From contig NZ_JAHXYZ010000001.1 of NCBI RefSeq assembly GCF_019969685.1, positions 930,001 to 994,000 on the forward strand: a stretch of 64,000 bases of DNA, in the 5' to 3' direction. Made by a program: the position numbers and the translations under genes. Origin of the DNA: Microbacterium sp. EST19A. Lineage in GTDB: Bacteria > Actinomycetota > Actinomycetes > Actinomycetales > Microbacteriaceae. Of the stretch, positions 1 through 64,000 are shown in pieces. How positions within the stretch are numbered: the first letter of the stretch is position 1; each line of letters begins with the position of its first letter. The notes under the pieces were generated by a model, which was not told the DNA's origin, searched no databases, and saw only the letters and a list, made by a program, of their open reading frames with translations.

Positions 1-24
1 GGCGAGCGAAGAGCTACCCGTACG

Positions 25-753
25 ATGAGACTCATGTTCAGCGACGACGTGGATCGCAGCCCCCGGGCGCTCCCCGCGCGACGCGCCCTCGTCGACGACG
101 TGTACGACGCCGTCCTCGGACTCCTCATGGACCGGGTGATCGAGCCGGGCGCACGCGTGAACATCGACGCGGTGGCCCGCGATCTCGACGTGTCGCCGAC
201 GCCCGTGCGCGAGGCTCTCACCCGGCTGGAGTCGGAAGGACTGGTCGCGAAGCGCGCACTGAAGGGCTACGTGGCCGCTCCTCTGCTCGATGCCGCCGGC
301 CTGCGCGACCTCTACGACATGCGCGAGCTCCTCGAGCCGGAGGCCGCGAGGCGGGCATCGGCGAACCTCGACGACGCCACCGCCGCGGAACTGTCCGACT
401 CGGTCGGGCAGATGCGCACGGCATCCGCCCCCGATGACGACGAGAACTTCCAGAACTACCGGCGCTTCATCGAGGAAGATCTGCGCTTCCATCACCTCAT
501 CGCCGACCGGGCTCTCAGCCCGCTGCTCTCGGAGGCGATCGTCCGGCTGCGGTCGCACATGCACCTGTACCGGCTGAACTTCCGTCACGATTTCGAAGAC
601 GACACCGTCAACGAGCACGAGCAGATCCTCGACGCGCTCCGCCGTCGCGATCCGGATGCCGCCGCATCGGCGATGCGCCGTCACATCGAGAACTCGTATC
701 ACCGCCTCGGCCCCATCCTCGCGCGTCGGGGCGAGGATCAGTCCGACCGCTGA
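25..753 (+). CDS. GntR-family regulator with FCD ligand domain
   Basis: Probable DNA-binding repressor or activator of the adjacent glycan-use genes. Residues about 20-90 form the GntR winged helix-turn-helix, with the typical stretch VSPTPVREALTRLESEGLV. Residues about 95-225 are an all-helical FCD domain carrying the acidic and histidine residues (such as FHHLIADRAL and MRRHIENSY) that usually bind a metal and a small acid. The length, 242 residues, is normal for the FadR/FCD class. The ATG at 25 is used, but no in-frame stop lies between base 1 and 24, so a start upstream of the window cannot be excluded. It lies 46 bp before the GH36 gene on the same strand. The ligand is unknown. Confidence 0.85.
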   Translation: MRLMFSDDVDRSPRALPARRALVDDVYDAVLGLLMDRVIEPGARVNIDAVARDLDVSPTPVREALTRLESEGLVAKRALKGYVAAPLLDAAGLRDLYDMRELLEPEAARRASANLDDATAAELSDSVGQMRTASAPDDDENFQNYRRFIEEDLRFHHLIADRALSPLLSEAIVRLRSHMHLYRLNFRHDFEDDTVNEHEQILDALRRRDPDAAASAMRRHIENSYHRLGPILARRGEDQSDR

Positions 754-799
754 CCCGCTGCGGGTTGCGGTGCGTCCGGCGAACCCGGATGATTAATTC

Positions 800-2968
800 A
801 TGACGTCAAGTATCAGCCTCCCCCGCGTCGCGTCGCTCGGGAAGCCTCCGCTCGCACACCTCCGCCGCGGAGGCGTCAGCGTGGTGTTCGCGGCCGACGC
901 CTTCGGCGCGCCGGCACTCGTGCACTGGGGTCGGGCGCTCGACGACGCCGACGTCGCCGGCCTGCTCGCCACCGCGGCCCCCGCCGTGATGAACGCCTCG
1001 ATCGACATCCCGCGCTCGTTCTCGATCGCCGCCGGTCGCGCGCACGGGTGGTCGGGAACTCCCGCGATCGAGGCGGATGCCGCGGATGCCGTCGTCGACG
1101 GCTTCACGCTGATCGACACGGATGCCGAGGTGGCACGCGTGCGCTTCACCCTCCGCGATGCGGCCTCACTCGCCGACGCCGTCTTCGCCTACGAACTGGA
1201 CGCGGCCGGCATCCTCCACGCCGCGATCGAGATCCGCAACGCCACGGCCGACCGGGCGATCGACATCCGCGCCGCCCGCGCACTCCTCCCCCTGCCCGCC
1301 CGCGCCGAAGAGGTGCTCGACTTCTCGGGCCGCTGGACGAACGAGCGGCTTCCCCAGCGATCGACCATTCACGACGGCACCTGGCTGCGCTCGTCGCGCC
1401 GCGGCCGTCCCGGTCATGACGCATCGATGCTCACCATGGCCGGCACCTCGGGTTTCCGGTTCCGCTCGGGCGAGATCTGGGCGGCGCACCTGGCGTGGAG
1501 CGGCAACCAGGAGACTCTGGTGGAGCGGCTCCCCGAGGGTGCGGGCGTGCACCGCTCGGTGCTCGGCTCCGGCGAGCTCGTCGATGCCGGCGAGGTGCGC
1601 CTTCAGCCCGGTGACACCTACCGGGCGCCCGAGGTGCTGTTCGTCTGGAGCGACGAGGGGATCGACGGCGTGACCGCGCGACTGCACACCTTCATCCGCT
1701 CGCGTGCGGACCATCCCCGGTCGCCCCGTCCGCTGCTGCTGAACACCTGGGAGGCCGTGTACTTCGACCACGACCTCGAGAAGCTCTCGGCCCTCGCCGC
1801 CTCCGCCGCCGAGCTCGGCGTGGAGCGGTTCGTGCTCGACGACGGCTGGTTCCGCGCCCGCCGCGACGATCACGCCGGACTCGGCGACTGGTTCGTCGAC
1901 GGCGACGTCTGGCCGAGCGGTCTGCGGCCGCTGTCCGACCGGGTCCACGAGCTGGGCATGCAGTTCGGCCTCTGGTTCGAGCCCGAGATGGTGAACCCCG
2001 ACTCCGACCTCGCGCGTGCGCATCCGGACTGGCTCCTGGGCGAATCGCGACTGCTGGAGTCGCGCCATCAGTTCGTGCTCGACTTCTCCCGCGACGACGT
2101 CGCGTCCTATGTGATCGAACGCCTCGACGAGGTCATCGCCGACTCCGCGGTCGACTTCGTGAAGTGGGACCACAACCGCGACCTGCACGCGGCGCTGGGC
2201 GCGCACGGCGACCGTCGCGTGCGGGAGCACACGCTCGGCGTGTACCGCGTGCTCGACGAGATCCGTCGTCGCCATCCGCAGCTCGAGATCGAGTCCTGCG
2301 CGAGCGGCGGCGGCCGTGTGGACCTCGGCATCCTGGCGCGCACCGATCGCGTCTGGGCCTCGGACTGCAACGACCCCATCGAGCGGCAGAGCATCCAGCG
2401 CTGGACGCAGACCCTGCTGCCGCCCGAGCTCATCGGCTCGCACGTCGGCCCCACCGAGTCGCACACCACGCACCGGCACGCGTCGTTCTCGTTCCGCGCG
2501 GTCACGGCGCTCTTCGGCCACGCCGGCATCGAGTGGGACATCGACGAGGCCGACCCCGAGGAGCGCCGCGCGATCGCCGCCTGGGCCGCTCTCTACAAGG
2601 AGGTGCGCGGCCTGATCCACACCGGCGTCACGGTGCGCGCCGACGCGGTCGACGACGGCACGATCCTGCACGGCGTGGTTGCGCACGATCGCCGCGAGGC
2701 GATCTTCGCCTGGGTGCGCACCGCGACGAACGGCATGGCCCACACGGCGCGCGTGCCGATCCCCGGACTCGATCCGCGCACGCTCTACCGCGTGCGGGTG
2801 CGAGAGGAGGTGGGCGCCGCGAGTCGGCACGAGGTCGACGATCCGGCATGGCTGCAGGCCGATGACGACCTCATCTGCACCGGCGCCGTCCTGGAGCAGG
2901 GGCTCCCGCTGCCCGTGCTCAACCCCAGCCAGGGGATGCTGCTGCACCTCCAGGCCGTCGGGGCCTGA
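800..2968 (+). CDS. GH36 alpha-galactosidase
   Basis: Cytoplasmic-type alpha-galactosidase (722 residues, no signal peptide) that would release terminal alpha-galactose from oligosaccharides imported by the ABC system encoded just downstream. The order is an N-terminal beta-sandwich, a central (beta/alpha)8 barrel from about residue 310, and a C-terminal beta domain. Family GH36 signatures are intact: LDDGWF, the nucleophile motif KWDHNR with Asp457, and SDCND with the acid/base Asp522. CASGGGRVD and GSHVGP also match the family. No clear Shine-Dalgarno sequence precedes the ATG at 800; an AT-rich GATTAATTC sits directly before it, so a leaderless message or a slightly different start is possible. 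The substrate range is inferred from the family. Confidence 0.9.
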   Translation: MTSSISLPRVASLGKPPLAHLRRGGVSVVFAADAFGAPALVHWGRALDDADVAGLLATAAPAVMNASIDIPRSFSIAAGRAHGWSGTPAIEADAADAVVDGFTLIDTDAEVARVRFTLRDAASLADAVFAYELDAAGILHAAIEIRNATADRAIDIRAARALLPLPARAEEVLDFSGRWTNERLPQRSTIHDGTWLRSSRRGRPGHDASMLTMAGTSGFRFRSGEIWAAHLAWSGNQETLVERLPEGAGVHRSVLGSGELVDAGEVRLQPGDTYRAPEVLFVWSDEGIDGVTARLHTFIRSRADHPRSPRPLLLNTWEAVYFDHDLEKLSALAASAAELGVERFVLDDGWFRARRDDHAGLGDWFVDGDVWPSGLRPLSDRVHELGMQFGLWFEPEMVNPDSDLARAHPDWLLGESRLLESRHQFVLDFSRDDVASYVIERLDEVIADSAVDFVKWDHNRDLHAALGAHGDRRVREHTLGVYRVLDEIRRRHPQLEIESCASGGGRVDLGILARTDRVWASDCNDPIERQSIQRWTQTLLPPELIGSHVGPTESHTTHRHASFSFRAVTALFGHAGIEWDIDEADPEERRAIAAWAALYKEVRGLIHTGVTVRADAVDDGTILHGVVAHDRREAIFAWVRTATNGMAHTARVPIPGLDPRTLYRVRVREEVGAASRHEVDDPAWLQADDDLICTGAVLEQGLPLPVLNPSQGMLLHLQAVGA

Positions 2969-3010
2969 GCCTCGCCGGAATGGGTTGCGCTCGGCCCCAG
3001 GCAGAGTTAT

Positions 3011-3028
3011 ATTACGATGTAAAGTAAT
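3011..3028. promoter_or_regulatory. Inverted-repeat operator candidate before the sugar ABC operon
   Basis: ATTAC-N8-GTAAT is a perfect inverted repeat in an AT-rich island within otherwise GC-rich DNA, ending 17 bp before the ATG of the first permease. A nested TTAC-GAT-GTAA repeat overlaps it. A related word (TGTCAAGTAATT, compared with TGTAAAGTAATC here) occurs before the GH95/GH27 divergent pair. The likely ligand is the GntR protein encoded at 25-753 or the ROK protein at 6774-7940; which one is inference. Confidence 0.5.
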
Positions 3029-3045
3029 CCACCCGAGAGGTAGCC

Positions 3046-4020
3046 ATGACGCTCAGTGTCGAGCATGACCTCTCCGCCGAGACGGCGGAGACGCCGGCCC
3101 CGGCTCCCCGACGGCGCTCCCGCTTCGTCCGGAGCCTGCGCCGCTACTGGCAGCTGTATCTGCTGCTGCTGATCCCGATCATCTGGTTCATCATCTTCCG
3201 CTACGTGCCGATGGCCAACGCGGTGATCGCGTTCAAGAACTACAACCCGATCGACGGCGTCTGGGGCAGCCCTTGGGTCGGCTTCGACAACTTCGCCAAC
3301 CTGTTCCGCAACCCGGTCTTCCCGCGGCTCGTCGGCAACACCTTCCTGCTGGCGGGCTACACGCTGATCGCGAGCTTCCCGCTGCCGATCATCCTCGCGC
3401 TGGCCCTCAACGAGGTGCGGCTGCGCTTCTTCACCCGCACGGTGCAGCTCGTCACCTACGCGCCCTACTTCATCTCGACCGTCGTGGTCGTGTCGATGAC
3501 GATCCTGCTGCTCTCGCCCAGAGTCGGGCTCCTCGGCCGCACCCTCAGCTTCTTCGGGGCGGGCCAGGTCGACCTGCTCGCCGACGCCGACTTCTTCCGC
3601 CACATCTACGTCGCGACCGATATCTGGACCACCACCGGCTACTCGGCGGTCATCTACCTCGCCGCCCTCGCCTCGGTCGACACCTCCCTGTACGAGGCCG
3701 CCAAGATCGACGGGGCGACCCGCCTGCAGAAGATCTGGAACGTCGACATCCCCGCCCTCCTCCCGACCGCGACCATCATCCTCATCCTGGGTGTCGGCAA
3801 CATCATGGCGATCGGGTTCGAGAAGGCCTTCCTGCTGCAGAACGCCCTCAACCTCTCGACATCCGAGATCATCCCGACGTACGTCTACAAGACCGGCATC
3901 CTGAACGCGAACTTCAGTCTGGGAGCGACGATCGGGCTCTTCAACGCCCTGATCAGCCTCGTGCTGCTGCTGGTCGTCAACGGCGTCTCCAAGCGAGTGA
4001 CGGGAAACGGACTGTGGTGA
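3046..4020 (+). CDS. Sugar ABC transporter permease, LplB type
   Basis: Inner-membrane permease of a CUT1-family carbohydrate importer (324 residues). After a basic N-terminus come six predicted membrane spans, starting with LYLLLLIPIIWFIIF. The cytoplasmic loop EAAKIDGATRLQKIWNVDIP is the EAA motif that contacts the ATPase. A GAGAGG Shine-Dalgarno sequence lies 5 bp before the ATG. It overlaps the next permease by 4 bp (GTGA), so the two are translationally coupled. No ATPase gene lies in this operon; LplB/LplC systems commonly borrow a shared MsmK-like ATPase encoded elsewhere. Confidence 0.92.
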   Translation: MTLSVEHDLSAETAETPAPAPRRRSRFVRSLRRYWQLYLLLLIPIIWFIIFRYVPMANAVIAFKNYNPIDGVWGSPWVGFDNFANLFRNPVFPRLVGNTFLLAGYTLIASFPLPIILALALNEVRLRFFTRTVQLVTYAPYFISTVVVVSMTILLLSPRVGLLGRTLSFFGAGQVDLLADADFFRHIYVATDIWTTTGYSAVIYLAALASVDTSLYEAAKIDGATRLQKIWNVDIPALLPTATIILILGVGNIMAIGFEKAFLLQNALNLSTSEIIPTYVYKTGILNANFSLGATIGLFNALISLVLLLVVNGVSKRVTGNGLW

Positions 4021-4994
4021 CCACGATCAACACCGAGGCGCTCCTCACCGAGGAGATCGTCGTCGCGAAGAACAAGAAGCCACGTCGTCGGCGCGACCCG
4101 CTCACGCGCGGCGTGAAGGTCAAGGAGACCAGAGCCGATCGCGTCTTCATCGTCGCGGCCTACATCCTGCTCTCGGTCTTCCTGTTGGTCGTGCTGCTGC
4201 CCCTGCTGAACATCGTGGCCAGCTCCCTGTCGAGCCCGCAGGCCGTGTCGTCCGGCCGTGTGCTGTTCTGGCCGGTCGACTTCACCTTCCGCGGCTACGA
4301 GGAAGCGCTCCGCAACCCCGCGATCCTCCGCGGCTTCGGCAACTCGATCTTCTACACCGTGGTCGGCACCGCGATCAGCGTGCTCGGCACCGTCGCGATC
4401 GCCTATCCGCTGTCGCGCATGCAGCTCGTCGGACGCAAGGTCATCACCGGCGGCGTCGTCTTCACGATGCTGTTCAGCGGCGGCGTCATCCCCATGTACC
4501 TGGTCGTGCAGTCCCTCGGACTGCTCGACACCCGCTGGTCGATGCTGCTGCCCAACGCGATCGGCGTCTGGCAGGTCATCATCGCGATCGTGTACTTCCG
4601 CTCGGCGGTGCCCGACGAGGTCTACGAGGCCGCCCAGCTCGACGGCGCGAGCGAACTGCGCATCCTCTGGACCGTGGTGCTGCCGCTCGCGAAGCCGCTC
4701 ATCGCCGTGATCGCGCTCATGTACGCGATCATGCAGTGGAACTCCTACTTCGACGCCCTGCTCTACCTGCGCGATGCCGACCTGCAGCCGCTGCAGCTCG
4801 TGCTGCGCGGCCTGCTCATCCTGAACGATGCAGGCGGCGGCGGTGATGTCGCCGAGCAGCTCCGCCGGCGCGAGCTGGCCGACCTGCTCCGTTACTCCAC
4901 GGTCGTGATCGCGACCATCCCGATGCTCGTCGCGTACCCGTTCGTCGCGAAGTACTTCAACAAGGGCATCATGGTCGGCGCCGTCAAGGGCTGA
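4017..4994 (+). CDS. Sugar ABC transporter permease, LplC/YtcP type
   Basis: Second permease subunit (325 residues) that pairs with the product of the preceding gene. The GTG at 4017 overlaps the upstream stop by 4 bp. An open frame extends much further upstream but only antisense-like translation is found there, so GTG 4017 is chosen. A long basic N-terminal tail (KNKKPRRRRDPLTRGVKVKE) precedes six predicted membrane spans. The EAA loop reads YEAAQLDGASELRILWTVVLP. The C-terminus, KYFNKGIMVGAVKG, is characteristic of the LplC subfamily. Confidence 0.92.
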   Translation: MTTINTEALLTEEIVVAKNKKPRRRRDPLTRGVKVKETRADRVFIVAAYILLSVFLLVVLLPLLNIVASSLSSPQAVSSGRVLFWPVDFTFRGYEEALRNPAILRGFGNSIFYTVVGTAISVLGTVAIAYPLSRMQLVGRKVITGGVVFTMLFSGGVIPMYLVVQSLGLLDTRWSMLLPNAIGVWQVIIAIVYFRSAVPDEVYEAAQLDGASELRILWTVVLPLAKPLIAVIALMYAIMQWNSYFDALLYLRDADLQPLQLVLRGLLILNDAGGGGDVAEQLRRRELADLLRYSTVVIATIPMLVAYPFVAKYFNKGIMVGAVKG

Positions 4995-5046
4995 CCCCCA
5001 CAGACCCACCACATCACCCATTAACCGGGCAAAGGAGATTCCGGCA

Positions 5047-6675
5047 ATGAGACACAGCATCATCAGAGGGGTGGCCGCCGCAGGCGTGCTGGCCCTGGCG
5101 ACGGCGGCACTGGCCGCGTGCACGTCGCCGAGTGACGACAACGGCCAGCTGGTCGCGTTCGGTCCGCAGGGCGACAACGGTTCGCTCAAGGACAACGCGT
5201 TCACCCAGCTGGTCGAGAAGAAGTTCGACATCGACTTCGACTGGCAGACCACGACCTACGACGGCAGCGTCGCAGGCGAGAAGCGACAGGTCTCGCTCGC
5301 GAGCGGCGACTACCCGGACGCGTACTTCCTCGTGCCGTGGGTCGACGCCTTCTCGCGCAGCGAGGTGCTCAAGTACGGGCAGCAGGGCGTGCTCGTGCCG
5401 CTCGAGGACCTCATCGACGAGTACGCGCCGAACCTCAAGAAGCGCTTCGAGGAGAAGCCCGATTGGGAGCAGTCGGTCACCGCCCCCGACGGGCACATCT
5501 ACGCGATCACGCAGTTCACCGAGTGCTTCCACTGCACCTACCCGTCGAAGCTGTGGATGAACACCACCTGGCTCGACAACCTCGGCCTCGAGGCGCCGAC
5601 GACCACGGAAGAGCTCCGTGAGGTGCTGCGAGCGTTCAAGAACGACGACCCGAACGGCAACGGCCAGGCCGACGAGGTCGCGCTCAGCGCCTCGGCATCC
5701 GAACCGGTGATCAACTACCTCATGAACGCGTTCACCTACGCGCCGTACGGCAGCCCGTCGAGCCCGCCGCCCATGGTGATGGACGACGGCAAGGTCGAGC
5801 TGTCGGCGACGTCCGACGGCTGGCGCGCGGGACTGCAGTACATCGCGTCGCTCGCCGAGGAGGGGCTGATCGACACGGCATCCTTCACGCAGAACGGCGA
5901 CGCGCTGCGCGCGCTCGGCGACAACGCGGATGCCGAGATCCTCGGCGCCGCCGCCGTGCTGCACCCGTACGAGATCGTCACGGCGGACTCGCCCGACGGA
6001 CGCGACAAGCACTACGACGCGGTCGCGCCGGTCAAGGGCCCCGACGGCACGCAGTTCGCCACCTACCGGGATCAGGTCAGCCCGCTCGGCATGTTCGCCC
6101 TCACGAACAAGTCGACCGAGGACGAGCGCATCAAGGCGATCAAGCTCATCGACTACCTGGTGACCGACGAGGGCGACCGACTCGGCGCGATGGGGCCGGA
6201 AGGCGACGCCTGGGTCCCGGCCGAGGACGGCGACATCGCCCTCGACCCCGAGCTGGAACCGACCTTCAAGCCGCTCACCTACGACGAGACGTCCAACGCC
6301 TCGTGGCGCTCGATGGGTCAGTACTGGGACTCGCTCGAGTACCGCAACTCGCAGGTCGTACCCGAGGACGTCTACTCGCCCGACGGCTACGAGCGCCGTC
6401 TGCTCGAGGCGTCGCAGCTGTACGAGCCCTTCGCGCCCGACGAGGACCTCCTGTTCCCCGACGGCAGGCTGTGGCCCGACCCGGACACCTCGGCGGAGAT
6501 CGCCGAGCTCCAGACGAACATCGCGACCTACATCACGCAGGCGCAGGCGGAGTTCGCCACCGGGCAGCGCGACATCAACGACGACGGAGCCTGGCAGGCG
6601 TACATCGACGACCTGAACGGTCTCGGCGTCGAGCGCTACCTGGAGCTGGAGCAGGCCCTGTACGACGCGCTCTGA
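5047..6675 (+). CDS. Extracellular sugar-binding lipoprotein of the ABC importer
   Basis: Solute-binding protein (542 residues) that captures the oligosaccharide outside the membrane for the two permeases encoded before it. It begins with a lipoprotein signal peptide, with the lipobox ALAAC placing the acylated Cys near residue 25. The size above 500 residues and the closing region (RYLELEQALYDAL) fit the LplA/family-1 binding proteins that partner LplB/LplC. An AAAGGAG Shine-Dalgarno sequence is well spaced before the ATG. A strong hairpin follows the stop codon. The exact ligand cannot be read from sequence; the neighbouring enzymes suggest alpha-galactosylated or fucosylated oligosaccharides. 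Confidence 0.9.
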   Translation: MRHSIIRGVAAAGVLALATAALAACTSPSDDNGQLVAFGPQGDNGSLKDNAFTQLVEKKFDIDFDWQTTTYDGSVAGEKRQVSLASGDYPDAYFLVPWVDAFSRSEVLKYGQQGVLVPLEDLIDEYAPNLKKRFEEKPDWEQSVTAPDGHIYAITQFTECFHCTYPSKLWMNTTWLDNLGLEAPTTTEELREVLRAFKNDDPNGNGQADEVALSASASEPVINYLMNAFTYAPYGSPSSPPPMVMDDGKVELSATSDGWRAGLQYIASLAEEGLIDTASFTQNGDALRALGDNADAEILGAAAVLHPYEIVTADSPDGRDKHYDAVAPVKGPDGTQFATYRDQVSPLGMFALTNKSTEDERIKAIKLIDYLVTDEGDRLGAMGPEGDAWVPAEDGDIALDPELEPTFKPLTYDETSNASWRSMGQYWDSLEYRNSQVVPEDVYSPDGYERRLLEASQLYEPFAPDEDLLFPDGRLWPDPDTSAEIAELQTNIATYITQAQAEFATGQRDINDDGAWQAYIDDLNGLGVERYLELEQALYDAL

Positions 6676-6689
6676 TCACGAGAGCGGTG

Positions 6690-6720
6690 ACTGCCCGGCG
6701 GGATGATCCCGCCGGGCAGT
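6690..6720. terminator. Bidirectional hairpin terminator
   Basis: A perfect 15-bp GC-rich inverted repeat with a single central base lies between the converging binding-protein and ROK genes. There is no long T-run on either side, which is usual for actinobacterial terminators. Confidence 0.8.
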
Positions 6721-6773
6721 TCTGCGTGCCGGGGGCGGATGCGGGAGCGGGGTCGGATGCCGCGCGCGAAGAC

Positions 6774-7940
6774 TCAGCGCACGAGGGACTGGATCGCGGC
6801 CGCCGCGGCGCCGCGGGCCCAGTCCTCGAAGGTGTGCGGGCGCACGACGATGCGGCAGCGCGCGGCAGCCCCGAAGGCATGCGCCTCGAAGGCGCTGCGC
6901 AGCGTGGCGTCGTAGAGGTCGAAGTTCGAGACGCCCTCGCCGCCGATGATGACGAGCTCAGGCCCCGTGAGGTTGACGAGGGTCGCGATGGCCGTGCCGA
7001 TGATGGCCGAGGCCTCCTGGAACGCGTCCTCGGCGGCCCGATCGCCACTGTGCGCGAGACGCACGGCCTCGTCGATCGCGATCTCCCGCCCGTGCGCGGC
7101 CGACACGGTCGCCTCGATCGCGGCGGTCGAGGCGACGGCTTCGACACAGCCCTGGCGTCCGCACGGGCAGATCCGCTGCGGGTCGGCGAGCGGCAGGTGG
7201 CCGATCTCGCCGGCGACGCCGTAAGCACCCGTGACGACCTGGCCGTTCAGATGCAGTCCGCTGCCGATGCCGCGGCCGATCGTGACGATCGCGAACGATG
7301 CGGTGCCGAGCCCCACCCCGAACCAGTGCTCGCCGACGGTCAGCGCGTGCACGTCGTTCTCGAGGGTCACGGGCCTGCCGAGCCGCTCCTGCAGGCGCGC
7401 GCCGAACGGCTCGTCGCGCCAGCCCATGATCGCCGATTCCCGCACGACCCCCGCCTGCGTGTCGACGTCGCCGGAGACCGAGACGCCGAGACCGGCGATC
7501 GCGGTGGAGCGGTCGCCGAGGGCGGCCTCGAGCACGCCGACGACATCGACGATGGCCTCGAGGACGGCATCCGGATCGTGCTGCGGAAGCAGCCGGCGCT
7601 CGACCGCGAGCACGGCGGTGCCGAGGTCGGTGGCGACCGCGATGATCTCGTCGACGTTGACCTTCACGCCGAGCATGATCATCGCCTCGGACACGATCGA
7701 GACGGGAGCGACCGGTCGCCCGGGGTTGCCGTCCCGGTGCGCGGCCGGGGGCGCGTCGACGAGGCCCGCGGCGACGAGCGGCGAGACGGCCTTGGTCACG
7801 GCGGCCTGCGAGAGTCCGGTGTGCCGCGCGATGTCGATGCGACTGATGGGACTGCGCGTGAGGATCGTCGCGAACACCTTCGACCCGGCATCCGAAGCGG
7901 AACGGATCAGGGAGGTGCGTGCGGCGGTGTCGTGGTCCAT
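6774..7940 (-). CDS. ROK-family transcriptional regulator
   Basis: NagC/XylR-type regulator (388 residues). Residues about 15-65 form a MarR-like winged helix (DIARHTGLSQAAVTKAVSPL). The rest is a ROK sugar-kinase-like fold with the conserved zinc-binding loop CPCGRQGC near residue 265. It probably represses nearby carbohydrate genes and is relieved by a sugar or sugar phosphate. The stop faces the binding-protein gene across the shared terminator. A GAGGA Shine-Dalgarno sequence precedes the ATG. The N-terminal DNA-binding domain marks it as a regulator and not a plain glucokinase. Confidence 0.88.
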   Translation of the reverse strand: MDHDTAARTSLIRSASDAGSKVFATILTRSPISRIDIARHTGLSQAAVTKAVSPLVAAGLVDAPPAAHRDGNPGRPVAPVSIVSEAMIMLGVKVNVDEIIAVATDLGTAVLAVERRLLPQHDPDAVLEAIVDVVGVLEAALGDRSTAIAGLGVSVSGDVDTQAGVVRESAIMGWRDEPFGARLQERLGRPVTLENDVHALTVGEHWFGVGLGTASFAIVTIGRGIGSGLHLNGQVVTGAYGVAGEIGHLPLADPQRICPCGRQGCVEAVASTAAIEATVSAAHGREIAIDEAVRLAHSGDRAAEDAFQEASAIIGTAIATLVNLTGPELVIIGGEGVSNFDLYDATLRSAFEAHAFGAAARCRIVVRPHTFEDWARGAAAAAIQSLVR

Positions 7941-7978
7941 CGAAGTCCTCAGTCGTTATCGGCTACGGTAGCGAATCC

Positions 7979-8953
7979 TCAGGCCCGCCGCGCGGAAGGC
8001 GAGGCGGCCGGTGCCAGGTGCGTCGCTGCGAACTCCAGCGCGTTCTCCTCGTCGAGGTCGCCGCCGGCCTCGTGGCCGTTGTACGGCCAGAGCACGATCT
8101 GCTTCTCGCCGCCGTACGCGGTGAACGCCGGAAGGACGGATGCCGGGGGCGTGATGCCGTCGCGCAGACCGGTGCTGAGGATCGCGGGGGCCGTCGCGCG
8201 CTTCGCGTGGTTGACGCCGTCGAAGTACCGCAGCGTGTCGAGCGCTGCCGCGGTGTCGAGTCGGCGGTCGGCGAAGTACTGCGTGAGGAGCGCGTACGGC
8301 TCCTCGGCGCTGAGGTCGGCCGCCCGGTTCAGTTCGCAGAGGAAGGGCGCCTGGATGATCGCCACCGCGAGATCGGGTACCAGGCCCGCGATCGCGAGGG
8401 CGATGCCGCCGCCCTGGCTCGCTCCGACGACGCCGACACGGGCGGCGTCGACGGCATCCAGCGATCGCAGCGCCTCGACCGCACGCACGGCGTCGGCGTA
8501 GACCCGCCGGTAGTAGTACTCCCGCGGCGAGCGCAGTCCTCGGGTGAGGAAGCCGCCGGCCGAGGGGCCGCCCTCGGGGTGGTCGTCGTCGGTGTCGCCG
8601 TGCCCCTGGCCTCGCGCATCCACCACGAGGTGGGCGTAGCCGGCGGCGGCCCAGCGGAGGTCGCGCAGCGCGTGCCCGCGTCCGTTGCCGTAGCCGAAGA
8701 ACTGCACGAGTCCCGGCAGCGGTTCGGTCGCGTCGCGCGGCATCCGGAGCCACGCGCGGATGCGCGTGCCGCCGAAGCCGCGGAACGTCACCTCGTAGAC
8801 GTCGATGACCGTGAGTCGGGTCTCGCGGGGCTCGATCGTGACGTCGAGGGGAAAGCGCCGGGTCTCGGCGAGCGTCTCGGCCCAGAACGCATCGAAGTCG
8901 CTCGGCTCGGTCTGGGTGGTCGGCATGTCGACCGTGGCTGTCTCACCGCGCAT
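7979..8953 (-). CDS. Acetyl xylan esterase / cephalosporin-C deacetylase family hydrolase
   Basis: Alpha/beta-hydrolase (324 residues) of the AXE1 family (carbohydrate esterase 7), which removes acetyl groups from short xylo-oligosaccharides and related sugars. The family's RGQG motif (DARGQGHGD) and the nucleophile elbow GASQGGG with Ser179 are present. The C-terminal NGHEAGG supplies the catalytic His, and LRDGITPP lies by the catalytic Asp. There is no signal peptide, so it should act on imported acetylated oligosaccharides. Its start overlaps the end of the GH95 gene by 11 bp, so the two are co-transcribed. Confidence 0.87.
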   Translation of the reverse strand: MRGETATVDMPTTQTEPSDFDAFWAETLAETRRFPLDVTIEPRETRLTVIDVYEVTFRGFGGTRIRAWLRMPRDATEPLPGLVQFFGYGNGRGHALRDLRWAAAGYAHLVVDARGQGHGDTDDDHPEGGPSAGGFLTRGLRSPREYYYRRVYADAVRAVEALRSLDAVDAARVGVVGASQGGGIALAIAGLVPDLAVAIIQAPFLCELNRAADLSAEEPYALLTQYFADRRLDTAAALDTLRYFDGVNHAKRATAPAILSTGLRDGITPPASVLPAFTAYGGEKQIVLWPYNGHEAGGDLDEENALEFAATHLAPAASPSARRA

Positions 8954-11405
8954 CCGCTGATCCTCCCACCACGGTGTCGGCGAGGTCGCGCACGGGCACG
9001 TCGAACACCGCTCCCGCGGAGATTGTCACCGACAGCCGGACGCCGTCGTGCTCGATCACCACGTCGCGGTCCTCGTCGAGCCGGTTGCGCACCTGCGCCT
9101 CGCGCAGCCGTCCGTCGCTCCAGGCGAGGTCGACCTCGAGACCGGTGCGTGCGCGGAGTCCCTGCACATCGCCCTCGCGCCAGTCCGACGGGAGCGCGGG
9201 CAGCAGCCGCACGACTCCGCCGTGACTCTGCACCAGCAGCTCGGCTATCGAGGCCGGGAACCCGAGGTTCGCGTCGATCTGGAACGGCGGATGCGTGCTG
9301 AACAGGTTCGGCAGCAGCCCACCCCACTCCGAGCCGTCGACCGGGCCATGCCGCATGGCATCGCCGTCGAAGGCCGTGAAGGCCTCGTCCAGCAGCGAGG
9401 CGGCGGTCTCGCCGTCGCCCATCCGTGCACGCAGCGCGACCTTCCACGCCCACGACCAGCCCATGGCCCCGGGCCCGCGGGCGTCGAGCAGACGGATGCC
9501 GGCGTCGAAGAGCTCGGGAGTGCGCTCGCGCGTGGTCACGTCGAGCGGATGGATGCCGATCAGCGGCGTCATGTGCCGATGGAGAGGCTCGACCTCGACG
9601 ACATCGGCCGACCATTCGCCGATGCGTCCGTCGGCGCGGATGATCAGCGGGGCGAGGTGCGCGAGTGCCTCGTCGAGCTCGGCACGCAGCGCGTCGTCGT
9701 CGACCTGCAACACGTCGATCGCCGTCCGCGCGCGCTCGAAGAGGCTCTGCAGGAGCAGGAGATCGGATGCCGACGTCAGGCCGATCGCCGTCCCTTCGCC
9801 GTCGGCGGCGAAGAAGGAGTTCTCCGGAGAGGTCGAGGGCGAGGTGCGCAGCCGACCCTCGGCATCCGGCACGAGCCAGTCGAGACCGAACTCGGCGGCC
9901 CCGCGCAGGAGCGGCCAGATGCGGGTGCGCAGCAGATCGCGGTCGCCGCCGAACTCGTACGCATCCCACAGGCTGTGCGTGAGCCACACGCCACCCATCA
10001 TCCAGATCGCCCAGCTCGGAGCGCCGTGGCCGCCGCCGACCGGGAGCGCCCAGCCCCACAGGTCGGAGTTGTGGTGGCCGACCCAGCCGCGCGCGCCGTA
10101 CAGGTCACGGGCGACGTCGGTGCCATTGCGCGCGAGCTTCTCGACCATGCCGAGCAGCGGCTCGAACGCATCGTCCATGCCGAGCACGGGAGCGGCCCAG
10201 TAGTTCATCTCGGTGTTGATGTTGATCGTGTAGTTCGACGACCAGGCGGGCTGCAGCTCGTCGTTCCAGATGCCCTGCAGGTTCGCCGCCGGCCCTCCGC
10301 TCCGCGAGCACGACGCGAGCAGGTAGGCGCCGAACTCGGCGATCACCGTCGCCTTCAGCGCCAGGTCGGATCCGTGCAGGATGTCGCGGTCGACATCCCA
10401 CGTGCCTTCCCGCCGGCCGCCGATCGCGAACCTCGCCGGAGTCGCGCGCCGACGATCGGCCGCATGCTCCTCGAACAAGGTCGATGCGTCGCGGTGGACC
10501 GCGGCATCCGCCTGTTCCCTGGCGTGGTTCCGGATCGTCTCACGCGAGGCGATCCGCCCCTCCTCGTCTTCGCCGGCCCACCACGACGCGGCGCGGGACG
10601 ATGTGGAGAGGGCGATCAGCAGCCGGCGGGCTCCGCGGAACGTCACGCCGTCGGGCGTCCGCTCCGCGAGTCCATCGGTGTTCCAGCCGACGGCGACGGC
10701 CGCGAAGGCGTCGAACGCCTCGGAGTCGTCGCCGGCGTAGGTCAGGGGCGATTCGACCGCCTCCTCGTGCAGCGGGGCGCCGTCGATCGGTGCCACGACG
10801 TCGAGGGTCATCCCGGTGAGGTCGGGCAGCACGGTCGACCCCGCGTCATGCAGGGGCGTGCGAAGGGAGACGGATGCCGTGAACTCCGCATCCGCCGTGA
10901 TCTCGATGATCAGGGCCCGGGCGGGCGCCGAGACCCAGGATCGCCGGACGACCGTGCCGCCGGGGATCGTGAGGTTCTCGGTGACCGCCGCCTCGTCGAG
11001 GTCGAGCACCCGGGCGGGGGCGACCGCCACGGCATCCTCGATGCGCACGTCGAGGTCGGCGAGCGGCAGGAACTCCTGCGAGTACGGGCCTTCGAAGGCC
11101 ATCAGCAGGTCCTCGGCCTCGCGGGTGCGCCCTTCGTCCAGAGCGGCGCGGACGCGGGCGAGGCGCTCGGGCCCTGCCCCCGCGGCGAGCACGTCGCGCA
11201 GGGCGTCAGCGGGCCCGTCGGGGGTGCCCGACCAGACGGTCGCGTCGTTGAGCGCATAGCGTCCTGACGCTCCGCCGAACAGCATCGCGCCGATGCGGCC
11301 GTTGCCCAACGGGGTGGCCTCGTTCCAGTTCGATGCGGGCGGATTCCACGCCAGACGCAGCGTTCCTGCGGGGCGAGGACGGGTCTCAGGATGGGGACGC
11401 GGCAT
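8943..11405 (-). CDS. GH95 alpha-L-fucosidase / alpha-L-galactosidase
   Basis: Large glycoside hydrolase (820 residues from the ATG at 11405) that inverts alpha-1,2-linked L-fucose or L-galactose, residues typical of xyloglucan and related side chains. All GH95 active-site landmarks are visible: ININTEMNYW (the paired Asn) near residue 395, SPENSFF (general acid Glu) near 528 and FQIDANLGFPASIAELL (the Asp) near 710. The ATG at 11405 is preferred because AAGGAAG precedes it. A TTG ten codons upstream has no ribosome-binding site. No signal peptide is seen, so action on imported oligosaccharides is likely. The N-terminal region LGNGRIGAMLFGG is family-typical. Confidence 0.9.
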   Translation of the reverse strand: MPRPHPETRPRPAGTLRLAWNPPASNWNEATPLGNGRIGAMLFGGASGRYALNDATVWSGTPDGPADALRDVLAAGAGPERLARVRAALDEGRTREAEDLLMAFEGPYSQEFLPLADLDVRIEDAVAVAPARVLDLDEAAVTENLTIPGGTVVRRSWVSAPARALIIEITADAEFTASVSLRTPLHDAGSTVLPDLTGMTLDVVAPIDGAPLHEEAVESPLTYAGDDSEAFDAFAAVAVGWNTDGLAERTPDGVTFRGARRLLIALSTSSRAASWWAGEDEEGRIASRETIRNHAREQADAAVHRDASTLFEEHAADRRRATPARFAIGGRREGTWDVDRDILHGSDLALKATVIAEFGAYLLASCSRSGGPAANLQGIWNDELQPAWSSNYTININTEMNYWAAPVLGMDDAFEPLLGMVEKLARNGTDVARDLYGARGWVGHHNSDLWGWALPVGGGHGAPSWAIWMMGGVWLTHSLWDAYEFGGDRDLLRTRIWPLLRGAAEFGLDWLVPDAEGRLRTSPSTSPENSFFAADGEGTAIGLTSASDLLLLQSLFERARTAIDVLQVDDDALRAELDEALAHLAPLIIRADGRIGEWSADVVEVEPLHRHMTPLIGIHPLDVTTRERTPELFDAGIRLLDARGPGAMGWSWAWKVALRARMGDGETAASLLDEAFTAFDGDAMRHGPVDGSEWGGLLPNLFSTHPPFQIDANLGFPASIAELLVQSHGGVVRLLPALPSDWREGDVQGLRARTGLEVDLAWSDGRLREAQVRNRLDEDRDVVIEHDGVRLSVTISAGAVFDVPVRDLADTVVGGSADAR

Positions 11406-11443
11406 GGTCTTCCTTGACGAGATGGCTGCTTGCAATACGAGAC

Positions 11444-11475
11444 TAATCGTGATTATTTACCGGTGTCAAGTAATT
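11444..11475. promoter_or_regulatory. Operator region between the divergent GH95 and GH27 genes
   Basis: An AT-rich patch in a 172-bp divergent intergenic region holds two overlapping dyads. TAATCGTGATTA (11444-11455) is palindromic except for its two central bases. ATTA-N15-TAAT (11452-11474) contains an inner TTAC-N9-GTAA. The word TGTCAAGTAATT at 11464-11475 matches TGTAAAGTAATC before the ABC operon at 10 of 12 positions. It probably binds a regulator shared across this locus. Confidence 0.5.
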
Positions 11476-11577
11476 GGCGGCCGATCCGATGCTGGACGGA
11501 GCAGTCGCCTGCCGAACCTTCTGGGGACCGCGTGAAGACGCGCGGGGTTCACCGTCGAACCGCCATGAGAGGAAGAC

Positions 11578-14055
11578 ATGATCCACAACGATCGACCGAC
11601 CGCGAGGCTGCGATGGCCGGCCGTGCTGGCCGCCGCCGCACTGGCGCTCGGCATGGGAACCGCCACGGCTCAGGCCGCCGAGACCTCGGCTGCCGAGACA
11701 TCGGCATCCGTCCCGCCCGCGGCATCCGCGGCGACGACGGTCGCCGCCACCGCGAAGCCGGACGAGCCACTGGGCTCCCGCCCGTACATGGGCTGGAGCA
11801 GCTACAGCATGCAGGTCTACGCCGGCAACGGCCAGGCCTGGATCAGCGCCGACCAGATCCTCGCGCAGTCCGACGCCATGCACGAGAAGCTGCAGAAGTT
11901 CGGCTACGAGTACATCAACATCGACGCGGGCTGGAACGGAGGCGTCGACGGGAACGGTCGCCCGGTGCCGAGCACGACGCTCTATCCCGATGGGCTGCAG
12001 TCCGTCATCGACCACGTGCACGCCAACGGCCAGAAGATCGGGCTGTACTTCATCCCGGGCATCTCGGCCGAGGTGTACGAGGCGGAGCTGCCGATCGCCG
12101 GAGCACCCGAATGCACCACCGGCGACGTCGTCAAACGTCCCCTCCAGCAGGCCGACTACTGGGGCATCGGTCACCGCATCGACTTCTCGACCCCCTGCGG
12201 CCAGGCGTACATCGACTCGATCGCCGACATGCTCGGCGAATGGGGCATCGACTTCGTGAAGTTCGACAGCGTCACGCCGGGATCCGGTATCGGCGACCTG
12301 TCGATCGACGCCCGTGACGATGTCGCGGCATGGTCGCAGGCGCTCGAGCGCAACAACATCTGGTTCGAGCTCTCCTGGGCTCTCGACATCCGCTACGCCG
12401 ACTTCTGGAAGGAGTACGCGAACGGCTGGCGCGTCGACTGGGATGTGGAGTGCTACTGCGAGAACGAGGCGCTCACGACCTGGGACAACATCTCACGGCT
12501 GTTCCCGAAAGCCGCCGACTGGTGGCGTCACGCCGGCCCCGGCACGGGGTGGAACGACTTCGACTCGCTCAACGTCGGCAACGGCACGATGGACGGCTTG
12601 ACCAAGGACGAGCGGCGCACCGCGGCGACGTTCTGGGCCGTGGGAGCGGCGCCGATGTACATCGGCAACGACATGACGAACCTCGACGAATACGGCCTCG
12701 AGCTGCTGACCAACAAAGAGGTCATCGCGGTGAACCAGGCGGGGCGGCCCGCGCATCCGGTCTCGACGGCGACGCCGCGGCAGACCTGGTACGCGGTGAA
12801 CTCCGACGGGTCCGTGACGGTGGCCGTGTTCAACCTCGGACGCACGGATGCCGACATCACCGTGCCGTTCGCCGACATCGGCATCGACGGCTCCGCGAAG
12901 ATCCGCGACCTGTGGCGCAAGAAGAACCTCGGCAGCACGACCGGCGAGTTCGTCGCCGAGGACGTGCCGGTCCACGGCACGCGCCTGTTCACCTTCACGC
13001 CCGCGAAGAAGAGCACGATCACGCTGAACGACGACGACGCGCGCCTGCGCTACGACGGCGACTGGAGCCGCAACGGCGGCTACGAGGTTCCGGCACGGTC
13101 GCAGGCGCTGACGGTGTCGGTCTTCGACTCGGCGCAGGGCGGCGAGGCGCCAGAGACCGGCGCCTCGAACGTGGTCAGCGTCAACAACGACGGCCCGGGC
13201 ATCGTGTACGGCGGCACCTGGAGTCGGAGCGCCGGCCGCGGCATGGGCGACTACCAGGACGACGTGCAGTACAGCGAGGCGGACGGATCGTCGTTCGAGT
13301 ACTCGTTCGTCGGCACCGGCATCGACTGGGTGACCGAGACCCACTCCTCGCAGGGCGAGGCGGATGTCTATCTCGACGGACAGCTCGTCGACACGGTCGA
13401 CACGTTCCTGGCCGACGGTCGCGGGGTACAGCAGGTCGTGTACAGCGTGCGCGATCTGCCGAACGGCAGTCACAACCTGAGGGTGGTGAAGAAGTCGGGC
13501 CAGTTCATGCTCCTCGACAAGCTCGACGTCATCCAGGAGGGCGTGCTCGATGTCGACCACGTGGCGTTCGACCGATCGGACCCGGCAGATGCCGTGGTCA
13601 CGCTCGGACGCGACCCGGGCGAGCTCGTCGGCGTCTTCCGGGACGGCACCGCGCTGGTGGCGGGAACCGACTACACGGTGGATGGGCGCGAGGTGGCCAT
13701 AGGTGCCGCCCTGATCGGTTCATTCGCCGACGGCGACACGGCGCTGGAGTTCCGGTTCCGCGGCGACCTGCGCGACGACGTGCACTGGACGGCCGCGGAC
13801 GGCGCGTCGGTCTCGCTCGACTTCACCGGGTCGAAGGTCACGCTCACGGGTGCGATCGCACCCGATCAGGGCACGGCCGAGATCTACATCGACGATGAGC
13901 TGGTCGACACGATCGATCTACACGGCGACGCGCGACTCACCCGTCAGGAGCTGTTCACGAGCGGCGACCTGCGCAAGGGCGAGCACACGATCCGCATCGT
14001 CAAGACGTCGGGAGACGTGCTGCGGATCGACGGGCTGTCGTACGTGACCCGCTGA
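11578..14055 (+). CDS. Secreted multidomain GH27 alpha-galactosidase with CBM-X2-like module
   Basis: Exported alpha-galactosidase (825 residues). A signal peptide of about 35 residues ends near AQAAE. The clan-D (beta/alpha)8 barrel (about 60-400) shows YMGWSSY, YINIDAGWN, the nucleophile motif VKFDS with Asp230, and WRVDWDV, where Asp287 or Asp289 acts as acid/base. A beta-domain follows. Beyond it lie a first sandwich repeat (about 480-655), an X2-type Ig-like module (about 660-740, with AGTDYTVDGREV) and a second, related sandwich (about 745-825); both sandwiches contain VDT(V/I)D and end in an RIVK/RVVK..SG strand. These C-terminal modules probably bind polysaccharide or cell wall. It would trim galactose outside the cell. 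Confidence 0.88.
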   Translation: MIHNDRPTARLRWPAVLAAAALALGMGTATAQAAETSAAETSASVPPAASAATTVAATAKPDEPLGSRPYMGWSSYSMQVYAGNGQAWISADQILAQSDAMHEKLQKFGYEYINIDAGWNGGVDGNGRPVPSTTLYPDGLQSVIDHVHANGQKIGLYFIPGISAEVYEAELPIAGAPECTTGDVVKRPLQQADYWGIGHRIDFSTPCGQAYIDSIADMLGEWGIDFVKFDSVTPGSGIGDLSIDARDDVAAWSQALERNNIWFELSWALDIRYADFWKEYANGWRVDWDVECYCENEALTTWDNISRLFPKAADWWRHAGPGTGWNDFDSLNVGNGTMDGLTKDERRTAATFWAVGAAPMYIGNDMTNLDEYGLELLTNKEVIAVNQAGRPAHPVSTATPRQTWYAVNSDGSVTVAVFNLGRTDADITVPFADIGIDGSAKIRDLWRKKNLGSTTGEFVAEDVPVHGTRLFTFTPAKKSTITLNDDDARLRYDGDWSRNGGYEVPARSQALTVSVFDSAQGGEAPETGASNVVSVNNDGPGIVYGGTWSRSAGRGMGDYQDDVQYSEADGSSFEYSFVGTGIDWVTETHSSQGEADVYLDGQLVDTVDTFLADGRGVQQVVYSVRDLPNGSHNLRVVKKSGQFMLLDKLDVIQEGVLDVDHVAFDRSDPADAVVTLGRDPGELVGVFRDGTALVAGTDYTVDGREVAIGAALIGSFADGDTALEFRFRGDLRDDVHWTAADGASVSLDFTGSKVTLTGAIAPDQGTAEIYIDDELVDTIDLHGDARLTRQELFTSGDLRKGEHTIRIVKTSGDVLRIDGLSYVTR

Positions 14056-14077
14056 GAGAACGAGGGCCGCGACAGGA

Positions 14078-14118
14078 GAATGCGGGGTGGGCGGGGTCTC
14101 CCCCGTCCACCCGCATTC
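14078..14118. terminator. Hairpin terminator between converging genes
   Basis: A long GC-rich inverted repeat with about 17 paired bases, one bulge and a short TCTC-containing loop. It lies between the stops of the GH27 gene and the CsbD gene and probably serves both strands. Confidence 0.75.
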
Positions 14119-14132
14119 CGGGTCGCCTGTGA

Positions 14133-14306
14133 TTACTTCTTGAAGGCGTCCTTGACGTTCTCGCCGGCCTGCTTCACGTCGGACTTGGCCTGGTCGGCCT
14201 TGCCCTCGGCGACGAGCTTGTCGTTGTCGGTCACGTTGCCGATCGCTTCCTTCGCCTTGCCGGCGATGTCCTGAGCGGCGTTCTTGATCTTGTCATCGAG
14301 TCCCAT
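14133..14306 (-). CDS. CsbD-family stress protein
   Basis: Short, highly charged, helical protein (57 residues): MGLDDKIKNAAQDIAGKAKE at the start, then KADQAKSDVKQAGENVKDAF near the end. This is the CsbD family, general-stress proteins of unknown biochemical role (sigma-B regulated in Bacillus). A strong GGAAAGGAG Shine-Dalgarno sequence precedes the ATG. It lies downstream of the Asp23-type operon on the same strand, after a 107-bp gap with its own hairpin, so it may be read through or separately started. Confidence 0.85.
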   Translation of the reverse strand: MGLDDKIKNAAQDIAGKAKEAIGNVTDNDKLVAEGKADQAKSDVKQAGENVKDAFKK

Positions 14307-14338
14307 GGGGAGCTCCTTTCCTTGGTGGTGATCATGAC

Positions 14339-14392
14339 GTCGGGATGACCCCCGACGCCTTATCGACGTGCCGCGCAGCGACCGGCGATAAG
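14339..14392. repeat. Two small inverted repeats upstream of csbD
   Basis: CGTCGGG-N5-CCCGACG (14339-14357) and CTTATCG-N20-CGATAAG (14359-14392) lie in the 107-bp gap between the 70-residue membrane protein gene and the CsbD gene. The first could be a weak terminator or attenuator on the minus strand. The second could be a binding site or part of the csbD promoter. Neither role is shown by the sequence. Confidence 0.4.
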
Positions 14393-14413
14393 TCTGGGAT
14401 GGGCGGATGCCGG

Positions 14414-14626
14414 TCAGCGACGCGCTTTCTCGAGCGCCTTCCGCGCGGCCTTGGCAGCCTTCTCGGCCTTCTTCTGCCGCTCCTTCTTGGCCTTGGGGTC
14501 GTTCCACATCCGCACGAGCTGGTGCCGCACCGACTCGCCTTTGTCGATCTGCACGGTCGCCGCCCGGCTGCCCAGGATGTAGGCGACGAAGGCGATGGCG
14601 CCGATGAGGAGGATCTTGTTCTGCAT
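14414..14626 (-). CDS. Small single-span membrane protein with Lys/Arg/Ala-rich tail
   Basis: 70 residues. One N-terminal membrane span (ILLIGAIAFVAYILGS) is followed by a linker and a strongly basic helical tail (KKERQKKAEKAAKAARKALE). No enzyme domain is recognisable. The tail should face the cytoplasm and could touch nucleic acid or a partner protein. It lies 36 bp after the last gene of the Asp23-type operon, so it probably belongs to that envelope-stress transcript. A GGAAAG-like ribosome site precedes the ATG. The function is not recognised. Confidence 0.65.
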   Translation of the reverse strand: MQNKILLIGAIAFVAYILGSRAATVQIDKGESVRHQLVRMWNDPKAKKERQKKAEKAAKAARKALEKARR

Positions 14627-14662
14627 GATGGCTGCTTTCCGAGTGGGTGCGGCGGACGCGGC

Positions 14663-15277
14663 TCAGACGAGCCGGCGCTGGTCGTGCGCGAGACGCGCAC
14701 GCAGACCGGTGTGGATCGAGACGTAGGTCTCGGTCTCGCTCCCGGTCAGGGCGGCGAGGTTCGTGAGGAGACGATCGACATGTTCGACCAGCTCCCGAGG
14801 GTCGGTGTTCTGCCGCGGTGTGACGGCGACGTGCAGCACCGGCCGGCTCTTGATGTCGTTGGCCGTGACGCTCGACGACAGGATCTCGTCTCGCGTCGCC
14901 AGCGAGTTCTTCACGGCATCCGAGACGAACGACTCGGTGACGGTGACACGGCCGAGCGGGTTCTGCGCACCCGACGAACGGAGCACCGTCTTCGAGCGAC
15001 GACCCGCGACGCTCGTGAGCGCCAGGATGAGCAGCACGATGACGATGACGATCGCGGCGACGGCGCCGACGCCGATCCACGACAGGTTGCCGCCCGCGAT
15101 CGCGGTGGCCGCGATCGTCTGGTCGAGCCAGGTGCGGGCACCCTCTCCGCCCGACGTCCAGACGTCGGTCGCGGTGGGCCAGCTCATGATGGCGATGCCG
15201 ATGGCGCCGAGACCGAGGAACAGCAGCCCGATGATGAGCAGCAGGGTGCGGTTCAACGCACGATTCGTGTTGTTCAC
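14663..15277 (-). CDS. AmaP-like membrane anchor of the Asp23 operon
   Basis: 204-residue protein starting at the GTG at 15277, which overlaps the upstream stop by 4 bp (GTGA). There are two membrane spans, LLLIIGLLFLGLGAIGIAIM and IGVGAVAAIVIVIVLLILAL. A cytoplasmic C-terminal domain (about 110-204) carries an Asp23/AmaP-like beta-alpha pattern (VLHVAVTPRQNTDPRELVEHV). In Staphylococcus AmaP anchors Asp23 to the membrane; that role is proposed here from layout and operon position. Family identity is moderate; an alternative is simply an unnamed alkaline-shock-operon membrane protein. Confidence 0.7.
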   Translation of the reverse strand: MNNTNRALNRTLLLIIGLLFLGLGAIGIAIMSWPTATDVWTSGGEGARTWLDQTIAATAIAGGNLSWIGVGAVAAIVIVIVLLILALTSVAGRRSKTVLRSSGAQNPLGRVTVTESFVSDAVKNSLATRDEILSSSVTANDIKSRPVLHVAVTPRQNTDPRELVEHVDRLLTNLAALTGSETETYVSIHTGLRARLAHDQRRLV

Positions 15278-15858
15278 AGCTCGTCTTCCTTCTCGTCGGG
15301 GCGGTCGATCCGAACCCGCGTGCGCACGCTCCGGGTCAACCGGTACGTCTGCAGCTCGAGTTCGGCGGCCGACTGCACCATGCTCTTGTCGAGCGGGATG
15401 CCGGCGCCGGGACGCACGGTCACGTCGACAGTGCGGTGGCCCACGCCGACAGTGATGTTCTCGCGGGCGAGACCCGTCTGATCGGACACATGCTGGGCGA
15501 GAGCGCTCGCGATCACGCCGTTGTCGACGACGACCGCACGGTCTCCGGCCTCGAGGGTGTGCTTCGACAAGCGGCCGGGAGTGATCGCGAGAACCACGAA
15601 GACCACGCCGATGATGGCGAGGACGACGCTGCCCGCGATGACGAGCCCTGCCGGCTGCGCGGTGGGGAGGCCGACCAGCCATCCGCCTGCCGCGGCGGGA
15701 CCGAGGAGGAGCGCCGGCTGAGCCGCGAGGTTCAGCACGATCTCCAGCCCGATGTAGGCGAGCGCCAGGATCAGCAGGATGACCGCGACGAAGGTCGCGA
15801 CGGTGCGCGGCGAGTGCGTCTCGCGTCGGACGACGCGACGCAGAACCGGGGTGCTCAT
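15274..15858 (-). CDS. DUF6286-type membrane protein of the Asp23 operon
   Basis: 194 residues with two membrane spans (about 20-45 and 70-95) and a soluble C-terminal half (GDRAVVVDNGVIASALAQHV, then VGVGHRTVDVTVRPGAGIPL). The pattern fits the actinobacterial DUF6286 family, found next to Asp23 proteins and structurally like AmaP. It overlaps its neighbours by 4 bp at both ends (ATGA and GTGA), so it is translated together with them. It probably takes part in the same membrane-associated envelope-stress assembly. Confidence 0.72.
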   Translation of the reverse strand: MSTPVLRRVVRRETHSPRTVATFVAVILLILALAYIGLEIVLNLAAQPALLLGPAAAGGWLVGLPTAQPAGLVIAGSVVLAIIGVVFVVLAITPGRLSKHTLEAGDRAVVVDNGVIASALAQHVSDQTGLARENITVGVGHRTVDVTVRPGAGIPLDKSMVQSAAELELQTYRLTRSVRTRVRIDRPDEKEDEL

Positions 15859-16250
15859 CGCACTCGTCTCCTTTCAGGGATGGTGGCGCCGGTGATGGTG
15901 AGGTTGATACGCGTCACGTCTCGGCCGAGGATGCGGGAGAGACTCTGCTGCAACTGCTCCTGCAGCTGGCGCGCCCGGTCGAGGACCGGCATGCTCTGGG
16001 CGATCGCGGCGGTGTCGTCGAGATCGGGGACGGGAAGCGGCGTCGCGATGCGGACGGCGATGCCTCCGGGGTGTTCCGCGACATCGACCTTCACGTCACC
16101 GCGGGGCACACCGATCAGGGTTGCGGACGCCTGCTCGGTGACCGTGCGGTACACGCGCTCTCTCACGTCGATGCGGCCCGGGACGGCGTCCCCTCCGGTG
16201 GCGACCCCCGTGGGGCCGCCACCGGCGGCGAGGTGCTGGTCGACGCGCAT
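15855..16250 (-). CDS. Divergent Asp23/Gls24-related protein
   Basis: 131 residues, soluble. The N-terminal 25 residues are Gly-rich and probably disordered. The rest alternates strands and helices like an Asp23 domain (DVRERVYRTVTEQASATLIG, later GRDVTRINLTITGATIPERR). The ATG at 16250 shares one base with the preceding stop (TGATG), and its stop overlaps the next start by 4 bp. It is probably a second, smaller Asp23-like subunit. The family link is by pattern only and should be tested by profile search. Confidence 0.65.
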   Translation of the reverse strand: MRVDQHLAAGGGPTGVATGGDAVPGRIDVRERVYRTVTEQASATLIGVPRGDVKVDVAEHPGGIAVRIATPLPVPDLDDTAAIAQSMPVLDRARQLQEQLQQSLSRILGRDVTRINLTITGATIPERRRVR

Positions 16251-16438
16251 CAGGAGGTGCGCCGCCCTGTGAAGGCGTCGGCGAGACCGCGAACGTCGAT
16301 CTTGCCGGAGACGATCCGGCCGACGATCGCGCCGATGCCGGCGAACAGGGCCATGAGGAGGAACCCCCAGAACCCGAACAGCAGCGCCGCGAGAGCGAGG
16401 AGGGCGCCGATCAGGGCGCCGGTGGTGGTGGGGGTCAT
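16250..16438 (-). CDS. Small two-span membrane protein, DUF2273-like
   Basis: 62 residues: two close membrane spans (ALIGALLALAALLFGFWGFL and ALFAGIGAIVGRIVSG) and a short basic tail. Its size, fold and position directly after asp23 match the small DUF2273 proteins of Gram-positive Asp23 operons. It overlaps the Asp23 stop by 4 bp (ATGA) and the next start by one base. It is likely a membrane anchor or scaffold of the Asp23 complex. Confidence 0.75.
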   Translation of the reverse strand: MTPTTTGALIGALLALAALLFGFWGFLLMALFAGIGAIVGRIVSGKIDVRGLADAFTGRRTS

Positions 16439-16959
16439 GAGACTCGCGACTCCTCGTTCTCCTGGTTGTCGGTGCCGGGCACGTGCACGTCGTTGACCTC
16501 GACGTTGACCTCGACGACCTCGAGGCCGACGAGACGGGTGATCGCACCGGCGACGGCGGCGCGCACATTGTTCGCGACCTCCTGGATCGGAGCGGGATAC
16601 TCGACGACGATGGTCAGCTCTGCGGCGGCCTGGGTCTCGCCGACCTCGACCTTGACGCCCTGCGAGAGGTCGGTCGCGTTGATCACGTCGCGGATCGCGC
16701 CGAAGGCACGTGCTCCGCCGCCTCCGAGGGCGTAGACGCCGGCGACCTCACGAGCGGCGATACCGGCGACCTTGGCGACCACGCCGTCGGCGATGACCGT
16801 CTTGCCCGCGGCATCCGCGTCCGCAGGGATCCGCGACGTCGAGAAGCTCGAGGAGCGGTCCACGCGAGAGGCGGAGGCTGCCGGCTTCGGAGCGGTCGCG
16901 GTCTGAGCGAGCTCCTTGTCGGCGGGGGTGGCGGGGGTCTTCTGGTCCTGGTTTGCCAT
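16435..16959 (-). CDS. Asp23/Gls24-family envelope stress protein
   Basis: First gene of the operon (174 residues). An about 55-residue low-complexity Ala/Pro/Ser/Thr leader precedes a clear Asp23 domain (about 55-160): VIADGVVAKVAGIAAREVAG, then VEVGETQAAAELTIVVEYP and VRAAVAGAITRLVGLEVVEV. Asp23 proteins form abundant membrane-tethered filaments linked to alkaline or cell-wall stress. The ATG at 16959 is chosen because the upstream open frame reads as shadow sequence and a modest AGGAC site precedes it. A divergent promoter region of 171 bp lies upstream. Confidence 0.88.
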   Translation of the reverse strand: MANQDQKTPATPADKELAQTATAPKPAASASRVDRSSSFSTSRIPADADAAGKTVIADGVVAKVAGIAAREVAGVYALGGGGARAFGAIRDVINATDLSQGVKVEVGETQAAAELTIVVEYPAPIQEVANNVRAAVAGAITRLVGLEVVEVNVEVNDVHVPGTDNQENEESRVS

Positions 16960-17130
16960 GACGGGTCCTATCTCGATCTGTGGGCCGACGATGAGCCCCC
17001 GTGGGCTCCTGCCGGGAGCGATCGACTCGCTCACAGGTAAGACGCGTGCACCCGCCGATTCGTCACGAAAAGGTCTGAACTTTTCTCTCCGGCCCCTTTC
17101 ATCCGTCTCGTTCGTGGGTAGTGTCATCCC

Positions 17131-17553
17131 ATGACATCGATGTCCTCGCGGCGCATCGCTCTCAGCGCCGGTCTCGCCGCGAGTCTCCTGGTGGTCGTCT
17201 CGGGCTGTGCGAGCGCGCCGGCGAACGTGCCGAGTGTCGCGACGTTCGAGATCGAAGGCCAGCGCTTCAAGATCGAGCTCATCACCCCGGAACTCGTCGA
17301 GCATGCCGAGCGTCTTCTCGCCGGCGAGGAGGTGGCGAACATCCCGGTCGGGCGCATCGTCCGCGGCGACCCGTCGGTCAATGAGCCCTGGTCCTGGCAC
17401 ATCGACCCCGCCACGCTCGAGTTCGCCGACTTCACCACGGAGGTGTGCGACGGGCTTCCGGAGTATGTGGAAGACCGCACCCTCACGAGCGACACGTACT
17501 GCCCGTGGCTGGCGAAGGTCATCGCCGTCGAACCGACGTCGACGTCTGACTGA
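17131..17553 (+). CDS. BP74-like (calmodulin-binding-protein-type) lipoprotein
   Basis: 140 residues. A lipoprotein signal peptide has its lipobox ending VVSGC near residue 28. The mature part follows the compact BP74 pattern known from Dictyostelium calmodulin-binding protein and from actinobacterial secreted proteins: ATFEIEGQRFKIEL, IPVGRIVRGD, PWSWHIDPATLEFAD, then EVCDGLPEYVE and YCPW. Two Cys (in EVCDG and YCPW) may form a disulfide outside the membrane. Its biochemical role is unknown. It faces away from the Asp23 operon and precedes the ECF sigma gene by 155 bp. Confidence 0.65.
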   Translation: MTSMSSRRIALSAGLAASLLVVVSGCASAPANVPSVATFEIEGQRFKIELITPELVEHAERLLAGEEVANIPVGRIVRGDPSVNEPWSWHIDPATLEFADFTTEVCDGLPEYVEDRTLTSDTYCPWLAKVIAVEPTSTSD

Positions 17554-17605
17554 GCCGCTGCGGCACGCGCGGCCGCTCGTCTCCCTCGCTGAGTCACAAT
17601 CCGTC

Positions 17606-17631
17606 TGAACCATTCGCCCGCCCGTATCGTC
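17606..17631 (+). promoter_or_regulatory. ECF-type promoter candidate
   Basis: TGAACC, a 16-bp spacer and CGTC lie about 80 bp before the sigma gene. This matches the usual ECF layout (AAC core at -35, CGTC at -10) and suggests autoregulation. Confidence 0.5.
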
Positions 17632-17708
17632 TCTTCCTCGGAGGGTGCGTCTCGGCGCCTTCGGAACGGGGGAGACGTGGCAGAGCCGGTGGGGGTGCGC
17701 GCGCGCCG

Positions 17709-18230
17709 ATGACGGATTTCGGAGCACCGACGGATACCGATCGGTTGCTGCGGAACGCTCACGACCGTTATTCCGGCATGCTGCGAGGCTTCGTGATCTC
17801 GCTCCCCTACGACGCCGCCCTGGCGGATGACGTGGTGCAGGAGACGCTGCTGCGGGCTTGGCAGCACGCCGAGATCCTGACCAGACCCGAGCCGGTGGTG
17901 CGGGCGTGGCTGTGCAAGGTGGCGCGCAACATGGTCATCGACGATCTGCGCAGCGCCAGGAGACGCCGCGAGATCGTGGTGGAGACGCTGCCGGAGTCCG
18001 CGCACGACGACGACACCGACCGGCTGTTCGAGCGCTGGATCATCGCCGAAGCGCTCTCCACGCTGCCCGCCGACCAGAAGGCCGTCATCAGCGGCGCGTA
18101 CCACGGCGGCAGGAGCGTCGCGCAGCTCGCCACCGAATTCGGCATCCCCACCGGCACCGTCAAGTCGCGCCTGCACTACGGCATGCGCGCCCTGCGCGTC
18201 GCCCTGCAGGAGAGAGGCGTCGTCTCATGA
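17709..18230 (+). CDS. ECF sigma factor
   Basis: Extracytoplasmic-function RNA polymerase sigma factor (173 residues). Region 2 contains DDVVQETLLRAWQHAE for core binding and -10 recognition. Region 4 contains LPADQKAVISGAYHGGRSVA and TPTGTVKSRLHYGMRALR-like recognition residues for the -35 element. It overlaps the anti-sigma start by 4 bp. The ATG at 17709 has no strong ribosome site, and no upstream ATG or GTG is in frame nearby. Its signal is unknown; the neighbours suggest envelope or thiol-redox stress. Confidence 0.9.
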   Translation: MTDFGAPTDTDRLLRNAHDRYSGMLRGFVISLPYDAALADDVVQETLLRAWQHAEILTRPEPVVRAWLCKVARNMVIDDLRSARRRREIVVETLPESAHDDDTDRLFERWIIAEALSTLPADQKAVISGAYHGGRSVAQLATEFGIPTGTVKSRLHYGMRALRVALQERGVVS

Positions 18231-18910
18231 TCCCCGACGAGTACACCGAATGGGACGCGGCCTACGTGCTCGGAGCTCTCAGCGTGAGCGATCGCCACGA
18301 GTTCGACCGTCACCTGTCCGGATGCCGGTCGTGCCGGCAGTCGGTGAACCAGCTGGCGCCTCTTCCCGGCATGCTCGCCGCTGTCCCGTCGCCCGCCGTG
18401 CGGGCGACGCCTCCGGTGGCGAGTGAAGCGGATGCCGCGGCATCCGCTTCCCGTGCACGCACGGCACGCGCCGAACGCGTGCACCGCCGGAAGCGGACGC
18501 GCAGGACGCGGGTCGCCGCAGTCGCGCTGGGCCTGATGCTCCTCGGCGGGGCCGCCGGCTACGCCGTCACGATGCACGTGGGCAGCACGGTCACCGCGAC
18601 CGAGTCGCTGCGCCTGAAGCCGGTGGCGGACAGCGGCGTGCAGGCCGACCTGTCGATCACGACCCTGCGCGGGAGCACGCGCCTCGACTGGTCCTGCTCG
18701 TACCCGCCGGGGATCCCGCTCGGGCACGACTATGAGCTCGCCGTCGTCGACGCCGACGGCATCCGCACGGTCGTGGCGACGTGGGCCGGCGACGGCACGT
18801 CGCGCACCGCGGGCCTCTCCGCCACCACAGCCACGCCGGCCGACGAAATCACCCGGATCGAGCTGTCCGCCGCGGCCTCCGGTCGGCTCCTCGCCGCCAC
18901 CGACCACTGA
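18227..18910 (+). CDS. Anti-sigma factor with zf-HC2 domain
   Basis: 227-residue membrane protein. The N-terminal zinc-finger-like anti-sigma domain shows the HxxxCxxC pattern (HLSGCRSC) near residues 30-37. An Arg/Ala-rich linker and one membrane span (VAAVALGLMLLGGAAGYAV) follow. The outer domain of about 120 residues resembles the RskA C-terminal beta-sandwich. It should hold the upstream sigma factor at the membrane until a signal acts on the outer domain. The ATGA overlap with the sigma gene supports coupled synthesis. Confidence 0.88.
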   Translation: MIPDEYTEWDAAYVLGALSVSDRHEFDRHLSGCRSCRQSVNQLAPLPGMLAAVPSPAVRATPPVASEADAAASASRARTARAERVHRRKRTRRTRVAAVALGLMLLGGAAGYAVTMHVGSTVTATESLRLKPVADSGVQADLSITTLRGSTRLDWSCSYPPGIPLGHDYELAVVDADGIRTVVATWAGDGTSRTAGLSATTATPADEITRIELSAAASGRLLAATDH

Positions 18911-18949
18911 CCGCCACACACCGAGAACACACCCACACCGGAGGAAATC

Positions 18950-19486
18950 ATGTCCACACGCACGGAGATCACCCGCACCGCACCCGCACGTTCCGCCCTC
19001 GACGCTCCCGCTGCCCGCGTGTTCATCGCCCTCACCCGCATCGCCCTCGGCTTCGTCTACCTGTGGGCGTTCGTCGACAAGCTCTTCGGCTTCGGCGTCG
19101 CGACACCGCCCGAGGGTTCGGTGCTGGCGGGCCAGTCGCCGAGCGCCGGCTACCTCAGCCACACCGAGGGCGCACTGTCGGGCATGTTCCAGGCCCTCGC
19201 GGGCAATCCGGTCGTCGACGTGCTGTTCATGCTCGGCCTCGGCGCCGTGGGGGCGGCGTTCATCTCGGGGATCGGCCTGCGTCTCGCGGCCCTCGGCGGC
19301 ACCTTCGTGATGGGCGGCATCTACCTCAGCATGCTGCCGCTCTCGAACAACCCGATCGTCGACGAGCACCTCCTGTACGTCCTGATGGGCTGGATGCTGG
19401 CTGCGATCGGCGCCGGATCCGCGCTGGGCCTCGGTGCGTGGTGGCAGTCGCTGTCCTGGGTGCGCGGGCGTCGCTGGCTGTACTGA
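18950..19486 (+). CDS. DoxX-like integral membrane protein
   Basis: 178 residues with four predicted membrane spans. The first (FIALTRIALGFVYLWAFVDKLFG) has the DoxX-family R...G..F...G..K pattern. DoxX proteins are quinone-linked or redox-partner membrane subunits. A strong GGAGGAAAT Shine-Dalgarno sequence precedes the ATG. Its place 39 bp after the anti-sigma gene suggests it belongs to the ECF operon and is a target of the regulated response. The substrate is unknown. Confidence 0.8.
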   Translation: MSTRTEITRTAPARSALDAPAARVFIALTRIALGFVYLWAFVDKLFGFGVATPPEGSVLAGQSPSAGYLSHTEGALSGMFQALAGNPVVDVLFMLGLGAVGAAFISGIGLRLAALGGTFVMGGIYLSMLPLSNNPIVDEHLLYVLMGWMLAAIGAGSALGLGAWWQSLSWVRGRRWLY

Positions 19487-19528
19487 CGCCGATCCCATCC
19501 GCCGGGCGATCGGCGACGAACAAGACGC

Positions 19529-20212
19529 ATGCGCCGTCTCCGATCGCTCGCGTCCGTCGTCGCCCTCGCCCTGGGCCTCACCGCGTGCAGCGCCGCGCCC
19601 GTGCCCGACGTGTCTCCGACGCCTGCCAGCGGGCCGGTCGTCGCGTTCTACGGCGACTCCTACACGCTCGGCACCGGGGCGAGCGACCCGTCACTGCGCT
19701 GGTCGACGGTCATCAGCGCCGAGCGCGGGTGGAGCGAGTTCAACCCGAGCGTGAACGGACTGGGGTTCGTCAACCACCGCTCGGACTTCGGTGAAGACGA
19801 TCTCCCCGAGCTGGTCATCGATTCGCAGCCCGACATCGTCTTCGTCACCATGGGCCTGAACGACAACTTCAGCTACGACCGAAGCGCCGACCTCATCCGC
19901 GAGACGATCACCGCAGACCTCACCCGTATCCGCGACGCGCTGCCCGAGGCGCGGATCATCGTGGTCGAGCCGTTCTGGTACACCGACACGCGTCCGGAAT
20001 CGCTGGAGACGATCATCGGCTGGGTGGAGGCGGCCGCCGCCGAGATCGACGCCGACTGGATCCCCGGGGCGAGCCACTGGCTCGACGGCCACTACGCGGG
20101 GTCCGACGACAGCTGGATGGCGTCTGACGGCCAGCATCCGAATGATGATGGGTACGCGCACATGGCCGAGGAGATGGATGCCGCGCTGGAGATGCTCGAT
20201 CCGCAGTTGTGA
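19529..20212 (+). CDS. SGNH/GDSL-family hydrolase lipoprotein
   Basis: 227 residues. The lipoprotein signal peptide ends with LTACS near residue 20. The SGNH blocks are visible: FYGDSYTLG (block I, nucleophile Ser near residue 45), TMGLNDN (block III, Asn) and DGQHPNDDGY (block V, catalytic Asp and His). It is probably a cell-surface esterase acting on acylated sugars or lipids. It follows the DoxX gene by 42 bp and may be the last gene of the ECF operon. Confidence 0.85.
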   Translation: MRRLRSLASVVALALGLTACSAAPVPDVSPTPASGPVVAFYGDSYTLGTGASDPSLRWSTVISAERGWSEFNPSVNGLGFVNHRSDFGEDDLPELVIDSQPDIVFVTMGLNDNFSYDRSADLIRETITADLTRIRDALPEARIIVVEPFWYTDTRPESLETIIGWVEAAAAEIDADWIPGASHWLDGHYAGSDDSWMASDGQHPNDDGYAHMAEEMDAALEMLDPQL

Positions 20213-20233
20213 TTCACATAACGACAAGCTTCG

Positions 20234-20258
20234 TTGATCTAAAAGCCATTTAGATCAA
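20234..20258. repeat. Perfect 10-5-10 inverted repeat
   Basis: TTGATCTAAA, the loop AGCCA, then TTTAGATCAA, 22 bp after the SGNH hydrolase stop. The AT-rich stem is unlike the GC-rich terminators elsewhere in this window, so a protein-binding operator is at least as likely as a terminator. Confidence 0.6.
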
Positions 20259-20478
20259 GTGTCCTTAATCTGAAATGAGGGCACGTCCACACCGATCCCG
20301 GCTGGAGATCGCCCTCCGCGTGATGCGCGTCCTGGGGCTCATGGATGCGGTGGTCAGCGCCACTGATCCGTTCACGACCGATCGCGGCCGAAGGCCAACG
20401 TGATGATCGGATCCTGCAGGACCTGCGGTCAGCGATGGTGGGCTGAATCCCACTCATTGAAACCGTCGGCCTCTGCGC

Positions 20479-20494
20479 GCCATTGAATGAAAGC
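20479..20494 (+). promoter_or_regulatory. IclR-regulon operator candidate upstream of the transporter gene
   Basis: GCCATTGAATGAAAGC differs at one base from the complement of 35041-35056, directly before the IclR gene. It lies 81 bp before the transporter ATG, a plausible activator position. A partial copy (CATTGAAA) lies at 20455-20462. Confidence 0.5.
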
Positions 20495-20575
20495 GCACTA
20501 TGCCGGCGCGTGGGCTCGGTGGAGGGTGGCCGCAGTGCGCCGGCAATGAGGCCGGCCTCGACGGAAAGGCCCCGC

Positions 20576-21934
20576 ATGTCGATACGCGAGTCGATAGACA
20601 GCGCACCTCTGAGCAGATATCAGATGCTCGTCATCTCCATCTGCCTCCTCATCGTCCTCATCGAGGGCTACGACCTCCTGCTGATGGCGTTCTCCGCCTC
20701 GTCCGTCGCGGCGGAGTGGTCGCTCAACGGAGCCCAGATCGGCATCCTGCTCAGCAGCGTCGGCGTCGGCCTGGTTCTCGGGTCGGCGTTCCTCGCGCCT
20801 CTCGCCGATCGGATCGGCCGTCGGCCGATGACGCTGATCGGACTCGGGATCATCATCGCGTCGATGGCCATCTCGGCGGCGACGATCAGCATGCCGCAGC
20901 TGGCGGTCGCCCGGTTCGTCACCGGCATCGGCGTCGGCGGGCTCGTGGCCGGTCTTCCCGTGGTCATCTCGGAGTTCTCCTCCCGGCGACGGCGCGCCAC
21001 CATGATCGCGATCGGCACCGCCGGCCTCCCGATCGGCGGCGTGGTCGGAGGCTTCGTCGCCGCGATCGTGCTGTCGACCCTCGGCTGGCGCGCGAGCTTC
21101 CTGGTGGGAGCCGCCCTCACGATCGTGGCGTTCGTGCTGGTGCTGTTCGCCCTGCCCGAGTCGATCGACTTCCTCGTGTCGAAGCGTCCGAAGAACGCCG
21201 TCGAGACGATCAACCGCACTCTGAAGCGGATGAACCTCGCCCCGATCACCGAGCTGCCGGCCGTCAGGGAACGCCCGAAGAACGCGATCAGGACGGCGAT
21301 CTTCACAGGGCGGAACGGCGTACGCTCCGCCCTGCTCGGCTTCGCCTTCTTCGTGATGATGGCGGCCTTCTACTTCGCGAACGGCTGGACCCCGCGCCTG
21401 CTCGAGCAGGCCGGCGGCTCCGCGGCGCAGGGCATCAGCGCCGGCATCCTGCTGAATCTCGGCGGAGCGGCGGCGGCACTCCTGTTCGGGGTCTTCGCCA
21501 TCTTCATCAAGAACCGCCTGCTGACGATCATCTCGTTCGCCGGCGCCGCAGCGGCGTTCCTCACCATGGGACTCGCATTCGGCAGCTTCGCACTCACGCT
21601 GACGCTGGCGCTCGCGGTCGGCGCGCTGATCCAGGCCTGCGCCACCGGTCTGTTCACACTCGCGCCGGAGTGCTACCCCGCGGAGGCCCGCACGACCGGA
21701 GTCGGGTGGGCCGTGAGCCTCGGCCGCATCGGTGCGATCATCTCGCCCATCCTCGCGGGCGTCCTGATCGACCGCGGCTGGACCGCCCCGTCGCTGTACA
21801 TGCTGTTCGCCCTGCCGCTCGTGCTCGGCGGCATCGCGATCGTCGCCCTGCGACTGCGGCCGCGCGAAGAGGCGCCAGCGGATGCCGGTGCAGCCGTCTC
21901 GGCGGAGGCGACCTCGTCCGCCGTCCGCGCCTGA
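20576..21934 (+). CDS. MFS transporter, aromatic acid:proton symporter (AAHS) type
   Basis: 452-residue, 12-span major facilitator. The first helix carries the GYDLLLMAF pattern, close to the GxDG region of BenK/PcaK-type aromatic acid carriers. The cytoplasmic loop after helix 2 reads LADRIGRRP, and the second half has a long loop after helix 6. The ATG at 20576 is chosen because GGAAAGG precedes it at good spacing; the open frame starting upstream with TTG has none. It probably imports the ring substrate of the island that follows. A very strong terminator follows the stop. Confidence 0.85.
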   Translation: MSIRESIDSAPLSRYQMLVISICLLIVLIEGYDLLLMAFSASSVAAEWSLNGAQIGILLSSVGVGLVLGSAFLAPLADRIGRRPMTLIGLGIIIASMAISAATISMPQLAVARFVTGIGVGGLVAGLPVVISEFSSRRRRATMIAIGTAGLPIGGVVGGFVAAIVLSTLGWRASFLVGAALTIVAFVLVLFALPESIDFLVSKRPKNAVETINRTLKRMNLAPITELPAVRERPKNAIRTAIFTGRNGVRSALLGFAFFVMMAAFYFANGWTPRLLEQAGGSAAQGISAGILLNLGGAAAALLFGVFAIFIKNRLLTIISFAGAAAAFLTMGLAFGSFALTLTLALAVGALIQACATGLFTLAPECYPAEARTTGVGWAVSLGRIGAIISPILAGVLIDRGWTAPSLYMLFALPLVLGGIAIVALRLRPREEAPADAGAAVSAEATSSAVRA

Positions 21935-21953
21935 CCTGCACCACCGACAGCTG

Positions 21954-21994
21954 CGAAGAAGCCCCGCGCATCCGAGATGCGCGGGGCTTCTTCG
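21954..21994. terminator. Very strong bidirectional terminator
   Basis: A perfect 19-bp stem with the triloop CGA separates the converging transporter and FAH-family genes. TTCTTCG at the right arm gives a partial T-rich end. Confidence 0.9.
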
Positions 21995-22006
21995 TGCCAG
22001 GTGGGT

Positions 22007-22867
22007 TCAGGCGGTCAGGCGCTGCGTGATGCGGCCGAGGCCCTCGATCTCGGTCACGAGGGTCTCCCCCGCCACGAGATACCGGTTGGGCTTCATGCCC
22101 GCCCCGACGCCGGGAGGCGTCCCCGTGAAGATGACGTCTCCGGGGAGCAGCTCCACCGTCTCGGACAGCCGGCTCACGAGCTCGGCGACCGGGAAGATCA
22201 GCTGCGCCGTCGAGCCGTCCTGCACCCGCGTCTCGGTGCCGTCCGCCCCGATGATGGTCGTGGAGACCGCGAGCCGGTCGGGGTCGGCCAGCTCGTCGAC
22301 CGACACGATCGCCGGGCCGATGGGTGCGAAGCCCTCGAACGACTTGCCCATGCTGAACTGCGCGGGCGTGCCCTGCCACTGCACCGTGCGCTCGGAGAGG
22401 TCCTGCCCGACGGTGAAGCCGGCGATCCGCTCCCACGCCTCGGCGATCGGGATGCTGCGCCCCCCGCGACCGATGACGACGACGAGCTCGGCCTCCCAGT
22501 CCACTGTGTCTCCGGGGAGCCGCACCGAGATGTCGGGGCCGGCGATCGATGAGGCGAACTTCGTGAACACGACCGGGTGCTCCGGGATCGGAAGTCCTGC
22601 CTCCGCCGCATGATCGGCGTAGTTCAGTCCGACGCCGATGACCTGCCTCGGACGCGGCGACGGGGCGCCCAGGTCAGCCGAGGCGAACGCGGCTGTACCC
22701 TCGGCCGTCGCGACGTCGACGGCATCCGCCCACGCCGTGAACTCCGCCCAGCGATCGAACACGGCGGCGGGATCAGCGCCGAAGGCTCCGGCGCTGGCGG
22801 TCTCGACATCGAGCGCGCGCTCGCCCTCGACGAGGACGAGCCGACCGGCGAGGTTCGCGATGCGCAT
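22007..22867 (-). CDS. Fumarylacetoacetate hydrolase (FAH) family protein
   Basis: 286 residues. FAH-fold enzymes hydrolyse, decarboxylate or isomerise beta-diketo acids formed after aromatic ring cleavage. The metal-binding core is present: GVGLNYADHAAEAG, VDWEAELVVVIG (paired Glu), FTVGQDLSER (Asp), KSFEGFAPIGP and FTGTPPGVG. The N-terminal about 60 residues are a small extra domain common to this class. It is the last gene after the VOC dioxygenase on the minus strand, with only 3 bp between them. It likely acts on the ring-cleavage product; the exact reaction is unassigned. Confidence 0.88.
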   Translation of the reverse strand: MRIANLAGRLVLVEGERALDVETASAGAFGADPAAVFDRWAEFTAWADAVDVATAEGTAAFASADLGAPSPRPRQVIGVGLNYADHAAEAGLPIPEHPVVFTKFASSIAGPDISVRLPGDTVDWEAELVVVIGRGGRSIPIAEAWERIAGFTVGQDLSERTVQWQGTPAQFSMGKSFEGFAPIGPAIVSVDELADPDRLAVSTTIIGADGTETRVQDGSTAQLIFPVAELVSRLSETVELLPGDVIFTGTPPGVGAGMKPNRYLVAGETLVTEIEGLGRITQRLTA

Positions 22868-22870
22868 CGG

Positions 22871-23482
22871 TCACCACACCTCCGGCAGGAAGATGTCTTC
22901 CGGGATCACATCGGGCAGATACTCGCCCGCGCGGGTGCGCTCGTGGATCTCCTGGAACGACAGTCCTGCCTCACGAGCCGCGACGAGCTTCTCCGAGTCG
23001 AAGAAGGTGCCGATCGGGTTCTCGGCGAACTCCTTCGCGTTGGCGATCCACTCGCTGGAATCCGCCCAGTCGCCGAAGCCGTCGACCTGGATCTCAACGC
23101 CGTTGCCGTCGGGGTCCTGGTAGTAGACCGACATCGTGATGCCGTGGTCGAGCTGCAGGAACGGCAGGATGCCGTGATCGCGCAGCCGGATGTAGTTGTT
23201 CATCCACATGTCGAACGTCGAGAACTCGAACGCGGTGTGGTGGATGCCGGTCTCGTGCCCCTTGTCGGTCGGGTGCTTGAGTCCAGGAGGGGACAGCAGG
23301 GCGATGCGGTGGTTGGCGTCGTCGTTCGTCAGCCAGGATGCCTCGTCGCTCTGGAACACGGGGCGCAGTCCGCAGACGAGTCCGTACCAGTTCACCATCT
23401 CGTCCATCCGGAGGGTGGTGAACGTGGTGTGGTGCAGCTTCGGCGGGTTCGCGGGCCAGTGGGTGGCCTTGTTGTCCGGCAT
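22871..23482 (-). CDS. VOC-family extradiol-dioxygenase-like protein (copy 1)
   Basis: 203 residues with a vicinal-oxygen-chelate fold (about 14-135) and a helical C-terminal extension. Candidate metal ligands are His17 or His18, His81 or His82, and Glu130 (in GNGVEIQ), the 2-His-1-Glu set of catechol-2,3-dioxygenase-type enzymes. GAAGGAGAG before the ATG at 23482 fixes the start. A paralogue at 35951-36559 has the same residues at the same positions. It is probably a ring-cleaving dioxygenase, but a related VOC lyase or isomerase is not excluded. Confidence 0.8.
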   Translation of the reverse strand: MPDNKATHWPANPPKLHHTTFTTLRMDEMVNWYGLVCGLRPVFQSDEASWLTNDDANHRIALLSPPGLKHPTDKGHETGIHHTAFEFSTFDMWMNNYIRLRDHGILPFLQLDHGITMSVYYQDPDGNGVEIQVDGFGDWADSSEWIANAKEFAENPIGTFFDSEKLVAAREAGLSFQEIHERTRAGEYLPDVIPEDIFLPEVW

Positions 23483-23510
23483 TTCTCTCTCCTTCGAGAT
23501 CGGGGGTGGT

Positions 23511-25856
23511 TCAGAGGGTCGGTGAGACGAGGTCGAGTGCGGCGGCGATCTGCGCATCGGGGCCGATGCCGTGCAGGCGATACATGTCCTGCAACGTGCC
23601 GGTCTGGCCGAACTCGGTGACGCCGAGGTTCACGCTGGGGACCCCGCGCACGGCAGCGAGGAAGGCGAGGGAGTGCGGATGCCCGTCGAGCACGGTCACC
23701 ATCGGCACCGCCCGATCGGCCGGCAAGACCTGATCGAGGATCCATGCCTCGCCGTCCCCTCTGCCGCTGCGTGCGCGCGTGGCGCGGTACAGCCGGTCGG
23801 GGCTCGTCACGCAGATGACGTCGGCGGCGATCCCGAGCTGTGCCAGGCGGTCAGCCGCGGCGAGGACCTCGGGCATCAGCGCGCCCATGCCCACGAGCGC
23901 GACGTCCGGGTGCTCGGCGCGACGCAGCACGTACGCCCCGGCCGTGACCTGACGGCGACGGCGCTCGCGCGCGGCCGGGTCGGCGGGAACATCGGCCAGC
24001 CCCTGGTCGATCACCCGGGAGCTGAGACGGAAGTAGCTCGACGAGCCGTCGGGTCGCCCCAGCCGCGACATCGCGTCGAGCATGCACCATTCGAAGTCCT
24101 GCGCGAACGCCGGTTCGAAGGCGACGACGCCCGGCTGCTCGATGCCGATGGACGGCGTGATGATCGACTGGTGCGCGCCGCCCTCGGCCGCGAGCGTCAC
24201 GCCGGAGGGAGTGCCGACGAGGATCGACTGTCCGCCCGCGTAGACCCCGAACGACCACGGCTCGAGCGCGCGGGTGACGAACGGATCGTAGAGCGTGCCG
24301 ATCGGCAGCAGCGGTTCGCCCCAGCGGCTCCAGGTGGCACCGAGTTCGCCGAGCAGGCCGACCAGGTTCACCTCGGCGATACCCAGTTCGACGTGCTGAC
24401 CCGACGGCCGCTCGTCCCAGTGCAGGATCGTCTCGGCGTCGTCGGCGAACCAGTTCTGCCGGGCGGTCGGCGACCACACCCCGACCTTGTTCACCCAGCC
24501 GCCGAGGTTGGTACTCGAGGCGACGTCCGGCGCCACGGTCACGACCCGTCGCGCGGCATCCGGGGCGAACCTGCCGAGATCGAGCAGCAGCCTGCCGAGG
24601 CCCTGCTGCGTGGAGCTGTGCCCGCGGATGTCTCGTCCGAAGTCCTCGGGAACAGCGGGCGGAGCGGTCGGATGCACCGGCTCCCGGCCGAGACGCTCCG
24701 CGACGCGGGCACAGAGCGCGGCCTCCGCGGAATCCCCGGGGAACGACCGCCAGCGATCGTCGGTGCTCTCGCCGAGCTGCTCGGCGACCCAGGCAAACTG
24801 CTCGGGCTTGAGCAGGTTCGAGTGGTTCTGCGGATGCCCGGCGCTGGGCAGTCCGTTGCCCTTGATCGTGTAGGCGAAGATCACCGTCGGACGGGAGTCG
24901 TCGATCTGCCCGAAGGCGTCGATCAGGCTGGGGATGTCGTGACCGGCGAGACCGCGGATGACCCGCAGCACGTCGTCGTCGCTGAGGTCGGTGAGGAGCG
25001 CGGAGACGTTCTCCGCGCCGGCGCCGGTGCCGGGAAGCCGCACGCGCAGTTGTTCCGCCGAGCAGCGCAGCAGCCGCTGATACTCCGGGTTCGACATCTC
25101 GTCGATCCGCTGCTTCAGGTGCTCGCCACCGGGTCGCGCGAAGAGCTCGGTGAGGAACGACCCGTACTTGAGGGTGATCACCTGCCAGCCCGCCGCCGCG
25201 AACATGGACTGCAGCCGGGTCGCCGAGATGTTCGGCACGACACGATCGAGAGACTGCCGGTTGAAGTCGACGACCCAGACGATCTCGCCGAGGTCACCCA
25301 CCATCTGGTCGAGCACGGCCTCCCACACGGCGCCCTCGTCGAGTTCGGCGTCGCCGACCAGGCTGTACTGCCGACCCCGTGGGAGAGGTGCGCCGACCGT
25401 GTCGGCCACGAAGCGGCGTGCGATTCCGCCCCAGATCGGCGCGGTGGCTCCGATGCCGACGGAACCCGTGGAGTAGTCGACCGTGTCGGGGTCCTTCGAG
25501 CGGCTCGGGTAGCTCTGCAGACCGTGGAAGCCGCGGAGAGTCTCGAGCTCCTCGGGCGCAAGCTCGCCCAGCAGGTGGTTGATCGCGTGCAGCACGGGCG
25601 ACGCGTGCGGCTTCACCGAGACCCGGTCGTCGCTCGTGAGGGCGGTGAACCACAGCGCCGTCATGATCGTCACCATCGAGGCGCTCGACGCCTGGTGCCC
25701 GCCGATCTTCAGGCCGTCCGGGTCTTTGCGGCTGCCGGCGTTCGCCGAGTCGATGATCGCGGTGGCCAGCCAGAGGACCTTCTTCTCGATCGCACGCAGA
25801 GTGTCGAGCTCGGTGGGAGCCGCACTCGCCGGTGCCGCGAGGGAGGGTGAGTTCAT
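23511..25856 (-). CDS. AceE-like thiamine-diphosphate enzyme without the E2-binding N-terminus
   Basis: 781 residues of the transketolase superfamily, closest in pattern to the homodimeric pyruvate dehydrogenase E1 (AceE): GGHQASSASM near residue 52, VKPHASPVLHA, the thiamine-diphosphate motif GDAELDEG...VDFNRQSLDRVVPN, YTIKGNGLPSAGHPQNH and a C-terminal transketolase domain. Canonical AceE proteins are near 880-920 residues and carry an N-terminal segment that docks E2. Here the conserved core starts almost at once. No E2, E3 or lipoyl protein is encoded nearby. It probably acts alone on a 2-oxo acid or ketose-like intermediate made by the neighbouring ring-cleavage enzymes. The start at 25856 follows AAGGAAG. 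Confidence 0.8.
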   Translation of the reverse strand: MNSPSLAAPASAAPTELDTLRAIEKKVLWLATAIIDSANAGSRKDPDGLKIGGHQASSASMVTIMTALWFTALTSDDRVSVKPHASPVLHAINHLLGELAPEELETLRGFHGLQSYPSRSKDPDTVDYSTGSVGIGATAPIWGGIARRFVADTVGAPLPRGRQYSLVGDAELDEGAVWEAVLDQMVGDLGEIVWVVDFNRQSLDRVVPNISATRLQSMFAAAGWQVITLKYGSFLTELFARPGGEHLKQRIDEMSNPEYQRLLRCSAEQLRVRLPGTGAGAENVSALLTDLSDDDVLRVIRGLAGHDIPSLIDAFGQIDDSRPTVIFAYTIKGNGLPSAGHPQNHSNLLKPEQFAWVAEQLGESTDDRWRSFPGDSAEAALCARVAERLGREPVHPTAPPAVPEDFGRDIRGHSSTQQGLGRLLLDLGRFAPDAARRVVTVAPDVASSTNLGGWVNKVGVWSPTARQNWFADDAETILHWDERPSGQHVELGIAEVNLVGLLGELGATWSRWGEPLLPIGTLYDPFVTRALEPWSFGVYAGGQSILVGTPSGVTLAAEGGAHQSIITPSIGIEQPGVVAFEPAFAQDFEWCMLDAMSRLGRPDGSSSYFRLSSRVIDQGLADVPADPAARERRRRQVTAGAYVLRRAEHPDVALVGMGALMPEVLAAADRLAQLGIAADVICVTSPDRLYRATRARSGRGDGEAWILDQVLPADRAVPMVTVLDGHPHSLAFLAAVRGVPSVNLGVTEFGQTGTLQDMYRLHGIGPDAQIAAALDLVSPTL

Positions 25857-25878
25857 GGTCGGACTTCCTTGTTCGATC

Positions 25879-25904
25879 GCAGGATATATCTTATACCGTA
25901 GCGA
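25879..25904. promoter_or_regulatory. GntR operator candidate, site 1
   Basis: GCAGGATATATC followed after TTATACC by GTAGCGA, in the divergent gap between the AceE-like gene and the GntR gene. All 19 outer bases recur as site 2 at 26705. The core GATATATC is palindromic and rare in such GC-rich DNA. Confidence 0.6.
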
Positions 25905-25975
25905 TTGCAGTCGTGGCGAGCAAGTGCGGGGCCCCGGGCCTGGCACCATAGGGAGAATCACCGAAGGGAGATGGC

Positions 25976-26665
25976 ATGGCCATCGAAGGGCAGTTGAGGT
26001 CGGTGGCCTCAGCCAACAGCTCCGCCGTCGACCTGGTGACGGCGGAGATCCGTCGCGCGGTGTTGACCGGATCGCTCGAGGCGGGCAAGCAGTTCTCGAT
26101 CCGGGACCTCGCCGCGCAGCTCGGCGTCAGCCACATCCCGATCCGCGAGGCGCTGCGCCGCCTCGAGTCGCAGGGGTTGATCGTCATGCGCCAGGCCCGC
26201 GCGGCCAGCGTCGCGCCGCTCAGCACCGACGACCTCGCCGCCATCTACCGCCTCCGCTACGTGATCGAGCTCCCGCTCGCCGGATCGTCGGCCGGCGCAC
26301 GCAGCGACGCCGAGATCGCCGAGCTCGACGCGCTCCTCGAACGCAGCCGCGACCTGGATCCCGACATCGCCTGGCAGGCGCACTACGACTTCCATGAGGC
26401 GCTCGTGCGCCCGGCCGCGAACGCCTGGGACGACCGCGTGCTGCACACGCTCTGGATGGCAGCGGAGCGCTACACGCACCTCGTGTTCGACCCGACGCGC
26501 ATCACCGAGGAGGAGCGCGCTCGCCGCTACGAGACCCACCGCCTCCTGCGGGATGCCGCGCTCGTGGCCGACCCCGCCGCGATGTCACAGGCTCTGCGCG
26601 ATCATCTCAATGCGAACGAGACGCGCATCCGCGAGCACATCGCGCCCCTCGAAGCGGCTCCGTAG
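25976..26665 (+). CDS. GntR-family regulator with FCD domain (island regulator)
   Basis: 229 residues. The GntR winged helix (about 18-85) has the recognition segment VSHIPIREALRRLESQGLI. The FCD helical domain (about 90-220) has metal or acid-binding His and Asp/Asn residues (HYDFHEALVRPAAN, LRDHLNANETRIREH). It lies between the divergent AceE-like gene and the NmrA operon. An identical pair of palindromic motifs lies in both flanking promoters, so it probably controls both. The effector is likely a carboxylate intermediate of the pathway. A GAAGGGAG ribosome site precedes the ATG. Confidence 0.88.
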   Translation: MAIEGQLRSVASANSSAVDLVTAEIRRAVLTGSLEAGKQFSIRDLAAQLGVSHIPIREALRRLESQGLIVMRQARAASVAPLSTDDLAAIYRLRYVIELPLAGSSAGARSDAEIAELDALLERSRDLDPDIAWQAHYDFHEALVRPAANAWDDRVLHTLWMAAERYTHLVFDPTRITEEERARRYETHRLLRDAALVADPAAMSQALRDHLNANETRIREHIAPLEAAP

Positions 26666-26704
26666 AACCGGGGCTTGTGCGCTGTCGGCATCCGCGCTTA
26701 GCAT

Positions 26705-26723
26705 GCAGGATATATCGTAGCGA
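26705..26723. promoter_or_regulatory. GntR operator candidate, site 2
   Basis: GCAGGATATATCGTAGCGA, the same 12 and 7 bases as site 1 without the 7-base spacer. It ends 16 bp before the ATG of the NmrA-like gene and is followed by a second GTAGCGA. A bound protein here would block transcription or early initiation. Confidence 0.6.
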
Positions 26724-26739
26724 GTAGCGAGGAGCGTCA

Positions 26740-27612
26740 ATGCCTGCCCTGATCCTGGGCGCCACGGGGAACATCGGACCCCATGTCGTCGACGAGCTCC
26801 GCCGGCTCGGCGACACTCCCCGCGTCCTCGTGAGAGACGGCCAGCGAGCGCGCGCGCTCTTCGGGCCCGACGTCGAGGTCGTCGCCGGCGATGCCACCGA
26901 CTCCGACGCGATCCGCGCGGCGGCCGAGGGGATGGACAGCGTGTTCCTGCTCTCTCCGCACAGCTTCACGATGGCCGACCTCCAGCTCGGCGTGATCCGC
27001 GCACTGCGCCGCACCGGCATCCGCATCATCAAGCTCTCGGGCACCGCCTCGGCGATCACCCCCGATGGCCCGCTCGCCTGCCGCGAGCACTGGGAGATCG
27101 AGCAGGTCCTCGAGGGGAGCGGCCAGCCCTTCGTGATCCTCCGGCCCAACTCCTTCCTCCAGGTGCTCGTGGGCAAGCTGATGCTTCCGGGCATCCACTC
27201 CACCGGGAAGATCATCAACCCGCTCGGCACCGCGGGCATCAGCATGATCGACGCGCGCGACGTCGGGGCCGTCGCGGCGCGTGTGCTGACCAGCCACGCC
27301 TGGGACGGTCAGACGCTGTCCCTCACCGGACCGCGACCCGTCACCTATGCGGAGATCGCCGAGGCGGTCTCCGCACGGCGCGGCGTTCCGGTCGCCGTCG
27401 CCGACGTCACACTCGATCAGGTGCACGCGTCGCTGACCGCGAACGGAATGGCTCCGTGGGAGGCCGAGCACTTCCGCGAGATGTACGAACTCTTCGCTGC
27501 GGGCGCCTCCGCCTTCGTCACCGACACGGTCCGCGAGGTCACCGGGAACGAGCCCCGCACGATCGAGGCGTATCTCGACGAGACGCTGGCCGCAGAGCCG
27601 GTGACCGCATGA
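26740..27612 (+). CDS. NmrA-like NAD(P)-binding protein
   Basis: 290 residues with an atypical short-chain dehydrogenase fold. The N-terminal dinucleotide-binding loop is GATGNIG (residues 7-13). The region continues with RVLVRD, VVAGDATD and the SGTAS strand typical of NmrA and NAD(P)H-dependent azoreductase or quinone-reductase relatives. The classical YxxxK pair is not evident, as in the NmrA group. It could reduce a quinoid or unsaturated intermediate or sense redox state. It is the first gene of a four-gene operon and overlaps the HIT-like gene by 4 bp. Confidence 0.8.
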   Translation: MPALILGATGNIGPHVVDELRRLGDTPRVLVRDGQRARALFGPDVEVVAGDATDSDAIRAAAEGMDSVFLLSPHSFTMADLQLGVIRALRRTGIRIIKLSGTASAITPDGPLACREHWEIEQVLEGSGQPFVILRPNSFLQVLVGKLMLPGIHSTGKIINPLGTAGISMIDARDVGAVAARVLTSHAWDGQTLSLTGPRPVTYAEIAEAVSARRGVPVAVADVTLDQVHASLTANGMAPWEAEHFREMYELFAAGASAFVTDTVREVTGNEPRTIEAYLDETLAAEPVTA

Positions 27613-28022
27613 GCGCCTGCCTTCCCTGCGACCTCGAAGAAGCGGATGCCGCAGCACAGGTCTATCGCGACGACGACTGGTCGCTCGATGTCGCGGCCCC
27701 GTACGACGCCCCCGGCTGGTACATCCTCCGGCTGCGCCGTCACGCCGAGGGGTGGGAAGGCCTCTCCCCCGACGAGGCCGCCGGCTTCGGTGTCATCTCG
27801 CAGCGCGTCGTCGCCGCCATCCGTGCGGTCACCGGTGCCCCGACCGTCTACTTCCTGAGCTTCGGCGAGAACTACTCGCACTTCCACTTCCTCGTGATCG
27901 CGCGCGAACCGGATCTGGCGCCCGAGCACCGTGGCGCCGGCATCCTGGCGCTCCGCGAGGAACGCCGCGATCCGGCCGCATCGCTCGCCCTCGCGGTCGA
28001 CGTGCGCGCCACCCTGACCTGA
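27609..28022 (+). CDS. HIT-like protein with degenerate histidine triad
   Basis: 137 residues. An N-terminal CLPC pair resembles the Cys pair of HIT hydrolases, and the C-terminal half has YSHFHFLVI where HIT enzymes carry HxHxHxx. Aligned on the second and third His, the first is replaced by Tyr, so nucleotidyl hydrolase or transferase activity is uncertain. The ATG at 27609 overlaps the NmrA-like stop by 4 bp; the longer upstream frame is a shadow. A HIT-type protein between a reductase and a hydrolase in a catabolic operon is unusual. Confidence 0.7.
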   Translation: MSACLPCDLEEADAAAQVYRDDDWSLDVAAPYDAPGWYILRLRRHAEGWEGLSPDEAAGFGVISQRVVAAIRAVTGAPTVYFLSFGENYSHFHFLVIAREPDLAPEHRGAGILALREERRDPAASLALAVDVRATLT

Positions 28023-28051
28023 ACCCTCACCACCCACCCGAAAGGACGATG

Positions 28052-28912
28052 ATGTCCACTCCGTTCACCTTCACCACCTCCGATGGCCGCACCTTCACCG
28101 GCCGACGCAATGCCGCAGAACCGGCGGCCGGCGGACCGCTCGTGATCGCCCTGCACGGCGGCACGTACACCTCCGAGTACTTCGACATCGCCGGGTACTC
28201 GCTGCTCGACCGCGGCGACGAGGCCGGTGTGCCCGTCATCGCGCTCGACCGACCGAACTACGGCGGCTCCAGCCCGCTTGAGAGCGAGGGATCGATCATC
28301 CTCGACAACGCCGAGGTGCTCTCGACCGCGATCGGCGAGATCTGGGAGCAGCAGGGCGGCGCGGCATCCGGTGTCGTGCTGATCGCCCACTCGATCGGCG
28401 GGGCGATCGCCACGGCCATCGCCGCCTCGCAGCCGTCGTGGCCGCTGCTCGGGCTCGCGACGTCCGGATGCCTGGTGCGCGTGCCGGCGGAGTCTGCGGA
28501 CGCCTGGGCGGCTCTGCCGCCGATCCCGATGATCGATCTGCCCGTTCCACTGAAGGACCAGCTGATGTTCGGTCCGGCCGAGACCCTGGCCGACGACATG
28601 CCGGCGGCCAGCCACTCGTCGAACACCCTCGTGCCGAAGGCCGAGCTGCTCGACATCACCGGCTCGTGGATCGACCGCCGCGCCGAGGTGTGCGGCCGGG
28701 TCACCGTGCCCGTGTTCCACCGCCCGGGCGAGTTCGATGCGCTGTGGATCACCAGCCAGGACGAGGTCGACGAGTTCGCGGCCGGGTTCACGGCGGCGGC
28801 ATCCACCGACATCGCGCTGCAGACCGGCAGCGGCCACTGCATCGACTTCCACCTGCCGAGCCGCGAGTTCGAGGATGCCGAGCTGGCGTTCGCGAGGTCC
28901 GTCGCGGCATGA
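28052..28912 (+). CDS. Alpha/beta-hydrolase
   Basis: 286 residues. The fold is clear: oxyanion-loop [11 protein letters not shown] near residue 35, the nucleophile elbow IAHSIGGA (Ser near 112) and the C-terminal GSGHCIDFH with the catalytic His. FDALW or a nearby Asp would complete the triad. Two adjacent ATGs (28049 and 28052) are possible; the second is better spaced from AAAGGA. In ring meta-cleavage pathways such hydrolases split C-C or ester bonds of the product, which would fit here, but the substrate cannot be read from sequence. It overlaps the SDR gene by 4 bp. Confidence 0.85.
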
Positions 28913-29685
28913 GGCTCAGGGGGAACACGGTCCTCATCACGGGCGGCGGCTCGGGGATCGGGCGGGCGCTGGCCGAGGCCTTCCTCGCCCGGGGCAGCAC
29001 CGTCATCGCCGCCGGCCACCGGGCCGACCAGCTGGCGGAGGCGGCCGCGGCGAACCCCGGACTCGACACGGAACTCGTGGACGTGTCGGATGCCGCGAGC
29101 ATCACGGCCGCGGCATCCGCCGTGCTCGCGCGGCATCCGTCCCTCAACGTCCTGATCAACTGCGCCGGTGTCATGATCGACGACGACGTGAGCGCCGTCG
29201 TCGCCGAAGAGGACCTGCTCATGGTGGTCTCGACCAACCTGCTCGGGCCGATCCGGATGGTCTCCGCGTTCGTCGAGCACCTGCGCGCGACGCCGGATGC
29301 CGTGATCGTCAACGTGACGTCGATGCTCGGCTATGCGCCGCTCGCGCGCTCCGCCCTCTACTCGGCGACCAAGGCGGCCATGCACTCGTACACGCTCTCA
29401 CTGCGGTACCGGCTCGACGGCACGGACACCGAGGTGGTCGAGATAGCCCCGCCGCTCACACGCACGGCGCTGCAGCCGGTCAACCTCACCGATCCCCGGT
29501 CGATGCCGCTCGAGGACTTCCTCGCCGAGACGCTGCAGGCTCTGGAGTCGGGTGACCCCGAGGCCTACGTCGCCCGCGCCCGCGAGCGCCGAGACGCGCA
29601 GCGCACCGACGACATCGGGGCGACCACCAGGCTCAACGACCTGATGAGCGCCCCGCTGCCGGAGGACCCGAGTCAGACGACCTGA
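28909..29685 (+). CDS. Short-chain dehydrogenase/reductase (DltE-like)
   Basis: 258 residues of classical SDR type: cofactor loop TGGGSGIG (about 12-19), NCAG strand (LINCAG), catalytic Ser in VNVTSMLGY and the YSATK motif with Tyr and Lys. PPLTRT follows where substrate-loop residues lie. It is the last gene of the operon NmrA-HIT-hydrolase-SDR. Its end overlaps by 13 bp the end of the oppositely oriented amidohydrolase gene, leaving no room for a terminator between them. Confidence 0.88.
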
Positions 29686-30818
29686 GCACCGCCGATCCAC
29701 ACGCCGCGGATCTGACGGACCGCGGTGATGTCGGCCGTCGGATCGCCGTCGATGAGCACGAGGTCGGCGCGGAGTCCCGGTGCCACCCGCCCGCGGTCGT
29801 GCAGGCCGAAGATCCTCGCGGCGTGCGAGGTGGCACCGTCGAGCGCTTCCGCGGGAGAGAGACCGGCGGCGACGAGCCGACGCAGTTCGTCGTGCAGACC
29901 CTCGCCGAACGGCACCTGGTACGGCGCGCCATGGTCGTCGTTCGCGTCGGTCCCGACGAGCACGGTGCTGCCGGCATCGCGGAAGGCGCGCACGGTGGTC
30001 TCGGCGAAGCGGTACTTCATCCGAGCAGCGGGCACGAGCGCGCCGACGACCTTCATCATGAGCTTCCCGCCGATCGTCTCGACGACGCCGTGCATCATGC
30101 CGAGCGTGGGGATGATGACGGTGCCGTGGGCCGTGATGAGCGCCTTCGTCTCCCCGTCGAGCTCGCCGCCGAGGGCCGCATGCGTGACGACGTCGACGCC
30201 GGCGTCGAGCGCGGATCGCAGCGTGTGGGCGCTCACGACATGCGCGATCGTGAGCAGATCCGCGTCATGCGCGGCGACGACGATCGCGGCGATCGTCTCG
30301 GTCGGCAGCGGCTTCGCTCCGGGGAACTTCGGATCCTCGATGAGGATCTTGATGTAGTCGGAGCCCTCGGACTTGCGCTCGGTGACGAATCGCTTCGCGT
30401 CGCCCGGACCGTCGACACCGCTCTTCGGCGGCATCCCCATCTTCACGATGAAGTTCGACCCCGGGGCGCTCGCCGAATGCCCCGAGCTCTTGAGCGTGGG
30501 CAGGCCGGGGAGGCCCTGCAGGCCGTGCAGCACATCGAGGTCGGGCGAGCCCAGGTCGATCAGCGTGGTGACGCCGACGGCCCTCGCCGCTTCGAGATGC
30601 TCCCTCGTGCGCGCGTGCACGTGCGTGTCGATCAGGCCGGGGAGGAGGGCGCCGCCGTCGGCGTCGATGATCTTCGCCCCCTCGGTCGACGTGCCCTCGC
30701 TGACGACGCCGTCGTCGATCACGACCGTGGTCGGCGCGCCGAGCGCCCCTCGATCGAACACGCGGACGTTCGTGAAGGCGGTGCGCGTGGGCTGCGGCGA
30801 GGTGGCGTCTGCGGGCAT
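29673..30818 (-). CDS. Metal-dependent amidohydrolase
   Basis: 381 residues of the imidazolonepropionase/prolidase-like amidohydrolase branch. LIDTHVHA gives the first metal-binding Hx[10 protein letters not shown] carries the lysine that is often carboxylated. IAHVVSAHT and VTHAALGG supply further His, and VGTDAND the catalytic Asp. A beta-sandwich encloses the barrel (FTNVRVFD at the start, [12 protein letters not shown] near the end). No signal peptide is seen. AGGA precedes the ATG at 30818. It probably opens a cyclic amide, lactam or ester in the island's pathway. Confidence 0.85.
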
Positions 30819-30892
30819 CTCATCATCCTGTTCTCGCCGCGTCGTTGCGGCGTGGTCGGTCGTGCGGATTCGGTCCTCGGGGTGTCGAGTCG

Positions 30893-32374
30893 TCAGAAGG
30901 GGTACCGGCCGGGGCCGCTGCTCATCGTGGTCAGCCGCACCTCGGTGAAGTCCTCGACGGCGTAGTGCCCGGAGCGACCCCATCCGCTGTCCTTGACACC
31001 GCCGACGGGCAGCGCGGCCTCGCTCGCCATGGTCGGGGCGTTGATATGCACGATGCCCGCATCGAACCGCGCGGCCAGATCGAGCCCTCGACCGCGGTCG
31101 GCGGTCATGATCGACGCGCTGAGGCCGTACGGAGTCGCCTGCGCGTCGCGCATCGCCGTGTCGGCGTCATCGAACGCCTCGATCACGAGCAGCGGCCCGA
31201 AGGTCTCATCGGCACCGGTGCTGCAGATCGCGTCCTTCGGGACGTGCGTGAGGATCGTCGGGGCGTACACCCGCCCTTCGTGGCGGCCGCCCGTCGCCAG
31301 CGTCGCGCCGCGGTCGAGGGCGTCCTGCACGCGCGCCTGGATCTGCTCGACCGCCGCATCCGTGATCAACGGACCGATGATCACTGCGGGATCGACGGGA
31401 TCGCCGAGCGCGAGGCTCTCGACGCGCGCGACGAGTCGCTCCACGAATTCGTCGTGCAGCGACCGGTCGACGTAGACCTTGCGGGCGTTCATGCACACCT
31501 GCCCCTGGTGCAGGAAGGCGCCGAAGGTGACGGCCTTGACGGATTCCTCGAGGTCGGCGTCGTCGAGGATCAGCACCGGGTTGAAACCGCCGAGCTCGAG
31601 CACCATCCGCTTGAGCGCGCGTCCGGCGCGCTCTCCCAGGATCCGTGCGGTCTTGTCGGAGCCGGTGAAGTTGATGCAGCGCACGTCCGGGCTCTCGAAG
31701 AACACTTCGGCGACGGATGCCGCGTCACCCGGGGCGTTCGTGACGACGTTGAACGACCCCGGCGGGAAGCCGGCTTCGGCGAGGATCTCGGCGTGGATGA
31801 GTCCGGCCGACATCGGAGCCAGCTCGGACGGCTTGATGACCGTGGTGTTGCCGAACGCCAGGGGCAGGAGGAACGTGCGCCAGGCCAGATAGAAGGCGCC
31901 GTTCCACGGCGTGAAGCCTGCGACGACACCGAGCGGCTTGCGGGTGACGAACGCGGTCCGTCCCGGCACATCGCTGCGCAGCACGTCACCCGCGGGCAGG
32001 TAGCCCCACCCCGCCGCCTGACGGAGCATCGCCGACGACAGTCTGATCTGGAACGACGAGAACGCCCGGCTCGCGCCGCCCTCGATCGCCATCAGTCGCA
32101 CGAGCTCGTCGTGCCGCCGGTCGACGATGTCTGCGGCGGCGAGGAACAGCCGCTGCCGCTCGCCCGGCGCCATGCCCGCCCAGGCGGGGAAGGCCCGTGC
32201 CGCCGCATCCACCGCCGTCTGCATGTCGGATGCCGACCCGGCCGCCGACTCGGCGACGAGGGAGTCGTCGAGCGGGTTGCGCACATCGAACGTCGGTCCG
32301 GATGCGGTCGTCCAGGCGCCGTCGATGAAGTGGGTCGTCACGGAGTGCCGGCCTGCGTCGGGGATGATCGTCAT
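30893..32374 (-). CDS. NAD(P)-dependent aldehyde dehydrogenase
   Basis: 493 residues. The full set of ALDH landmarks is present: FTPWNGAFY with Asn158, LELGGFNP with Glu260, and GQVCMN with the catalytic Cys294. The C-terminus, including FGPLLVIEAF and GIVHIN, also matches. AGGAG lies 8 bp before the ATG. It should oxidise a semialdehyde produced by ring cleavage, as HpcC- or XylG-type enzymes do. It is upstream of the amidohydrolase and downstream of the decarboxylase on the minus strand, so it is part of one catabolic operon. Confidence 0.92.
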   Translation of the reverse strand: MTIIPDAGRHSVTTHFIDGAWTTASGPTFDVRNPLDDSLVAESAAGSASDMQTAVDAAARAFPAWAGMAPGERQRLFLAAADIVDRRHDELVRLMAIEGGASRAFSSFQIRLSSAMLRQAAGWGYLPAGDVLRSDVPGRTAFVTRKPLGVVAGFTPWNGAFYLAWRTFLLPLAFGNTTVIKPSELAPMSAGLIHAEILAEAGFPPGSFNVVTNAPGDAASVAEVFFESPDVRCINFTGSDKTARILGERAGRALKRMVLELGGFNPVLILDDADLEESVKAVTFGAFLHQGQVCMNARKVYVDRSLHDEFVERLVARVESLALGDPVDPAVIIGPLITDAAVEQIQARVQDALDRGATLATGGRHEGRVYAPTILTHVPKDAICSTGADETFGPLLVIEAFDDADTAMRDAQATPYGLSASIMTADRGRGLDLAARFDAGIVHINAPTMASEAALPVGGVKDSGWGRSGHYAVEDFTEVRLTTMSSGPGRYPF

Positions 32375-32417
32375 TTCTGTGCTCCTGGATGGACTCTGTC
32401 AGGGTGGATCTATCGCG

Positions 32418-33371
32418 TCACAGACGCAGCAGGGCTTCGGCGTTGCCGTGGGCGATCTTCTCCCGGTCGGCCGCGCCGACGGGTGCCGAGGCCAGGTGCG
32501 CCGTCGCCTGCGCACTGCTGCCGAAGGGGTGGTCGACGGAGAACATCACGCGGTCGACGCCGAACGCGGCGAGCGCACACAGCAGCGGGGCGTCGTAGTT
32601 GTACCCGGAGGTCGTGAGGAAGAGATTGCGCCGCAGCGTCTCGGCCACCGTCAGCGTCTGGCCGGTGACGACCGGACTGAGCATCGCCTCGATCCGCTCG
32701 AGGTGGAAGGGCAGCCCTTCACCCATGTGGCCCACGATGATCTTCAGGTCGGGCAGCTCCTCGAAGACACCGGCCACGACCATTCGCAGCACATGCATCC
32801 CGCACTCGGAGTGCCAGCCCCAGCCGGACGTGGCGAGGCAGGCGGCAGCGGCATCCGGAAGTCCGGAGAAGTACGCCTCCTGCACGACGGCGGGCGGCGG
32901 AGCCGGATGCAGATAGATCGGCACGTCGAGTCGCGCGGCGGCGGCGAGGATCGGGCGCACCGACGGGTGGTCGAGGAAGACCCCGCGGGTCTGGCCGTGG
33001 ATCATCGCGCCGACGAACCCGAGCTCCTCCACACAGCGGACGAGCTCGTCGACGGCGGCGTCGGGTTCGGTCATCGGCAGGCTCGCGAAGGCGCGGAACC
33101 GGTCGGGGTGCGCCGCCACCGCGGCGGCAAGGCGGTCGTTGAGCTCGGCGCTCCAGCGCACCGACTCGGACGGAGCGAGATCCTGCACGAAGTAGCCGAG
33201 GGCGGAGAGCACCTGCACGTCGATCCCGGCATCGTCCATGATCTTCAGACGATCGGCTCCGAGGTCGTCGAGCTGCTCCGCACGCGCACCCGCTCTCGAC
33301 CCCAGGTCGATGCCGGCGGATGCGACGATGTCGTGCGGGAGCATGTGCTCCTCGATGGCGATGACCTTCAT
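32418..33371 (-). CDS. Gamma-resorcylate-decarboxylase-type amidohydrolase
   Basis: 317 residues of amidohydrolase family 2 (ACMSD-like). Residues matching the metal site of gamma-resorcylate decarboxylase are visible: IEEH with Glu7 and His9, YLHP with His155, VGHMGE with His215 and SVDHPF with Asp280. These enzymes remove CO2 from hydroxybenzoates without oxidation, using zinc or manganese. The ATG at 33371 overlaps the hydroxylase stop by 4 bp, pairing decarboxylation with ring hydroxylation. The substrate is inferred from the family; hydration or hydrolysis in a related subgroup is possible. Confidence 0.8.
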   Translation of the reverse strand: MKVIAIEEHMLPHDIVASAGIDLGSRAGARAEQLDDLGADRLKIMDDAGIDVQVLSALGYFVQDLAPSESVRWSAELNDRLAAAVAAHPDRFRAFASLPMTEPDAAVDELVRCVEELGFVGAMIHGQTRGVFLDHPSVRPILAAAARLDVPIYLHPAPPPAVVQEAYFSGLPDAAAACLATSGWGWHSECGMHVLRMVVAGVFEELPDLKIIVGHMGEGLPFHLERIEAMLSPVVTGQTLTVAETLRRNLFLTTSGYNYDAPLLCALAAFGVDRVMFSVDHPFGSSAQATAHLASAPVGAADREKIAHGNAEALLRL

Positions 33372-34969
33372 CGGACGACGGCCTCCTGCTGAGGGGTGAG
33401 GGCGGGAGCGGGGAAACCCCGCAGGGCGGCATCGAGGACCTCCGCCGGGTCCGACGAACGGATGCCGACGTGGGCGATGTGCTGATCCGGCCGGACGAGC
33501 ACGGCTTCGGCGTCATGCGTCGCGAGATGCGCGACGGGGATGCCGCGGGCCGCGGCTTCGGCGAGCAGATCCTGCACGTCCTCCGCCCCTCCGATCGCGG
33601 TGAACCACGGCCCGAGGAGGTCGTGGATCGGGTGCCCGTCGACCATCCGATGCGGGAGCCGGTTCCCCGCCCCGACGATCGGGGTGTACTCGGCCGGCGT
33701 CGGGGCCTGCTCGCGGGATGTCGGGCCGTAGCCGTAGCCGAGCACGAGGCCCGCGCTGTAGAACTCGGGCGACTTGAGGCGCCAGATCGCCGGGCCCAGT
33801 TCCCTGCGCGCACTCTCGAAGACCTCACCGGTGGTCATCAGGAGCGGGTTGCTGAGGTCGATCGAGAGCGAGGCCATGTTCGCCGACGACAGGGCGATGG
33901 TCTGCTCCTCGACCTGCCGCCGCTCGTGGCCGTAGCTGTCGAGCAGCTCGTCCGGAGCCCAGCCGGCGCACACCGCCGCCAGCTTCCAGCCCAGGTTCAC
34001 AGCGTCCCCGACACCGGTGTTGAACCCGTGCCCTCCCCAGGGCGGGTTCTGGTGCGCGGCGTCTCCGACGATGAAGAGGCGCCCGCTGCGGTACCGATCG
34101 GCGAGGAGCGTGCGTGCGCGCCAGGGGTCGGTGGCGACGATCTCGATGTCGAGGGTCTCGTCGCCGTCGGGCACACCGATGAGCGTCCGGACGATCTCTC
34201 GCGCATGCGCCGCATCGGCGACCTCGGGAGTGCCCGTCGAGATCGCCCACCAGGTGCCGTCCTGATCGAGCGGTCCGACGACCCCGGGCGACGCGGGGTT
34301 GAGCACCCAGTAGTGGATGGAGTCCGGATGCGGGATGGCGGCGGCCAGCCGGGTGGAACGGAACGTGATGTTGACATTCGGCCGCCCGGCGGGAGCGCCT
34401 TCGTAGCGTGCTCCCATCGCTTCGCGCACGAGGCTGCGCGGGCCGTCGGCGCCCACGACCCACTGCGCCCGCAGCGTGCGGCGCTCACCGTCGACGGACT
34501 CGATCACGACCTCGGCGTGCGTCGTGCCGTCGACGACCTCGACAGCCCGCCAGCCGAACAGGAGCTCGACCTCGTCCTTCGTCGAGAGGTGGGCGCGCAG
34601 CACCTCTTCGACCAGGGGTTGCGTCACCTGCTGGGCGCGCTCCGCCGTCAGCTCGGGGGCAGCGGAGAGCCCGAGGCAGTCGTCGACGTGCGTGATCTCA
34701 CGCCCCAGTACGGTCTGCACGAATGTGACGCGCTGCGACCAGTCCGCGTGCAGCGGTGCGATCTCGCGCAGGCGGTCTGCGACGCCCCAGCGCCGCAGGT
34801 GCTCCATGGTGCGCACCGACGTGGTCTTCGCCCGCGGCCGCGAATGCTCGACGATCGTCCGCGGCTCGATCAGGGTCACGGGCACGCCGTGGAACGCGAT
34901 CTCCTCGGCCAGGGCCAGCCCCACCGGGCCACCGCCGATGATCAGGACGGGGAGGACTTCCTCAGGCAT
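33368..34969 (-). CDS. FAD-dependent aromatic hydroxylase (class A)
   Basis: 533 residues. It has the FAD dinucleotide loop IIGGGPVGLALAEE (about 9-22), the DG motif VGADGPRSLVRE near residue 175 and the GD motif IVGDAAHQNPPWGGHG near residue 300, as in phenol, resorcinol and 3-(3-hydroxyphenyl)propionate hydroxylases. A thioredoxin-like C-terminal domain follows. It would add a hydroxyl group to a phenolic ring at the cost of NAD(P)H and O2, setting up ring cleavage. It is divergent from the IclR gene across 98 bp containing the shared operator candidate. Confidence 0.92.
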   Translation of the reverse strand: MPEEVLPVLIIGGGPVGLALAEEIAFHGVPVTLIEPRTIVEHSRPRAKTTSVRTMEHLRRWGVADRLREIAPLHADWSQRVTFVQTVLGREITHVDDCLGLSAAPELTAERAQQVTQPLVEEVLRAHLSTKDEVELLFGWRAVEVVDGTTHAEVVIESVDGERRTLRAQWVVGADGPRSLVREAMGARYEGAPAGRPNVNITFRSTRLAAAIPHPDSIHYWVLNPASPGVVGPLDQDGTWWAISTGTPEVADAAHAREIVRTLIGVPDGDETLDIEIVATDPWRARTLLADRYRSGRLFIVGDAAHQNPPWGGHGFNTGVGDAVNLGWKLAAVCAGWAPDELLDSYGHERRQVEEQTIALSSANMASLSIDLSNPLLMTTGEVFESARRELGPAIWRLKSPEFYSAGLVLGYGYGPTSREQAPTPAEYTPIVGAGNRLPHRMVDGHPIHDLLGPWFTAIGGAEDVQDLLAEAAARGIPVAHLATHDAEAVLVRPDQHIAHVGIRSSDPAEVLDAALRGFPAPALTPQQEAVVR

Positions 34970-35040
34970 GTGCGCGAACTCCGGATCTGGTCGTCGTTGA
35001 CGTTCCGATCCTCCCCCGTCGCCTCCTCGCGGTTGCCGAA

Positions 35041-35056
35041 GCTTTCAATCAATGGC
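35041..35056 (-). promoter_or_regulatory. IclR operator candidate before the hydroxylase and IclR genes
   Basis: GCTTTCAATCAATGGC on the plus strand; its complement differs by one base from 20479-20494 before the transporter gene. It sits 12 bp before the IclR ATG and 72 bp before the hydroxylase ATG, fitting autoregulation plus control of the catabolic operon. Confidence 0.5.
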
Positions 35057-35067
35057 ACCATCACCCC

Positions 35068-35844
35068 ATGACGACGACACGACGCGGTGGTCGACCGCCT
35101 TCGGGAGAGCCCGTGCTCGACCGCGCCTTCCGCCTGCTCGACGCCTTCACCGATCAGGAGACGAGCCTCACCCTCACGGCGCTGAGCGAGCGCGCCGCGA
35201 TCCCGCTCAGCTCCACCTTGCGACTCGCCCAGCACCTGAGCCGTCTCGGCGCCCTCGAACGGCAGCCCGACGGCACGTTCACCGTGGGACTCCGGATGCT
35301 GGAGTACGCGGCCCTCTCCCCTCGCGGTCACGGCCTCAGAGCCATCGCTCTGCCGTACATGGAGGACCTGCACCGCGCCACACGCCAGCACGTGCAACTC
35401 GCGGTGCGCGACAACGACGAGGGGATCATCATCGAGCGGCTCTCCGCTCCCGGCGCGGGAAGAGTGCTCTACTACGTCGGCGGCAGGGTGCCCCTGCACG
35501 GGACCGGTCTCGGCGTCATCCTGCTCGCGCACGCCCGCCCGGAGTTCCAGGAGGCGTACCTGCAGCGGGAGCTGTTCCTCGAGCCCGAGCACCTCCCGAT
35601 CGTGGCGGCCGAGCTGCGGTCGCAGCTGCGGTCGGTGCGCGCGCTCGGGGTCGCGCACATGACCCGATCGCTGCCCGAGCCGGCGGCATCCGTGGGGGCT
35701 CCGGTGTTCGATCGGTCCGGTGCGTGCGTGGCGGCGCTCTCGGTCCTCGGCGCCGACGGATCACTGGACACGCGGATGCTGGAGCCGGCGGTCGTCGCGA
35801 TCGCCCGGGCCATCAGCCGCGACCTGAGCCGCAGCGGACGCTGA
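35068..35844 (+). CDS. IclR-family regulator
   Basis: 258 residues. The N-terminal winged helix (about 12-70) reads VLDRAFRLLDAFTDQE, then LSERAAIPLSSTLRLAQHL. The GAF-like effector domain (about 80-250) has HATRQHVQLAV-like and GRVPLHGTGLGVILLAH segments, with the G...A.G...LA pattern of IclR proteins. IclR regulators typically activate aromatic catabolic operons on binding the pathway acid. It is divergent from the hydroxylase operon and shares a near-identical motif with the transporter promoter 14.6 kb away. Confidence 0.9.
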   Translation: MTTTRRGGRPPSGEPVLDRAFRLLDAFTDQETSLTLTALSERAAIPLSSTLRLAQHLSRLGALERQPDGTFTVGLRMLEYAALSPRGHGLRAIALPYMEDLHRATRQHVQLAVRDNDEGIIIERLSAPGAGRVLYYVGGRVPLHGTGLGVILLAHARPEFQEAYLQRELFLEPEHLPIVAAELRSQLRSVRALGVAHMTRSLPEPAASVGAPVFDRSGACVAALSVLGADGSLDTRMLEPAVVAIARAISRDLSRSGR

Positions 35845-35950
35845 CGCTCGACTTCCGATCATTGGCAATCCGCTGGGAGGTCGGGCGGACTCGCGGGTAC
35901 ACAGGACGACAGGCGTCGCCGCTGACGCCCGAGACTCGAGGAAGAGAACC

Positions 35951-36559
35951 ATGACCGCGAACCGCGACCGCCGCCGACCGATCACCCGCCCGGTCTTCCA
36001 CCACACGACCTTCGCCACGCTGAAGCTCGACGAGATGGTGGAGTTCTACGAGGCGATCGCCGGGCTCGAGCCCGTCTACCACGGCACCGACGGGGCCTGG
36101 CTGACCAACGACGAGGCCAACCACCGCATCGCCCTGCTGGCGCTGCCCGAGCTGAAGGAGGCGGTCGACAAGGGTCACACCGTGGGCCTGCACCACACCG
36201 CGTTCGAGTACGCCGACTTCCACGCGTGGCTGGACAACTACGAGCGGCTCGTCGAGCGTGGCATCCGCCCCTTCCTCTGCCTCGACCACGGCATGACGAT
36301 GTCGATGTACTACCAGGACCCCGAGGGCAACGGCGTCGAGATCCAGTTCGACACGTTCGGCAGCTGGACGAAGTCCAAGGAATGGATGTGGGCTTCGCAG
36401 GAGTTCGGCGAGAACCCCATCGGCGAGTACTTCGATCCCGACCAGATCGTGGCCGCACGCGAATCCGGCCTCGAGTGGGACGACATCCACCGCCGCACCC
36501 GCGCCGGCCACTACATTCCCGAGGTCATCCCGCAGGTGCACCTGCCCGAGCTGTGGTGA
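35951..36559 (+). CDS. VOC-family extradiol-dioxygenase-like protein (copy 2)
   Basis: 202 residues, colinear with the copy at 22871-23482. HHTTFATLKLDEMV, LTNDEANHRIALL, HHTAFEYADF and YYQDPEGNGVEIQ recur with few changes, and the candidate ligands His17/18, His81/82 and Glu130 are at the same positions. It is transcribed with the IclR gene, 106 bp downstream of it, and has a GGAAGAG ribosome site. The two copies may act on different isomers or on successive intermediates. Its stop is 6 bp from the converging ribokinase gene. Confidence 0.8.
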   Translation: MTANRDRRRPITRPVFHHTTFATLKLDEMVEFYEAIAGLEPVYHGTDGAWLTNDEANHRIALLALPELKEAVDKGHTVGLHHTAFEYADFHAWLDNYERLVERGIRPFLCLDHGMTMSMYYQDPEGNGVEIQFDTFGSWTKSKEWMWASQEFGENPIGEYFDPDQIVAARESGLEWDDIHRRTRAGHYIPEVIPQVHLPELW

Positions 36560-36565
36560 GCGCGA

Positions 36566-37498
36566 TCAGGTAGCCCTCGTCTCCCGCCACGCGTCGACGT
36601 CACGTCGGTCTGGGTACGACGACTGGGCGCCCATGACCTGGACCGACATCGCTGCGACCGCGGTCGCGAACTCGACGGCGTCGCGGAGGCTGCGTCCGCC
36701 GGCGAGTTCGCACGCCGTCGCTCCGACGAACGCATCACCCGCGCCGGTGGTGTCGACGACGTCGACGGGGTGGGACGACACCGTCTCGATGCCGCTCCGA
36801 TCGCCGAACAGCGCACCGGCGGCGCCGAGGGTGATGATGACCGAGACGACGCCGGCGTCGAGCAGACGCTGCGCGAGTTCTGCGAAAGAGCTGCCGCCGT
36901 TGTCATCCAGCAGGATGCGTGCCTCGTGCTCGTTCACCACGAGAGGGTCGCAGACCGACAGCGTGTGTGCCGTCAGTCTCTGCGCCGGTGCGGCGTTCAG
37001 CAGAACGCGCACTCCTCGCTCGGCGGCCGCGGCGGCGACGTGCTCGACCGTCTCGATGGGGGACTCCAGGTTCAGCACCAGCACGTCCGCCTGAGACCAG
37101 TCCCCCGCCGCGGCCTCGGCGAATGCGATGTCGAGCGCGTGGTTCGCCCCTGGTGATACCACGATCGAGTTCTCCCCGTCGGGGGTCACGAGGATGAGCG
37201 CGGTGCCGGTCGGCCGTTCCACGGACGTGACCCCGCTGATGTCCACGCCTGCCTCGAGCAGTCGAGCCCGGATGATGGCAGCGTTCTCATCCGCCCCGAC
37301 GCAGGCGTGGAACTGCACCTCCGCGCCGGATCGTGCCGCCGACGCCGCCTGGTTCGCGCCCTTCCCTCCGGCGAACAGCCGCAGGTCGGATCCGAGCAGG
37401 GTCTCGCCACCGTCGGGTCGGCGCGGCACCTCCACCACGAGATCGGCATTCGCGCTGCCGACGACCGCCACGCGCTTCCTCGGTGAGTCCGGACTCAC
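36566..37498 (-). CDS. rbsK: Ribokinase (PfkB family)
   Basis: 310 residues. The two PfkB signatures are present: GGKGANQAASAARSG near residue 40 and DTTGAGDAFVGATACEL near residue 250 with the catalytic Asp. It phosphorylates the ribose freed by the nucleoside hydrolases encoded in the same operon, feeding the pentose phosphate pathway. It starts at a GTG that overlaps the permease stop by 4 bp. It is the last gene of the nucleoside operon. Specificity for ribose over deoxyribose is inferred. Confidence 0.9.
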   Translation of the reverse strand: MSPDSPRKRVAVVGSANADLVVEVPRRPDGGETLLGSDLRLFAGGKGANQAASAARSGAEVQFHACVGADENAAIIRARLLEAGVDISGVTSVERPTGTALILVTPDGENSIVVSPGANHALDIAFAEAAAGDWSQADVLVLNLESPIETVEHVAAAAAERGVRVLLNAAPAQRLTAHTLSVCDPLVVNEHEARILLDDNGGSSFAELAQRLLDAGVVSVIITLGAAGALFGDRSGIETVSSHPVDVVDTTGAGDAFVGATACELAGGRSLRDAVEFATAVAAMSVQVMGAQSSYPDRRDVDAWRETRAT

Positions 37499-38439
37499 GC
37501 GGTCACCTGAGCCAGCCCCCGCCGAGTACGGGCACGGACGGCCGCGCGCACCCGGAGGGCGGCCACGACGAGCGCGATGATCGTGATCACGTACGGCGTC
37601 AGCAGCGCCAGCGACGAGTTCACGCCTCCGAGCGCGAGGCGATCCGCCAGGCCGTCTGCGGCTCCGAAGATGAGGCAGACGATCAGGGTCGGCACCGGCT
37701 TCCCCGCCGCGAAGATCACGGCGGCGACCACGATGAACCCTCGGCCCGAGGTCATCCCGGCGGTGAACGACCCGACGGAGGCCATCGCGAGCTGCGCACC
37801 GGCGAGACCGCACAGCGCCCCCGACACGATGATCGAGATGAACTTGACCTTGAAGACGCGGATGCCGGCGGCGACCGCTGCCGGCTCGTCCTCGCCGACG
37901 GCCCGCAGGTGCACGCCGTACCGAGTGCGGTAGAGGACGAACCAGTACACGGGCACGAGAAGCAGTGCCACCCACACCAGGATCGTGTGATTGTCGAACA
38001 GCGGCCCGATCACGGGGATGTCGCCCACGGGCCCGAGGCCGATCTTCGGCAGCACCGACTTGACGTCGCCGGGCGTCACACCGGCGTTGCCGTAGAAGAC
38101 CGTCAGCAGGAGGACGGTGACACCGATCGCGAGCAGGTTGATGCCGATGCCGACGACGATGTAGTCCGCCTTGAAGACGAGCGACGCGATCGCGTAGATG
38201 AGAGCGAGCAGCACACCCGCTCCGAGGGCCGCGATGACGCCGATGAACGGAGTGGTGACCGCGCCGACGGCGATCCCGGCGAAAGCACCGACCAGCATCA
38301 GGCCTTCCAGGCCGATGTTCAGGATGTTGCCGACCTGGGTGAGGCCGCCGCCGAGAGCGGCGAGGAGGATGGGCGCGGTCTTGGCGAGGATGACGGCCAG
38401 CGTGCCCACCGTCAGGATCTGGGCGAGGATCTCGTTCAT
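37495..38439 (-). CDS. Nucleoside ABC transporter permease 2 (YufQ/NupC-type)
   Basis: 314 residues, an integral membrane BPD_transp_2 protein with about eight predicted spans. GGGLTQVGNILNIGLEGLML is the conserved family segment near residue 30, and the cytoplasmic loop RYGVHLRAVGEDEPAA matches its class. The start at 38439 overlaps the preceding fused gene by 4 bp. It pairs with the permease half of the fusion to form the channel for the nucleosides delivered by the BMP lipoprotein. Confidence 0.9.
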   Translation of the reverse strand: MNEILAQILTVGTLAVILAKTAPILLAALGGGLTQVGNILNIGLEGLMLVGAFAGIAVGAVTTPFIGVIAALGAGVLLALIYAIASLVFKADYIVVGIGINLLAIGVTVLLLTVFYGNAGVTPGDVKSVLPKIGLGPVGDIPVIGPLFDNHTILVWVALLLVPVYWFVLYRTRYGVHLRAVGEDEPAAVAAGIRVFKVKFISIIVSGALCGLAGAQLAMASVGSFTAGMTSGRGFIVVAAVIFAAGKPVPTLIVCLIFGAADGLADRLALGGVNSSLALLTPYVITIIALVVAALRVRAAVRARTRRGLAQVTA

Positions 38440-41222
38440 TTCGATGCACCCTTCGTGGTGGCGATCGGATCGGCGGATGCCGTGGCGGCGGGGAGTCTCC
38501 GACGCCTGCGGAGGTTGACCGCGAACGTCGCGGTGATGGCGATCACGATCAGGCCCTGCAGGACGCTGATCATCGGGAACGGGACCCCGACCGACTGGAT
38601 GCCTGTGCCGCCGGCCATCATCGTGGCGTAGAAGAGGGCCGCGACGAGGGATGCCCACGGGTTGAGCCGGGCCAGCAGAGCGACCGTGATCGCGAGGAAG
38701 GCGAAACCTGGAGAGAACGCCTGCAGGAAGCGTCCGCCGTTGGGGCCGATCACGAACAGCGCCCCCGCGATCCCCGCGACCGCGCCGCTGAGCGACATCA
38801 CCTGCAGGGCCATCCGCTTCGACGACGTGCCGATGTAGTCGGCGAAGCGATTGAGCTCACCGAGTTCCTTGACCCGCAGACCCCACGTCGTGCGGTTGAG
38901 CACGAATCCGAGGATCACGGCGATGGCCAGGGCGATGAGAAGGTCGGGCGCGAAGCCGAACGCGGGATCGAACACGGGCAGCAGGGCGGAGGGCAGCACA
39001 CGCGGCGAGCCGGCGAGCGTGGCGGTCGGGTCGGCGAAGGGACCCGTCACGAGGAAGCTCGTGACCAGGAGCGCGACCTGCGACAGGAGCAGGGTGATCA
39101 CGACGACGTCGACCTTGAGGAAGCCGGTGAGGAAGCCGGGGATCAGACCCCACAGTCCTCCGGCAGCCGCTCCGAAGACCAGCACCAGGGCGACGTGCAC
39201 GATAGGCGGCAGGCCCTGGAACGTGAATCCCGCGTACGCGCCGGCGAAGGCCCCGAAGTACAGCTGGCCCTCACCGCCGATGTTGAAGAACCCGGCGCGG
39301 AAGGAGATGATCGTCCCCGCCGACATGATGGCCAGCGGCACGAACATCGCGATGATGCTGCCGATGCCGAACGGGGTGCGCCACGCGGAGGTGAAGAGCT
39401 CGATGTAGGCGGTGATCGGGTTCTGCCCGATCACGAGGATGATGACGGCTCCGATGATGAGCGCCGCGAGCACGGCGAAGACGGGTTGCAGCGCACTGGT
39501 GAACGTCTTCGAGGCGAACGCCGAGAGCGTCGCGCCGATGCTCTTCCGCGAGGTCTCGACGGCCACCGTCTTCGGCAGCACGACCGACGTGGTCGTCAGC
39601 TCGTCCACGCGCGCGATGTCGGCCGAGGCGTCGGCGAGGTGCGTGCCGCTCGCCTCGAGCTCGCGCGAGACGCGTTCGCGTTCGGCTTCCGCTTCGCGCA
39701 GGGCGTCTTCGGTGGGTGCCGCCCCGGCCATCGCGAGTCCGACGGCGAGCTCGGTCATGTTGTCCTGGGTGAACTCGGCGATGACCTCTCCGCGGTACAT
39801 CACGAGAAGCCGATCGGAGAGGCTCATCACCTCGTTGAGGTCGGCCGAGAACAGCAGCACCCCGGCGCCCTTGTCGCGCAGCGCCACGATCGAGTTGTGC
39901 ACGAACTCCATGGCACCCACGTCCACCCCGCGGGTGGGCTGCGAGATCATCAGCAGCGCCGGGTCGGACTCGAACTCGCGGGCGATGATGACCTTCTGCA
40001 TGTTGCCGCCGGAGAGGGATCCGATCGGCGTCTCGGGCTGCGCACCGCGCACGTCGAACTTCGCGATCAGCCGTGCCGCCTCGGAGCGGATCGCGTCGAG
40101 CGAGAGCCACCCGCGACGGGCGATCGGCGGCCGCAGGTGTCCGGCCGCGATGTTCTCCGCGATGCTCAGCGTCGGAGCCGCTCCCTCCTCGTGCCGGTCT
40201 TCGGGGATGTAGGAGAGTCCGCGCGCTCGACGCTCGGCCACGGACGCCGCCGTCACGTCGTTTCCGGCGATCGACACGCGTCCGCGGGGCGGGAGGTACA
40301 TGCCCGCGACGGCTGCCGCGAGTTCGGACTGCCCGTTCCCCTCGACACCCGCGATGCCGACGATCTCGCCGGCGCGGACGGTGAGTGAGAGGTTCTTGAC
40401 GGCGACCGCACCCCGCTGGTCGATCGCCGAGAGGTCGTCGACGCGGAGCACCTCCTGCGCGGGGTTGGACGGCGTGTGCTTGATGCGGAGCAGCACCTCG
40501 CGCCCGACCATCATCGAGGCGATGTCGCTCTGGCTGAGACCCTCCGCCGACCTGCTGCCGACGACCTCTCCGTCGCGGATGACGGTGATCTCGTCGGCGA
40601 TCGCGAGGACCTCGCCGAGCTTGTGCGAGATGAAGACGACGGCGCAGCCCTGCGCTGCGAGCCGCCGCACGACGACGAAGAGCTCGTCGGTCTCGGACGG
40701 GGTCAACACCGCGGTCGGCTCGTCGAGGATCAGCAGACGCGTGTCGTGCGACAGAGCCTTCACGATCTCGACGCGCTGGCGTTCGCCGACCGAGAGATCC
40801 TGCACCCGATCGCGGGGGTCGAGCTCGAGCCCCAGTTCGGCGGTGAGAGCGGCGACGCGTTTCTCCATCGCTCGACGGTCGAGCACACCGGGCCCGCTGC
40901 TCATCTCGTTCCCGAGGAAGATGTTCGACGCGACGCTGAGCGACGGCACCAGTTTGAAATGCTGATGCACCATGCCGATACCGAGCGCGTCGGCCTTCTT
41001 CGGATCCGTGACGACCACCGGCTCGCCATCGACGATGATCTCGCCGGAGTCCGGCTGAAGATTGCCGGAGATCATGTTCATCAGCGTGGACTTGCCCGCG
41101 CCGTTCTCCCCGACGATCGCGTGCACGGTTCCGGGCCGGATGCGGAGCGAGACGTCGCGATTGGCGACCTTGGTGCCGAACGTCTTCGTGATGCCGCGGA
41201 GCTCGAGTATCGGGCGATCCAT
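38436..41222 (-). CDS. Fused nucleoside ABC ATPase and permease
   Basis: 928 residues in one open frame combining two proteins normally separate in YufO/YufP-type systems. Residues 1-about 500 are a tandem ATPase: Walker A GENGAGKS (about 38-45), signature LSVGERQR, Walker B LLILDEPTA, and a second half with the usual degenerate loop GVEGNGQS and SGGNMQK. A charged linker with EAEAERERVSRELE follows. Residues about 570-915 are a BPD_transp_2 permease (IGSIIAMFVPLAIMSAGTII, FFNIGGEGQLYFGAFAG). GAAGGAGAG precedes the ATG at 41222. The reading frame is clean across the join, so a sequencing error is unlikely. Confidence 0.9.
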   Translation of the reverse strand: MDRPILELRGITKTFGTKVANRDVSLRIRPGTVHAIVGENGAGKSTLMNMISGNLQPDSGEIIVDGEPVVVTDPKKADALGIGMVHQHFKLVPSLSVASNIFLGNEMSSGPGVLDRRAMEKRVAALTAELGLELDPRDRVQDLSVGERQRVEIVKALSHDTRLLILDEPTAVLTPSETDELFVVVRRLAAQGCAVVFISHKLGEVLAIADEITVIRDGEVVGSRSAEGLSQSDIASMMVGREVLLRIKHTPSNPAQEVLRVDDLSAIDQRGAVAVKNLSLTVRAGEIVGIAGVEGNGQSELAAAVAGMYLPPRGRVSIAGNDVTAASVAERRARGLSYIPEDRHEEGAAPTLSIAENIAAGHLRPPIARRGWLSLDAIRSEAARLIAKFDVRGAQPETPIGSLSGGNMQKVIIAREFESDPALLMISQPTRGVDVGAMEFVHNSIVALRDKGAGVLLFSADLNEVMSLSDRLLVMYRGEVIAEFTQDNMTELAVGLAMAGAAPTEDALREAEAERERVSRELEASGTHLADASADIARVDELTTTSVVLPKTVAVETSRKSIGATLSAFASKTFTSALQPVFAVLAALIIGAVIILVIGQNPITAYIELFTSAWRTPFGIGSIIAMFVPLAIMSAGTIISFRAGFFNIGGEGQLYFGAFAGAYAGFTFQGLPPIVHVALVLVFGAAAGGLWGLIPGFLTGFLKVDVVVITLLLSQVALLVTSFLVTGPFADPTATLAGSPRVLPSALLPVFDPAFGFAPDLLIALAIAVILGFVLNRTTWGLRVKELGELNRFADYIGTSSKRMALQVMSLSGAVAGIAGALFVIGPNGGRFLQAFSPGFAFLAITVALLARLNPWASLVAALFYATMMAGGTGIQSVGVPFPMISVLQGLIVIAITATFAVNLRRRRRLPAATASADPIATTKGASK

Positions 41223-41285
41223 GATTCTCTCCTTCGAGTTCGTGGTGGGTGGCGAGAGCCCGAAGACCCTCGCCACCGCCGAGCG

Positions 41286-42317
41286 CTAGAAGCCGCTCGG
41301 AACTTCGATCTCGCCGTCGACGACCTTCTGCTTGTAGTCGTCGATGGCCTGGATGACCGCGTCGGGCACGATGCCCTCGTTGTCGTCGAAGGTCAGGCCG
41401 ACGCCGTCATTGGCCAGACCGAACTCCGTCGTCTTGCCGTAGGCGAGCGTGCCGGCTTCGTCGTCTTCGACCGCCTGCACGATGGATGCTCCGACGTGCT
41501 TGAGCATCGACGCGAGGATGTGGCCCTTCTGCAGCGCATTCTGATTGCTGTCGACGCCGATCGCGTACTTGTCGGCATCCGCTGCGGCCTGGAGCACGCC
41601 GACACCGGCGCCGCCGGCGACCTGATAGACGACGTCCGCACCCTGGTCGAACATCGCCTTCGCCTGGTCGTATCCCTTGGCGGAGTCGCTGAACGAGCCC
41701 ACGTAGCTGACCAGGACCTCGACGCTCGGGTCGACCGCCTCTGCTCCGGCTCGGAAGCCCGCGGCGAAGTCGTTGATGACCGGGATGTCCATGCCGCCGA
41801 CCAGGCCGATCTTCTTGCTGCCGTCCGCGAGCGGGAAGTCCTCCGTCTGCGTCGTGGCCAACGCCGCGAGCACGCCGGCGAGGAACGACCCCTCGTTCTG
41901 CTTGTAGGTGAGGGACGCGACGTTCGGGGCGTCGATCACGCCGTCGTAGAAGATGTAGTGCTGGTCGGGGAACTTCGGCGCGACCTCGGTGATCGTGTCG
42001 GATGCCGTCGAGCTGCCGATCACGACGACGTCGTTCTGACCGGTCGAGACCGACTGCAGGTTGGCCTTCCACTGGGCGGGGTTGTTCGCGTCGCCCTGAA
42101 GGGTCGTGGCCGTGTAGCCGTCGGACTTCAGCTGCGCGATGCCGCTCTCGGCGTCGTCGTAGAAGCTCTGGTCGCCGAGCGCGCCCGGGACGACGTTGGC
42201 GACCGAGCGTGCTCCGTCGTCTTCGCCTCCGTCCTCGCTGCTCGGGGAGCTGCACGCGCTCATGCTCAATGCGAGCACGGCAGCCGCGGCGATGAGGCTG
42301 TACCGCTTGATGTTCAT
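41286..42317 (-). CDS. BMP-family nucleoside-binding lipoprotein
   Basis: 343 residues. The lipoprotein signal peptide ends LSMSACS with the acylated Cys near residue 22. The mature part is a BmpA/Med-type periplasmic-binding fold: SVANVVPGALGDQSFYDDAE, HYIFYDG, GSFLAGVLAAL, KIGLVGGMDIP, and VGVDSNQNALQKG. BMP proteins of this type bind nucleosides. It sits between a nucleoside hydrolase gene and the fused transporter gene in the operon, supporting purine or pyrimidine nucleoside uptake. The start at 42317 is chosen from the signal peptide and a GGGAAAG site. Confidence 0.92.
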   Translation of the reverse strand: MNIKRYSLIAAAAVLALSMSACSSPSSEDGGEDDGARSVANVVPGALGDQSFYDDAESGIAQLKSDGYTATTLQGDANNPAQWKANLQSVSTGQNDVVVIGSSTASDTITEVAPKFPDQHYIFYDGVIDAPNVASLTYKQNEGSFLAGVLAALATTQTEDFPLADGSKKIGLVGGMDIPVINDFAAGFRAGAEAVDPSVEVLVSYVGSFSDSAKGYDQAKAMFDQGADVVYQVAGGAGVGVLQAAADADKYAIGVDSNQNALQKGHILASMLKHVGASIVQAVEDDEAGTLAYGKTTEFGLANDGVGLTFDDNEGIVPDAVIQAIDDYKQKVVDGEIEVPSGF

Positions 42318-42373
42318 GGACTTTCCCTTCGGGTGGGTGGTGCTGTGGTGGGTGAGGAGTGCGTGGGTCGAGG

Positions 42374-43351
42374 TCAGACCTTGGCGGCGGTGAGGCGCTC
42401 GGTGGAGTCGACGATGAGGTCGGCGAAGCGCTGCCAGTCGAGACTGATGGCGACATCCGTGCGGTAGTCGACCTGCTCGCTCGCTGTTCCGCCGAAGTGG
42501 CGCATGCCGGAGGCGCTTTCGAAGTTCGCGACGGTCTGCCCCTTGGTCCATCGGCCTTCGAGCTCGACGCGCACGTCGGCCTTCTCGACGGTGATGATCG
42601 ACGGATCGATCACGGCGGCGACGCAGCAGGCGTCGTGGATCGCCGGGTACGGGATGTCGAGCAGACCGTTGTGGGTGGTGTGCACGAAGTCCCAGGTGTC
42701 GAGGATGAACTGACTGATGTCTCCGCCGATCGCGCGGACCCTCTCCTGGAGCTCCGGGGTGGCGAGGGCCTGGTGCTGCGTGAGGTCGAGGCCGATCATC
42801 GTGACGTGCCAGCCCGCGGTGAACACGATGTGCGCGGCCTCGGGATCGGCATAGATGTTGAACTCGGCAGCGGGAGTGATGTTGCCGCGCGTGTAGGCCC
42901 CGCCCATGACGATGACCTGCTTGACGCGGTCGATGATGCGCGGCTCCTTGCGAGCGGCCAGAGCAATGTTCGTGTACGGGCCGACGGGCACGAGGGTCAC
43001 CGTGCCGGGCTCGTGCGCCATGACCGTCTCGATGATGAAGTCGACGGCGTGCCGGGGGTCGAGATCGAACGATGCCGGCGGCAGGTACGGTCCGTCGAGG
43101 CCGGTCTCGCCGTGGATCGCGTCCGCGATGATCTGGTCGATGAGGATCGGCCGCTCGGAGCCTCGGGCCACCGGCACCCGGATGCCGAAGGCCGTGCAGA
43201 CCGACAGGGCGTTGCGGGTGACGTTGTCGACCGTGTGGTTGCCCGAGACGGTGGTGATGCCGAGCAGATCGATCTCCGGGCTCGCGGCGGCCAGCAGGAT
43301 GGCGATCGCGTCATCGTGTCCGGGATCGCAGTCCAGGATGATCTTCTCCAT
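42374..43351 (-). CDS. Nucleoside hydrolase (copy 1)
   Basis: 325 residues of the inosine-uridine-preferring hydrolase family. The calcium-binding cluster DCDPGHDDA lies near residues 7-15. GNHTVDNVTRNAL, VPVGPYTNIAL and the C-terminal DPSI with its Asp also match. It splits imported nucleosides into base and ribose. It is preceded by a 181-bp region with a perfect palindrome and two LacI-type half sites, and GAAGGAG lies before the ATG. Substrate preference relative to copy 2 cannot be read from sequence. Confidence 0.93.
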   Translation of the reverse strand: MEKIILDCDPGHDDAIAILLAAASPEIDLLGITTVSGNHTVDNVTRNALSVCTAFGIRVPVARGSERPILIDQIIADAIHGETGLDGPYLPPASFDLDPRHAVDFIIETVMAHEPGTVTLVPVGPYTNIALAARKEPRIIDRVKQVIVMGGAYTRGNITPAAEFNIYADPEAAHIVFTAGWHVTMIGLDLTQHQALATPELQERVRAIGGDISQFILDTWDFVHTTHNGLLDIPYPAIHDACCVAAVIDPSIITVEKADVRVELEGRWTKGQTVANFESASGMRHFGGTASEQVDYRTDVAISLDWQRFADLIVDSTERLTAAKV

Positions 43352-43373
43352 GTCACTCCTTCGTGTGCAAGCT

Positions 43374-43392
43374 GTTTCTCAGACTGAGAAAC
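43374..43392. promoter_or_regulatory. Perfect 19-bp palindrome upstream of nucleoside hydrolase 1
   Basis: GTTTCTCAGACTGAGAAAC: nine paired bases around one central A, 23 bp before the ATG. The overlapping AAACGATT (43389-43396) is a candidate LacI half site. The palindrome may be a separate operator or an attenuator hairpin. Confidence 0.6.
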
Positions 43393-43472
43393 GATTTACG
43401 CTGCGTTTCACCCATGGAACGACGAACGAAGGGGAGTGTCAAGGGCGTTATCGAGCTGTGACAGATGTGCGT

Positions 43473-43480
43473 AAACGATT
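43473..43480. promoter_or_regulatory. LacI-type operator candidate, internal
   Basis: AAACGATT within GTAAACGATTGC, about 120 bp before nucleoside hydrolase 1. It matches the LacI-family core (central CG flanked by A/T) and the site at 44491-44502. Confidence 0.45.
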
Positions 43481-43532
43481 GCTCATCTTCGTCGAAGGAC
43501 GCGGTGAAGAGGGCCGCCCGACGGGTCGGGGG

Positions 43533-44465
43533 TCAACGGAGAGCGGTGACGGCGTCTTCTACGAGGTGCCAGAACCTCTTGACGTCCAGCTCGAGCGCGA
43601 CCGTCGCGTTCTTCGGACGATGCGCGAGCTCCAGGAGATCGACGACCGTCGCGCCGCGCGTGTGCTCGCCGGTCAGTTCGATATCGATCCGGGCTTGACG
43701 CACCGTCGCGACCGCAGGATCGATGATCAGCGCGATCGTGATCGGGTCATGCAGCGGGCCGTCCGGCATGTCGCCGAAAGCGTCATACGTCGAGCAGAAC
43801 TGCTCGAGCAGGTCGGCGCCGAAGAGACCGGTCGCGTTCCCGATGCCCCGGATCCTGGCACGCACCTCGCGAGTGATCAGCGCCTGATGCGAGATGTTGA
43901 GCCCGACCATCGTGAAGGGGATCCCGGATCTCAGCACCACATCGACGGCTTCGGGATCGGTCGAGGCGTTGAACTCCCCGTAGGCGGAAACGTTGCCACG
44001 AGCGGTGGATCCGCCCATCCAGACGATGCGCGCGATCCGCTCCATCAGGTCGGGGTGGCGCTCGATCACGAGCGCGATGTTCGTGAGCGGGCCGGTCGCC
44101 GCGATGGTCACGGGCTGCTCCGCAGCCCGCAGCACGTCACGGATGAGCTCCGTCGCGTCACGGTCGTCGAGAGCCATCGCCGGCTCCGGGAGTTCGACGC
44201 CGCCCAGCGCGTTCGACCCGTGGATCCAGTCGGCGGTCTTGAGCTCCTGGGCGAGGGGGCCGGCGGCGCCGCGCGCGATCGGCACGTCGAGCACACCCGC
44301 GATCGTGCACGCCACCCGCGCATTGAGAGACGTGTGCTCGATGGCCCCGTTGCCGGCCACGGTGGTGATCGCGCGCAGATCGATCGACGGATCTGCCGCA
44401 GCCAGCCAGATGGCGAACACGTCGTCGTAGCCGGGGTCGCAGTCGAGGATGACGGGCGTGGGCAT
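43533..44465 (-). CDS. Nucleoside hydrolase (copy 2)
   Basis: 310 residues of the same family as copy 1: DCDPGYDDV near residue 8, then GNGAIEHTSLNA, GPLTNIAL and VWMGGS. The products are clearly paralogous but well diverged, suggesting different base preferences (purine versus pyrimidine nucleosides). It is the first gene of the minus-strand nucleoside operon and divergent from the LacI regulator across 99 bp holding the GTAATCGTTTAC site. A 181-bp gap with further operators separates it from copy 1, so the rest of the operon may also start separately. Confidence 0.92.
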   Translation of the reverse strand: MPTPVILDCDPGYDDVFAIWLAAADPSIDLRAITTVAGNGAIEHTSLNARVACTIAGVLDVPIARGAAGPLAQELKTADWIHGSNALGGVELPEPAMALDDRDATELIRDVLRAAEQPVTIAATGPLTNIALVIERHPDLMERIARIVWMGGSTARGNVSAYGEFNASTDPEAVDVVLRSGIPFTMVGLNISHQALITREVRARIRGIGNATGLFGADLLEQFCSTYDAFGDMPDGPLHDPITIALIIDPAVATVRQARIDIELTGEHTRGATVVDLLELAHRPKNATVALELDVKRFWHLVEDAVTALR

Positions 44466-44490
44466 CGTGAACCCTTCTGCTAATCTTCGT

Positions 44491-44502
44491 GTAATCGTTT
44501 AC
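44491..44502. promoter_or_regulatory. LacI-type operator in the divergent promoter
   Basis: GTAATCGTTTAC is palindromic at 10 of 12 positions around a central CG, the usual form of LacI/PurR-family operators. It lies 26 bp before nucleoside hydrolase 2 and 62 bp before the LacI gene, so it could control both. Confidence 0.65.
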
Positions 44503-44564
44503 TTGAGATCCGATTTTACATCCGGATTCGTCCGCGGGCGGCGGTTGTCGAGACAGGAGATGCC

Positions 44565-45581
44565 GTGAAGTCGAATGTGACCCTCTCCGATGTCGCCGCA
44601 GGCGCCGGGGTATCGATCGCCACGGCATCCCGAGCGCTCGCCGGCAAACCGCGCGTATCCCGGGAGATGGTGGACAGGGTGCGGGCCGTCGCCGCGGAGC
44701 TCGGCTACCGCGTCGATCCGATCGCCCGGGCACTCCGCGACGGATCGAGCCGTCTCGTCGGGATGATCGTCCCGGTGATCAGCATCCCGTTCTATGCGCA
44801 GCTGATCGACGCCGTCGAGGAAGAGCTCAGTCGCGCCGGCTTCGAGCTGCTCCTCGCCGACTCCCATGGATTCGTGGACGAGGAGGTGCGGCGGCTGCGG
44901 GTTCTCGGCGATCGCCGTGTCGACGGCATCCTGATCGTCTCCTCGGATCGCACGGCGTCGATGCCGTCGATCTCCAATGTGCCCGACGACATCCCCGTCG
45001 TCACGGTCGATCGCGCGCTGGACAAGCCGATCGCCGATTTCGTCGGGGTCGACAACGAGCTCGGCATCCAGCTGCTGTTCGAGCACCTCGTCGAGCAGGG
45101 AGTGACCTCGGTCGGCTACGCCGGAACCGACGACGCGACCACGAGCGGCGTCGAGCGCTGGCAGAGCTTCCACCGGCTCGCCCGACGACACGACATCGAG
45201 GTGGGCGCGACATTCCGCGGCGAGTTCAGCGTCGAGAACGGCGTCGCCGCGGCCGACCACATCCTCAACGCCGGGCCGCTGCCCGACGCGATCATCGCGG
45301 GGTCCGATCAGATCGCGGTCGGCCTCGTGTCGCGGCTCCGGGAGCGCGGCCATGACGTCCCTCGCGATGTGCTCGTCACCGGCTTCGACGGCGGCGAGCT
45401 CTCTCGGGTCTTCTGGCCGACGCTCACGACCGTGGTCCAGCCCCTCTCATCGATCGCGGCGGATGCCGTCGCCGTGCTGGTCGACCGGATCCAGGGCGGG
45501 ACCGGAGCCCTGCGCCGCAACCGCCTCGCGCCCGAGCTGCAGCTCGGCGGATCGACATCGCGGGAGTCCGCGCGCGACTGA
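44565..45581 (+). CDS. LacI-family regulator of the nucleoside operon
   Basis: 338 residues. The N-terminal helix-turn-helix and hinge (residues 1-60) read VTLSDVAAGAGVSIATASRA, ending in the minor-groove segment before DGSSRLVGMI. The periplasmic-binding-like effector domain (about 60-335) includes LLADSHG, DGILIV and VTGFDGGELSR. It starts at GTG with AGGAG before it. It is divergent from the nucleoside hydrolase operon and probably represses it until a nucleoside, ribose or base binds. Confidence 0.9.
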   Translation: MKSNVTLSDVAAGAGVSIATASRALAGKPRVSREMVDRVRAVAAELGYRVDPIARALRDGSSRLVGMIVPVISIPFYAQLIDAVEEELSRAGFELLLADSHGFVDEEVRRLRVLGDRRVDGILIVSSDRTASMPSISNVPDDIPVVTVDRALDKPIADFVGVDNELGIQLLFEHLVEQGVTSVGYAGTDDATTSGVERWQSFHRLARRHDIEVGATFRGEFSVENGVAAADHILNAGPLPDAIIAGSDQIAVGLVSRLRERGHDVPRDVLVTGFDGGELSRVFWPTLTTVVQPLSSIAADAVAVLVDRIQGGTGALRRNRLAPELQLGGSTSRESARD

Positions 45582-45607
45582 TCGCGCCGCCAACTACGCG
45601 CCGGCAC

Positions 45608-46726
45608 TCACATCCACTTGCTGCGCTTGAAGACCCAATACAGAATCGCCGCGAACGCCACCATGGATCCGATCGCCAGGGGATATCCGAACGTCCAGTG
45701 CAGTTCGGGCATGTTGTCGAAGTTCATTCCGTAAATCGCGCCGATCAGCGTCGGTGCGAAGAGGATCGCAGCCCACCCCGAGATCTTCTTCATGTCCTCG
45801 TTCTGCCGCTGCGCGACGAGCGTCGAGTTCACGCTGAGGATCTGCGAGAGCGACTCACGGTACTCGCCGACCTTCGTATGCGTGCGGGTCAGGTGGTCCG
45901 AAACGTCCTCGAGGTAGACCTGCAGCTGATCGGGGATCTCGTACTTGCCGAACCCGGCCGAGAGAGCTTCGAGCACCTCGGTCATCGATGAGGTCGTGTG
46001 CTGCATGTCGATGACCTCCTGACTGAGGCGATAGATGCGTTCCGCGACCGCGGCGTCTCCACTGAAGACCTGGCGCTCGATCTGCTCCTTGTCGACGGCG
46101 AGCCCGTGGAGCACCGGAACGTACCCGTCGACGATCGCATCCAGAAGGCGGTAGACGACCGCTTCGGGGCCCAGTCGCAGCAGGTTCTCGTCGGCGAGGA
46201 GAGTGCGCTCCCTGCGGGTGGAGCTCATCACCTCCTCCTCGTCGAAGTCGGTGCCGTCGGTGCCGTCGATCCACCGCTTGTCCTGGCAGAGCACGGCCAC
46301 GGCGCCCGGCCGGACGAGCATGTGGAACTCGGCGAAGTCGATGTCCTCGTCCTCGTCGATGTACCGAGCCGACCGCACGACGAGGAAGAGCACGTCGCCA
46401 TAGCGGTCGACCTTCGGCCGCTGGTGCGCATGCAGCAGATCCTCGCGGAGGAGCGGATGCAGCTCCCAGGCATCGGCCAGCTCGGTGATCGCGTCGGGCG
46501 TCGGCGCCGGGTAGAAGAGCATCGTCATGCGATCGTCGGCGCCGCTCGCGAACTGCAGCCCGTCAGCGACGGTGGCTTCCTGCGGCGCGACCGCGGGATG
46601 CCCGTCGGTGACGTAGCGCATGAGGTGCGGCACGTCGGCCGGGGCCTGCACCGCCGTCGCCGCGCGACGACGCAGAGGCGCCAGACGGCGAGGAGCCGCT
46701 GTGCTCTTGTTCTCCTGTGTCACCAC
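45608..46726 (-). CDS. corA: CorA-type magnesium/cobalt transporter
   Basis: 372 residues. A large cytoplasmic alpha/beta N-terminal domain and long helices (about 60-300) lead to two C-terminal membrane spans. The selectivity motif YGMNF lies between them, and the basic tail FKRSKWM follows. CorA forms a pentameric channel for Mg2+ or related ions. It starts at one of two adjacent GTG codons. The first 30 residues are basic and Ala-rich, longer than in E. coli CorA. It stands alone, converging with the LacI gene. Confidence 0.92.
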   Translation of the reverse strand: MVTQENKSTAAPRRLAPLRRRAATAVQAPADVPHLMRYVTDGHPAVAPQEATVADGLQFASGADDRMTMLFYPAPTPDAITELADAWELHPLLREDLLHAHQRPKVDRYGDVLFLVVRSARYIDEDEDIDFAEFHMLVRPGAVAVLCQDKRWIDGTDGTDFDEEEVMSSTRRERTLLADENLLRLGPEAVVYRLLDAIVDGYVPVLHGLAVDKEQIERQVFSGDAAVAERIYRLSQEVIDMQHTTSSMTEVLEALSAGFGKYEIPDQLQVYLEDVSDHLTRTHTKVGEYRESLSQILSVNSTLVAQRQNEDMKKISGWAAILFAPTLIGAIYGMNFDNMPELHWTFGYPLAIGSMVAFAAILYWVFKRSKWM

Positions 46727-46770
46727 GCACCCCTTCTCCGAGCTGATGCTCTGCCCAGACTATGCCCGGC

Positions 46771-48510
46771 TCATCCCGCCTGCACGGGAAGCTGCAGGTA
46801 CGACGCGTGCGCGCCTCCGGTGTGGATCACGTGCTCGCCGCTGTTCTCACCCACGTACTCCTCGATCGCCGGCATCAGCGTGCCCAGCAGGTTCGCCGAA
46901 CTGATGATGAATCGCAGCTGCTCGCCGGGGTGGAAGGCGAGACCGACGGGGAAGAGGTCGATCTCGATCTCGACGATCTCCCCGGGGGACAGCTTCTCGA
47001 TGCGGTCGAACGTGTGCGCGGGCACATCGTCGGTGGAGAGCACCGCATCGAGGTGTCGGGCCGAGACGCGCAGGCGTCCGTCCGCCCCCTTGTACTTGAG
47101 GATCGTGGCCCCGTGATCGGTCAGGTCGTGCGCCATCGCGCTCTGGTTGGGCACGGTGAATGCGGCGAGCGGCGTGCCGTATCGGTCGAGCTTCTGCACC
47201 AGCACGAACAGGTCCATGTCGTCGGAGCCCCTCGCCTCGACCCACAGGTGCGCCTTCGGGTAGCCGACGAGCACCGTCTCCTCCTCGAACCGCGTGAGGA
47301 AGGACACGGCGTTCGGGTTCGACGCGACCGCGTATGACACCGGCACCTCGTCGTCCGGCGCCTCGGTCACCAGCATCCGTCGACGCCCGTCCAGGTAGAA
47401 CCTGGTGGAGGTGACATCCGCGGGCGGGAACGAGTCCGCTTCGATCTCGATGCGGTCGCCGCCGGCGAGGTCGAGCACGGAGTACCGCACCCGGGCGGTC
47501 TGCGTCCAGTCGTTGTCGACGCCCTTGAGGTAGTGATCGAAGAAGCGCCGCAGGTCTTCCACGTTCCGCTCCTCGTAGTAGTCGGGCCATTCCTGCGTGT
47601 TGTGGATGCGCAGCCACTTCTCGTCGGAGGCGATGCGGCGCCAGGCGCGGAAGGTGCCGGCGGTGTGCAGGGTGTTCGAGTAGCTCGCGACGATGTAGGC
47701 GGGAACGGTGATGCGGTCGAACGCCGGGATCTTGTCCTCCCACAGCTCGTTCATGAGCGGGTACTCCTCGACCTCGCGCAGGATGTCCTCCTTGCGGTTC
47801 TTGCCGAAGAAGCTGCCCTCCTGCAGCTGGCGGGCGAAGCCGATATCGGGCATCCCGCCCCGCTTGACGAGGTCGCGGTAGACGTCGCTCACGCCCTCCC
47901 AGGGGTTGATGGCGGCGAGGTGCGGCGGCTGCTCGGCGGCCGCGAACCACTGCGAGACGGCGAGGTACGAGGTGCCGCTCATGCCGACCTTGCCGCTGCA
48001 CCACTCCTGCTCGGCGAGCCACTCGATCACGTCATAGGCGTCGAGACCGTCCTGCCGGTCCCACAGCACGCTGTCGCCCTCGGAGTCGACGACGCCGCGG
48101 ATGTCGGGGTTGCAGATCGCGTACCCCTGGGCCACCCAGTAGGCGGGGTCGGCCGCTTCGAACTTCTCGAGTCCGGAGACGATGGAGTTCGGAAGTCCGA
48201 CGAGGCCGAAGACGCCCTTGACGCTCATCGAGGTGCCCTGCCCCTTGCCGTACGGGCTCCACGCGACGATCACGGGGACCGGCTCGTCGGTGACAGGACG
48301 GAAGATGTCCGCATGGATCGTCACGCCGTCCCGCAGCGTGATGGCGACGTCCTTGTCGAACACGACGTCGACAGGCAGCGGCCGGAACTGCGGGGCAATC
48401 TGGAAGCCTGCCTCGAGCACGCGGGTTCCCTGTTCGAACGGCGTGAGGATGCCGGTGCGCGGTGCGGGCAGCGGGCCGGATGCCGTGTAGATCTTCTTGT
48501 CCTGGCTCAT
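46771..48510 (-). CDS. CocE/NonD family hydrolase (X-Pro dipeptidyl-peptidase S15 type)
   Basis: 579 residues. The N-terminal alpha/beta-hydrolase has the nucleophile motif GMSGTSYLAV with Ser181 and a preceding DIRGVVDSEGD strand. The C-terminal jelly-roll domain (about 350-579) includes HLWVEARGSDDMDLFVLV and ends in the short HTGGAHASYLQLPV. These enzymes cleave esters or amides; cocaine esterase is the model. There is no signal peptide. The start at 48510 follows AAGGAG. A TetR-type gene and operator lie divergently upstream, pointing to induction by the substrate. Confidence 0.9.
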   Translation of the reverse strand: MSQDKKIYTASGPLPAPRTGILTPFEQGTRVLEAGFQIAPQFRPLPVDVVFDKDVAITLRDGVTIHADIFRPVTDEPVPVIVAWSPYGKGQGTSMSVKGVFGLVGLPNSIVSGLEKFEAADPAYWVAQGYAICNPDIRGVVDSEGDSVLWDRQDGLDAYDVIEWLAEQEWCSGKVGMSGTSYLAVSQWFAAAEQPPHLAAINPWEGVSDVYRDLVKRGGMPDIGFARQLQEGSFFGKNRKEDILREVEEYPLMNELWEDKIPAFDRITVPAYIVASYSNTLHTAGTFRAWRRIASDEKWLRIHNTQEWPDYYEERNVEDLRRFFDHYLKGVDNDWTQTARVRYSVLDLAGGDRIEIEADSFPPADVTSTRFYLDGRRRMLVTEAPDDEVPVSYAVASNPNAVSFLTRFEEETVLVGYPKAHLWVEARGSDDMDLFVLVQKLDRYGTPLAAFTVPNQSAMAHDLTDHGATILKYKGADGRLRVSARHLDAVLSTDDVPAHTFDRIEKLSPGEIVEIEIDLFPVGLAFHPGEQLRFIISSANLLGTLMPAIEEYVGENSGEHVIHTGGAHASYLQLPVQAG

Positions 48511-48579
48511 GATGGGCTCCTTCTGTCTCGTCCGGGGCGGTCCGAACCCTCGGTGCGCCTGCCGGTCGACATTCATCAT

Positions 48580-48597
48580 ACAGAACAAGTATTCTGT
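48580..48597. promoter_or_regulatory. TetR-type operator candidate
   Basis: ACAGAA-N6-TTCTGT is a perfect inverted repeat in the divergent promoter between the CocE-type hydrolase and TetR genes. It lies 70 bp from the hydrolase ATG and 96 bp from the regulator ATG. Confidence 0.6.
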
Positions 48598-48692
48598 TTA
48601 GCTAGAGGGCGGTGAGAAGCCTCGCACCACATGACACGATGGATCCGCGTGCGATCGGATCGCCGCCGAGATCAGACAGGACGGACGCCGAG

Positions 48693-49286
48693 ATGCCGCG
48701 ATTGAACGAGGCGACACGCGTGCAGCGCCGAGAGGCCATCGCCGTGGCAGCCATGCGCTGTTTCGCGCGTGACGGGTTCGCGAGCACTTCGATGGCGGAC
48801 ATCATCGCCGAGGCGGGCTCCTCCGCCGGATCGGTCTACTCTCATTTCGCCAGCAAGGCGGAGCTGGTGCGGTTCACCGCGTCGAGCGCCATGAGTGAGT
48901 TGGTCGCCGCCGCGAGTGGGGGCCTGCCGTCCGAGCGCGGGCCGGCAGTCATCCTCGCGCACCTGCTGGAGGCGAGCGACCGATCCACGCGTGCGCGGTC
49001 CCTCCTGCAGATCTGGGCGGAGGTGCCGCGCGACCCCGAGCTCGAGGAGATCGCGACGCACAATCTGGCCGACCTGCGCGCGCACATCAGCGATGCGCTC
49101 TCCGACTGGTGCCGTGACTCGACGCGGAGCGCCGCCATCTCGGGCGATCAGGATGCCGCGGCACAAGCACTCGCCGACGTCATCCTGACCTCGCTCCAGG
49201 GCTACCTGGTGCGCGTCACGATCGATCGCTCGATCGATTCGCGAGCGCTCGCGTCGCGGCTGACGGGCGTGCTCGAGGTGCTCTAG
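48693..49286 (+). CDS. TetR-family regulator
   Basis: 197 residues from the ATG at 48693. The helix-turn-helix (about 15-60) reads AMRCFARDGFASTSMADIIA, then GSVYSHFASKAELV. The C-terminal helical domain is the ligand and dimer part. Earlier in-frame ATGs (48612, 48639) would add up to 27 poorly conserved-looking residues and have no better ribosome site; 197 residues is typical. It probably represses the divergent CocE-type hydrolase gene through the ACAGAA/TTCTGT dyad. Its end overlaps the converging beta-mannosidase gene by 4 bp. Confidence 0.85.
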   Translation: MPRLNEATRVQRREAIAVAAMRCFARDGFASTSMADIIAEAGSSAGSVYSHFASKAELVRFTASSAMSELVAAASGGLPSERGPAVILAHLLEASDRSTRARSLLQIWAEVPRDPELEEIATHNLADLRAHISDALSDWCRDSTRSAAISGDQDAAAQALADVILTSLQGYLVRVTIDRSIDSRALASRLTGVLEVL

Positions 49287-51763
49287 ACCACCGCCCTCGC
49301 GGCCACCACCTCGTTCACAGTCCGCAGCACCGGGAACGACCCCAGCGCCTCTGCATCGAGCGGCTCGGGCGACGTCACCGTGATGCGCGTGACCTCGCCG
49401 GGGACGATGTCGATGTCGGCGTCGTCGGTCCACGCGGCGGCGACCAGCCGATCGGGGAACAGGCAGAGACCGCGGACGAACTCGCCGGCCGTGATGTCGA
49501 CCGCCTGCTGACCGTCGCGCCATTCTCCGACCTCGACCTGGAGGACAGCCGCCTGCAGGGCGAGCGCCTTGTCCTCGACGAACACGTGACTCGTCGCTCG
49601 CGCACCGGAGACGTCGACGCGCACGACCTCACGCCGCGCGTCATCCGGCGTCGCGACATCCGCGTCGACGGGCTCCCCGACGCTGTCGAGAGCCGGCACG
49701 GTCAGCGAGACGGCCTGCTCGGCGAGCACGGTGCCGTCGAACGCGAGCCGGCGGATGCTGCCCGCCACCGTCCAGTCCTCGATCGAGTCGTTGACCGCGA
49801 CGAGCATCAGGCTCCCGTCGGGCATGGGCTGCACGGTGACGATGCGCTCGGCGTTCGAGCGGCGGAGTCCGTGCCAGAGCGGCTTGCGTCGTCCGTCGCC
49901 GTCGACGGCCGCCCACGACGTCACGGGCCAGCAGTCGTTGAGCTGCCAGACGATCGTGCCCATGCAGTGCGGGCGCTGCGACCGGTAGCGCTCGATCGCG
50001 AAGACGATGGCGCGCGTCTGGTTGAGCTGCGTGAGGTAGTGCCAGTCCTCCATCGACTGCGGCTCGGGCAGGTGCGGCTCCATGCCGCGGGCGAGCTTCT
50101 CGTTGCCGTCTGCAGCCTTCTGGTGCAGCAGCATCCCCGGCGATTCCGGCGTGAGGGGCTGGTCGTGGATCGAGCGGGTGAGCGTCGACCACGTCGGCGG
50201 ACCCTGGAAGCCGAACTCCGAGACGAAGCGCGGCTCGTAGTCGGCGTACGTCGTGTAGTCGACGCGGTTCCACACGTCCCAGATGTGCACGTTGCCGCGA
50301 TCGAAGTCGTTCGGGTGGAACTCCATCGACCCCGAGAACGGGCTGCCCGGCCAGTACGGCGTGGTCGGGGCGAGCTCGGCGACGATCGGCGGAAGCAGCT
50401 CGGTGTAGTAGCCGAGGCCCCAGGTGCGGTCGCCGAGCTCCTCCTGCCAGTTCCAGTCGAACCAGCCCCAGATGTTCTCGTTGCAGCCGTTCCAGAGCAC
50501 GAGGCTCGGGTGGGTCGACAGTCGCAGCACGTTGTCGCGCGCCTCGGCGACGACCTCGCTGCGGATCGGCTCCTCCTCGGGATACGCGGCGCAGGCGAAC
50601 AGGAAGTCCTGCCAGGTCAGTACGCCGAGCTCGTCGCAGATGCCGTAGAACTCGTCACGCTCGTAGATGCCTCCACCCCACACGCGCAGCATGTTGAGGT
50701 TCGCACCGATGGCCTGCTCGATGCGGTCGCGGTAGCGCTCCTCGGTCAGGCGGGAAGGGAAGCAGTCGTCGGGGATCCAGTTGGCGCCGCGGATGAACAG
50801 CGGGATGCCGTTGATGATGAAGGTGAACTTCGAGCCGGCCTCGTCCTCCGACGTGTCGAGCTCGACCGTGCGGAAGCCGACCCGCCGGGTCCAGGAGTCG
50901 CTCGTGGTCTCGCCCTCGCGCACCGAGACCTCGAGTTCGTAGAGCGGCTGCTCGCCCATCCCGCGCGGCCACCAGACGGCGGCTTGCGGCACGCGCACCT
51001 CGGCATCGACGGTTTCGCCGTCGACCGGGACGTCGACATGACGGCCGCCGATGGAGACGGTGAGCACGCGACCCGTGGCGACGGCATCCGCTTCTGATCC
51101 AGACGTCGCGAGCAGCGCAGTGACGCGCACCACGCCCTCGTCGCCGTCGAGCGTCAGGGCGGGGCGCACCTCGGCGAGGCGGGCGCCCGACCAGGACTCG
51201 AGCCGCACGTCTTTCCAGATGCCGGCGGTGACCAGTTGGGGACCCCAGTCCCACCCGAAGTTCGCCGCCATCTTGCGGATGAACCCGAACGGCGTCGGGT
51301 ACGCGTTGGGCAGGTCGCCGAGCTCGGCCTTCACCGACTCCGCGTACTCCCACGCGGAGTCGAAGGTGACCTCGAGGTCGTTCGCGCCGGCGCGCAGCCG
51401 ATCGGTGACGTCGAAGCGGTAGGTGCGGTGCTGGTTGAAGGTGCGCCCGACCTCCTCGCCGTTCAGCGACACGGTCGCCACGGTGTCGAGGCCGTCGAAC
51501 ACCAGCTCGGTGCGCTCTTCGCCGGCATCCGCCCATTCGACAGTGGTGCGGTACGCCCAGCGCGTGTGCCCGATCCACTCATCCTTGAGCTCGTTCAGAT
51601 CGAGGTACGGATCATCGATCAGTCCCGCCGTGAGGAGGTCGGTGTGCACGGTGCCGGGGACGGTCGCGGGAATCGAATCCGGCAGCGCGGATGCCGGGCT
51701 CGCGGCATCCGGAGCGACGGCGCGGAGCGTCCATCCGCGGGTGAGGGAGGAGACCTGGGTCAC
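49283..51763 (-). CDS. GH2 beta-mannosidase
   Basis: 826 residues, GTG start. It has an N-terminal sugar-binding sandwich (WIGHTRWAYRTTVEW, FNQHRTYRFDVTDRL), an Ig-like domain, and a (beta/alpha)8 barrel with IPLFIRGANWIPDD. Acid/base Glu429 lies in WNGCNEN and nucleophile Glu516 in VSEFGFQGPP, followed by two C-terminal beta domains. The GANWIPDD and WNGCNEN forms mark the beta-mannosidase branch of GH2 and not beta-galactosidase. There is no signal peptide; it should release mannose from imported manno-oligosaccharides. With the alpha-galactosidases of the first 14 kb it could complete galactomannan breakdown, though it is not in their operon. Confidence 0.9.
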   Translation of the reverse strand: MTQVSSLTRGWTLRAVAPDAASPASALPDSIPATVPGTVHTDLLTAGLIDDPYLDLNELKDEWIGHTRWAYRTTVEWADAGEERTELVFDGLDTVATVSLNGEEVGRTFNQHRTYRFDVTDRLRAGANDLEVTFDSAWEYAESVKAELGDLPNAYPTPFGFIRKMAANFGWDWGPQLVTAGIWKDVRLESWSGARLAEVRPALTLDGDEGVVRVTALLATSGSEADAVATGRVLTVSIGGRHVDVPVDGETVDAEVRVPQAAVWWPRGMGEQPLYELEVSVREGETTSDSWTRRVGFRTVELDTSEDEAGSKFTFIINGIPLFIRGANWIPDDCFPSRLTEERYRDRIEQAIGANLNMLRVWGGGIYERDEFYGICDELGVLTWQDFLFACAAYPEEEPIRSEVVAEARDNVLRLSTHPSLVLWNGCNENIWGWFDWNWQEELGDRTWGLGYYTELLPPIVAELAPTTPYWPGSPFSGSMEFHPNDFDRGNVHIWDVWNRVDYTTYADYEPRFVSEFGFQGPPTWSTLTRSIHDQPLTPESPGMLLHQKAADGNEKLARGMEPHLPEPQSMEDWHYLTQLNQTRAIVFAIERYRSQRPHCMGTIVWQLNDCWPVTSWAAVDGDGRRKPLWHGLRRSNAERIVTVQPMPDGSLMLVAVNDSIEDWTVAGSIRRLAFDGTVLAEQAVSLTVPALDSVGEPVDADVATPDDARREVVRVDVSGARATSHVFVEDKALALQAAVLQVEVGEWRDGQQAVDITAGEFVRGLCLFPDRLVAAAWTDDADIDIVPGEVTRITVTSPEPLDAEALGSFPVLRTVNEVVAARAVV

Positions 51764-51895
51764 TTGGTGCCTGCTTTCGAAACGACTCGGGGGATCGTGT
51801 GGCTTGACCCAGCCACGCTACCTGCCGGGGCCGCCTTCTGTTGCTAGGGTCGCGCACGTACCGATGCCCACCACGACCGGAACGAGGATGAGATC

Positions 51896-52090
51896 GTGAG
51901 CGAGCCCGCCAAGGCCAGGACCAGGACGGACGCCCTGTGGCGCGTCATCATCATCGCCATCTTCGTGATCGGAGTGGCGGTCGCCCTCGCATTCCCGCTG
52001 CTCAACGGCAACTGGCGGTCCGTGTTCGCCGCCGTGCCGGTCTTCGCCTTCGGCATCCTGATCGCCGCGATCCGCTCGATCCGTCACTGA
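51896..52090 (+). CDS. Small two-span membrane protein
   Basis: 64 residues from a GTG with GAGG upstream. A short charged N-terminus (SEPAKARTRTD) precedes two membrane spans (VIIIAIFVIGVAVALAFPLL and SVFAAVPVFAFGILIAAI) and a basic end. No domain is recognised. It is divergent from the beta-mannosidase gene by 132 bp. Its codon use matches the host, supporting a real gene. Confidence 0.6.
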   Translation: MSEPAKARTRTDALWRVIIIAIFVIGVAVALAFPLLNGNWRSVFAAVPVFAFGILIAAIRSIRH

Positions 52091-52175
52091 GGCGGGAACG
52101 GATGCCGCGGCGAAGCGCTGTTTCCGCGACCTGTAGCGTCTGCTTGATTCGGTACCGAACAGATGGAGGACGTAC

Positions 52176-52481
52176 ATGTCACGCCGATTGTTAGCGCTCA
52201 TGGCGGAGCTTTGGGACACGTTTCCGGTCTGGGAGAGAACGCCTGGTGAAGGAGGCGGGCCGCTCGATCCCGAGACCTCGGGTCTCTCAGAGCAGCTCAT
52301 CCAGGATCTCATCGCCTGGAACTCTCGAGGGCAGAAGTACTTCTCCCCGAAGCCACCCGGGAATGAGTGGGACTGGGAGGACGAACTGAATCAGTGGAAA
52401 AAAGAGGGCCGAAGCCTCGCCAAACGCATCGAAATCGAACTCGGACAAGAGATCGACGTGCACGTTGACTACAGGCCCTGA
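52176..52481 (+). CDS. Small acidic protein of unknown function with atypical codons
   Basis: 101 residues, preceded by GGAGG at good spacing. It is Trp-rich and acidic, with a pattern (LSEQLIQDLIAWNSRGQKYF, NEWDWEDELNQWKKEGRSLA, then IELGQEIDVHVDY) that I associate with small uncharacterised actinobacterial proteins. A role as an immunity or adaptor protein is only a guess. Codon use differs from the neighbours: AAA for lysine, GAA and CAA-type third positions, and overall lower GC, suggesting recent transfer. It has no obvious operon partner. Confidence 0.65.
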   Translation: MSRRLLALMAELWDTFPVWERTPGEGGGPLDPETSGLSEQLIQDLIAWNSRGQKYFSPKPPGNEWDWEDELNQWKKEGRSLAKRIEIELGQEIDVHVDYRP

Positions 52482-52573
52482 TGCGGATCGACCATCAATC
52501 GTCGGCGTGTCGCGCACCCGATGGTCGGAGTCAACGAGTCCACCGACGACGATCGATTTCGACGGGTCTGTGG

Positions 52574-52924
52574 TCACCCGAAGCTGACGGGAGGCGGGGT
52601 GGCCAGCACCGCGGTCAGCAGCCCCAGCACGAGCACCGCGCTCAGTCCGACGACGATCCATACCGTGGCACGCCGGGCGCGCGTCGGCCGATCGCCGCGC
52701 AGCCCCACGAGCGCGGCGGACAGCAGCAGAACGAGCCAGGCCACGAGCGAGACGACGCCCATCCCGATACCGATCGCCCGCTCGGTGTCGTCCGCATCGG
52801 AGTACTCGATCACCATGAGGCCCGGGCCCGCCAGGGTGAGGCCGGAGAGTCCGAGCATGAAGCCGCCGAAGAGTCCGGCGAGCGTCGCCGCGATGGCGAG
52901 GATGACAGTTCCGACGATCCGCAC
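52574..52924 (-). CDS. Three-span membrane protein of unknown function
   Basis: 116 residues, GTG start. Predicted membrane spans are at about 3-35, 55-75 and 88-110, with a short acidic loop (EYSDADDTERA) and a basic loop (RGDRPTRARR) between them, giving a clear inside/outside bias. No family is recognised. It lies 7 bp downstream of a small lipoprotein gene, so the two are probably co-expressed and may work together at the membrane. Confidence 0.6.
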   Translation of the reverse strand: MRIVGTVILAIAATLAGLFGGFMLGLSGLTLAGPGLMVIEYSDADDTERAIGIGMGVVSLVAWLVLLLSAALVGLRGDRPTRARRATVWIVVGLSAVLVLGLLTAVLATPPPVSFG

Positions 52925-52931
52925 GGTCCGA

Positions 52932-53345
52932 TCACCCGCAGGACAGGTTCGAATAGACCTCGATGACCCGTTCGATATCGGGGTATCCCGCCTCCTCCAG
53001 CGCTACCCGCACGTCCTCCCGCACGGACTCCAGGTATGCGGACCCTCGGAGCCTGATCTCGGGAACGGAGTCGAGGTCCGGATCGTCATCGAGAAGTGTG
53101 TACCAGTCCCTCCACTGAGAGTCGCTCACCGCGGCGTTCTCGAGAGCTTCCGCGGCGATGCGGTTCGCCTCGGCGGGCGGATCGTCGACCGCGGGGCTGA
53201 GCCACCAGCTGATGTCGCAGGTGCCACCGGGCACCGGCACCGCCTCCGAACGGTCGGGGCCGCTCAGCGGCGGCAGGGGACCGCATGCGGTCAGTGCGAG
53301 CACGCCCGTCGCCAGGGAGACACCGAGGAGAACACGCCCGCGCAT
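52932..53345 (-). CDS. Small lipoprotein of unknown function
   Basis: 137 residues. The signal peptide has the lipobox LALTAC, with the acylated Cys near residue 21. The mature domain is acidic and contains two further Cys (GGTCDISWW and the terminal NLSCG) that could form a disulfide linking its two ends. No known domain is recognised. It is the first gene of a two-gene unit with the three-span membrane protein. Confidence 0.65.
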   Translation of the reverse strand: MRGRVLLGVSLATGVLALTACGPLPPLSGPDRSEAVPVPGGTCDISWWLSPAVDDPPAEANRIAAEALENAAVSDSQWRDWYTLLDDDPDLDSVPEIRLRGSAYLESVREDVRVALEEAGYPDIERVIEVYSNLSCG

Positions 53346-53436
53346 GCTGTGATCCTAGGCGACGTCTCCGAGCAGAGGCCGTCACGGATGAAGCCCCACC
53401 GGTCGCCGGCTCCCGCATGATCGACGGCGAACCGCG

Positions 53437-55359
53437 TCAGACCCCATCCGCGGCCAGCCGCTCCCGCAACCTCTCCAGCCGCACGGCCGCCTGCACGCGG
53501 AACCGGTATTCCGGGTCGCTCCAGTCGCCCTCGAGCAGAGCCCACACGCGCTCCAGCCGCTGCTGCACGGTGTTCGTGTGCACCCGCAGTGCGGCCGCGG
53601 CGGCCCGCCGGCTCTCCCCGCCGTCGAAGTAGGCGCCCAGCGTCTCGACGAGCAGCGTGCCGCGGCGGGCATCCCACTCCCGCACGGGCCCGAGCAGGTC
53701 GTCGACGTAACGCGCCACGGCATCCGGCGCGGCCGAGGTGAGCACGTGGTACGGCGCGAAGGCCTCGGAACGCACCGTCGCACCGGTGATGCCGAGCGGC
53801 GCGAGGAACCGCAGATCGCGCGTCGCCCGATCCACGGCGTCGCGCAGGGAGGGGATGCCGTACTCGACCGCTCCGACCACCGCCGTGGCGTCGGGCTGGC
53901 GCAGCCGGTCGGCGAGCACGCGCCGCACCCGCTCGGTCGCCGCCGCGGCATCCGGCACGCCCCAGGCGATGATCAGGTGGTTCTCGCGCTGCGCCACGAG
54001 GCCGTCGTCGCCGACCGCATCCGCCGCCGCCGTGAGCGCGCCCTCTCCCCCGCGCACGTCGACCACCGCGCACGCCGTGATCGTCGCGGAGAACTCGGAG
54101 CCGAGCTCCGCGGCTTCCCGCGCTGTCGCTCCATCGAGAAGGCCGAGCAGCAGATGGGCACGGCGGTCGGCCCGCAGAGCCGACACCGCCTCGCGTTTGA
54201 ACGACACCAGCGCGGCGACGTGCGCGGCCCGCTCCAGTGTCGGTCGGGCGACGTCCTCGACCGGCGCATCCTCCGGCTCCTCGGCGACGATCGCGCCGAG
54301 CACGCGGTCGGCACCCAGGATCGCGACGACGAGCCACCGGTGCCCGCCGTCGTCGATCGTCGCGGCGTGACCGCTGCGCTGACTCTCGCGCACGGCATCC
54401 GCCAACAGGGCCCGCGCCGGCAGGCCGGTGCGGGCGCCGGCCGAGGCTTCGAGTGGGCGGGCCGCCTCATCGACGGCCCACACCCGGCGACCGAGCCGGT
54501 CGGCGAGAGTGGCGACGAGATCGACCACCGTGGCGCCCGACATCACGGCCGCCGTGAGCTGCTCATGGATGCTGCTCGCCACCTGCGTCGCCTCGAGATG
54601 CCGCTGCAGCTCCTGATACGCAGCCTCGGCACGCGCACGGGCAGCCGCGCTGTCGGCCAGCACGCGCGCACTGTGCAGCACCGCCGCCGCGTGATCGGCG
54701 AAGGCCGACAGCAGCAGGACCTGCTCGGGCGTGAAGTCGTGCGCGAAGCGGTTGCAGGCGAACAGCGCGCCGAGCACCTCGTCGCCGACCGCGAGCGGCA
54801 CGCCGAGGAACGACACCAGCCCCTCGCGTTCGACGGCCGCATCGATCGACGCGTCGTGCGGAGCATCCGCCATCCGCGTGTACTGGCGCACCCAGACCGG
54901 CTCCCGACTCTGCGCGACCAGGCTCGCGAGGCCGAACCCGGCCGGCACGAGCAGATCACGGAACTCGGGGGTGACCGTGCCGACCGAGTACCGCACGCGA
55001 AGGTCGCCGCCCGTGTTCTCGACCTCGGAGAGATAGGTGACGTCGGTGCCCATCAGCTCGTGTGCCCTCTCCACCAGCCGGCGCAGCACATCGGTCACGT
55101 CCTGCAGCCGCACGAGCTCGCGCGCGGTGGAGAAGAGGGCTTCGAGCTCGGTCGCTCGACGTCGCAGTCGTGCGGTCAGCTGCTGCGACTCCTGCACCGA
55201 GGTCAGCAGCTGCTCGAGCTCGGCGGCGGCGACACCGGCTTCGGCGAGCAGCTCGGCGAGCGCGGTCATGCCCTCACCCGGCTCCGAGCGGATGGCGGCG
55301 ACGACCTCGGTCACCAGGGCCGACGACGCACCGGACGAGGCTCGGGGCTTCTCAGCCAT
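53437..55359 (-). CDS. GAF-domain PucR/CdaR-type transcriptional regulator
   Basis: 640 residues from the ATG at 55359, which follows an excellent GAGGAGG site. The N-terminal about 85 residues are helical. A GAF domain (about 90-230) includes DVTYLSEVENTGGD and FLGVPLAVGDEVLGALFACN. A helical linker and second sensing region precede a C-terminal PucR-type helix-turn-helix (LLVETLGAYFDGGESRRAAA, then LRVHTNTVQQRLERV). It probably senses a pathway compound and controls the transporter/CoA-transferase/hydratase genes, whose transcript runs into it from 59 bp upstream. Confidence 0.88.
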   Translation of the reverse strand: MAEKPRASSGASSALVTEVVAAIRSEPGEGMTALAELLAEAGVAAAELEQLLTSVQESQQLTARLRRRATELEALFSTARELVRLQDVTDVLRRLVERAHELMGTDVTYLSEVENTGGDLRVRYSVGTVTPEFRDLLVPAGFGLASLVAQSREPVWVRQYTRMADAPHDASIDAAVEREGLVSFLGVPLAVGDEVLGALFACNRFAHDFTPEQVLLLSAFADHAAAVLHSARVLADSAAARARAEAAYQELQRHLEATQVASSIHEQLTAAVMSGATVVDLVATLADRLGRRVWAVDEAARPLEASAGARTGLPARALLADAVRESQRSGHAATIDDGGHRWLVVAILGADRVLGAIVAEEPEDAPVEDVARPTLERAAHVAALVSFKREAVSALRADRRAHLLLGLLDGATAREAAELGSEFSATITACAVVDVRGGEGALTAAADAVGDDGLVAQRENHLIIAWGVPDAAAATERVRRVLADRLRQPDATAVVGAVEYGIPSLRDAVDRATRDLRFLAPLGITGATVRSEAFAPYHVLTSAAPDAVARYVDDLLGPVREWDARRGTLLVETLGAYFDGGESRRAAAAALRVHTNTVQQRLERVWALLEGDWSDPEYRFRVQAAVRLERLRERLAADGV

Positions 55360-55418
55360 CGCACCTCCTCGGGAAGCGGCCATCGGGATCGACAGCAGTC
55401 TACGAGCGCCGCTTCCGC

Positions 55419-56192
55419 CTAGGCGTGCGAAGGGAAGACCGGCGCGCGGCGCGCAGCGAAAGCGGCGAGGCCCTCGCGGGCGTCAGCGCTCGCGAACGCC
55501 TGCTGCCCGAGCACGGCCTCCTGGCGGAACGCCTCGTCCTCCGGCAGGTCCTGCAGCGCGCGCACCGCGCGCTTCACGGTCGCGACGGCGGTGCGGCTCT
55601 TCGTCAGCAGCTGCTCCGCCACGGCGAGCGCCTCGTCGCGGAGGTCGGATGCCGGCACGACGCGGTTGACGAGCCCGTACCGCAGCGCGGTGTCGGCGTC
55701 GATGCGCTCTCCGCGCAGCATCAGATCCATCGCGAAGGCGTAGGGGATCTGCCGCACGAGCCGCACGAGCGTGCCGCCCGCCGGGACCACGCCCACCCCG
55801 GTCTCGGGCAGCCCGAACTCGGCGTGGGACGCGGCGAGACGGATGTCGGTGGACAGCATGATCTCGAAGCCGGCGCCGAGGGCCAGGCCGTTGATCGCCG
55901 CGATCACCGGCTTCTCCAGCGTGGAGTGCTTCTGGTGCGCGGCATCCCACTCGCTGATGTCGAACCGCTCCTCGGTCAGCGCAGGGATCGACTCGCCGAG
56001 GTCGGCGCCGACGCAGAACGCGCGATCCCCCTCACCCGTGAGCACCGCGACGCCGATGCCGGCGTCGTCGCGCACCTCGGCGAACGCAGCACCCAGCTCG
56101 TCGTACATCGACAGCGTCATCGCGTTCAGCTTCTCGGGACGATCGATGGTGATGACGCCGATGCCGCCGTGCCGCTCGAGACGGATGCCCAT
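55419..56192 (-). CDS. Enoyl-CoA hydratase/isomerase family protein
   Basis: 257 residues of crotonase fold. The oxyanion-hole segments are visible: RAFCVGADLGE near residue 60 and NGLALGAGFEIMLSTDIRLA near residue 105. The active-site Glu lies in FGLPETGVGVVPAGG. The ATG shares one base with the CoA-transferase stop (TGATG), so the two are translated in series. It hydrates or isomerises the CoA thioester made by that transferase. Resemblance to CaiD-type hydratases is suggested only by the context. Confidence 0.9.
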   Translation of the reverse strand: MGIRLERHGGIGVITIDRPEKLNAMTLSMYDELGAAFAEVRDDAGIGVAVLTGEGDRAFCVGADLGESIPALTEERFDISEWDAAHQKHSTLEKPVIAAINGLALGAGFEIMLSTDIRLAASHAEFGLPETGVGVVPAGGTLVRLVRQIPYAFAMDLMLRGERIDADTALRYGLVNRVVPASDLRDEALAVAEQLLTKSRTAVATVKRAVRALQDLPEDEAFRQEAVLGQQAFASADAREGLAAFAARRAPVFPSHA

Positions 56193-57457
56193 CAGACCGT
56201 GCCTCCGGCGCGCAGTGCCTCGACGTCGTCGGTCGAGTAGCCGAGCAGGTCACGGAGCACGTCAGCCGTGTGCTGGCCGATCTCCGGCGCGAGCCCCGCC
56301 GTCTTCGCCGGGGTGCGGTCGAGCTTGACCGGCGACCCGAACGTACGCAGCGACCCGTGCCCCGGGTACTCGGCCTCCACGATCATGCCGCGCGCGGTGA
56401 TCTGCGGATCCTCCACGACCTCGCCGATGTCCTTCACCGCGCTCAGCGGCACGAGGTCGCCGGCGAGCTGCTCCAGCTCGGCCTTCGTGCGGTCGGCGAA
56501 CCAGCGCTCGACCATGGGCCGCACCTCGGTGCGGTAGACCTCGGCGTCGAAGCGCGCGGCCATCGTGTGCAGATCGGGGTGCGCCTCCCAGTCGGCCGCG
56601 GTGCCGAACGTCTCGCACGAGATGCGCCAGAACTTGTCGGTGTACCCGCCGAAGAACACGAACCCGTCGCGGCACGGGAACAGCTCGTACGGCCGGACGA
56701 ACGGATGCTCGTTGCCGAGCGGCTCCGGAATCGTGCCGTCGACCGTGTACGCCACGACCGCGTTCTCGGTGAGCGTGAGCACCGAGTCCTGCTGCGAGAC
56801 GTCGACCAGCTGCCCTTCGCCGGTGCGCTCGACGTGGCGCAGCGCCGAGAGCACGCCGATCACGCCGTACAGGCTGGCGGCGAGGTCGCCGATGATCGTG
56901 CCGACCCGGGTCGGGGGTCCACCGGCGGGACCGTTCATCGACCACAGTCCGCCGGTCGCCTGCGCGCTGTTGTCGTACGCCGGCCGCGACCGGTACGGAC
57001 CGGTCTGCCCGTATCCACTGAGCGCCGCGTAGACGAGGCGCGGGTTCACGGTGCGCAGTCGCTCGTACCCGTGCCCGAGGCGGTCCATCGTGCCGGGACG
57101 GAAGTTCTCGACCAGCACGTCGGCCTTCTCGACCAGTCGGTCGAGCACCGCCGCGGCATCCGGGCTCTTCAGATTCAGCGTGACGCCGAGCTTGTTCCGG
57201 TTGTACTGCGCGAAGAACCCGCTCAGCGGCTCCTCCCCCTCGCGGTCGAGCAGCGGCGGGAACGTGCGGGTGTAGTCGGGGTCGCCCGGGTTCTCGACCT
57301 TGATCACGGTCGCGCCGAGATCGGCGAGGATCATCGAGCAGTATGGACCGGCGACCACCCGCGTGACGTCGAGCACGACGACGCCGTCGAGGGAGCCGGG
57401 CGCGGCATCCACTCCGCCGAGGGTGTTCAGCAGGGCGCGCGTCGCGTCATCGATCAT
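56192..57457 (-). CDS. Class III (CaiB/BaiF) CoA-transferase
   Basis: 421 residues. Typical segments are LDVTRVVAGPYCSMILADLG near residue 30, VIKVENP, NRNKLGVTLNLKSP, VLVENFRPGTMDRLGHGYE and the catalytic-Asp region near residue 170 (GIIGDLAAS-like, here GTIIGDLAASLYG). It moves CoA between organic acids by way of a mixed anhydride. It overlaps the transporter stop by 4 bp (ATGA) and the hydratase start by one base. With these neighbours it likely activates an imported carboxylate such as carnitine or a similar acid. Confidence 0.92.
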   Translation of the reverse strand: MIDDATRALLNTLGGVDAAPGSLDGVVVLDVTRVVAGPYCSMILADLGATVIKVENPGDPDYTRTFPPLLDREGEEPLSGFFAQYNRNKLGVTLNLKSPDAAAVLDRLVEKADVLVENFRPGTMDRLGHGYERLRTVNPRLVYAALSGYGQTGPYRSRPAYDNSAQATGGLWSMNGPAGGPPTRVGTIIGDLAASLYGVIGVLSALRHVERTGEGQLVDVSQQDSVLTLTENAVVAYTVDGTIPEPLGNEHPFVRPYELFPCRDGFVFFGGYTDKFWRISCETFGTAADWEAHPDLHTMAARFDAEVYRTEVRPMVERWFADRTKAELEQLAGDLVPLSAVKDIGEVVEDPQITARGMIVEAEYPGHGSLRTFGSPVKLDRTPAKTAGLAPEIGQHTADVLRDLLGYSTDDVEALRAGGTV

Positions 57458-58824
57458 CGAGAGGATCCTTCGTTCGAGGGGACTGATGCCGCGGAGCGCT
57501 GGGCCGCGCGCCGCGTGAGGCGGTGCAGGAGCGTCGCCGCGACGAGCGTGACGAGGCCCGCCACCACGATGTAGAGCGCGATCGCCCAGGATCCTTCGAA
57601 GACCGACAGCAGCTCGAGGTAGATGATGGGCACGAACGCCGAGCCGATGATCGTGCCGATCCCGAGCGCCAGCGACATGCCCGTGTAGCGGATGCGCACA
57701 TCGAAGGCCTGCGCGTACAGCACGCCGAGGGTTCCGTACGTGGCGCAGAAGGCGATCGTCATCGCGAGGTAGGCGACGTACGCGGCGGCGAGGCTGCCGG
57801 TGTCGATCAGCCAGAACGCGGGGAAGGCCAGCAGCACCGACAGGATCGTGCCCGCAGCGAAGACCTTCGCGACGCCGAAGCGGTCGGCCAGCCATCCGGC
57901 CAGCGGCAGTCCGCCGAGGGCCAGGACAGAGCAGATCGTCGCGATCGTCAGCATCTCGGACCGCTCGTGGCCGATGAACTCGGTGCCGTAGGTGAGGCTG
58001 AACGTGAACAGCATGTAGAAGACGGCTCCGATGACGGCGAAGCTGAGGGCGGCCAGCAGGACCTGCGCGGGGTGGGTCTTGAGCGTGTCCCACAGCGGCA
58101 CCTTGGCGGCCTTGCCGGCATCCCGCATCTTCTCGAACTCGGGGGTCTCGGTGATCTTCAGACGGATGAACAGGCCGACGAGCACCAGCACGGCGCTGAT
58201 CAGGAACGGCACCCGCCACCCCCACTCGGCGAACGCGTCGCCTGGCAGCGCGACGAGCGGCAGGAACACCAGGGTCGACAGGGTGAGACCGAGCGCGAGC
58301 CCGACCTGCGGGAAGCTGCCCAGGAAGGCGCGGCGCCGCGGCTCGGCGTGCTCGACGACCAGCAGCACGGCGCCGCCCCACTCGCCGCCGAGGGCGAAGC
58401 CCTGCACGAAGCGCAGCACCATCAGCAGGATCGGAGCTGCGACCCCGATCGCGGCGTACGTCGGCAGGAGACCGATGAGGAACGTGGCGGCGCCCATGAG
58501 CACGAGCGAGATGACGAGCATCTGCTTGCGTCCGATGCGGTCGCCGAAGTGCCCGAACACGATCGACCCCAGCGGACGCCCGAAGTACCCGACCGCGATG
58601 CCCCCGAACGCGAGGATCGTGCCGACCAGCGGGTCGTAGTCCGGGAAGAACAGCCCGTTGAGGACGAGGGCCGCCGCCGTCGAGTAGGCGAAGAAGTCGA
58701 ACCACTCCACAGTGGTGCCGACGACGCTGGATGCGACGATGGTGCGGATCTGCGACGGTGCGGCCGGGCCGTTCTCTCCGGATGCTGCGCCTGAGCGGCG
58801 CGTCGCGGTGGATGCCAAGGTCAT
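57454..58824 (-). CDS. MFS transporter of the metabolite:proton symporter (MHS) family
   Basis: 456 residues, 12 predicted spans. Family-specific segments: SSVVGTTVEWFDFFAYSTAA at the first helix, FGHFGDRIGRKQML after helix 2, and RFVQGFALGGEWGGAVLLVVEHA. The N-terminal 30 residues before helix 1 are polar. It resembles ShiA/ProP-type carriers for shikimate, osmolytes or dicarboxylates. The start at 58824 is preferred to one 29 codons upstream because GGAAAGGA precedes it and the longer N-terminus looks non-coding. It is the first gene of the operon with the CoA-transferase and hydratase. Confidence 0.9.
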   Translation of the reverse strand: MTLASTATRRSGAASGENGPAAPSQIRTIVASSVVGTTVEWFDFFAYSTAAALVLNGLFFPDYDPLVGTILAFGGIAVGYFGRPLGSIVFGHFGDRIGRKQMLVISLVLMGAATFLIGLLPTYAAIGVAAPILLMVLRFVQGFALGGEWGGAVLLVVEHAEPRRRAFLGSFPQVGLALGLTLSTLVFLPLVALPGDAFAEWGWRVPFLISAVLVLVGLFIRLKITETPEFEKMRDAGKAAKVPLWDTLKTHPAQVLLAALSFAVIGAVFYMLFTFSLTYGTEFIGHERSEMLTIATICSVLALGGLPLAGWLADRFGVAKVFAAGTILSVLLAFPAFWLIDTGSLAAAYVAYLAMTIAFCATYGTLGVLYAQAFDVRIRYTGMSLALGIGTIIGSAFVPIIYLELLSVFEGSWAIALYIVVAGLVTLVAATLLHRLTRRAAQRSAASVPSNEGSSR

Positions 58825-58985
58825 GAGGGGAGTGTCCTTTCCGCCGGCATCCGCGCTGAAGCCGGCAGTGTCCAGCCTGGCGGGGAGTCGCGCGACGGAA
58901 TATGTGCTCAAGGGCTATAGCCAGGAGCTGAGCATGGCGTCTGTGGCTACGGCATCCGGTGCCTGTTCGGCGGGGTGCCGCCGCG

Positions 58986-59079
58986 TCGGGAGGAGAACTC
59001 TGTGTCGGGAGGAGGTCGCGACGGGGTTTCTCCGCCTCACGCGGAGATCTCCGCCTATCGCGGTGGCGTGGGCGCGCGG
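58986..59079. repeat. Intergenic repeat, copy A
   Basis: Starts TCGGGAGGAGAACTCTG and ends in GGCGCGCGG; the palindrome GCGGAGATCTCCGC is at 59041-59054. It is the same as copy B at 59216-59310 with scattered substitutions and one length difference. Two GGGAGGAG words occur within it. Confidence 0.75.
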
Positions 59080-59215
59080 AATGAAGGAGATCACAGCGAA
59101 TGAAGGAGCGTCTGTCTGATTCGGCCCTTCAGAACGCGAGATCTCCTTCGTTCCATGAGCCGGTGCGGATGCTCTGGGCGGCGGCATCCGCAGGGCATCG
59201 CCAGGAGTCAGGGCC

Positions 59216-59310
59216 TCGGGAGGAGAACTCTGCCTTGGGAGGAGGAAACGCGGGGATTTCTCCTCCCGTCGCGGAGATCTCCGCCCGTCGTGGTGGCCGA
59301 GGGCGCGCGG
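59216..59310. repeat. Intergenic repeat, copy B
   Basis: Direct repeat of copy A: TCGGGAGGAGAACTCTG at its start and GGGCGCGCGG at its end, with the palindrome GCGGAGATCTCCGC at 59271-59284. It could fold back as a long hairpin (GGGAGGAG against CTCCTCCC), so it may also serve as terminator for the M20D gene on the minus strand. Confidence 0.75.
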
Positions 59311-59365
59311 AGCCGGAGGCCGGGCGCGGATGCTGCCGAGCCGGAGGCCGGGTGCGGATGCCGCG
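59310..59365. repeat. 28-bp tandem duplication
   Basis: Two adjacent copies of a 28-bp unit (59310-59337 and 59338-59365), beginning GAGCCGGAGGCCGGG and each containing GCGGATGC. They differ at three or four bases and lie just after the M20D stop codon. Confidence 0.75.
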
Positions 59366-59374
59366 GCACCGGCC

Positions 59375-60562
59375 TCAGCCGCGCTCGAGCCTCCTCCAGG
59401 CCAGTTCGGCGAGCACCTGCGCCTGGAGAGGAAGCACGGCGTCGTCGAAGATCGCGTTGTCGGAGTGCAGCGGCAGCGGTCCGCTGTCGGGCGCGGCGCC
59501 GACGAAGACCAGGGCGCCCGGCACCTCTTCCAGCACGTACGAGAAGTCCTCGGAGGCCATCGACGGGGCCGCGAGCCGGGTCACCCGCTCCACCCCGACG
59601 ACCTCGTCGAGCGCCGCGAGCACCTCGCGCGTCTCGGCCGGGTCGTTGTAGGTCACCGGGTACGACGCGATGAACTCCGTCTCGAGCGTGCAGCCGTTCG
59701 CCTCGGCGATGCCCGTGAGCAGCACCGGAAGCTGCGTGCGCACCGTGTCGAGCGTGACCTGTGACAGCGTGCGGATGTTCGCCTCGAGCGACACGCTCGC
59801 CGCGAGCACGTTGCTCGCCTCGGAGTCGCTGCTGAGACGGGTGATCGAGATCACGGCCTGGTCGGTGGCGGGCAGCCGCCGGGCGGCGAAGGTCTGCACC
59901 GCGAGGATGAGCTGCGCGGCCACGGGCACCGGGTCGATCCCGAGCTGCGGGAACGCGGCGTGACCGCCCGTGCCCCGGAGCGTCATGCGCATCGCGCTGG
60001 CGCTGGCCATCATGGCGCCCTCGCGCGTGACGAGCTGCCCGCGCGGCGTCGCGCTGTCGACGTGGATCGCGTACGCCGCGACCGGGCGTTCCCCCGCGGC
60101 GTCGAGGACGCCCTCCTCGATCATGATGCGACCGCCGGCCTGCCCCTCCTCGCCGGGCTGGAACATGAAGATCACGGTGCCGGGCAGCTCGTCCCGACGG
60201 GCGACCAGCAGGCGGATGGCACCCAGGAGACCGGCCATGTGCAGGTCGTGCCCGCACGCGTGCATCGCCCCCGAGGTCGAGGCGAACGGCAGGCCCGTCG
60301 CCTCGGCGACCGGGAGTCCGTCCATGTCTCCACGCAGCAGCACCACGGGCCCGGGTCGACCGCCGCGCAGCACGGCCGTGATCGACGACAGCGACGTGCC
60401 GCGCGTGATCTCGAGGCCGAGGCCTTCCAGCTCGCGCAGCAGGATCGCCTGCGTCTGCGGAAGGTCGAGGCCGATCTCCACCGCCTGGTGCAGCTCCCGC
60501 CGCACCGCGATCAGGTCTTCGCGCAGCTCTTCCGCCGTGGCATCCGCGAACCGTGTCGTCAT
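59375..60562 (-). CDS. M20D-family amidohydrolase (N-acyl-amino-acid / hippurate hydrolase type)
   Basis: 395 residues. Metal-ligand motifs of the family are present: LLRGDMDGLPVAE, MHACGHDLHMAGLLG and FQPGEEGQAGGRIM with the catalytic Glu pair, plus a late ASEDFSYVLE His/Glu region. A lid domain (about 185-300) is inserted in the usual place. It cleaves an acyl group from amino acids or small peptides, releasing the amino acid. It overlaps the ATPase gene by 4 bp, so its substrate is probably what the peptide-type ABC importer brings in. Confidence 0.9.
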   Translation of the reverse strand: MTTRFADATAEELREDLIAVRRELHQAVEIGLDLPQTQAILLRELEGLGLEITRGTSLSSITAVLRGGRPGPVVLLRGDMDGLPVAEATGLPFASTSGAMHACGHDLHMAGLLGAIRLLVARRDELPGTVIFMFQPGEEGQAGGRIMIEEGVLDAAGERPVAAYAIHVDSATPRGQLVTREGAMMASASAMRMTLRGTGGHAAFPQLGIDPVPVAAQLILAVQTFAARRLPATDQAVISITRLSSDSEASNVLAASVSLEANIRTLSQVTLDTVRTQLPVLLTGIAEANGCTLETEFIASYPVTYNDPAETREVLAALDEVVGVERVTRLAAPSMASEDFSYVLEEVPGALVFVGAAPDSGPLPLHSDNAIFDDAVLPLQAQVLAELAWRRLERG

Positions 60563-61347
60563 CCGAACTGCATCCTCTCGCCGAGCACAGGCACCGCGTC
60601 GAGCAGATCCTGCGTGTAGGGGTCACCCGGAGCCGCGAGCAGCGTCTCCGTCGGGCCGGCCTCGACCAGCTTGCCATGCCGCATCACGCACACCTCGTCG
60701 CTGATGTACCGCACCACCGCGAGGTTGTGCGAGATGAAGAGCATCGACAGGCCGAGGTCCTGCTGCAGCTCGCGGAGCAGGTTCAGGATCGCGCCCTGCA
60801 CCGACACGTCGAGCGCACTGGTGACCTCGTCGGCGATGAGAACCGAGGGCTCGCCCGCGAGTGCCCGCGCGATCGTGATGCGCTGGCGCTGACCTCCGGA
60901 GAACGCTCCGGGCCTCTCGTCCGCGCGGTCGGGGTCGAGGTGGACCTTCGCCAACAGCTCGCGGACTCGTGCCACACGCTCGGCCCTGGTCCAGCGGCGG
61001 CCGGTCGCCCGCAGCGCCTCGGCGATCGAGTCGCCGATCGGCATGAGCGGGTCCAACGCCGAGAACGGATCCTGGAACACGAGCTGCATCCGGCGGCGGG
61101 TGCGACGGGCCGCGGCGTTCGTGCCGACGGCATCCGCTCCGTCCACTCTGATCGATCCCGACTCGGGGCGGACCAGCCCCACGGCGGCGGCGGCGATGGT
61201 GCTCTTGCCCGATCCCGACTCGCCCACCAGCCCGACGGTGCGCCCCTTCGGCACCGCGAGACTCACGTTCTCGACCACACGGGTGCGGCCGTACCGGACG
61301 CTCAGGTTCTCGATCTCCAGCGCGTTCACGTTCTCCTGCGTGCTCAC
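60559..61347 (-). CDS. Dipeptide-type ABC transporter ATPase (DppF-like)
   Basis: 262 residues: Walker A GESGSGKS near residue 39, Q-loop LVFQDPFSALDP, signature FSGGQRQR and Walker B VLIADEVTSALD, followed by the H-loop region FISHNLAVV. The short C-terminal part matches the oligopeptide class but is trimmed. It overlaps its upstream and downstream neighbours by 4 bp each. It works with the ATPase half of the upstream fusion to drive peptide or acyl-amino-acid import. Confidence 0.92.
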   Translation of the reverse strand: MSTQENVNALEIENLSVRYGRTRVVENVSLAVPKGRTVGLVGESGSGKSTIAAAAVGLVRPESGSIRVDGADAVGTNAAARRTRRRMQLVFQDPFSALDPLMPIGDSIAEALRATGRRWTRAERVARVRELLAKVHLDPDRADERPGAFSGGQRQRITIARALAGEPSVLIADEVTSALDVSVQGAILNLLRELQQDLGLSMLFISHNLAVVRYISDEVCVMRHGKLVEAGPTETLLAAPGDPYTQDLLDAVPVLGERMQFG

Positions 61348-63137
61348 ACCGTCACCTCCCGATCGTCGTGGACATCGTCGTGGTTCTCGTCGAGGGCCTC
61401 GGGCACGAGCTCCGGCGGGATCACGGGCAGCGGCCGCGTGCGGTCGCTGTTCATGTCGGGCAGGCAGGCGATCAGCGCCTTCGAGTACGGATGCCGGGCG
61501 TCCTCGCGGATGCGGCGGGCGTCGAGCGTCTCGACCGCGCGGCCGTCCTTCATCACGATGACCCGGTCGCAGAACGCCGAGACGAGGGCGATGTCGTGCG
61601 AGATGAACACGATCGCCGCGCCCGTCTCCTCCTGCGCCCGGTGCAGCACGCCCATCACCTGGCGCTGAACCGTCACGTCGAGCGCGGTGGTCGGCTCGTC
61701 GGCCACGATCAACCGCGGACGCCCGGTCATGGCCATGCCGATCATCGCGCGCTGCCGCATGCCTCCGGAGAACTCGTGCGGATACTGCTTCAGCCGCTGC
61801 GCGGCGTTCGGGATGCCGACGGCGTCGAGTGCGTCGGCCGCCCGGGCGCGCGCCGCCTTCGGCCGCATGCCCATGTGCACCTCCGGCACCTCGGTGAGCT
61901 GGCGACCGATGGTGAGCGCCGGGTTCAGGGAGGTCAGCGGATCCTGGAAGATCATGCCCAGCTCGACGCCGAGGCGCGAGCGATCCGCAGCCGACGGCGC
62001 CCGTGTCATGTCGATCCCGGCGAAGGTGTGGGCCGACGTGGTGATGATGGCGTCGTCGCCGAGCAGACCGGCCAGTGCCATCGCCGTCAGCGACTTGCCC
62101 GATCCGGACTCCCCGACGATGCCGACGATCTCGCCGCGCGCGATGCGCAGGTCGACCCCGCGGACCCGCTCGACGGTGCCGCCGTCGGGGGTCGCGAACG
62201 CGATGTGCAGGTCGCGGATCTCGGCGACCACCTCGCCTTCGGGCTCTGCGCTCTCCGCCACCAGCTCACGACGACGCGAGGAGATGGTCACCGCTCCCGC
62301 CGCACGTGCGGCGACGGCACGGAATCCGGCGCCCCGGGACCCCGCGACCGCCTCGCTCACCATGGTGAAGACGAGTCCCGCGAGGACCACGGCGAGGCCG
62401 GGGCCGAGGGCGGCGAGCGGGTTGACGTAGATGCGCAGGATCCCCTCCTGGAGCATCCGTCCCCAGTCGTACTCGGGCGCCTGCACGCCCAGGCCGAGGA
62501 ACGACAGCCCTGCGAACGAGAGCAGCGTCACGCTCGCTGTCGCCGCGGCGTTCACGAAGAACGGGTTCGCGATGTTCGGCAGCACGTGTCGCAGGAGCAC
62601 GCCGATCGGTCCGACTCCGACGACCCGCGCGGCCCGCACGTAGTCGCGCCCCGAGACGGAGGCGGCGAGGTTGTAGACGAGTCGGGCGAACGAGGGGATG
62701 CCGGCGAAGCCGATCGCGAGCATCGCCCCGGTCGCCGTCGCTCCCCAGATGACCGTGAAGAACAGCACCATCAGCAGCCACGGGAACGCGAGCAGGATGT
62801 CGAGCAGACCGGTGAACAGGCGCCGAGGGTATTTCGGCAGGATGCTGGCGACGAGCCCGAACACGATCCCGCCGCACAGCGCGATCGCCGTCGCGCCCAG
62901 GGTGAGCAGCAGCGTCAGGCGCGTCGCGACGAGCACGCGGGCGAGGATGTCGCGACCGAGCTCGTCGGTGCCGAACGGGTGGGCGGCGCTCGCGCCGAGG
63001 AGGCGGGACGAGACGTCGGTCGTGGTCGCCGCGTCACCCCAGATGACGGGGCCGGCGACGGCGGCGAAGAGCAGCAGCGCACTGCCGGCGATCGCCGAGA
63101 TCGCGATCGGATTGAGCAACCTCTTGCGCAGAGACAT
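61344..63137 (-). CDS. Fused dipeptide-type ABC permease (DppC) and ATPase (DppD)
   Basis: 597 residues in one frame. Residues about 1-265 are a DppC-type permease with the HPFGTDELGRDILARV segment near residue 53 and five or six spans. The EAA-like loop is YVRAARVVGVGPIGVLLRHV. A linker (about 265-310) leads to an ATPase with Walker A GESGSGKS near residue 345, signature FSGGMRQR and Walker B LIVADEPTTALD. Such DppC-DppD fusions are known in actinobacteria. The gene is 5 bp after the DppB-type permease gene and overlaps the DppF-like gene by 4 bp. Confidence 0.9.
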   Translation of the reverse strand: MSLRKRLLNPIAISAIAGSALLLFAAVAGPVIWGDAATTTDVSSRLLGASAAHPFGTDELGRDILARVLVATRLTLLLTLGATAIALCGGIVFGLVASILPKYPRRLFTGLLDILLAFPWLLMVLFFTVIWGATATGAMLAIGFAGIPSFARLVYNLAASVSGRDYVRAARVVGVGPIGVLLRHVLPNIANPFFVNAAATASVTLLSFAGLSFLGLGVQAPEYDWGRMLQEGILRIYVNPLAALGPGLAVVLAGLVFTMVSEAVAGSRGAGFRAVAARAAGAVTISSRRRELVAESAEPEGEVVAEIRDLHIAFATPDGGTVERVRGVDLRIARGEIVGIVGESGSGKSLTAMALAGLLGDDAIITTSAHTFAGIDMTRAPSAADRSRLGVELGMIFQDPLTSLNPALTIGRQLTEVPEVHMGMRPKAARARAADALDAVGIPNAAQRLKQYPHEFSGGMRQRAMIGMAMTGRPRLIVADEPTTALDVTVQRQVMGVLHRAQEETGAAIVFISHDIALVSAFCDRVIVMKDGRAVETLDARRIREDARHPYSKALIACLPDMNSDRTRPLPVIPPELVPEALDENHDDVHDDREVTV

Positions 63138-63142
63138 CGGGA

Positions 63143-64000
63143 TCAGCCCTCCGTGATCGACGAGCGCGGATCGATGGTGGCGAGGATGACGTCGACCACG
63201 AGGTTCACGCCCAGCACGATGAGGGCGTAGACGATGACGACGCCCTGCACCATCGGATAGTCCTTGGCGCCGACCGACGAGACCATGATCGAGCCGAGGC
63301 CGGGGATGGCGAACACGGCTTCGATGAGCACCGTCGCCGCGGTGAGTCCGGCGAGGATCATGCCGCCGACAGTGAGCGTGGCGGTCACGATGTTCGGCAG
63401 GGCGTGGCGCAGGTGGATCAGGCGCCGCGGCAGGCGCTTGGCGCGCGCCGTGGTCATGTACGTGGTGTCGAGCACCGCGAGCATCTCGACCTGCACGATG
63501 CGCACGAGGTAGGCCATGGGGCCGATCGCGAGCGCGATGACCGGCAGCACGGCATCCGCCGGCGCGCCCCAGCCCGCTGCGGGGAGCCAGCCCAGCCGCA
63601 CCGCGAAGAGCGAGATCAGTCCGACCGCGAGCAGGAAGCTGGGCACCGCGATCAGGATGCCGAGCACGGCCGAGACGGCCATCGACAGGCCGCGGCGGCG
63701 GCCCGAGCGGGCGAGCACCGCCGCGCCGATGCCGGCGGGGAGTGCACCGACCACCGCGATGACGAACGCGAGGACCGCGAGGAGCAGCGTGGTCGGGAAC
63801 CGCTGGGCGATCACATCGGCGACGGGACGCTGCAGACGGACGGATGTTCCGAGATCACCGGTGAAGAGGCCGCCGATGAAGCGCAGGAACTGCTCGGGCA
63901 TCGACTTGTCGAGCCCGAGCTGGATGCGCGTCGCCTCGACGAGCTCGGGTGTCGCGCTCTGGCCGAGGGCCGCACGCACCGGGTCTCCCGGCACGAGGTA
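63143..64000 (-). CDS. Dipeptide-type ABC transporter permease (DppB), truncated by window end
   Basis: About 286 residues are visible and the N-terminus lies beyond base 64000. The first readable residues, YLVPGDPVRAALG, match the loop after the first membrane span of DppB proteins, so about 25-40 residues are missing. Five further spans and the loop TYMTTARAKRLPRRLIHLRH (the EAA-equivalent) are seen. A GTG at 63994 lies inside the conserved region and is not the real start. It is the first visible gene of the operon DppB, DppC-DppD, DppF and M20D hydrolase. Confidence 0.92.
   Translation of the reverse strand, partial: YLVPGDPVRAALGQSATPELVEATRIQLGLDKSMPEQFLRFIGGLFTGDLGTSVRLQRPVADVIAQRFPTTLLLAVLAFVIAVVGALPAGIGAAVLARSGRRRGLSMAVSAVLGILIAVPSFLLAVGLISLFAVRLGWLPAAGWGAPADAVLPVIALAIGPMAYLVRIVQVEMLAVLDTTYMTTARAKRLPRRLIHLRHALPNIVTATLTVGGMILAGLTAATVLIEAVFAIPGLGSIMVSSVGAKDYPMVQGVVIVYALIVLGVNLVVDVILATIDPRSSITEG

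Follow-up and report, generated by a model that had tools for sequence, protein, structure and literature searches.

Gene content of the locus

We analysed a stretch of 64,000 nucleotides (the window) on contig NZ_JAHXYZ010000001.1 of Microbacterium sp. EST19A, in which positions 20576..36559 hold 15 intact open frames in 16 kb (Table 1). Every gene family named in a preliminary description of this DNA was present as an intact open frame at the position given there, with support from Pfam and NCBIfam models for all but the HIT protein, and the limits of the block, drawn at the ends of the MFS and VOC2 genes, were retained. The best NCBIfam model for the MFS transporter was that of the aromatic acid/H+ symporters (TIGR00895; 322 bits, below the cut-off of 418.55), and the best model for the IclR regulator, also under its cut-off, was the PcaR/PcaU/PobR subfamily. 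The GntR/FCD regulator gene is divergent from an operon encoding the thiamine enzyme, VOC1 and the FAH hydrolase, and the IclR gene is divergent from the operon encoding the FAD hydroxylase, the decarboxylase (DEC) and the aldehyde dehydrogenase (ALDH).

Table 1. Genes of the island, with positions in the window.
Feature	Position	Strand	Basis or remark
MFS transporter, aromatic acid/H+ symporter-like	20576..21934	+	MFS_1; likely aromatic acid importer
FAH-family hydrolase	22007..22867	-	FAA_hydrolase, 202.7 bits
VOC1, single-domain extradiol-type dioxygenase	22871..23482	-	Glyoxalase family
AceE/transketolase-like thiamine (TPP) enzyme, E1-type	23511..25856	-	Alignment to E. coli AceE
GntR/FCD regulator	25976..26665	+	GntR and FCD domains
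NmrA-like NAD(P)-binding protein	26740..27612	+	NmrA, 68.1 bits
HIT-fold protein, cluster-associated	27609..28022	+	Predicted structure
Alpha/beta hydrolase (ABH)	28049..28912	+	Abhydrolase_6
Short-chain dehydrogenase (SDR)	28909..29685	+	adh_short
Metal-dependent amidohydrolase	29673..30818	-	Amidohydro_1
ALDH, non-acylating by best models	30893..32374	-	Aldedh, 451 bits
DEC, gamma-resorcylate decarboxylase group	32418..33371	-	Amidohydro_2
Class A FAD aromatic hydroxylase	33368..34969	-	FAD_binding_3, 252 bits
IclR-family regulator	35068..35844	+	IclR_C, HTH_IclR
VOC2, second single-domain extradiol-type dioxygenase	35951..36559	+	Glyoxalase family

Conservation of the block

When the gene set was sought as a block across genomes, most of it recurred in nine other Microbacteriaceae genomes from six genera, with an altered order and a largely preserved content. 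Using tblastn, the FAH, VOC1, TPP enzyme and FAD hydroxylase genes were found in all nine neighbourhoods, and the GntR, HIT, ABH, amidohydrolase, ALDH and DEC genes in eight of the nine; since the neighbourhoods were selected for the presence of VOC1 or the hydroxylase, the counts for these two genes are partly by construction. Four genomes selected likewise (G004, G106, G229 and G577) held only smaller parts of the block. The recurrence of the same genes in nine neighbourhoods indicates clustering beyond chance. Where present, VOC1, the TPP enzyme, ALDH and DEC were 63-97% identical, and of 198 Microbacterium genomes, EST19A included, six carried VOC1. The island is a conserved accessory gene block. 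The hydroxylase gene lies between those for FAH and VOC1 in four blocks (G230, G511, G446 and G365), so that hydroxylation, cleavage and hydrolysis seem to form one module, and DEC adjoins ALDH in all eight blocks that have both, as it does in EST19A.

A distantly related gene set was detected within 35 kb on a plasmid of a lichen-derived Paraburkholderia, with identities of 52% (ABH), 38% (VOC), 38% (FAH), 39% (FAD hydroxylase), 41% and 38% (DEC) and 34% (ALDH), together with an E1 that is 27% identical and has its own E2. Among the 20 records listed of 148, three were lichen-derived, one of them from Hymenobacter. The lichen-derived Frondihabitans L140 had the decarboxylase only, in the 31 kb examined. 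The association of the gene set with lichens is thin.

Predicted functions of the encoded proteins

VOC1 and VOC2 are 57-58% identical, and the predicted structure of VOC1 shows a VOC fold (mean pLDDT 82.5). The six catalytic residues of the catechol 2,3-dioxygenase XylE (H153, H199, H214, H246, Y255 and E265) were matched in both proteins and in 16/16 aligned VOC sequences, except for H153 in one incomplete row; the placement of H246 is less certain because its column is flanked by gaps. We take H153, H214 and E265 to be the metal ligands (two His, one Glu) and the other three to be second-sphere residues. The prediction that VOC1 and VOC2 are type I extradiol dioxygenases is supported by these alignments. 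The intradiol dioxygenase domain PF00775 had no match in the EST19A genome (as a positive control, it was found in 4 of 14 genomes), indicating that this genome encodes no hydroxyquinol 1,2-dioxygenase. Together, the conserved XylE residues and the lack of an intradiol domain in the genome support the meta-cleavage route, distinct from the tsd route of Rhodococcus, that had been suggested for the locus. One LigB-type class III extradiol candidate is present elsewhere in the genome and counts against the route proposed below.

Among characterised solved structures, DEC scored highest with gamma-resorcylate decarboxylases (178.9 bits with 2dvt, versus at most 86.4 bits with ACMSD chains). Alignment to 2dvt showed the metal-site residues E, H, H and D, which presumably bind the metal, and the HMGEGLP motif; the positions by motif are E7, H9, H155, D280 and H215. 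DEC is predicted to be an orsellinate-type decarboxylase; its scores fail to discriminate between orsellinate, gamma-resorcylate and 2,3-dihydroxybenzoate as substrates. The FAD hydroxylase scored 443.7 bits with PRK06126, against a cut-off of 445. For the FAH enzyme, the closest solved structure by sequence was 6v77, a 'putative HpcE' (302.8 bits), and its FAA_hydrolase domain contains what we take to be the metal E-x-E and lid His/Glu pair (motifs NYADHAAE and WEAELVVVIG); it is predicted to act as an acylpyruvate hydrolase on the ring-fission product. The best NCBIfam models for ALDH (HpaE, aminobutyraldehyde DH and betaine-aldehyde DH) were all under cut-off.

Residues 14-715 of the TPP enzyme aligned with residues 72-784 of E. 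coli AceE (145 bits), so that the N-terminal part of AceE is missing. E495 aligned with E. coli E571, presumably the catalytic residue, and N347 with E. coli H407. Most of the enzyme can thus be aligned with the homodimeric E1 of pyruvate dehydrogenase (AceE) but, in contrast to AceE systems, the 15 island genes include no lipoyl E2 by Pfam family. Among 80 loci of its relatives, an Lrp/AsnC-type regulator was nearby in 24 and a lipoyl E2-type subunit in 7, with one representative of each verified by Pfam; an E2-type gene was also present in L139. Since its relatives keep such neighbours, the TPP enzyme more likely consumes pyruvate than carries out a special ring step.

The HIT-fold protein had no match in Pfam or NCBIfam. 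Comparison of its structural model (mean pLDDT 86.8) with the PDB yielded 59 matches at E <= 0.001, headed by HIT proteins, which upholds the 'HIT' label at the level of fold. Proteins of the HIT family carry a histidine triad, HxHxHxx; the full triad was absent from all 31 aligned sequences, which read HxHFL, with Leu in place of the third His. The protein has 222 homologues and belongs to the cluster. The amidohydrolase had been taken to suggest an amide-linked substrate, for which we found no real evidence, as its Amidohydro_1 counterparts in other blocks were only 37-45% identical (tblastn).

Genes for acetoacetate activation occur in several sister clusters. Those for 3-oxoacid CoA-transferase, which could also serve 3-oxoadipate, were found in four of the nine sister blocks and one Streptomyces cluster (scoA/scoB in G315, G365, G511 and Streptomyces L008; scoB at the edge of the stretch examined in G446). 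The nine genomes contain 14 scoB copies over cut-off, and the chance of at least four falling within the 40-kb stretches that hold the block is ~8e-6 under random placement, calculated post hoc. For five of the nine blocks, scoB lies elsewhere in the genome, outside the block. EST19A has a scoA-scoB-thiolase operon on another contig (C7) and no acetoacetate gene within the island itself, and the 80 TPP loci had scoB in one and AACS in none. In G229, the VOC, FAH and FAD genes have near them a gene for an acetoacetate-CoA ligase that exceeds the TIGR01217 equivalog cut-off, and in G106 a 39% homologue is situated near VOC and FAH. This ligase is also annotated beside VOC, FAH and FAD monooxygenase genes on three Rhodococcus plasmids, with distant FAD monooxygenases (27% in L087, 32% in L085, 44% in L141); the L141 cluster additionally has a thiolase, and its VOC did not match VOC1. 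These genes suggest that pyruvate and acetoacetate are the likely products of hydrolysis after ring fission, which would point to a ring bearing a methyl group and away from plain gamma-resorcylate. The order of import, decarboxylation, hydroxylation, extradiol cleavage and FAH action in the preliminary description was kept, with a changed reading of the substrate.

A proposed route and its alternatives

Tentatively, and with somewhat less than even confidence, we propose that the island degrades a methylated resorcinol acid of the orsellinate type, originating in fungi or lichens, by decarboxylation, hydroxylation and extradiol cleavage to pyruvate and acetoacetate; every reaction, and the identity of the substrate, is one that we infer. 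The MFS transporter would import the aromatic acid, which ABH may free from an ester (depside), unless it hydrolyses the ring-fission product, and which ALDH, paired with DEC, may produce from its aldehyde. DEC would strip CO2 from the orsellinate-type acid to give orcinol, and the FAD hydroxylase would place a third hydroxyl beside an existing one, yielding 2,3,5-trihydroxytoluene. VOC1 and VOC2 would open the ring next to the carbon that bears the methyl group, giving 2,4-dihydroxy-6-oxohepta-2,4-dienoate (equivalent to 2,4,6-trioxoheptanoate), which the FAH enzyme would split into pyruvate and acetoacetate. The AceE-like enzyme may consume the pyruvate, and acetoacetate could enter acetyl-CoA through the scoA-scoB-thiolase operon. 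The conservation of the block, its recurring gene arrangements, the acetoacetate genes of the sister clusters and the related Paraburkholderia set speak for this route. ALDH is without a fixed place in it, which counts against it, as do the location of acetoacetate genes outside the EST19A island and of scoB outside five of the nine blocks, the rarity of scoB and AACS at the TPP loci, the possible use of the CoA-transferase for 3-oxoadipate, the distant FAD monooxygenases and unmatched L141 VOC of the Rhodococcus clusters, the undiscriminating DEC scores and the thin lichen evidence.

A conserved ALDH (8/9 blocks) is better accommodated if gamma- or beta-resorcylate is decarboxylated to resorcinol and this is hydroxylated to hydroxyquinol; ring cleavage by VOC would then yield 2,4-dihydroxy-6-oxohexadienoate, from which FAH would release pyruvate along with malonic semialdehyde, the substrate of ALDH. 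The top scores of DEC with gamma-resorcylate decarboxylases and the 'malonic semialdehyde reductase' annotated in Rhodococcus clusters L085 and L087 also fit this scheme. We nevertheless regard it as rather unlikely, as it leaves the acetoacetate-activating genes of the sister clusters unexplained, and the model of the CoA-acylating enzyme for methylmalonate semialdehyde gave ALDH 219.7 bits, compared with 325.2 for its best model, although a non-acylating enzyme could act. The constant pairing of DEC with ALDH would match a route in which VOC cleaves a carboxylated ring before DEC and then ALDH act on an open-chain semialdehyde, as ACMSD and aminomuconate semialdehyde dehydrogenase form a functional pair in the 2-amino-3-carboxymuconate semialdehyde route. 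The two-fold lower score of DEC with ACMSD, the position of the DEC-ALDH pair in G315, which is separated from the TPP gene by ~11 kb and from VOC1 by more, and the lack, among the 15 island genes, of any deaminase or hydratase family make such an order of events quite improbable.

Cleavage of a para-diol, with the VOC enzymes acting as homogentisate or hydroquinone dioxygenases and FAH releasing fumarate and acetoacetate, appears very doubtful: it offers no role for a ring decarboxylase or a pyruvate-using E1, maleylacetoacetate isomerase is not among the 15 island genes, and the conserved VOC residue H58 (the XylE H199 position, 16/16) aligns with N in the VOC-type homogentisate dioxygenase 9u42, in a region where the alignment is weak. 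We give similarly little credence to the storage together of two or more unrelated small pathways (FAH-VOC1-TPP, NmrA-HIT-ABH-SDR and FAD-DEC-ALDH) with no common substrate. The variable gene order, the two VOC genes, the duplicated FAH and decarboxylase genes of G243 (two of each) and G365, where neither DEC nor ALDH was found in the 19 kb examined, would agree with it; the recurrence of the set in nine genomes of six genera, at the identities given above, argues against it.

The chemistry of the orsellinate-type route has precedents. The gamma-resorcylate (tsd) pathway of Rhodococcus jostii RHA1, which reportedly employs hydroxyquinol 1,2-dioxygenase and maleylacetate reductase, has, like the island, a ring hydroxylase as well as an Amidohydro_2 enzyme belonging to the gamma-resorcylate decarboxylase group, but the island has VOC and FAH in place of the dioxygenase, and no maleylacetate reductase was found by family among its 15 genes. 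For Pseudomonas putida ORC, biochemical work from the 1970s is said to have led to a proposed route from orcinol through 2,3,5-trihydroxytoluene to 2,4,6-trioxoheptanoate, the same chemistry as proposed here, although the end products, described as acetate and acetopyruvate, differ. The dntD/dntG/dntE genes of the Burkholderia 2,4-dinitrotoluene lower pathway reportedly encode extradiol cleavage of trihydroxytoluene and an FAH-family hydrolase yielding pyruvate and a semialdehyde, followed by an ALDH; the upper pathway and phylum differ, and the likeness is one of described chemistry. In Pseudomonas mandelii 7HK4, HcdA, HcdB and HcdC are reported to convert a 2,4-dihydroxyphenyl acid via a 2,3,5-trihydroxyphenyl acid to 2,4-dihydroxy-6-oxononadienedioate, HcdB being a type I class II enzyme and HcdC a putative hydroxymuconic semialdehyde hydrolase (PMC6222606). 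This system resembles the island, again in described chemistry, in using an FAD hydroxylase, an extradiol dioxygenase and a hydrolase on a resorcinol-type acid, and differs in substrate, in phylum and in having no decarboxylase among hcdABC (PMC6222606). The open-access literature searched yielded no gene set for an orcinol or resorcinol meta-cleavage route and no paper assigning that of the island.

A broader reading, in which orcinol meta-cleavage genes and an orsellinate decarboxylase constitute a transferable module for lichen and fungal acids in actinobacteria, with a related set on the lichen-derived Paraburkholderia plasmid and a new kind of participant in aromatic ring degradation in the HIT-fold protein, is unlikely as a whole. 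If the proposal is true, genes would be assigned to the resorcinol/orcinol meta-cleavage route, the substrate of this recurring actinobacterial cluster would be open to direct testing with a few known compounds, single-domain VOC dioxygenases and a HIT-fold protein would join the parts list of such catabolism, and it would explain how lichen- or fungus-associated bacteria could feed on orsellinate-type acids.

Gene layout and distribution of the island

The gene set that the preliminary description placed in this region was recovered as 15 intact genes, with refined starts. Four-base overlaps at NmrA/HIT, alpha/beta hydrolase/SDR and decarboxylase/FAD hydroxylase, together with a gap of 3 bases between FAH and VOC1, suggest that the island is organized in three operons, and the GntR and IclR genes are divergent from two of these putative operons. 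No NCBIfam cut-off was reached by any of the proteins, judged on up to 25 top-scoring models for each.

Genes of the island, in window coordinates
Gene	Position	Strand	Assigned from
MFS	20576-21934	+	Pfam/NCBIfam
FAH	22007-22867	-	Pfam/NCBIfam
VOC1	22871-23482	-	Pfam/NCBIfam
TPP (AceE-like thiamine) enzyme	23511-25856	-	Pfam/NCBIfam
GntR	25976-26665	+	Pfam/NCBIfam
NmrA	26740-27612	+	Pfam/NCBIfam
HIT-fold protein	27609-28022	+	predicted fold; no Pfam or NCBIfam match
Alpha/beta hydrolase	28049-28912	+	Pfam/NCBIfam
SDR	28909-29685	+	Pfam/NCBIfam
Amidohydro_1 protein	29673-30818	-	Pfam/NCBIfam
ALDH	30893-32374	-	Pfam/NCBIfam
Decarboxylase	32418-33371	-	Pfam/NCBIfam
FAD hydroxylase	33368-34969	-	Pfam/NCBIfam
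IclR	35068-35844	+	Pfam/NCBIfam
VOC2	35951-36559	+	Pfam/NCBIfam

Directly after the island, positions 36566-44465 hold a nucleoside uptake and cleavage set, comprising a PfkB kinase, BPD permeases with an ABC ATPase, a Bmp/PnrA-like binding protein and two IU_nuc_hydro nucleoside hydrolases. Glycoside hydrolases of families GH36, GH95 and GH2 lie at 800-2968, 8943-11435 and 49283-51763, distant from the island.

Within the genus, 6 of 198 genomes carry VOC1; at family level, 9 of 398 carry the hydroxylase (E <= 1e-120), and among the relatives searched for the decarboxylase 2 of 98 have it (E <= 1e-60), each count including the island's own genome. Of 13 neighbourhoods read in genomes selected for VOC1 or the hydroxylase, nine, all from Microbacteriaceae, carry the genes as a block. 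The gene caller used on these neighbourhoods, a simple GC3 method, misses some genes (for example the decarboxylase in G194, G230 and G481), and presence counts were therefore taken from tblastn. FAH, VOC1, the TPP enzyme and the hydroxylase were present in all nine blocks; GntR, the HIT-fold protein, alpha/beta hydrolase, amidohydrolase, ALDH and decarboxylase in eight each; NmrA, MFS and IclR in five each, and SDR in four, with a few distant matches among those counted (MFS at 23-24% in two genomes, NmrA at 28% in one). The VOC2 count of 9/9 includes matches to VOC1. Among the remaining four genomes, VOC and FAH occur with little other block content near them in G004 and G106, the former additionally having a distant hydroxylase and a decarboxylase 80 kb off; G229 has VOC, FAH, FAD hydroxylase and IclR, and G577 FAD hydroxylase and FAH.

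The nearest left-flank gene of the island is present in 8 of 57 other genomes searched. In four genomes with this gene (G005, G022, G011 and G006), the island is absent from the ~19 kb that follow, except for distant FAH-like matches (32-43%) in two of them, and in the stretches read the G194 and G230 blocks have no flanking gene in common with the window. The block is therefore accessory and located at differing genomic sites; it is conserved yet rare. No comparable gene set was found by annotation in plasmid regions of Mycolicibacterium, Priestia and Agrobacterium.

Ring cleavage and the upper steps

We aligned 16 VOC sequences with XylE from plasmid pWW0. XylE H153, H214 and E265, which we take to be the metal ligands, and H199, H246 and Y255, presumably second-sphere residues, were matched in all 16, bar H153 in one truncated row, indicating that predicted ring cleavage by the island is of the extradiol type. 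An ortho-route via hydroxyquinol 1,2-dioxygenase was rejected, since a genome search found no intradiol dioxygenase domain (PF00775). The meta-cleavage anticipated in the preliminary description is supported by the VOC catalytic residues and by the absence of this domain from the genome. With one LigB-type class III extradiol candidate encoded elsewhere in the genome, VOC1 and VOC2 are the candidates for ring cleavage within the island and perhaps not the only ones of the cell. The predicted structure of VOC1 has a VOC fold (mean pLDDT 82.5) and gives no function, because FosA, glyoxalases and 9u42 were tied in the fold comparison; assignment from fold was rejected, dioxygenases not being separable from glyoxalases or FosA. 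A literature search on VOC-type homogentisate dioxygenases yielded nothing usable.

The HIT-fold protein is tied to VOC ring-cleavage clusters: besides the eight blocks, its gene occurs in 4 of 80 loci of TPP-enzyme relatives, all four with a VOC1 match. It has 222 homologues (E <= 1e-5), a HIT fold in the predicted structure, and CLPC and HxHFL motifs conserved across 31 aligned sequences; the third histidine of the triad is changed to Leu.

Among characterised structures, the decarboxylase best matched the gamma-resorcylate/2,3-dihydroxybenzoate decarboxylase group (2dvt, 178.9 bits), as against at most 86.4 bits for ACMSD; 3nur, an uncharacterised chain, scored 182.4 bits. It retains the HMGEGLP motif and residues aligned to the gamma-resorcylate decarboxylase metal site, and adjoins ALDH in all eight blocks having both. 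The hydroxylase belongs to the class A flavoproteins, near PRK06126, and its position between FAH and VOC1 in four genomes (G230, G511, G446 and G365) links hydroxylation with cleavage. Searching the PDB with the alpha/beta hydrolase turned up weak matches only. The Amidohydro_1 gene had earlier been read as a sign of an amide-linked substrate; this was rejected, as its counterparts in other blocks are weakly conserved (37-45% identical) and the family is too broad.

A distantly related set lies within 35 kb on a plasmid of a lichen-derived Paraburkholderia (L139), with identities of 52% for the alpha/beta hydrolase, 38% for VOC, 38% for FAH, 39% for the FAD hydroxylase, 41% and 38% for two decarboxylases and 34% for ALDH, and an E1 27% identical to the TPP enzyme, with its own E2. 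This set fits a lichen or fungal acid as substrate, but a lichen was named in only 3 of the best 20 of 148 records, and of the two whose content was examined, the second, a lichen Frondihabitans plasmid, has only the decarboxylase in the stretch read. At positions 4289-39733, L139 has VOC and FAH annotated together twice, along with two pairs of acyl-CoA dehydrogenase and flavin reductase and a number of proteins of the amidohydrolase family, making the region a candidate for lichen-acid degradation in its own right. A compact run of FAD monooxygenase, FAH, VOC and aromatic acid/H+ symporter at 9959-14783 of a Massilia plasmid is perhaps a minimal version of the island route; its VOC has no match to VOC1.

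Fate of the ring-fission product

Sister clusters provided the strongest new evidence on product fate. Both scoA and scoB (3-oxoacid CoA-transferase) lie inside the G511, G365 and G315 blocks, those of G511 exceeding NCBIfam subfamily cut-offs; in the G446 stretch scoB lies at the edge, and a Streptomyces cluster (L008) has scoA as well as scoB. Over-cut-off scoB copies number 14 in the nine block genomes, and the post hoc chance of at least four falling within a 40-kb stretch that contains the block by random placement is ~8e-6; scoB lies away from the block in five of the nine. Near VOC-FAH, G229 encodes an acetoacetate-CoA ligase (686.9 bits against a TIGR01217 cut-off of 520.9) and a thiolase above the PRK07851 cut-off, and G106 has a thiolase together with a homologue of the ligase at 39% identity. 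An annotated acetoacetate-CoA ligase adjoins VOC, FAH and FAD monooxygenase on three Rhodococcus plasmids (L085, L087 and L141), with a thiolase too in L141; these monooxygenases are just 27-44% identical to the island hydroxylase, and the L141 VOC has no match to VOC1. The ligase occurs in none of the 80 TPP loci and scoB in one. For acetoacetate-CoA ligase, the genome of the window has distant matches only (29-32%), and it carries a scoA-scoB-thiolase operon on another contig.

Acting as an acylpyruvate hydrolase, FAH would convert 2,4-dihydroxy-6-oxoheptadienoate to pyruvate and acetoacetate and, given this activity, the two products point to a methylated ring. The heptadienoate would be the product of an extradiol dioxygenase acting on a methylated 1,2,4-trihydroxybenzene such as 2,3,5-trihydroxytoluene, that is, ortho-hydroxylated orcinol, orcinol in turn being decarboxylated orsellinate. 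From this pathway logic we infer a route from orsellinate or orcinol to pyruvate and acetoacetate.

A thiamine-dependent step in the route, also proposed earlier, was not upheld as a ring step: ring opening by the TPP enzyme was rejected because its relatives occur in many other contexts. The enzyme aligns to E. coli AceE from residue 72 onward and so lacks the N-terminal part; E495 matches E571, and AceE H407, a check on lipoyl transfer, aligns with N347, H345 lying two residues off. Homologues numbered at least 7959 among 7999 candidates, a count not used as a frequency. In the 80 related loci, an Lrp/AsnC-type regulator is near in 24 and a lipoyl E2-type protein in 7 (Pfam bore out the family for one example of either type), and VOC1 and FAH matches are few (11 and 14). 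Judged by these neighbours, the TPP enzyme is more likely a general 2-oxoacid enzyme recruited by the island, where it would probably consume the pyruvate released by FAH. Relatives 46-48% identical occur in Chloroflexi/Dehalococcoidia-type loci (L072, L073, L074, L076, L078 and L080), near a xylose-isomerase-like TIM-barrel protein in all but L074 and near a Gfo/Idh/MocA oxidoreductase in L073, L074 and L076, a sugar-like setting quite unlike the island.

Precedents for the predicted chemistry of the island are the orcinol route of Pseudomonas putida and the lower pathway encoded by the dnt genes. The tsd pathway differs by a tested feature, the intradiol dioxygenase domain being absent from this genome. 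HcdABC is a further precedent (PMC6222606). In the open-access literature, we found no paper assigning the gene set or giving bacterial orsellinate or orcinol genes. The gene set is real; its enzyme families are ordinary and their combination is new, and the predicted substrate of the island is now narrowed down enough for testing.
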